DNA of 20,051 nt, from positions 1-20,051 of the IMG/VR virus record IMGVR_UViG_3300022707_001238; one strand, written 5' to 3'. Below the pieces are notes generated by a model that saw only the letters and a program-made list of their open reading frames with translations, did no database searches and was not told where the DNA came from. Below, piece by piece: positions 1-20,051 of the stretch. The DNA comes from a virus. The translations under genes and the position numbers were made by a program. Numbering within the stretch: the first letter of the stretch is position 1; each line of letters starts with the position of its first letter.

Positions 1-1
1 A

Positions 2-718
2 GAGTTACTCGTCGCTGCGGTTCCATTCAATGGTACGCTAGCGCAAACTGCGTTAGACGTTGCGGACGCTATCAACAATAACGTAACCGCGCCGAATTAT
101 CACGCGCGAGCCGTCAATGCGTTTATCTTTATCTGGCAACAAACAATTGTTGCTGGCCCCGTTACAATTGTTAGTAGTGTTACAACTATTACAACTAACG
201 ATACTAACATTGATAACGGTGTAATCGGAGACGGTACGCCGATCGGCTTTACTGAAGAAGGATTCGAGTTAGAAGTCAACGACGAATTCTTAGAGGAACC
301 GGTAGAAGAATCAGGAATAAGAAACGTCAAGGCTTTTTTCTTGAGTGAGAACGCAGAAATAACTGCGGTCTTCAAACAATGGGATACCGATGTATTAGAG
401 TTACGGTTTCCCGGTGGGCGTCATTCTACCGGTGCGGCTAACAGTAACGTAAACCGAATTGAATTAGGGGGGTTAGTGGCAGGTACAGATATGGACCCAT
501 TCTTCAAAGTGTTTGAGTTACGACCCGAAAACAAAAAGTACGCGATGATTCTAATACGTCGCGGATTAGCGATTGGTAACGCGGGGGAACCTATGCGGTT
601 CCGTACACAAGAAGTAAAAAAGATTGGCGTTACTCTGAAGATGTACAAAGACGAAAACCACGTAGCTACTACTTACCCGACAGCGGGGATTGACTTGGCC
701 CAAAACCTAGTCCTATAA
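2..718 (+). CDS. Probable major tail tube protein, 5' end cut by window edge
   Basis: The reading frame is open from the first complete codon (base 2) to TAA at 716-718, giving 238 visible residues with the N-terminus outside the window. An internal TTG at 341 is not needed as a start, because the upstream codons translate smoothly (visible N-terminal stretch LAQTALDVADAINNN, then a Thr/Val-rich stretch). The middle part (FTEEGFELEVNDEFLEEPV, around residues 83-101) resembles the strand-rich core of siphophage tail tube proteins. The position, just upstream of small chaperone/terminator-like genes and a tape-measure-like gene, fits. There is no decisive motif, so the function is inferred from fold-like pattern and gene order. 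Its stop codon is the first three bases of a TAACA-N3-TGTTA palindrome. Confidence 0.55.
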   Translation, partial: ELLVAAVPFNGTLAQTALDVADAINNNVTAPNYHARAVNAFIFIWQQTIVAGPVTIVSSVTTITTNDTNIDNGVIGDGTPIGFTEEGFELEVNDEFLEEPVEESGIRNVKAFFLSENAEITAVFKQWDTDVLELRFPGGRHSTGAANSNVNRIELGGLVAGTDMDPFFKVFELRPENKKYAMILIRRGLAIGNAGEPMRFRTQEVKKIGVTLKMYKDENHVATTYPTAGIDLAQNLVL

Positions 719-728
719 CAGAGTGTTA
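716..728. promoter_or_regulatory. Dispersed palindrome copy, exact arms, centre GAG
   Basis: TAACAGAGTGTTA fills the 12-nt gap between the tail tube gene and the next gene. It supplies the upstream TAA stop, and its central GAG may act as the ribosome binding site for the ATG at 731. Confidence 0.75.
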
Positions 729-730
729 CA

Positions 731-1126
731 ATGGCGCGACGTTCCAGCAAACAAGTAGATGAAGACATGCAAGACGAATTGATAGACAGTGTAGGTGACT
801 TACGCGAACTGTTTATCAATCGGCTAAATGCGGGGTTACCTGTTACCCTGAAAGAATGGGAAGAATTAGGTAACGCAGGAAAGGAAGTTTGGGAGCATTG
901 CTTGACAGAGTATCGGCTAAAGAATCACGCATTACAAGCACACTACTTAGCCGATAGTATGATGGGTGGAACCCTAGCAATTGAGACTGTATGGGATATT
1001 CTACCCGAAGAAGTACAGGATAAATTCCAGCGACATTGGAGTAAACTAAATGCCGAACAAGATAGACCTACTAATGAACGGACTAACAGTAAATCTACTC
1101 GCCGTGACTTTGCCAAACGGGAGTAG
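731..1126 (+). CDS. Small helical protein, possible tail assembly chaperone
   Basis: This encodes 131 residues, charged and mostly helical in character, with a polar C-terminal tail rich in Arg, Asn, Thr and Ser (from about residue 110). No family is recognised by motif. Its place between the tail tube gene and the tape-measure-like gene is where siphophages keep the tail assembly chaperone, and a segment near residue 38 (PVTLKEWEELG) fits the style of such proteins. The start ATG at 731 follows AGAG at 7 nt spacing, inside the palindrome. Its 3' end overlaps the next gene by 77 nt in a different frame. That could be a simple overlap or a site for a +1 ribosomal frameshift making a fusion, but I see no convincing slippery sequence. 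Confidence 0.6.
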   Translation: MARRSSKQVDEDMQDELIDSVGDLRELFINRLNAGLPVTLKEWEELGNAGKEVWEHCLTEYRLKNHALQAHYLADSMMGGTLAIETVWDILPEEVQDKFQRHWSKLNAEQDRPTNERTNSKSTRRDFAKRE

Positions 1127-1496
1127 TCCTATAGAAGAAGTAAAAAAGGCAACGGAAGTAGAAGCAGGTTTCTTGAAAAAGAATCCTAAGACTAATGTAT
1201 TATCCCAAGACACTAGGGAATGGGACGGAGAAAATGCAGAGCTAGGTTCCCAAGAAATCTTCTTAGACGTGTGGACTAGAAACCTAAAGCAAGACGCAGG
1301 CGCGCACCAGCTTGACGATAACACACTGTTAGAATCAATTGGTCAAGCAGTACGCGAACAAGTCGGACACTTGAGCGGGCAACCTTTCGGGGCAGGTACA
1401 GACTTAGTAAGAATTGAAACACCTAGACGCGAAACACCAGACACTAGAATTTTCTCATATCGTATACGATTAGTTTATAACGTTCTTTGGGGTTAG
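1050..1496 (+). CDS. Small protein, possible tail terminator/completion protein
   Basis: The frame opens at ATG 1050 directly after an in-frame TAA (1047-1049) and runs 148 residues. An alternative start is ATG 1074, and neither has a clear Shine-Dalgarno. The C-terminal half alternates strands and a helix (FLDVWTRN, then TLLESIGQAVREQV, then a strand ending RIRLVYNVLWG), the general pattern of small tail terminator or completion proteins, but no diagnostic residue is present. The first 77 nt overlap the preceding gene, so the true N-terminus is uncertain; if frameshifting occurs, this is the downstream half. The stop TAG at 1494-1496 is followed after two bases by the next ATG. One palindrome copy lies inside (1319-1331) and encodes NTLL. 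Confidence 0.55.
   Translation: MPNKIDLLMNGLTVNLLAVTLPNGSSPIEEVKKATEVEAGFLKKNPKTNVLSQDTREWDGENAELGSQEIFLDVWTRNLKQDAGAHQLDDNTLLESIGQAVREQVGHLSGQPFGAGTDLVRIETPRRETPDTRIFSYRIRLVYNVLWG
1319..1331. repeat. Dispersed palindrome copy, exact arms, centre CAC
   Basis: TAACACACTGTTA lies inside the terminator-like gene and is read as the codons of N-T-L-L. Confidence 0.75.
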
Positions 1497-1498
1497 AC

Positions 1499-2281
1499 AT
1501 GGCTGGCGCTGCTAATCTAAAAATCAATGTACAGTCACGCGGAGCCGACAAAGCACGGCAAGACATTGCCAGTGTTGCGGCAACCGTAGATAGACAAGCA
1601 GAGAAACTAAACAAGCGTCAAGACAAACGAGAAAAGGGTAGGTTTCAAAGTTTCCGTGAAGGTATAGGCAAGGGGGCTTTCGGGCGTATAGGTGCGACTG
1701 CAATAGGTACTGCAATTGGGCAGGTTTTACCGCAGACAATTGGGGCTTTCAATCGGGGCATAGCACAAGCGTTTGACCCGAATTTATCACCAGTTGAAAA
1801 GGAATTGAACTTAGCTAAGGCGGGGTTAGACTTGATACCGTTTGAAGGCGGGGCGATTCCTAAAGCATTGTTGGAAGCACAGACACAAGAAGTAGTCGGG
1901 GCAGCTAGGGGAACGGGCGCACGTATCAATCAATTGTTAGGTCCCGCATTTAGGGGCGCGGCTGGATTATCAGACGAACAATTCGCAGAACGATTTACTC
2001 CATCAATTGAAAGGTTACGCGGTTTTATTGAGCCACAAGAACGTGCGCGCGAACGCGGTAGTCAATTGATTGCGGAAAGTTTAGGATCATTCTTAGATGA
2101 ATTTAGAAACATGTTTAGTGGCAGTGAAGCCGAAGCAGCAATAAACGCACAAAAAGAAAATACCGAAGCATTGAAACAATTGAATGTTGGATTGAAAGAA
2201 ATTAGAAGACGCGACCGGGAATTCTTGCGTAGTAGGGGATTGCTTGTAGGTGAAACAGAAATTCCAGGCAAGGTAGACTAA
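1499..2281 (+). CDS. Short tape-measure-like tail protein
   Basis: This encodes 260 residues. I choose ATG 1499 (MAGAANLK) over the TTG at 1487 because GGGG at 1489-1492 gives a ribosome site 6 nt upstream. The N-terminus (LKINVQSRGADKARQDI) matches the opening style of tape measure proteins. A charged coiled-coil segment follows (residues 29-55), then a Gly/Ala-rich hydrophobic stretch (57-85), a second helical region, and a charged coiled coil at 215-245. Tape measures set tail length at about 1.5 angstrom per residue, so this one would give a tail near 40 nm, very short for a siphovirus. The location before the large tail proteins supports the call. It could instead be a tail chaperone-like or minor tail protein. 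The stop overlaps the next start (TAATG). Confidence 0.5.
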   Translation: MAGAANLKINVQSRGADKARQDIASVAATVDRQAEKLNKRQDKREKGRFQSFREGIGKGAFGRIGATAIGTAIGQVLPQTIGAFNRGIAQAFDPNLSPVEKELNLAKAGLDLIPFEGGAIPKALLEAQTQEVVGAARGTGARINQLLGPAFRGAAGLSDEQFAERFTPSIERLRGFIEPQERARERGSQLIAESLGSFLDEFRNMFSGSEAEAAINAQKENTEALKQLNVGLKEIRRRDREFLRSRGLLVGETEIPGKVD

Positions 2282-3654
2282 TGGCAGACATAACATATAA
2301 CGGTGTATTGCTTTCTAATCATATTAGAAAGTTTACGTTTACTCGTACTGAAGAAGAATTAGTATATAGCGGTGTACACGCTATCCCAATTGATAGTGAC
2401 GACATAGAAGCCATTATGGATTCTTTGCGCGTTGACGATGCTACATTTAGAATTGACTCTACTAACTATGACGAAATCTTTTCGTTGAATAGTAACACAG
2501 ATACACCGTTTACCGAAGCCCGTACTATAGTTGAAAAGCTAGGGGAGCGGGGCGATAGCGAAAACCTAATGCTTATTCGGTTTGCGCTGCGTATGCGACT
2601 GCAAAATTTCCGTACTAATAAGTTTAGGCGTTATAGTTTTGAGTGGACAGAAAACGATCAAAACTTATTTACGTTACGTGTTACTGGTAACGTAACCGGT
2701 GACGGGTCTACGTCGGCTTACGATCAATTCTTATCTGGCATCGGGGCCATTGAAAATATCGGTAAAGCATTATTGGGAGACTTGGACGACGGCAACCTAG
2801 CTAACACACTGTTTGATGAACCGGTTACAGACATTAGGATTGACCGTCATAATGGTGACTTGAACTTTATACGGACATTTCAACAATTACCCGACCCCGC
2901 TAACAGACTGTTAGGCGGTGTAGAAAATCGGGACGCTACAATTATCTTTCCAAACTGGTTAGTAACTCGTACTAAGAACTTACGGCGGGGGGTCAACACA
3001 CCGCATCTAACAATGTTCAACGTGCAATGGACCGCACGTATGGCACAAGCAAAGGGCCAAGCGGCAACCATTCAAGAGTATGAAACAGAAATACAAGCAT
3101 TGATTATTAGTCGGATCAAAAGTATTTTCAGTGAGTCCGATACATTTATTTTGGAGTCAGACGAAATCGGTTACTCCCCGACTGGTAAAACTGCAACAGG
3201 TATATGGGTTGTATCTAGTAATGATCCAACCGTGCTATTCAAAGAAAACTTGATTAGTGATATACCGTTTGCAGATAGTGATCCGGTAGCAGACGGTAAA
3301 GACTTTACTGAAGCCCCATTTAGTTTAGGCGCACGGTTAGACTTGACACAGATTGTAACCCATATACAGCGGGGTACTCCAGCGGGTCCGCCCCCTGCCC
3401 CCTTAGTTTCTTTCAATGGGTTATTGTTAGAGACATTCTTGCGGCGTATTGTTGTTGACGAAGGCAACGAAATTGTAGGTGGGGAAGTCGGGGAAGGCGC
3501 AAACGTTACCGGGTCAATTACAGAGTTTGCGCTAAATTGGCGTGCAGAGTATCGCGCATTTTCCAGAGTCGGGGAAGATGATTTCAAACGCACCGTAGCG
3601 GGCGGAGACTTCGCCAATGCTCAAGGTAGAATCATTAGACCAGGGGGTGGCTAA
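2281..3654 (+). CDS. Large tail/baseplate-region protein, family not recognised
   Basis: This encodes 457 residues, starting at ATG 2281 in a TAATG overlap with the tape-measure-like gene and ending in a TAATG overlap with the next, so translation is probably coupled. Two short segments resemble each other: TYNGVLLSNHIRKF at residues 5-18 and SFNGLLLETFLRRI at 377-390. They may mark a duplicated domain flanking a central region that contains a Pro-rich hinge near 368-375. No catalytic motif is visible. Position after the tape measure is where distal tail proteins are encoded, and alternating short strands fit a structural protein. The specific role is inference. It contains two palindrome copies, 2802-2814 and 2901-2913. 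Confidence 0.6.
   Translation: MADITYNGVLLSNHIRKFTFTRTEEELVYSGVHAIPIDSDDIEAIMDSLRVDDATFRIDSTNYDEIFSLNSNTDTPFTEARTIVEKLGERGDSENLMLIRFALRMRLQNFRTNKFRRYSFEWTENDQNLFTLRVTGNVTGDGSTSAYDQFLSGIGAIENIGKALLGDLDDGNLANTLFDEPVTDIRIDRHNGDLNFIRTFQQLPDPANRLLGGVENRDATIIFPNWLVTRTKNLRRGVNTPHLTMFNVQWTARMAQAKGQAATIQEYETEIQALIISRIKSIFSESDTFILESDEIGYSPTGKTATGIWVVSSNDPTVLFKENLISDIPFADSDPVADGKDFTEAPFSLGARLDLTQIVTHIQRGTPAGPPPAPLVSFNGLLLETFLRRIVVDEGNEIVGGEVGEGANVTGSITEFALNWRAEYRAFSRVGEDDFKRTVAGGDFANAQGRIIRPGGG
2802..2814. repeat. Dispersed palindrome copy, one arm mismatch, centre CAC
   Basis: TAACACACTGTTT is inside a tail gene, read as N-T-L-F. It lies 99 nt before another copy, the closest pair in the window. Confidence 0.6.
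2901..2913. repeat. Dispersed palindrome copy, exact arms, centre GAC
   Basis: TAACAGACTGTTA is inside a tail gene, read as N-R-L-L. The arms are exact but the centre differs from the common CAC/GTG. Confidence 0.65.
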
Positions 3655-5855
3655 TGGCTGGCATTCAAACTATACAATTGCCAGTTTCAACTAAGACGGC
3701 AATTCAAGGCGCTAATAAAGAACCGGGGGGCGCGTTCAAAATACGCAAGTCGCGTTGTTTGATTAGCGGTGTACCTATTGCGCAACGCGGACAATTTACA
3801 TGGGGGTATACTTCGGGCGTTGCTCCGCAACAAGAACGAATTAGTATTAGTGACTTGTACGCGGATGAAATGATAAAGCAGATCAACGCAAAGCGTGGCG
3901 CGGTTGACATTGAAATGGCAGGGGCGAATATAGAATTAGAAGAAACCGTACTAAACTTCAAAGGGCTAACATTATTACCCCGATTACCCGACGATCATAC
4001 ACACGACTTTATTACAATTTCAGATGATCGGTGGCGATGGCCTAATAAGAACGTATATAAGACTTATAACCTTGTACGTAAGGCTAATGACTTGTTTGTA
4101 TTTAGACAACTGACTGCGGTACAACGTCCAACCTTGCACGAAGCGAAACAGTATTATGTACAATGGACAATCAAACCAGACGACGAAGGAAATCCCGAAG
4201 CCCCTTGGACCGCGTTAGAAATTGTAATTGATATACTGGTAAACTTTTTAGGGTACGACGTAGAAAAAATACATACAAACAAAGCGCAAGAGTCAGAATA
4301 TATACCCGGTAACATTGTGTTAGTTGGTAACAAAGCGCATAGCGTAGTAAGCCGATTCTTGACTGAATCAAACAATAATCTTTACGTAGATGAAAACGGC
4401 GAAATACATATTTACGCCGAACGTATCCCATTTGGTCAACGTGAGTTTGACCAACAATTACGACCGTCATTACGTGGGCAAGTGTCCGGGGAATTGTACG
4501 TTGTTGATCGTAAAATGATTCGGCCTACTGATATTTACTTGTCATTAGAAAATGAGTTTGAAGTATTGCTAACGTATAAAGAGTTTGCAGTAACAGCAAC
4601 CGGTACAGAGCTACCCGCAACAACTAGCGAAGAAGCATTAGTACAGATTGCAAACCGACAAGTCTTTGTAGAGAATGTAACCCGCACGGTTATTGACAAC
4701 CAAGTCGGAACATTACCGCGCGGCACTGAAGTAACAATAGAAGCGGCGTTAGATGCATTCGGAAATAAGTACGGGTCCGAATCTATAACGTTTGACCAGT
4801 TTAGAGAATTCTTTGGTCTTGACGGGTCCGCAGTATTCAGTTCAGTTCTAACCGATCCAAACAATAATGTAGAGTTTGACGTTACCGCTATCAATTCATG
4901 GTCACAGATTGTACGTGACTATCGGACACGCTTTAGAATTCCGCAAGTAGTAATGCAATACTTGAAATCAGTAAAGAATACTTTAGTAGATATTATAAAC
5001 CCAGAAACGGGTAGACGTAAACCTAGCGAAGTGTTTAGTATTATTAGTTGGACTGTAAGTGTTGGCGCACGTATCAACGCGAAACGTTCTCAAGGTATTA
5101 CATTAGATAGCTTTACGAACTTATCAAAGGGCGGTAAGTTCCAGCCTACCGCATTACTGATAAGTGGAATTGACACAGACTTCGGAACGTATCAGGTGCA
5201 AGGACTTGACGACGTAAATCAACCGGGGTCGGTAACTAACATAATTCGCGGGCGTCCCGTTGACGATAGATTTTTCAATGATGGTTTCGGAGACGGTGAA
5301 ACAGAACTAGACCGTAACAGTATTTACGGGGCGTATGGATTGAAACCTGATTGGGAGTTGTCTGTGATTGTTAGTGTCACACTGTTACCGCGTGGCGAAG
5401 AAACAATGAATTGGGACAACCCCGACCCCCCTGATTTTATCAAGGCAGGACGTGGGCCACTTGTAGAAATACATATTCCATACGATACCGCGCGGTTTGC
5501 TTTGAATACTTCACAGACTCAAAAGTACAGAGAGATAACCGGGAAAGCGTTTGTCAATGAAGATATAGTTTTTGCTTTACGCGAACAAGAAAGCGCGAGA
5601 CGTTGGGTTACATTTACCGATCAGATACAAGGTAGTGTCGGGTTTGCATTGTCTGAAGAAGCTAAGACGCTACGCCCACAGGGGCCAGTTGTACAAGTGT
5701 TGTTTACTTTCAACGGGGCTACCGGTGCAATACGTACACAGTTTAGCGCGGCTCCAATTAGTGAAGGAAGGGATATTCAAAACTTATTGGAAGCTGATAT
5801 ATTAGAAGCAATCTTTAGGCAAGTACATTTCGACACAACCGTAGGTACAAGATGA
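3654..5855 (+). CDS. Large tail protein, possible baseplate hub / tail tip protein
   Basis: This encodes 733 residues, with ATG 3654 in a TAATG overlap with the previous gene. Residues about 186-255 combine a helix (ALEIVIDILVNFLG), a second helix (VVSRFLTESN) and the pair of strands LYVDENGEIHIYAE. This pattern is common in hub-type tail proteins, where a small domain reads 'nnlyvdenGeihi'. The N-terminal 110 residues are strand-rich and the C-terminal third is also strand-rich, ending in a short helix (about 711-722). No peptidase or lysozyme motif is seen. As the second large protein after the tape measure, a tail tip or hub role is likely but not proven. The stop overlaps the QueC-like start by four bases (ATGA). 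Confidence 0.6.
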   Translation: MAGIQTIQLPVSTKTAIQGANKEPGGAFKIRKSRCLISGVPIAQRGQFTWGYTSGVAPQQERISISDLYADEMIKQINAKRGAVDIEMAGANIELEETVLNFKGLTLLPRLPDDHTHDFITISDDRWRWPNKNVYKTYNLVRKANDLFVFRQLTAVQRPTLHEAKQYYVQWTIKPDDEGNPEAPWTALEIVIDILVNFLGYDVEKIHTNKAQESEYIPGNIVLVGNKAHSVVSRFLTESNNNLYVDENGEIHIYAERIPFGQREFDQQLRPSLRGQVSGELYVVDRKMIRPTDIYLSLENEFEVLLTYKEFAVTATGTELPATTSEEALVQIANRQVFVENVTRTVIDNQVGTLPRGTEVTIEAALDAFGNKYGSESITFDQFREFFGLDGSAVFSSVLTDPNNNVEFDVTAINSWSQIVRDYRTRFRIPQVVMQYLKSVKNTLVDIINPETGRRKPSEVFSIISWTVSVGARINAKRSQGITLDSFTNLSKGGKFQPTALLISGIDTDFGTYQVQGLDDVNQPGSVTNIIRGRPVDDRFFNDGFGDGETELDRNSIYGAYGLKPDWELSVIVSVTLLPRGEETMNWDNPDPPDFIKAGRGPLVEIHIPYDTARFALNTSQTQKYREITGKAFVNEDIVFALREQESARRWVTFTDQIQGSVGFALSEEAKTLRPQGPVVQVLFTFNGATGAIRTQFSAAPISEGRDIQNLLEADILEAIFRQVHFDTTVGTR
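4310..4322. repeat. Dispersed palindrome copy, exact arms, centre TTG
   Basis: TAACATTGTGTTA is inside the hub-like gene, read as N-I-V-L. The centre is unusual. Confidence 0.55.
5375..5387. repeat. Degenerate palindrome copy, two mismatches in left arm
   Basis: TGTCACACTGTTA keeps the common CAC centre and exact right arm but differs at two left-arm positions. It may be a weak or decaying copy. Confidence 0.35.
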
Positions 5856-6529
5856 AAACTGTGTTGATGTTTAGCGGTGGTCTGGATTCAGCGTGCGCCT
5901 ATCACGTATTAGATAAACCGCATTGTCTATATTGTGGGGGGCCAAACGGACCCGCCCGTATTGCTAACATAGGGGAAGCCCAAGCGTTGCGGTCAATGTT
6001 AGAACTTGACCCGGAGTTTGCATCACGCTTCAAAGCAAAAATGTTTGACTGGTCTGTATTTATGCGAGACGGTCAACACACTTTGCCCCGTGAAAATCTA
6101 TTAGCTATTAGCGCATGGGCAGAAGGAAGTAACACAGTGTTATATGCTTGGACACAAAACGATACACAATCGTTAGAGCGTATACAGCATATGAAAATGG
6201 TAACACGTAACGCGGTAGATATGCCGGGGTTTACTACTGACTTTCCAGTATGGAAGTTTTACCGGCACGAACTAATAATAGCCGCATTACGAAAAGGCGC
6301 ACACCCTTTATTCTTACATGCGTCATGGTCTTGCGTGCAACGTAACGATATACATTGCGGACAGTGTGTAAATTGTTGCGAGCGGTTTTTGTCAATGCGC
6401 TATGCGGCAATTGAAGATATAGATTATCTAACCAATCCGCAGAAGACCGGGGCTATGCAAACTTTGTTAGAACGTAACGCGGGTAATGATCGTTGGAGCG
6501 AACAACTAAATGCAAAATGTATACGATAA
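5852..6529 (+). CDS. queC: QueC-like 7-cyano-7-deazaguanine (preQ0) synthase
   Basis: This encodes 225 residues. QueC converts 7-carboxy-7-deazaguanine and ammonia to preQ0 using ATP. The N-terminus carries the PP-loop ATPase motif SGGLDS at residues 8-13. The TLPRENLLAISAW segment (77-89) corresponds to the P-x-R-N region of QueC. The C-terminus has the zinc ligands C161-x7-C169-x2-C172-x2-C175, close to the C-x8-C-x2-C-x2-C of bacterial QueC. It is divergent from cellular forms, with an extra Cys pair near 25-28. It overlaps the preceding gene by 4 nt and the next by 20 nt, so it belongs to the tail operon rather than being a loose insertion. In phages, preQ0 genes usually serve 7-deazaguanine DNA modification against restriction; the transferase (DpdA) and other pathway genes are not in this window, so that role is inference. 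Confidence 0.85.
   Translation: MKTVLMFSGGLDSACAYHVLDKPHCLYCGGPNGPARIANIGEAQALRSMLELDPEFASRFKAKMFDWSVFMRDGQHTLPRENLLAISAWAEGSNTVLYAWTQNDTQSLERIQHMKMVTRNAVDMPGFTTDFPVWKFYRHELIIAALRKGAHPLFLHASWSCVQRNDIHCGQCVNCCERFLSMRYAAIEDIDYLTNPQKTGAMQTLLERNAGNDRWSEQLNAKCIR
6130..6142. repeat. Dispersed palindrome copy, exact arms, centre CAG
   Basis: TAACACAGTGTTA is inside the queC-like gene, read as N-T-V-L. Confidence 0.7.
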
Positions 6530-9359
6530 AATAAAAGACTTCGCAATGATTCTAGCCGACCATGATACGGCTATGGCGGAGCGGTTCCGTGGACTAATGC
6601 GCGGCGTGGTTATTACTGGAACGGATGCAAACAATAAACCAATTTTCAGTAAGATTCCATACATACTGCGTAGTATGGTTTACGTTGACCCGGATACTAA
6701 CGTGTCCGATCATGGTACATTTTCAATGGCGCTACCGGTCATTGTAGAAAAAGACGGTAACATATTGTTTCTTAGAGTATTACAACAAGCGGAAACCCCC
6801 GACCCGAAACTATTACGCATTGAAGATTGGGAGTTACCCGAAGGCGGACAAGACGGGGTAGCGTCCGGTCAAGGTGGTGTGCTAGTTGTTGGTACAGAGA
6901 TTGACGAAAACAAAAAGATATTTATTCCCGGTGGTAAGTTTCAGATTGTGTCTGACCATCGGGGAAGTGATCCTACAACCGGGTCTACAATTGTTAGTGA
7001 CTTGACTGTAGACGACGAAATAGGATTGCAAGCATTATTGGCAAAAGCGTTTTGGGTTGTCAATACACCCACAAGAGTAGACGCAAAAACTCGTAACGTA
7101 ATTGCGTTGAATAGTTATAGTGCGGGGGCACGTAGCGGGCGACACGTCGAACATCAAGGCGGGGCAATTGTTCTTTACAATAGTAATATCCGTAGTGCGG
7201 TTGGAGGCGATACTCCAAAGGTTGTTTCGTGGTCGGCATGGACAGACGACGGACCATACTTTGAAGGGGAAGGTGCAAGAGACGCACACCTAAAAGGAAT
7301 TGACGCAGAAGGCGTACCACACTTACCTCTAATGTATCGTAAAGAACGGACTAAGTTTGGTCCGGGTCCGCTGCGTACACCTAGCGCCCCGTTTGATTTC
7401 TTGGAACAGTTTGCAGTAACTCCAAGATTTAGTACCCGTATCTTTCGTGCAGAAATTGTGTACGACAAAAAATTGTTTCATCCTAACCCGTCCGGTATTG
7501 TTGACCCGGTTATCGGTCGTTGGGTTGTAGAGTATCGTTTACCGCACCAGCCCCCGTTTGACGAAACACAGGTAAAGGATACTGAAGATACACAAAAGAA
7601 AGATACGAATGTAAAGACTCCGCACGAACCACAAAGAAAATCGGAGTCACAAGAGAAAGAAGAAACACAACAAAAAGACCCGCGTGATCCAATAACGCCT
7701 GAACCTAACCCGCGCAATCCGGGACCAATAACAGGTGATCCGCCCGCAAAGCCGGGGCCAAACGATAGTGGCGGGGGTCCGGGTACTTGTGGAATACCGG
7801 GGGAACCGCCAGTAGCACCGGGTCCGGGAGAGAATCCAGACGGACCCGGAAAAGAAGCGGGGCCAGCCGATCAACCTACCGGACCTATTACACAAGATTC
7901 ACAAGAGAAAAAACAAGCCGCGCTAAAGAAAGCAAAAGAAGCAGCTAACGCTAGAGCAAATGGCATAGACGAAGTAACTAACTTTCCCGAAGACCAAACT
8001 AATACTTTGGGCGGTGACTCTATTGACACACTGTTACAAGAGTTAGAGCTACACGGACAGTCACAACAACAACGCAAGCCCTTGCATAGTCATATGCAAG
8101 TAGGCTACCCGTCGTTTGTTGCAATAGTACCCAACCCGGAAGACTTAGGATTGACACAACGCGGAGACTTGACTCCCGACGAAATAGCGCGTGTAGATAA
8201 GTGGAATTTTGGATCAACACAGATTGCGGCGTTTGGTAATATAATCAAACCAGCTGTAAAAGTCCGTATAGACAATGACCGTAACACTGTGTTAGGTGGT
8301 TTCGTAATAGCCGGTTCTGACTTGCAAGACATTTACGAAGGCGCGGTGTCTAATCTAACTGCGGTACTTGCGTTACGTCCCGAAGCAGAAATAGCTTTTG
8401 GCGAACCTATACGCGGCGGTGGAATTGAAAGCCCTGTGCGATTCTTAGACGACCGGGTAGCCGGAGAGTTTTGCATAGTACGCCGTAACGACGTAAGCGG
8501 AGACGTTGCAGACCTGGACTATCCTATACACTTCAAGTCTCCATTACGCTTGACGAATGTTATAACCGTTGAACGTGAAGCAATGCTACCCGCTAACGGG
8601 GTGTTAGCTTTTGACTCCGATGAAGGCGAAGTGTTCGTCGGGCAAGACGCAGCGTTTACTAGAATCAGCGGTGACGCACATATACAAGAACGCTTCCATA
8701 CAAAAACTGATTTTGTAAATGCCGTAATTGGAGCCAGTCCAGTCTTTGGGGATTTACGGGCGATAGCTGCATCCGGTGGGTTTGTATCTAGTGCATCTGG
8801 TGTAACCAAACTAAACGCCCCCGGAATCATTGGACTAAATACGGGGGCAACTTCAGCGGCGGGACGTGTATTCTTATTGAGTAACACAATCTCTGGTTTT
8901 CTTATGGGGATTGAACAGCCTTTCCGTTGTTACAACTTTATCAAGACTCCCGCAATACTAGGTACAGTAGCAGAAAGTTATGTAGTGCGTGCGGGTGTGT
9001 CTAGTGTCGGTCTACCTAACTCTCTAATCACTGCAATTACTTTTGAATACCAGCACGACGAAAACGGCGGACGTTGGCAAGGTGTTATCAATGATGTTGG
9101 AGAAACGTCCGTTGACTTAGGTATTACAATTGTAGTAAGCACCGCGTACAAGTTAGTGTTTGTAGTCAACGCAGCAGGCACCAGTGTAGATTTCTTCATT
9201 GACGGAATCTTGCGCGGGACCGCAGCAGTTGCAGCAGACATTCCAGGGGGCGGGGGTTTCAATCACTTTTATAATACTCATATTATGAAATTGAACGGGA
9301 TCGCAAACCGTGCGCTTTACGTGGACGCAATGGAAATTGACTCAAAGGTGAGAAGATAA
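6510..9359 (+). CDS. Tail fibre / receptor-binding-like protein with lectin-type C-terminus
   Basis: This encodes 949 residues. ATG 6510 is 11 nt after GGAG and lies inside the end of queC (20 nt overlap). The N-terminal ~350 residues form a mixed strand-rich domain, presumably tail-attached. Residues about 350-470 are a low-complexity linker: first Lys/Glu/Gln/Thr-rich (355-390), then Pro/Gly-rich with collagen-like spacing (390-460), then a short Lys/Ala helix. Residues about 525-740 form a second strand-rich region. The C-terminal ~185 residues (from about 765) look like a concanavalin/laminin-G type jelly roll, with a segment reading YKLVFVVNAAGTSVDFFIDG typical of such folds. The modular layout and position at the end of the tail operon support an adhesin. 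It contains palindrome copies at 6758, 8024, 8282 and possibly 8594. It ends in TAATG overlap with the next gene. Confidence 0.65.
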   Translation: MQNVYDKIKDFAMILADHDTAMAERFRGLMRGVVITGTDANNKPIFSKIPYILRSMVYVDPDTNVSDHGTFSMALPVIVEKDGNILFLRVLQQAETPDPKLLRIEDWELPEGGQDGVASGQGGVLVVGTEIDENKKIFIPGGKFQIVSDHRGSDPTTGSTIVSDLTVDDEIGLQALLAKAFWVVNTPTRVDAKTRNVIALNSYSAGARSGRHVEHQGGAIVLYNSNIRSAVGGDTPKVVSWSAWTDDGPYFEGEGARDAHLKGIDAEGVPHLPLMYRKERTKFGPGPLRTPSAPFDFLEQFAVTPRFSTRIFRAEIVYDKKLFHPNPSGIVDPVIGRWVVEYRLPHQPPFDETQVKDTEDTQKKDTNVKTPHEPQRKSESQEKEETQQKDPRDPITPEPNPRNPGPITGDPPAKPGPNDSGGGPGTCGIPGEPPVAPGPGENPDGPGKEAGPADQPTGPITQDSQEKKQAALKKAKEAANARANGIDEVTNFPEDQTNTLGGDSIDTLLQELELHGQSQQQRKPLHSHMQVGYPSFVAIVPNPEDLGLTQRGDLTPDEIARVDKWNFGSTQIAAFGNIIKPAVKVRIDNDRNTVLGGFVIAGSDLQDIYEGAVSNLTAVLALRPEAEIAFGEPIRGGGIESPVRFLDDRVAGEFCIVRRNDVSGDVADLDYPIHFKSPLRLTNVITVEREAMLPANGVLAFDSDEGEVFVGQDAAFTRISGDAHIQERFHTKTDFVNAVIGASPVFGDLRAIAASGGFVSSASGVTKLNAPGIIGLNTGATSAAGRVFLLSNTISGFLMGIEQPFRCYNFIKTPAILGTVAESYVVRAGVSSVGLPNSLITAITFEYQHDENGGRWQGVINDVGETSVDLGITIVVSTAYKLVFVVNAAGTSVDFFIDGILRGTAAVAADIPGGGGFNHFYNTHIMKLNGIANRALYVDAMEIDSKVRR
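6758..6770. repeat. Possible dispersed palindrome copy, one arm mismatch, centre TAT
   Basis: TAACATATTGTTT is read as N-I-L-F. The centre is atypical, and one such single-mismatch copy is expected by chance in the window. Confidence 0.35.
8024..8036. repeat. Dispersed palindrome copy, one arm mismatch, centre CAC
   Basis: TGACACACTGTTA is inside the fibre gene, read as D-T-L-L, in the region after the Pro/Gly linker. Confidence 0.6.
8282..8294. repeat. Dispersed palindrome copy, exact arms, centre CTG
   Basis: TAACACTGTGTTA is inside the fibre gene, read as N-T-V-L. Confidence 0.7.
8594..8606. repeat. Possible dispersed palindrome copy, one arm mismatch, centre GGG
   Basis: TAACGGGGTGTTA is read as N-G-V-L in the usual phase, but its centre is unlike the others, so chance is possible. 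Confidence 0.35.
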
Positions 9360-9643
9360 TGGCTACCATAAATGTAACAATCAAACTTACTAGAGTCTGT
9401 ACGGAGTCTAACGGCGAGCCGTTTGATAGGGCCACGACTCTAATACTTGAAGGGTCTATAAACGCAGACACCTTTGTAGTACGAATAGAAGATATGCCCA
9501 ACGAAGAATTGAAAAAGATACACGGAATACTTGAAAAAGAAATACTGATCCAAGAAGCAATCGGCGTACCAGTACACGGCGACGCAATTGATACGACAAC
9601 TATGAATCGTCTAGCAAGGCGCAGCGAAGAAAGCGAAGGATAA
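9359..9643 (+). CDS. Hypothetical 94-aa protein downstream of the fibre gene
   Basis: ATG 9359 overlaps the fibre stop as TAATG, so translation is probably coupled. The first half is strand-like (INVTIKLTRV, then TLILEGSI and TFVVRIEDM) and the second half helical (EELKKIHGILEKEILIQEAIG), ending in a charged tail. No family recognised. Its place between the fibre and the lysis-like genes could suggest a fibre chaperone or a small accessory protein, but nothing in the sequence decides this. Confidence 0.65.
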   Translation: MATINVTIKLTRVCTESNGEPFDRATTLILEGSINADTFVVRIEDMPNEELKKIHGILEKEILIQEAIGVPVHGDAIDTTTMNRLARRSEESEG

Positions 9644-9647
9644 TAGT

Positions 9648-9911
9648 ATGGAAACCACCGACATACTTTTGTTAGTTCTTGGGTTTGTAAACGCGGTGTT
9701 TGTATTAGTTGGTGGCTGGGTTGGAAAAAACATTATTGAACTCAAGGTAGTAATGGCAAAAATTGAAGTAAGTATTACCAATCAGGATAGACGCATCTTT
9801 CTTTTAGAAGCATGGCAACAACAGACGGATAAAAAGATCATACAACTTTGGTCGGTCTTCCAGCGCGAACAAAGGGATTCACGCGGAAACCTATCGTCTC
9901 ATAGGGAGTAA
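9648..9911 (+). CDS. Small membrane protein with coiled coil, holin candidate
   Basis: This encodes 87 residues. There is one hydrophobic segment (about residues 6-26, ILLLVLGFVNAVFVLVGGWV), then a helical, probably coiled-coil region (30-75) and a polar tail. GAAGGA upstream gives the ribosome site. The shape (single N-terminal membrane helix plus amphipathic helix) is seen in small phage holin or holin-accessory proteins such as the XhlA type. It sits directly before a spanin-like lipoprotein gene, which supports a lysis role. No endolysin is adjacent, so the assignment rests on topology and context only. Confidence 0.55.
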   Translation: METTDILLLVLGFVNAVFVLVGGWVGKNIIELKVVMAKIEVSITNQDRRIFLLEAWQQQTDKKIIQLWSVFQREQRDSRGNLSSHRE

Positions 9912-9917
9912 CCAGCT

Positions 9918-10421
9918 ATGAAGATTCTAACAGTGTGTTTTGTGTGTTTGTTTTTATTGTCAAGTTGTAGTATGTTTGACGGACTATTGCAACGAATGCA
10001 AGTAGCCGAAGACAACTTGAATAAATCACAAAACGAATTGGACGACGCACGAAAAGAGTTTGACGCCAAACAAGCAGACGTTGACGCGCGGCAAACCGAA
10101 CTTGAAAATGCAATTGCAATTGGAGATTTAGAAACTGCTAAGTTGTTATCGGTGCAAGTCTCCGCAGCAAGAGCCGATGCGAAAGAAGCAAACGATAGGG
10201 TCAAAGAAGCAGAGAAAGACTTTGACCAGTTAGGCGACTTAGCTAATGCGGCAAAGTACGAGTACGATAATTCCACTAACACTTGGGATTACATTTCTGG
10301 AATCATTGTATTACTCGGGGGTTTCTTTGGTGTCGGTGGTATCGTCAAGGGTGTTACTGAAAGACAACGCCGAAAGATTGCAGAAGAAAATCAATTGAAC
10401 CCTAGACCGAATACAAGCTAG
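9918..10421 (+). CDS. Lipoprotein with C-terminal membrane anchor, probable unimolecular spanin
   Basis: This encodes 167 residues. The N-terminus is a lipoprotein signal peptide: charged start, hydrophobic core and lipobox L14-S15-S16-C17, with Ser at +2, which favours outer membrane sorting. Residues about 28-115 are a heptad-rich charged coiled coil. Residues about 125-146 (YISGIIVLLGGFFGVGGIVKG) form a transmembrane helix followed by a basic tail (ERQRRK). One protein anchored in both membranes is the architecture of u-spanins such as T1 gp11, which fuse inner and outer membranes at the end of lysis. The known example has a less helical periplasmic domain, so this is inference from topology. 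GGAG at 9905 gives the ribosome site. The 3' end overlaps the convergent primase gene by 20 nt. Confidence 0.7.
   Translation: MKILTVCFVCLFLLSSCSMFDGLLQRMQVAEDNLNKSQNELDDARKEFDAKQADVDARQTELENAIAIGDLETAKLLSVQVSAARADAKEANDRVKEAEKDFDQLGDLANAAKYEYDNSTNTWDYISGIIVLLGGFFGVGGIVKGVTERQRRKIAEENQLNPRPNTS
9928..9940. repeat. Dispersed palindrome copy, one arm mismatch, centre GTG
   Basis: TAACAGTGTGTTT lies in codons 4-8 of the spanin-like gene, just after its start, in a different codon phase from most in-gene copies. Confidence 0.6.
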
Positions 10422-12447
10422 CAGCTTGTAACAGTGTGTCAAACTCTTTAGTAAAGGATCGGGATTTTCCTTTGTTATCTTTTAGCGGACTAGACGATAC
10501 TATTCCTAATAGGGATAAGTCGTCTAGTTCGCGTTGTACCGTTGACCGACTTAGACCGTGACATTTTTCCGCAATCGCTAACCCCGTGCGGCGGCTTGGT
10601 TTTTCCGCAGACAATTGGACTAAACTTTTTATTACTTCGTCACGCTTGTCTACAACCGACCCGCGCGCAACGTGACGCACAATACGTATTGCTTCGTCAA
10701 AGTCTTGGAAGTACATAACAAGACCTTTCCATAAACGTACAAGTTGTTTTGCTAATCGCGTACCCATTTCAAACGTTGCCTTACTGTGTTGTACTCCAGT
10801 GTATTCATTGATACTAACCGATCCCCGTAAACGTGAAATGACAACCGCTATAGATGTAATAATTTTAGCAGTCTTCATATCTACTTTAGGTTCGTCGTCG
10901 GGGGTATTGTCTAAGAATTCCGTAACACACTGTTTCAAGCGTTCGCGCATACCATCTTCTTTACCAGCCTTCATAATGGCAGACATAATTATGTCTTGTT
11001 CCATGCGAACTTTTGGGGACGGTATCCGATACTTTATAAAGCGTTCGCCTAGCCCCGCGTGCAGGGAACCGAATTCGTCAATACGGTTTGTTACTGCGGC
11101 AATCAATCCAAACGATGATTCATATTCGCGGGTCAATCCATTACCGAATTGTTTTTTATATGTACCGTCATAGGCTTCGCGTAACTGTCCAAAAATTTCG
11201 TCGCGTCCGGTCGGATGCATACTAAGAATAACACTAAAATCTTTTATGACTAATACCTTACCGTCAAGGCGTGGCAACAAAGATGGGTCACGACCGTTAG
11301 CGGTAGGCATACCTGACACCAAAGTATGCGGGGTAAACTCCGCAGTAAACAAACATTCTGCGTAGCCGTCTAATGTAGTGAGTAGTTCCGTTTTCCCCGC
11401 CCCTGATTTACCTACAAACAAAACCCACAATGGATCACCGGGTAAACGGTTAGCAAGAATGGTTGCCATAACAACGGCTATTGCATCTTCACTATCTAAC
11501 TTTAGTTCGGACGCAAACGCGGTATATAAGTCTTCGTGCTTTGCACGGGTAGTAATTGTTTTACGTCGTCGGGGTGGTTCTGTGTCGGGGGGTTGGTCTG
11601 CTTGTGCTATGCGTGGTAAACCAGTTTGTAAAGCTAATAGTTTAGCTAAAGACTTTTCAGGTATGCGGCGCTTATGTCCATTCGCTACCCAATCACGTAT
11701 ATCAAAACCGTCTGGTAAATCATCGGGCCAACGTATAAACGCAATTGATTTACATACGTTATCTAATCTACGCAATACAGTTTGTTCGCCAGCAGCACCG
11801 GCATGGTCATTGTCGTAACACACTGTTACATCACGCTTGCGGAATGCTTCGGCCCAAGTCATTTTGAAAGTGTTAGCACCGGGTACACCTACTGCAAAAC
11901 CGGGGGCTTTGTTCTTACGTAATAACCAATTCAAAGCAATTGCATCCCATTCGCCTTCGCATATATAAACCGGTTCGTCTTTTAGTTGATTGTCTGCTAA
12001 TGCATCGGCGTTGAATAAACCTACGCTACCTTTTGGTATTCCATATATCTTACATTTCTTTTTGTGTAAGTATACGCGACGTACATCAGTAACCTTTCCA
12101 CGAAAATCATAAATTGGAATTGTATATTTCTCACCGTCCCAACCAATCATGTATCCTTCAAACGCTTCAGTAGGTAACTTGCGGTTACGTGCTAACTCAA
12201 TAATCTTGAAACTCTGATTCATTCTTTCTTCGTTGAATTCACAGATACTAATAAAGAATGTAGATAAGTCACCGCTCAAACTAGCCGTCTTAGAATCCCA
12301 TAAAAGATTAGTATAGTTTACAAAGAACTTTCTTTCGTCTCCGGTAAAGGGACAAGTACCTATTACTTCACGGTCACGAACTTCAGTAAAGTCTACACCC
12401 AATAGCGTAAAGGGTTTGACTTTATCTAGTATCGCACGGGGAATCAT
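10402..12447 (-). CDS. DNA primase (Toprim) fused to P-loop ATPase/helicase-like domain
   Basis: This encodes 681 residues. The N-terminus keeps the layout of a CHC2 zinc finger (C32-P-F-T-G, then LLWDSKTASLSGD) but has lost all but one metal-binding Cys. The Toprim domain shows YICEGEWDA at 161-169 (catalytic Glu 164) and YDNDHAG at 211-217 (D212, D214). After a basic/Pro linker (285-303) comes a P-loop ATPase: Walker A GKSGAGKT at 346-353, Walker B-like KVLVIKDF at 397-404, sensor-like AAVTNR near 450-455, and an Arg-finger-like GERF at 467-470. This is an AAA+-like pattern rather than a DnaB-type helicase. The C-terminus (about 615-655, LSRSTVQRELDDLSLLGIV) is a winged helix. The gene probably primes and may help unwind phage DNA. 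The start overlaps the polymerase stop (ATGA). Confidence 0.8.
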   Translation of the reverse strand: MIPRAILDKVKPFTLLGVDFTEVRDREVIGTCPFTGDERKFFVNYTNLLWDSKTASLSGDLSTFFISICEFNEERMNQSFKIIELARNRKLPTEAFEGYMIGWDGEKYTIPIYDFRGKVTDVRRVYLHKKKCKIYGIPKGSVGLFNADALADNQLKDEPVYICEGEWDAIALNWLLRKNKAPGFAVGVPGANTFKMTWAEAFRKRDVTVCYDNDHAGAAGEQTVLRRLDNVCKSIAFIRWPDDLPDGFDIRDWVANGHKRRIPEKSLAKLLALQTGLPRIAQADQPPDTEPPRRRKTITTRAKHEDLYTAFASELKLDSEDAIAVVMATILANRLPGDPLWVLFVGKSGAGKTELLTTLDGYAECLFTAEFTPHTLVSGMPTANGRDPSLLPRLDGKVLVIKDFSVILSMHPTGRDEIFGQLREAYDGTYKKQFGNGLTREYESSFGLIAAVTNRIDEFGSLHAGLGERFIKYRIPSPKVRMEQDIIMSAIMKAGKEDGMRERLKQCVTEFLDNTPDDEPKVDMKTAKIITSIAVVISRLRGSVSINEYTGVQHSKATFEMGTRLAKQLVRLWKGLVMYFQDFDEAIRIVRHVARGSVVDKRDEVIKSLVQLSAEKPSRRTGLAIAEKCHGLSRSTVQRELDDLSLLGIVSSSPLKDNKGKSRSFTKEFDTLLQAASLYSV
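10412..10430. terminator. Perfect hairpin at the convergent gene junction, possible bidirectional terminator
   Basis: TACAAGCT-AGC-AGCTTGTA is an 8-bp perfect inverted repeat with a 3-nt loop. It straddles the stop of the rightward spanin-like gene and the last codons of the leftward primase gene. There is no T-run on either side, so it is not a canonical intrinsic terminator. Its position where the two blocks collide suggests a transcription boundary. Confidence 0.4.
10429..10441. repeat. Dispersed palindrome copy, one arm mismatch, centre GTG
   Basis: TAACAGTGTGTCA lies directly beside the convergent hairpin, in the last codons of the primase gene (D-T-L-L on the - strand). Confidence 0.6.
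10923..10935. repeat. Dispersed palindrome copy, one arm mismatch, centre CAC
   Basis: TAACACACTGTTT is inside the primase gene, read on the - strand as K-Q-C-V-T, a codon phase different from most copies. Confidence 0.6.
11816..11828. repeat. Dispersed palindrome copy, exact arms, centre CAC
   Basis: TAACACACTGTTA lies in the Toprim coding region, read on the - strand as V-T-V-C-Y just before the catalytic Asp pair. The codon phase differs from most copies. Confidence 0.75.
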
Positions 12448-14459
12448 AACGCAACCTTTTCTCTGTCATTCCAATGCGAGCGAACTAAATCCACTTCGCA
12501 CGGTATATCTATATTTAGGTGTCCGGTGTGGTCTTCCATGCAAGAAACAATACGACGCAGTATAGGTTTGTATGACCGCATGTTTTTAGCAGGGGCAGTA
12601 AATCCTAGTTCGTCGTGTACTTGCCCAAGTAAACGAAACGGCGTATTAGGTAACACACTGTTATCTAACTCGCGCATACGATCTTTTACTAACGCGGCTT
12701 CAGTTCCCTGCACAATATAGTTTACTCCGCGATATTCAAAGCCGGGGTCTATATGTATCTTATCACCGTAAGCCGTTAGAATGTATCCGTGTTGTGTAGC
12801 ATAGGCTTGTATTTCACGGGACCATGCGCCAATGCGGGGCATAGCTTTACCATACTGCAATAAGTTTTGTCGGGCTTCGGGTATCGTACAACGCATACCC
12901 TTAGCAGCTTTGCCGGGACCACCCCCAAACAACTTTAGAAAGAACATTGTTTTAGCTTTAGCATACGCAGACGCAGATTCAATACATTTCTCCGCGTCAA
13001 TAATGTCAAAGTCATTTTCTTCTAACAATGCAATTGCAACCCCTGCCCAATCTTCATCTTCTAATAGTCGTAACACTCTGTTAGACATACACCAATCGCG
13101 TACTGCTTCCCGGTTACGTTCCAAGCGTACCGCGTCAATCATTATACGTAGCCCCGGTTTATTATCTTGACCGGACCATATCATACGTGCGGCGGCGGCG
13201 TGCGGTTTGATTCCATTAGCTAGCGCGTCTAACATTGTTTCATCGCGTGCTAAGTCTGCAAAGATACGAACTTGTAACCCGCTGTAATCTACCATATACC
13301 ATACTTGACCGTCACGGGGTCCGATACATTGACGGGCGGACATATTAGATTTAGACTTACCTGCATCCGGTATGGTTTGTATGGGTGGTCGCTTTGCAGA
13401 AAACCGAAACGTCTTTGCGCCCGCTTGATCGAAATGCGGATACATTATTAGTTCTTTGCCTTCGCGCACGCTAAAGCGTTCAAACGGATTTAGAAACTTA
13501 CTGATACATCCTTCTGCGTCTCGTAGGTCAAGAATCAATCCGGCTATTTCGTGGTCTAACCTTTCTAAATGGTCACGGTCAACGCTACGGCTACCGTCTT
13601 CAGATTGTAGCCCTAAGTCGTCATAAACAATACCAGCAAACACAGTGTTAGTAAACTTCAATGGGGGTACGTCTGCCCACAATGAAATTTCACGGCGATA
13701 CTTTACTATGTCTGCTTCTAATGCGGTGCGGGTTTCATTGATCTTGTCGGGGTGTACTCGCCAGCCTACACGCATCATACGAATAACAATTGGCATAAGT
13801 AACATTTCACGTTCGTACCCCGCACGTTCAATGTCGCCCATTACTTCGCGCATCAATTGGTGTAGCATCATGCAACGCACCGCGTCCAATCGGCAATACT
13901 TTCCGCATAGTTTATCTGCGTCCGGGGGTAATCGGTCTGCATACATTGCGGGATGATGTTTTTTGATAGCGCGCGGTAACCAATAATCTTGTGCTACCTT
14001 TTCACCTAAGTTCCAACCAAGTTTGCGACCAATGACTCGACACTTTTTTACTATGTCTTTCAATTCCTTTTCGTCGTCGTTGTCCATATTCAGATAGGCT
14101 TTAGCTAAAGGCTTCAAGCCATACTGATAAAGGTTTGTCCGTGCGCGTTTCACTTCTATTAGTGTGTCGTGATATGGTTCGGCTACGTGTATATTCCAAG
14201 CCGATACACCTAAAATATCGTAAGGCGTATTGTGTGCTACTTTTTCACGCTTACGAGATTCAAGCACACGACGCATAAACGCTATGTCTTTCTTGATGGG
14301 TTGTGGCTTACGAGTAAAGGGGTCAACGTCCCATTCTGTGTACCACGTTTCTAAGTCTTCATTAGCAAACGAAAACCCAAACGGACTATCAATATGGGGA
14401 ACGTCTAACCCCGTCCCTTCCGTATCGAATGACACACTGTTACCGGGTTTCCAAGTCAT
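12444..14459 (-). CDS. Family A DNA polymerase with 3'-5' exonuclease domain
   Basis: This encodes 671 residues and is the replicative polymerase. The exonuclease domain has Exo I D12-x-E14 (FDTEGTGLD), Exo II HNTPYD at 76-81 and Exo III Y188-CRL-D192. The polymerase domain has TFRFSAKRPPIQTIP at 350-364 (the TGR-S region), motif A DYSGLQVR at 391-398, motif B around K503 (KTMFFLKLFGG), and motif C VHDE at 614-617. Oddities by manual alignment: the steric-gate Glu of motif A is Gln 396; the motif B Arg four residues before the Lys is Tyr 499; and the later Tyr is Phe 511. About 60 extra residues separate motifs A and B. It overlaps its neighbours by ATGA on both sides, so it is coupled to the DUF7352-like gene and the primase. 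Confidence 0.92.
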   Translation of the reverse strand: MTWKPGNSVSFDTEGTGLDVPHIDSPFGFSFANEDLETWYTEWDVDPFTRKPQPIKKDIAFMRRVLESRKREKVAHNTPYDILGVSAWNIHVAEPYHDTLIEVKRARTNLYQYGLKPLAKAYLNMDNDDEKELKDIVKKCRVIGRKLGWNLGEKVAQDYWLPRAIKKHHPAMYADRLPPDADKLCGKYCRLDAVRCMMLHQLMREVMGDIERAGYEREMLLMPIVIRMMRVGWRVHPDKINETRTALEADIVKYRREISLWADVPPLKFTNTVFAGIVYDDLGLQSEDGSRSVDRDHLERLDHEIAGLILDLRDAEGCISKFLNPFERFSVREGKELIMYPHFDQAGAKTFRFSAKRPPIQTIPDAGKSKSNMSARQCIGPRDGQVWYMVDYSGLQVRIFADLARDETMLDALANGIKPHAAAARMIWSGQDNKPGLRIMIDAVRLERNREAVRDWCMSNRVLRLLEDEDWAGVAIALLEENDFDIIDAEKCIESASAYAKAKTMFFLKLFGGGPGKAAKGMRCTIPEARQNLLQYGKAMPRIGAWSREIQAYATQHGYILTAYGDKIHIDPGFEYRGVNYIVQGTEAALVKDRMRELDNSVLPNTPFRLLGQVHDELGFTAPAKNMRSYKPILRRIVSCMEDHTGHLNIDIPCEVDLVRSHWNDREKVAL
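12651..12663. repeat. Dispersed palindrome copy, exact arms, centre CAC
   Basis: TAACACACTGTTA is inside the polymerase gene, read on the - strand as N-S-V-L. Confidence 0.75.
13071..13083. repeat. Dispersed palindrome copy, exact arms, centre CTC
   Basis: TAACACTCTGTTA lies in the part of the polymerase gene coding the insertion between motifs A and B, read on the - strand as N-R-V-L. Confidence 0.65.
13638..13650. repeat. Dispersed palindrome copy, one arm mismatch, centre CAG
   Basis: AAACACAGTGTTA is inside the polymerase gene, read on the - strand as N-T-V-F. Confidence 0.6.
14430..14442. repeat. Dispersed palindrome copy, one arm mismatch, centre CAC
   Basis: TGACACACTGTTA lies in codons 6-10 of the polymerase, just after its start, read on the - strand as N-S-V-S. 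Confidence 0.6.
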
Positions 14460-14734
14460 TCGTTATGACCCCCGTAAACGTGATATACTAAACCGTCAAT
14501 TGTTACTGTTCCTAAGTATTTTCCATCGGGTACACAGTCACCAGTCCAAGTAATAATAAATTCTACAGAAGTCTGTTTTCGATTACCCGGGTTGACTTCT
14601 GCCCACACAACTACTTCACCGTCTTGTGCCCCAACCGCAATAATCTTTCTATCAACAGGCATACTAGTAACAGCGTTTGTTTTAGCACGTTCCTTTCGCA
14701 TGTTAGTAATTGTGTACTTGTAGATTCTACGCAT
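14456..14734 (-). CDS. Small phage protein, resembles the DUF7352 family
   Basis: This encodes 92 residues. It begins with the strand RRIYKYTITN and includes a strand with GEVVVWAEVNPGN and the end segment LGTVTIDGLVYHVYG. That layout (an IYKY start, a lWa-vdp middle, a TG turn and a final v-H-v) is what I associate with DUF7352, a family common in phages with no known activity. The start ATG at 14734 follows GGAG with 7 nt spacing, in a 22-nt gap holding a palindrome copy. The stop overlaps the polymerase start (ATGA), so it may be coupled to polymerase translation. Confidence 0.65.
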   Translation of the reverse strand: MRRIYKYTITNMRKERAKTNAVTSMPVDRKIIAVGAQDGEVVVWAEVNPGNRKQTSVEFIITWTGDCVPDGKYLGTVTIDGLVYHVYGGHNE

Positions 14735-14746
14735 GGCAACTCTCCG

Positions 14747-14759
14747 AAACAGTGTGTTA
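14747..14759. promoter_or_regulatory. Intergenic palindrome copy, one arm mismatch, centre GTG
   Basis: On the - strand this is TAACACACTGTTT. Its TAA is the stop of the upstream gene (end 14757), and GGAG for the next start (14734) follows directly. The gap is 22 nt. Confidence 0.75.
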
Positions 14760-15074
14760 GGCGCAAGGGATTTCTACACGGGGCGAAGGGGGTGGGGGCT
14801 TATACCGTTCGTCCGGGTCAGCGTAAAGTTCTGTAATCCACTCTGCTATCTTTTGTATGTGTTTGGTTGGAATATAATGTGTGCGTGAATTCTCTTCATC
14901 TGTATGACACACACACGGAAAATAAAACCTTTCACTATCAGGGTCGTATCTTGCAAGAATCATGCTACTAGCTTTCAATTCAAAATTTTTCAAGGCAAAA
15001 TTGCGAGCCTTAGTGTCACGCATCTGCGATTCTATGCGTAACTCTTTGTGCAATTCAATCTTATTCATTTGCAT
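14757..15074 (-). CDS. Hypothetical 105-aa protein
   Basis: ATG 15074 follows TGGAG in a 24-nt gap containing an exact palindrome copy. The N-terminal 25 residues are a charged helix (NKIELHKELRIESQMRD). The middle has strands with FYFPCVCHTDEENSRTHYIP and a following helix (IQKIAEWITELYADP), and the tail is Pro-rich (KPPPPSP). No family recognised. The context is the accessory part of the replication block, between the zinc-finger/DUF6378-like gene and the DUF7352-like gene. Confidence 0.65.
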   Translation of the reverse strand: MQMNKIELHKELRIESQMRDTKARNFALKNFELKASSMILARYDPDSERFYFPCVCHTDEENSRTHYIPTKHIQKIAEWITELYADPDERYKPPPPSPRVEIPCA

Positions 15075-15088
15075 AACAATTCTCCAAG

Positions 15089-15101
15089 TAACAGTGTGTT
15101 A
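15089..15101. promoter_or_regulatory. Intergenic palindrome copy, exact arms, centre GTG
   Basis: On the - strand this is TAACACACTGTTA. Its TAA is the stop of the gene ending at 15099, and GGAG plus ATG 15074 follow. The gap is 24 nt. Confidence 0.85.
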
Positions 15102-15719
15102 GATTCCAGACTGCGGCGGCTTGTCGGTTTTCAATTCGTGACGGAATCTTTCTTCTTCCATTGTATATTGATCGGGGTTACGTTCACGGCGTATATCGCG
15201 GTAACATAACACGTAACCAACCAAGTCTACAAGCGTATCGTAATGGTCGGGAGACTTCAATAGTCGCGCAAGTTTTACGCATATCATATCAAGTGCAACG
15301 GATTCCGCCGTGCGTTTCATACCTGAAACAATGGTTTGAATTGCGGCAATGTCCGTAAAGTTTTTGAGTTTGTTTCCGTACTCTTTTTCGCGTGCGCCCC
15401 GTACTTTGTGGTGTGCTTCCTGCAATAGTAAGTCAATAGCTTCAATTGAAATAAGAGTTGCAGGAACAAAACCATCAAGAAAATCAAACATTTCTTTTTC
15501 AGTAGGTTCGTCTTCCCTATGTTTCCACCGACCATAACGATTTCCCAAGCGCATAACTTCACTCCAAAGATCAGGTTTGCTTTGTTTCAATTCTCCGCCG
15601 ATACTTGGACGCTTTTTACAAACCGCTCGCGCCATACCATGATCGAAGTAACAATTATATATCGTAAGGTATTCCCCGCATTTTTGACAACGTTCCGCTT
15701 CGGCTCCAGACGTAGACAT
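15099..15719 (-). CDS. Zinc-finger protein with DUF6378-like domain
   Basis: This encodes 206 residues. I place the start at ATG 15719 (MSTSGAEAER) rather than ATG 15779, because GGAG lies 7-8 nt upstream and because the longer form would run back through the palindrome and the end of the MazG-like gene. The N-terminus has C11-x2-C14, then C23, H27 and C34, probably a small zinc site. The C-terminal part (about 108-175) reads R-x2-EYG, then NF-x2-IA, then VALDMICVKLARL, then D-x2-VDLVGY. This is the pattern I associate with DUF6378, a phage family of unknown activity that resembles all-alpha NTP-pyrophosphohydrolases. A nucleotide-related role is inference, supported by the adjacent MazG-like gene. 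Confidence 0.65.
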   Translation of the reverse strand: MSTSGAEAERCQKCGEYLTIYNCYFDHGMARAVCKKRPSIGGELKQSKPDLWSEVMRLGNRYGRWKHREDEPTEKEMFDFLDGFVPATLISIEAIDLLLQEAHHKVRGAREKEYGNKLKNFTDIAAIQTIVSGMKRTAESVALDMICVKLARLLKSPDHYDTLVDLVGYVLCYRDIRRERNPDQYTMEEERFRHELKTDKPPQSGI

Positions 15720-15731
15720 AGCAATACTCCG

Positions 15732-15744
15732 TAACAGTGTGTTA
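15732..15744. promoter_or_regulatory. Intergenic palindrome copy, exact arms, centre GTG
   Basis: On the - strand this is TAACACACTGTTA. Its TAA is the stop of the MazG-like gene (end 15742), and CGGAG plus ATG 15719 follow. The gap is 22 nt. Confidence 0.85.
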
Positions 15745-16101
15745 GAATTGTTTGCCGTGCTTGTGCGGGCGGTTAGCATTGAATCCCATTTTGACTAGGA
15801 TTGCATCACCTAACCGTAAATTGAACTCACTACAAAAATCCATAATACGAATAACAGTATCCGCCATTTCTTCTTCTAGCCCGCTGAAGTCGGGGATATG
15901 TTCAGAGGGCGGATTGCCTTTCCGCATAGCTTCTAAGCCTTCCGACAATTCGCTATGCATTAGTGCAATTAGTTCGCCTTGATTTCTAGGCGATAAAGTA
16001 GTCTTTGTACGAAACCCTTTACTAATAACAGTTATAGCAATTTCATCCTGTACCGCTTGCATGGAGTTTACAAACTCTGATTTTTGGGTTGGTGATAACA
16101 C
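15742..16101 (-). CDS. MazG-like nucleotide pyrophosphohydrolase
   Basis: This encodes 119 residues. The all-alpha NTP-pyrophosphatase metal site is visible: E51-LS-E54 (HSELSE) and E78-MA-D81 (EEEMAD), followed by the ending MGFNANRPHKHGKQF typical of short phage MazG-like proteins. Such enzymes hydrolyse (d)NTPs to monophosphates; in phages they may adjust nucleotide pools or alarmone levels. I choose GTG 16101 because GGAG lies 8 nt upstream. That GTG falls inside a palindrome copy (16096-16108), so anything bound there would cover the translation start region. The stop TAA is itself the first three bases of the next palindrome copy. Confidence 0.82.
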   Translation of the reverse strand: MLSPTQKSEFVNSMQAVQDEIAITVISKGFRTKTTLSPRNQGELIALMHSELSEGLEAMRKGNPPSEHIPDFSGLEEEMADTVIRIMDFCSEFNLRLGDAILVKMGFNANRPHKHGKQF

Positions 16102-16108
16102 AGTGTTT
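16096..16108. promoter_or_regulatory. Palindrome copy overlapping the MazG-like start codon
   Basis: TAACACAGTGTTT on the + strand has one arm mismatch and centre CAG. The GTG start of the MazG-like gene is inside it, and GGAG is just upstream. Confidence 0.65.
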
Positions 16109-16115
16109 TCTCCGG

Positions 16116-16295
16116 TTATAGAAAGCGCACGCCTCTTGCTCTATCTGCGGCAATTCTCTTAGCAGCATGGCGCAATCTTTTTTCGTCTAGTAAGAGTGTA
16201 GGTTTAGTATTCCATAGCTTGCGAATATCCATAACAGACATTCCTTCTTCTGTTAGAACCTTAGTGAATTCTTCTTTAGTCAAGGGATTCTCCAT
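16116..16295 (-). CDS. Hypothetical 59-aa protein
   Basis: ATG 16295 overlaps the stop of the preceding small gene as TAATG; the frame ends at TAA 16116-16118. The peptide begins MENPLTKEEFTKVLTEEG and has a second basic helix (LRHAAKRIAADRARG). It is small, soluble and basic at the C-terminus. No family recognised. The overlap with its neighbour and the following GGAG-GTG of the MazG-like gene, 14 nt after its end, argue that it is a real gene in the operon. It might bind nucleic acid, but only the basic helix hints at that. Confidence 0.55.
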   Translation of the reverse strand: MENPLTKEEFTKVLTEEGMSVMDIRKLWNTKPTLLLDEKRLRHAAKRIAADRARGVRFL

Positions 16296-16468
16296 TAGAA
16301 GCGTTTGGCATCTGCCCTAACTCTTAGAGCAAGTTCGCGGTTCAAGTCTCGTAGCATAACTAGAGTGTATGTTTTGTACGCGGGTCGCCTACGTATTACA
16401 TAGTCACACGCGGCGGCTAAAGATTCAAGTTGGTTTGCTAAACGTAATAGTGTGAGTCGATCTTTCAT
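16295..16468 (-). CDS. Hypothetical 57-aa basic protein
   Basis: The ATG at 16468 is preceded in frame by a TAA, so this is the only start in the frame; the ribosome site is weak (GGGTAAG). The protein (MKDRLTLLRLANQLESLAAA at its start) is helical and Arg-rich (RRRP near 26-29, ending RVRADAKRF). Its stop overlaps the next start as TAATG. It begins only 13 nt after the T-run of a strong terminator, so its expression needs readthrough or translation from a longer RNA. No family recognised. Confidence 0.5.
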   Translation of the reverse strand: MKDRLTLLRLANQLESLAAACDYVIRRRPAYKTYTLVMLRDLNRELALRVRADAKRF

Positions 16469-16481
16469 GGCTTACCCGCAG

Positions 16482-16510
16482 AAAAAAAGGGGGGCCGTTG
16501 CCGACCCCCC
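16482..16510 (-). terminator. Strong intrinsic terminator for leftward transcription
   Basis: Read on the - strand: GGGGGGTCG, loop GCAA, CGGCCCCCC, then seven T. That is a 9-bp stem with one T-G wobble, a GNRA-type tetraloop and a U-run, a textbook Rho-independent terminator. It lies after the SSB-like gene and before two small genes, splitting the leftward block into a recombination half and a replication half. The region 16469-16557 otherwise holds only the hairpin described next. Confidence 0.85.
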
Positions 16511-16515
16511 AATTG

Positions 16516-16541
16516 TTACACGCCTATATGGTCGTGTATAA
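16516..16541. other. Imperfect hairpin upstream of the terminator
   Basis: ACACGCC (16518-16524) and GGTCGTGT (16530-16537) can pair with one bulged T around a TATAT loop, with TTA/TAA flanks. In the leftward RNA this would be a second stem just before the terminator. It could protect the 3' end of the upstream message or be a weak operator. Confidence 0.35.
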
Positions 16542-16557
16542 CTTCGTCTCTCCAGTT

Positions 16558-17034
16558 TCAGTCTTCGATCAGGTTATTGATATAGGTATTTTTGAAATCA
16601 CCTTTTGTCTTTACCTGAATTCCGACTTCCGGTTGGTCGTTACAGATTCTCTCCAGTACGCCTTCTAGCTTACTAGCATTCTCACACTCGTAACCCATAA
16701 CGCGCAAGTCTTTCTGGAGATACTTCAAACAGTCCGGGTTATTATCAACGTCTAACCCACAGTGTTTGTATTGTGATCCTTCGGCTTCGCCTTCGGTGTC
16801 TTCAAACTCAAACGTAACTTGCAAGCGTCCGGCTTGCGATTCGTTCAAGTGTGCTTTGACAAGTTTAGCGCGATAATTACCATCATCCCAACCGCCAAAA
16901 TCTGCTAGCGGTTCGGCGGCGGATTCGTTCCAATCCTTTGCCAATGTCTTCAACCGCTTTGCAGCGGCGGAACCGGAGTCATTACCGCCAGCTTTTTTAT
17001 TGCCGGCTTTTTTATTCTTATTCTTTGAGGCCAT
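16558..17034 (-). CDS. SSB-like / DUF669-type single-strand DNA-binding protein
   Basis: This encodes 158 residues. A Lys/Gly/Asn-rich N-terminal tail (1-20) precedes a compact domain with the pattern WDDGNYRAKLVKAHLNES then LQVTFEFEDTEGEAEGSQY. This is how DUF669/SSB-like phage proteins begin (a p-G-x-Y-r-a opening, then a strand pair ending in a G-rich turn). The C-terminus is strand-rich and ends acidic (NNLIED), as in many SSBs. It lies next to the Sak4-like ATPase, its usual partner in single-strand-annealing recombination. ATG 17034 follows GGGGAG at about 8 nt in a 24-nt gap with an exact palindrome copy. A strong terminator follows the gene. Confidence 0.7.
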   Translation of the reverse strand: MASKNKNKKAGNKKAGGNDSGSAAAKRLKTLAKDWNESAAEPLADFGGWDDGNYRAKLVKAHLNESQAGRLQVTFEFEDTEGEAEGSQYKHCGLDVDNNPDCLKYLQKDLRVMGYECENASKLEGVLERICNDQPEVGIQVKTKGDFKNTYINNLIED

Positions 17035-17048
17035 AATACTTACTCCCC

Positions 17049-17061
17049 TAACAGTGTGTTA
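17049..17061. promoter_or_regulatory. Intergenic palindrome copy, exact arms, centre GTG
   Basis: On the - strand this is TAACACACTGTTA. Its TAA is the stop of the Sak4-like gene (end 17059), and GGGGAG plus ATG 17034 follow. The gap is 24 nt. Confidence 0.85.
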
Positions 17062-17817
17062 CCGTTTCTTGCCCCGCCCCTTGGCGGAACCCATAGCAGT
17101 AACTAGATTATTGTATGCTTGTTTCGGTGTCTTACCCATGTTTACTAACTCAATATCTTTGAAGAAACCTGCTTCCTTCATACGACAGCCACCGGTAATG
17201 TTACGTGTACCTACAATCTGTAACGTGCGGGCGTCGTCTTCGTCGTAATGGTAGTATCCTAGTAAGTCTACCATTGGTTCGATAATACCGCGAGCAACTC
17301 CAGACATAGACGGTTGCACGGTTTCAATCTTTCTACCGTCCGCCTTTTCTTCTTCACGTACTGCTTCATGCGATATAAATATAACCCCCTTTTCAAGTTT
17401 GCATAATTGCGATACGCGACGTTGGAACTCGTCTTTCAAACGATCCCAACCTTTACCAAACGATTCGTCTGCGGGGTGATTACCCCCTAGTACATTTTTA
17501 CAAACCCAATCCAGACAGTACCGATACATAATGTCTACGGTGTCTATAACAATGGTTTCAAAGCGGTCGGATTGTTTCTCACCTAATTGTTTTAGTAACA
17601 GTTTGAACTCTGCCCAATCGTTAACCGGTACTTGATAAATCTCTAACGCTTTACCCCCCGGTTCAAACATAAGGAATATGGCGTTAGGGAATTGCGCGGC
17701 TAGTGTTGTCTTCCCGATCTTTTCCCGACCGTAGAAAGATAACGTATAGTCGCCTAACTTTTGGTGCGCCTTGCTTTTCTTTTTAGGTAGTATGATTGCG
17801 CGGTTTATCTGTGCCAT
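17059..17817 (-). CDS. Sak4-like RecA-family ATPase
   Basis: This encodes 252 residues. Walker A is GREKIGKTT at 30-38, Walker B is TIVID at 88-92 within FETIVIDTVD, and a conserved strand with VIFISHEA follows near 145-152. This is the AAA_24/Sak4 layout: a RecA core without the extra RecA domains. Such phage proteins support annealing or strand exchange with an SSB partner, which is encoded immediately downstream. The C-terminus is basic (SAKGRGKKR). The start ATG 17817 follows AGGA at about 8 nt and lies 35 nt inside the end of the zinc-ribbon gene. The stop TAA is the start of a palindrome copy. Confidence 0.85.
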   Translation of the reverse strand: MAQINRAIILPKKKSKAHQKLGDYTLSFYGREKIGKTTLAAQFPNAIFLMFEPGGKALEIYQVPVNDWAEFKLLLKQLGEKQSDRFETIVIDTVDIMYRYCLDWVCKNVLGGNHPADESFGKGWDRLKDEFQRRVSQLCKLEKGVIFISHEAVREEEKADGRKIETVQPSMSGVARGIIEPMVDLLGYYHYDEDDARTLQIVGTRNITGGCRMKEAGFFKDIELVNMGKTPKQAYNNLVTAMGSAKGRGKKR

Positions 17818-18022
17818 GATTATTTCCTATTCTTACATTCCAAGCGATTACCGCGTCAAACTCTGTCAGAGTATGTTTGCCAATCGCAAAAACCCAATTA
17901 GGTCCGCAAGCCTTACAGTTAGGGCATTGCACTTGTATAAAGATTACCGACCGTTTGAACCATGATCCCCGTTCAAAGTCTTTACATTCGTGGGCGCAAA
18001 ATACGCATGGATAAATGTCCAT
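17783..18022 (-). CDS. Lar-like zinc-ribbon protein (restriction-alleviation type)
   Basis: This encodes 79 residues from ATG 18022 (MDIYPC). I prefer this to ATG 18061 because AGGC lies 6 nt upstream and the longer form would read back through the palindrome and the stop of the nuclease gene. Cys pairs C6-x2-C9 and C33-x2-C36 form a zinc ribbon, and the ending DAVIAWNVR matches the e-A-i-x-x-W-N-x-R tail of Lar-family proteins. Lar of the Rac prophage modulates type I restriction-modification, but most relatives are untested, so function is inference. The C-terminal 35 nt overlap the Sak4-like start. Confidence 0.65.
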   Translation of the reverse strand: MDIYPCVFCAHECKDFERGSWFKRSVIFIQVQCPNCKACGPNWVFAIGKHTLTEFDAVIAWNVRIGNNHGTDKPRNHTT

Positions 18023-18034
18023 GGCTAGCCTTTC

Positions 18035-18047
18035 TAACAGTGTGTTA
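18035..18047. promoter_or_regulatory. Intergenic palindrome copy, exact arms, centre GTG
   Basis: On the - strand this is TAACACACTGTTA. Its TAA is the stop of the nuclease gene (end 18045), and AAGGC plus ATG 18022 follow. The gap is 22 nt. Confidence 0.85.
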
Positions 18048-19028
18048 CACCAATTCTTCAAAGGGTACGTCGCGGCGTTTCAATCCGCTAGAATCGCCAT
18101 TGTAACATATACCTAATAGCGAACATTGTCCGTAAGGGCCTAGACAATGGGGACTAAACCGATCTAGAGATTCGCCCTTGTCAAACAAAACGAATTCGGC
18201 AATTTCTTTTAGTATACCTTTCAAAACCTTTTCAAACTTGACTTCTTGTACTTTGCTAATTGGCGCACGTAACCGGGTAAAGTATTCCGCGCCCCGCTTA
18301 CGCACGTCTGCATCTACACGGGCGGTATGTTTAGGTAATGATTCGGATACGGATAAGCGTAATTGCGGGCGACGTATTAGATTATATATAACGCCCCCAT
18401 AGCGTTGATCTTTACCGGTTCGCTCTTGGTTTGCAGCCCACGAATATAAGTTGACTTGAAAATCGTTTGACAGTGTGTTATTGATTCCACCCATATTGAC
18501 ACGGGATTTTGTTTTGTGTTCCATAACCATAAGGTTAGATTTTTTAGACTTGGCCCGTCTTTCGCTTACCAGTCCGTCACGCTTACCGGTTACAGGTATT
18601 GTTACTTTTTGTCCGTCAAACAAACGCACTGTTACAGGTACTTTGAAAACACCTTCGACGCTAATCCAGTTTAGTTTTTTATCGTCTTCTTCGTACCATT
18701 TACAATACGGGGGGAAGATTCCGTAACACTGTGCTACAATAAATTCCCATGCTTGCCGACGATCACGGGGCCAAGAGTCAACCTTTAGTTTTGTCTCTTG
18801 TTGCTCTACAACTACCCTAGCAATACCATCGGGCGCACCTTTCAAGTCACCGCTATAGTAGGCGTCCATACATTCGTGAAACAAAATACCAAACAATATA
18901 GCTTCAGATAAATGTTCTTCCGACCAACCGCGTATTAGAGAAAAATAAAACTTACGCTTACATTCTAGGAACTTCAAAATCTGCGTTTGCGTCACACCGT
19001 CTTTGAATAAATCCCATTTATAATTCAT
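18045..19028 (-). CDS. PD-(D/E)XK nuclease, Cas4/RecB-like, with probable Fe-S cluster
   Basis: This encodes 327 residues. The nuclease core is visible: a helix with H51 (FGILFHECMDAY), the catalytic D151 (GKRDGLV), E170-H-K172 (MVMEHKTKS) and the QVNLYSW motif at 191-197. One Cys near the N-terminus (C23) and three near the C-terminus (C295, C302, C308 in GQCSLLGIC) match the split 4Fe-4S arrangement of Cas4 and AddB. It is therefore probably an exonuclease that makes single-stranded ends for the Sak4/SSB pair encoded downstream. No cas1/cas2 or CRISPR repeats are present, so a CRISPR role is unlikely. ATG 19028 follows GAGGGA at about 9 nt and overlaps the preceding gene by 11 nt. Confidence 0.85.
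   Translation of the reverse strand: MNYKWDLFKDGVTQTQILKFLECKRKFYFSLIRGWSEEHLSEAILFGILFHECMDAYYSGDLKGAPDGIARVVVEQQETKLKVDSWPRDRRQAWEFIVAQCYGIFPPYCKWYEEDDKKLNWISVEGVFKVPVTVRLFDGQKVTIPVTGKRDGLVSERRAKSKKSNLMVMEHKTKSRVNMGGINNTLSNDFQVNLYSWAANQERTGKDQRYGGVIYNLIRRPQLRLSVSESLPKHTARVDADVRKRGAEYFTRLRAPISKVQEVKFEKVLKGILKEIAEFVLFDKGESLDRFSPHCLGPYGQCSLLGICYNGDSSGLKRRDVPFEELV
18468..18480. repeat. Dispersed palindrome copy, one arm mismatch, centre GTG
   Basis: TGACAGTGTGTTA is inside the nuclease gene, read on the - strand as N-T-L-S. Confidence 0.6.
18622..18634. repeat. Degenerate palindrome copy, two mismatches
   Basis: AAACGCACTGTTA keeps the CAC centre and the right arm. It may be a weak copy or chance. 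Confidence 0.25.
18724..18736. repeat. Dispersed palindrome copy, one arm mismatch, centre CTG
   Basis: TAACACTGTGCTA is inside the nuclease gene, read on the - strand as V-A-Q-C-Y. The codon phase differs from most copies. Confidence 0.55.
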
Positions 19029-19248
19029 TGGTCGGTCCCTCTAATAGTTCAATCAAGTCAATTTCAGTGTGGGTAAATCCTACTAGCATATGATTACCCG
19101 CACCACGAAACACTATTCCTTCTGCTCGAATTTCGTGAATACAAAAGCCAAGTAAAATATAAGTACCCCCGTCCGTTTGGCTAGTATAGACACGCAGTAT
19201 AGCTTGTGAGTCTTTCCATGCTTGCCAAGTACGCACAAAGGGGCGCAT
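19018..19248 (-). CDS. Hypothetical 76-aa protein
   Basis: ATG 19248 overlaps the stop of the resolvase gene (TAATG), and the 3' end overlaps the nuclease start by 11 nt, so it is embedded in the operon. The protein starts with a basic helix (VRTWQAWKDSQAILRVY), continues with strands (GGTYILLGFCIHEI, EGIVFRG) and ends with an acidic helix (TEIDLIELLEG). No family recognised. Placement between a resolvase and a nuclease suggests an accessory role in DNA processing, without direct evidence. Confidence 0.6.
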   Translation of the reverse strand: MRPFVRTWQAWKDSQAILRVYTSQTDGGTYILLGFCIHEIRAEGIVFRGAGNHMLVGFTHTEIDLIELLEGPTNEL

Positions 19249-19745
19249 TACTTACGGTGACGAATACACACACCGCCCCTAATATATCCTTTATGGTATA
19301 GCCCAATGCCAACCGCGTCTAATACGTTGTGGTCTTTAGCTTGAAGATCAGGTAACAATAAACGAATAACCTTTTCGGTTTCTTCTTTCTTTTTACGCCC
19401 CTTCCATCGGGCGGGTAACACTGTGTTAGTTGTGCAACCGTAGTCAATGCAGACACGCATAATAGCGCCCGCAATCATTGCCAGCTTTACGAGGTTGCCA
19501 GACGCAGCAGCGGCTATACCTACTCTACTCCGCAGAAAAAGGGGCTGTTCTATTATAGCGTCTTTGGGCTTGTACTTGTATAGTAGGTTTTCTAGCCGGT
19601 CGCATATATAGTTCATACGTTGCGACCAAACTAATTTAGGGTCGGGTTGTAACAAGTGTGTATATAATGGTTCGATTTTTTGGGGTGTCCACAAAGCTAC
19701 CCCTGTACCCCTAACGCCGGGGTCTATCGAAATTAGAGTTATCAT
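19248..19745 (-). CDS. RuvC-like Holliday junction resolvase
   Basis: This encodes 165 residues. RNase H-fold nuclease residues are visible: D8 in SIDPGVRGTG, E66 in AIIEQP, and H139/D143 in DHNVLDAVGIGLY. The length is close to cellular RuvC (about 170). It would cut branched DNA produced by recombination or replication before packaging, consistent with the Sak4, SSB and exonuclease genes downstream. The start is two bases after the stop of the HTH gene. One exact palindrome copy lies inside (19416-19428), encoding N-T-V-L. Confidence 0.85.
   Translation of the reverse strand: MITLISIDPGVRGTGVALWTPQKIEPLYTHLLQPDPKLVWSQRMNYICDRLENLLYKYKPKDAIIEQPLFLRSRVGIAAAASGNLVKLAMIAGAIMRVCIDYGCTTNTVLPARWKGRKKKEETEKVIRLLLPDLQAKDHNVLDAVGIGLYHKGYIRGGVCIRHRK
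19416..19428. repeat. Dispersed palindrome copy, exact arms, centre CTG
   Basis: TAACACTGTGTTA is inside the resolvase gene, read on the - strand as N-T-V-L. Confidence 0.7.
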
Positions 19746-19747
19746 TG

Positions 19748-19948
19748 TTAGTCACCGATTAGTACAAACCAAAAATCTTTAGGCCCTAATGCTTTCGCTA
19801 ATAAAGGCATACCTTTTTTATGGGGGTAACGCTTACCCCTAACATAAAGGCTAATCATAGGACCACACAAACCACACAACGCCGAAAACTTTTGTTGTGT
19901 AATCTTTCGTTTCTGTAATACTTGTAATAGTCGTTCGCCAAAAGTCAT
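19748..19948 (-). CDS. Small Xre/Cro-type HTH DNA-binding protein
   Basis: This encodes 66 residues. The helix-turn-helix covers about residues 16-38 (ITQQKFSALCGLCGPMISLY, then VRGKRYP), matching the Cro/C1 pattern of 'tq-e-lA-x-l-Gv-x-x-x-is-y-x-x-G-r-x-P'. At this length it is a bare DNA-binding domain, as in Cro-like repressors. ATG 19948 overlaps the stop of the preceding gene (TAATG), whose visible end has the same LIGD/VIGD finish, so the two may be tandem paralogues. It is a candidate reader of the dispersed TAACA-N3-TGTTA palindrome, but nothing in the sequence proves that. Confidence 0.75.
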   Translation of the reverse strand: MTFGERLLQVLQKRKITQQKFSALCGLCGPMISLYVRGKRYPHKKGMPLLAKALGPKDFWFVLIGD

Positions 19949-20051
19949 TAGTCACCTATGACTAAGTGTTGCACGTCTTCAGAGTCTTGACAGATGCAAC
20001 GTAAAATTTTTTGTAGGTTCTCTAGTGTGGGTACACGACGCCCACAACAAT
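19948..20051 (-). CDS. C-terminal fragment of a probable HTH regulator, cut by window edge
   Basis: An open frame enters from the right edge and ends at TAA 19948-19950, giving 33 visible residues that include RRVPTLENLQKILRC and end HLVIGD. The R-x-P-s/t-l-x-n-L-x-K-I-l pattern is how Xre-type HTH domains end (after the recognition helix), and the -IGD finish matches the next gene. The HTH itself lies outside the window, so the call is provisional. Confidence 0.5.
   Translation of the reverse strand, partial: CCGRRVPTLENLQKILRCICQDSEDVQHLVIGD

Follow-up and report, generated by a model that had tools for sequence, protein, structure and literature searches.

A dispersed array of palindromic 13-bp sites, mostly within genes, in a 20-kb segment of viral DNA

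Few phage groups are known to have genome-wide operator arrays for which silencing has been demonstrated. In phiC31 one repressor acts at many palindromic operators in one genome, the conserved inverted repeats, which are 17 bp long and lie mainly in the early region. The stoperators of the cluster A phages L5 and Bxb1, and the sites in MabJ prophages, are ~13 bp in length and occur in dozens of copies in both genome arms and in short gene junctions (PMC9283540, PMC6550527, PMC9934374), and cluster A repressors stop transcription elongation at many of their sites (PMC9283540). Bacillus phage SPbeta has a repeated 15-bp site (SPBRE) to which its one master repressor, MrpR, binds (PMC10516654). 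The T1-like phages TLS and Stevie, which have no established repressor, carry ~16–21 copies of a repeat that their authors likened to stoperators (PMC11447400, PMC4319613), and motifs with 43 and 21 dispersed copies in cyanophages A-1 and N-1 were suggested to be possible stoperators (PMC4916379). A chromosomal parallel is the 13-bp matS target of E. coli, repeated along one region and bound by the organising protein MatP (PMC3330122).

The window analyzed here is a stretch of 20,051 nucleotides from a virus (IMG/VR record IMGVR_UViG_3300022707_001238, positions 1 to 20,051). A sequence-only reading had reported 14 exact and 13 single-mismatch copies of the palindrome TAACA-N3-TGTTA in it, and all 27 were recovered at the positions given there. 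At ≤1 mismatch, 100 dinucleotide shuffles average 1.34 sites, and 27 was not attained in any of them. Among gapped palindromes with 5-base arms and gaps of 0–10, TAACA with a gap of 3 ranks first (14 observed versus 0.14 expected), and the next independent palindrome has 2 copies. The earlier expectation of 0.02–0.04 copies is correct for uniform composition but becomes 0.14 with the real arm frequencies, and the conclusion of enrichment is unaffected. A weight matrix scan adds two weaker sites that were absent from the earlier list, TGTCACACTGTTA at 5375..5387 (two mismatches, 12.8 bits) and AAACGCACTGTTA at 18622..18634 (14.9 bits), for a total of at least 29, and the score gap is clear, with the weakest site (TAACATATTGTTT at 6758..6770) at 11.9 bits and the next sequence at 7.1 bits. 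The consensus, S-TAACA-S-W-S-TGTTA-S, has a core wider than the 13 bp of arms plus gap, with an S-W-S centre and a flanking base that is mostly G or C, and the symmetric 13–15 bp site has an information content of 18.3 bits. The motif letters were not found in the literature searched.

The sites are present at ~1.4 per kb in both of the convergent transcription blocks, and no strand is assigned to them. Twenty-two of the 29 are wholly within coding sequences, 17 of these in codon frame 2. Examples in frame 2 are TAACACACTGTTA at 1319..1331, TAACACACTGTTT at 2802..2814 (one mismatch), TAACAGACTGTTA at 2901..2913 and TAACATTGTGTTA at 4310..4322. TAACACAGTGTTA at 6130..6142 is within a QueC-like gene, followed by TGACACACTGTTA at 8024..8036, TAACACTGTGTTA at 8282..8294, TAACGGGGTGTTA at 8594..8606, and TAACAGTGTGTTT at 9928..9940, 10 nt inside CDS 9918–10421. 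At a convergent junction, TAACAGTGTGTCA at 10429..10441 lies at the primase gene's 3′ end; this gene also contains TAACACACTGTTT at 10923..10935 and TAACACACTGTTA at 11816..11828, the latter in frame 1 and encoding VTVCY where a relative has VRIVC. The DNA polymerase gene contains TAACACACTGTTA at 12651..12663, TAACACTCTGTTA at 13071..13083 (in an insertion missing in a relative), AAACACAGTGTTA at 13638..13650, and TGACACACTGTTA at 14430..14442, 17 nt past the start codon. Further sites are TGACAGTGTGTTA at 18468..18480, TAACACTGTGCTA at 18724..18736, and TAACACTGTGTTA at 19416..19428 in a RuvC-like gene.

The remaining seven sites fill all seven intergenic gaps of 12–59 nt (0.32 expected), and six of them supply the TAA stop codon of the upstream gene. 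These are TAACAGAGTGTTA at 716..728 (CDS 341–718, with the next ATG at 731), 14747..14759 (CDS 14757–15074, then CGGAG and an ATG at 14734), 15089..15101 (CDS 15099–15719), 15732..15744 (MazG-like CDS 15742–16101), 17049..17061 (Sak4-like CDS 17059–17817) and 18035..18047 (PD-(D/E)XK CDS 18045–19028); the site at 16096..16108 includes the GTG with which the MazG-like CDS starts. Seven sites adjoin start codons. The spacing is under-dispersed, and thus more even than random (mean 668 bp, CV 0.59, P 0.0014), and we rejected helical phasing (R 0.04). By sense strand the centres are of mixed orientation (10 of the CAC type and at least 8 of the GTG/GAG type), and although five junction sites agree with each other, a rule linking orientation to transcription was tested and rejected.

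Four relatives were identified by protein similarity and the array was found in none of them. The sequence-only reading had named a lack of the motif in relatives as potentially refuting, and such a lack applies to the distant ones. Close relatives were not found, whether by searching phages with megablast (the window) and tblastn (six proteins) or by single-protein and degenerate-pattern scans of the viral_contigs and genome_contigs sets. Among the matches listed, viral_contigs has the motif just as chance singletons or pairs, and genome_contigs has isolated sites with at most two exact copies per 8-kb locus; 80 MazG-bearing viral loci (1.18 Mb) have no exact sites and 23 at one mismatch. Apparent rival arrays were rejected: some were simple or tandem repeats or tRNA-like genes, the one in G028 was pentapeptide-repeat DNA, and the one in G021 consisted of palindromes more often intergenic or at gene starts. 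No integrase or serine recombinase was found in the window or the four relatives.

The sites are under selection at the DNA level. A shuffled-codon control, proposed in the earlier reading as a way to overturn the array, gives 0.185 exact sites in coding sequences (maximum 2 in 200) versus 10 observed, and all nine peptide windows able to encode an exact site do encode one. Peptides capable of hosting a site are themselves ~7-fold commoner than in shuffled proteins (8 versus 1.2), with 0–0.74 per 6000 aa in the relatives, and the relative G028 shows no conservation of the residues encoded at the sites. The frame-2 sites do encode common residues (N-T/S-L/V-L), as chance or an artefact of codon usage or peptide composition would have it, but codon and residue shuffles abolish the array, sites are present between genes too, and the relatives lack it, so that we give such an origin practically no weight.

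The likeness to cluster A stoperators that was drawn from the sequence holds in part. It extends to a length of ~13 bp, dozens of copies, both genome arms, the use of short junctions, and a layout with structural genes rightward and replication genes leftward, but not to symmetry, coding placement, orientation or spacing. The cluster A stoperator is asymmetric and bound by a monomer, whereas the window site is palindromic. In Bxb1, scanned as a control for cluster A stoperators, 4 of 13 positions are self-complementary (10–12 of 13 in the window sites), 6 of 33 sites are coding (22 of 29 here), the spacing CV is 1.11 versus 0.59, and nearly every site at ≤1 mismatch points the same way. With its palindromic sites, mixed orientation and mainly coding placement, the array falls outside the family of cluster A stoperators. 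The SPBRE sites are in the promoter regions of about ten genes, whereas those of the window are more closely packed, lie largely in coding sequence and show no link to promoters; the TLS and Stevie repeats are 21–22 bp, asymmetric, intergenic and oriented with transcription; the A-1 and N-1 motifs are asymmetric and typically between ORFs; and matS is chromosomal and at ~50-fold lower density.

The symmetric arms, and the fact that neither codon choice nor RNA folding accounts for the sites, argue well for a homodimeric, sequence-specific DNA-binding protein, as had been proposed from the inverted arms, and this is most likely phage-encoded. A candidate is a 66-aa Cro/CI-type helix-turn-helix (HTH) protein encoded at 19748..19948 on the minus strand, the sole HTH among the window genes searched, with matches to HTH_3 (E 0.0044), the phrog_4 transcriptional repressor (E 3.2e-7) and the P22 C2 repressor (E 0.13); its AlphaFold model (pLDDT 50) is too poor for use. 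The 66-aa protein has no oligomerisation domain for loops, and an L5-type repressor (HTH plus stoperator domain, 155–183 aa) was not seen in the window. A weight-matrix scan found no site in the 100 bp of visible DNA upstream of the HTH gene, and clustered operators of the lambdoid or P22 type, in which a few sites occupy divergent early promoters next to the repressor gene, were rejected given 29 dispersed sites with none at that position.

We consider it an even proposition that the sites form a dispersed set of operators at which a putative homodimer damps transcription genome-wide in a presumed repressed state, functionally like stoperators. The predicted dimer, either the 66-aa HTH protein or the product of a gene outside the view, would occupy both gene blocks, with ~1.4 sites per kb, and would damp elongation across the genome during a lysogenic, pseudolysogenic or pre-late phase. 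Polymerases would face repeated roadblocks, possibly reinforced by looping from one dimer to the next, and would be lost at the junctions where a site carries the upstream stop codon, such that the trailing ribosome would exit at the very point of RNA polymerase's encounter with the bound dimer. A single lambda CI or Cro dimer is a weak roadblock, and looping strengthens that of CI (PMC10310618). Sigma-70-like promoter matches are not above shuffles (29 versus 36.5), which favours elongation over initiation, and with most sites inside genes a promoter-element reading was rejected. A lysogenic role is unsupported because no integrase is present in the window or the relatives, but such a role could still apply since cluster A phages can exist as extrachromosomal prophages.

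A role in partition or DNA organisation would be expected to leave much the same traces in the sequence as silencing. It is a possibility to which we give appreciable but minor weight that a bridging or condensing protein, with MatP/matS-like or ParB-like logic, serves to organise, segregate or package the genome and has only a slight direct influence on transcription. The even spacing fits this, as do the presence of sites in both blocks, mostly intragenic and without an orientation rule, and the length of matS itself (13 bp, with 23 repeats in 800 kb; PMC3330122), and the lack of integrase in the relatives makes a role in the lytic cycle natural. However, the density is far above that of matS, no MatP or ParB homologue was found among the window proteins searched, and the use of every short junction with six stop-codon sites hints at a link to gene boundaries, although free space would also explain this. 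An initiator, recombination or nuclease-protection protein acting along the genome is improbable: RuvC-like, Sak4-like, PD-(D/E)XK and PolA-like genes are in the window, but the same genes are kept in the relatives G027, G028 and G029, all of which lack the sites, initiator iterons cluster and the window sites do not, and Chi-like sites are asymmetric.

We regard as similarly unlikely that these are operators of a host regulator (putative target TAACASWSTGTTA) titrated or borrowed by the replicating phage. Phages benefit from regulators already in the cell, and the phage-encoded binder is a candidate only, but titration requires neither regular spacing nor junction use, and genome_contigs has, among the matches listed, just the isolated sites noted above. 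Elements acting in RNA, as mRNA hairpins or protein sites near ribosome-binding sites, would suit the seven sites beside start codons and are very unlikely; the hairpin would consist of five A/T-rich pairs closing a loop of 3 nt, just one site of the six examined outperforms its shuffles in folding (z −3.1, the others about −1 to +0.9), arm mismatches show no G-U preference, and 22 of the 29 sites are intragenic.

Whether through silencing or organisation, the array may tentatively represent an undescribed system of genome-wide control or organisation, in which a dimer would use palindromic sites placed near-regularly in coding sequence, at an amino-acid cost and with site-supplied stop codons, in a clade without integrase. 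If so, a dimer, and not only the unusual L5-type monomer, could support a silencing system, and selection to keep DNA sites could shape proteins throughout a phage genome. The roadblock question also becomes testable, as the array seems suited to action through many weak sites that can loop.

The dispersed palindrome TAACA-N3-TGTTA is a real and very strong feature of the window, which covers one complete IMG/VR record that is itself only a genome fragment (20,051 bases). The 14 exact and 13 one-mismatch copies listed in the sequence-only reading are all present with every coordinate matching precisely, and these 27 compare with 1.34 copies (≤1 mismatch) in the shuffled window. In an unbiased scan of the window for gapped palindromes with 5-base arms, TAACA/3 ranks first (14 copies vs 0.14 expected), and any other independent gapped palindrome has two copies at most. 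A 15-position matrix (18.3 bits) adds sites at 5375 and 18622, for a total of 29 that each score at least 11.9 bits, versus 7.1 bits for the best non-site. The site centre is S-W-S (C/G, A/T, C/G), and the outer flanking base is chiefly G or C.

Chance, codon usage and RNA folding each fail to account for the array. The palindrome is lost on synonymous-codon shuffling within genes, which leaves 0.185 exact sites versus 10 real ones (9 when refined gene starts are applied), and all nine peptide windows capable of encoding an exact site spell one. Peptides able to host a site in frame 2 are in turn over-represented: the window has 8, against 1.2 when the residues of its proteins are shuffled, and relatives have 0 to 0.74 per 6000 residues. 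The residues matching site positions are not conserved in the relative G028. Selection is thus on the DNA of the sites, and the window proteins appear to have been altered so as to carry them. Coding sites fall mostly in frame 2 (17, with 4 in frame 1 and 1 in frame 0), in part because frame 0 would make a stop codon.

A QueC-like gene lies among structural-type genes in the rightward block, and the leftward block encodes primase, PolA-like polymerase, DUF6378, MazG-like, SSB-like, Sak4-like, Lar-like, PD-(D/E)XK, RuvC-like and small HTH proteins. Twenty-two of the 29 sites are wholly coding, and the remaining seven occupy all seven intergenic gaps of 12–59 nt (0.32 expected). At six of these junctions the TAA of the site doubles as the stop codon of the upstream gene and is followed by the next gene's start; those in the leftward block also have a purine-rich, ribosome-binding-type stretch 3′ of the site. 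In the seventh, the MazG-like gene has its GTG start within the site. The junction sites at 14747, 15089 and 15732 have a common downstream stretch, GGAG-N-R-TTG-YY-ATG, as if a cassette of site and ribosome site had been copied among them. The distances between sites are under-dispersed (mean 668 bp, CV 0.59, P 0.0014), and the outermost sites are ~0.6–0.7 kb from the window ends, so the array probably runs on outside the window.

A strong intrinsic terminator (16489–16510, minus strand; 9 pairs, 8 G-C, T7 tail) divides the leftward block. It separates ORF 16295–16468 from the SSB-like gene and lies in the sole intergenic gap >60 nt, which has no site. The QueC-like gene (5852–6529, plus strand; phrog_1550 E 6.8e-11, Pfam QueC E 3.3e-7), within the structural-type block, suggests that the phage modifies its DNA with deazaguanines or salvages queuosine; no DpdA-type gene was noticed in the window. 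The Lar-like restriction-alleviation protein (17783–18019, minus strand) matches Pfam PF14354 just under its cut-off (E 5.2e-6).

Searches of phage, viral-contig and genome-contig collections found no near relatives. A degenerate Sak4 pattern recovered G027 (50.0 kb), G028 (23.6 kb) and G029 (55.6 kb), which are true relatives with replication-gene order matching the window, and a MazG search recovered G005 (44.7 kb). The G028 primase is 32% identical across 625 aa, and RuvC, PD-(D/E)XK, Sak4, SSB-like and polymerase genes are also present; G028 opens (L348:1-341) with ~22 copies of a 15-bp tandem repeat that apparently codes for pentapeptide repeats. Absence from relatives, which the sequence-only reading listed among possible refutations, is seen in these distant relatives: the array is missing from all four, with 0–3 matrix matches >8 bits per genome vs 29 in the window, and it is therefore lineage-specific among the genomes sampled. 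A Pfam search found no tyrosine integrase or serine recombinase in the window or the four relatives, so kinship does not support a lysogenic role.

The resemblance to cluster A stoperators holds in part. We scanned Bxb1 with its stoperator consensus, which is supported by the 33 sites it finds at ≤1 mismatch. The window is like Bxb1 in its short site, dozens of copies, presence in both arms and use of gene junctions. However, the Bxb1 sites are asymmetric, nearly all oriented one way to transcription, chiefly intergenic and irregularly spaced (CV 1.11), whereas those of the window are palindromic, of mixed orientation, chiefly coding and evenly spaced. The array seems to work like a stoperator system but, in the comparison with Bxb1, lacks several defining features of that family. 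Other dispersed phage sites include SPBRE, bound by MrpR (PMC10516654), repeats of unknown function in T1-like phages (PMC11447400, PMC4319613), and motifs in cyanophages A-1 and N-1 (PMC4916379). A second dispersed palindrome, TGTAACGTTACA, is present 15 times (6 exact; reversed control 0), often close to gene starts, in the unrelated phage L051 (IMGVR_UViG_3300017777_003723, 66,751 bp), which has an ORF of 3825 aa. The contig L071 (IMGVR_UViG_3300020045_001610) has five exact copies of TTAAC-W-GTTAA plus near matches within ~4.5 kb (~56.8–61.2 kb), and these resemble a local operator cluster.

The length of the palindrome points to a dimeric protein that would bind each site, as the sequence-only reading proposed. 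The sole candidate binder visible in this genome fragment is a 66-aa Cro/CI-type protein (19748–19948, minus strand), identified by profile matches; structure prediction for it gave no usable model, and HTH_3 proteins are encoded by the window and also by G029, a genome without the array. Both the binder's identity and the function of the array are inferred, and the main limit is the part of the genome outside the fragment. Because the sites are within genes and at junctions, with no association with the promoter-like matches tested in the window, a bound protein more likely hinders elongation than initiation. A single dimer of lambda CI or Cro makes a weak roadblock, and looping improves that of CI (PMC10310618); by analogy, an evenly spaced array could use many weak, loopable blocks. 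Where the site supplies the stop codon, the ribosome would depart at the point where RNA polymerase is blocked. That the array instead serves DNA organisation is a serious rival to such interference with elongation. The array is best called a new variety of dispersed phage operator array.
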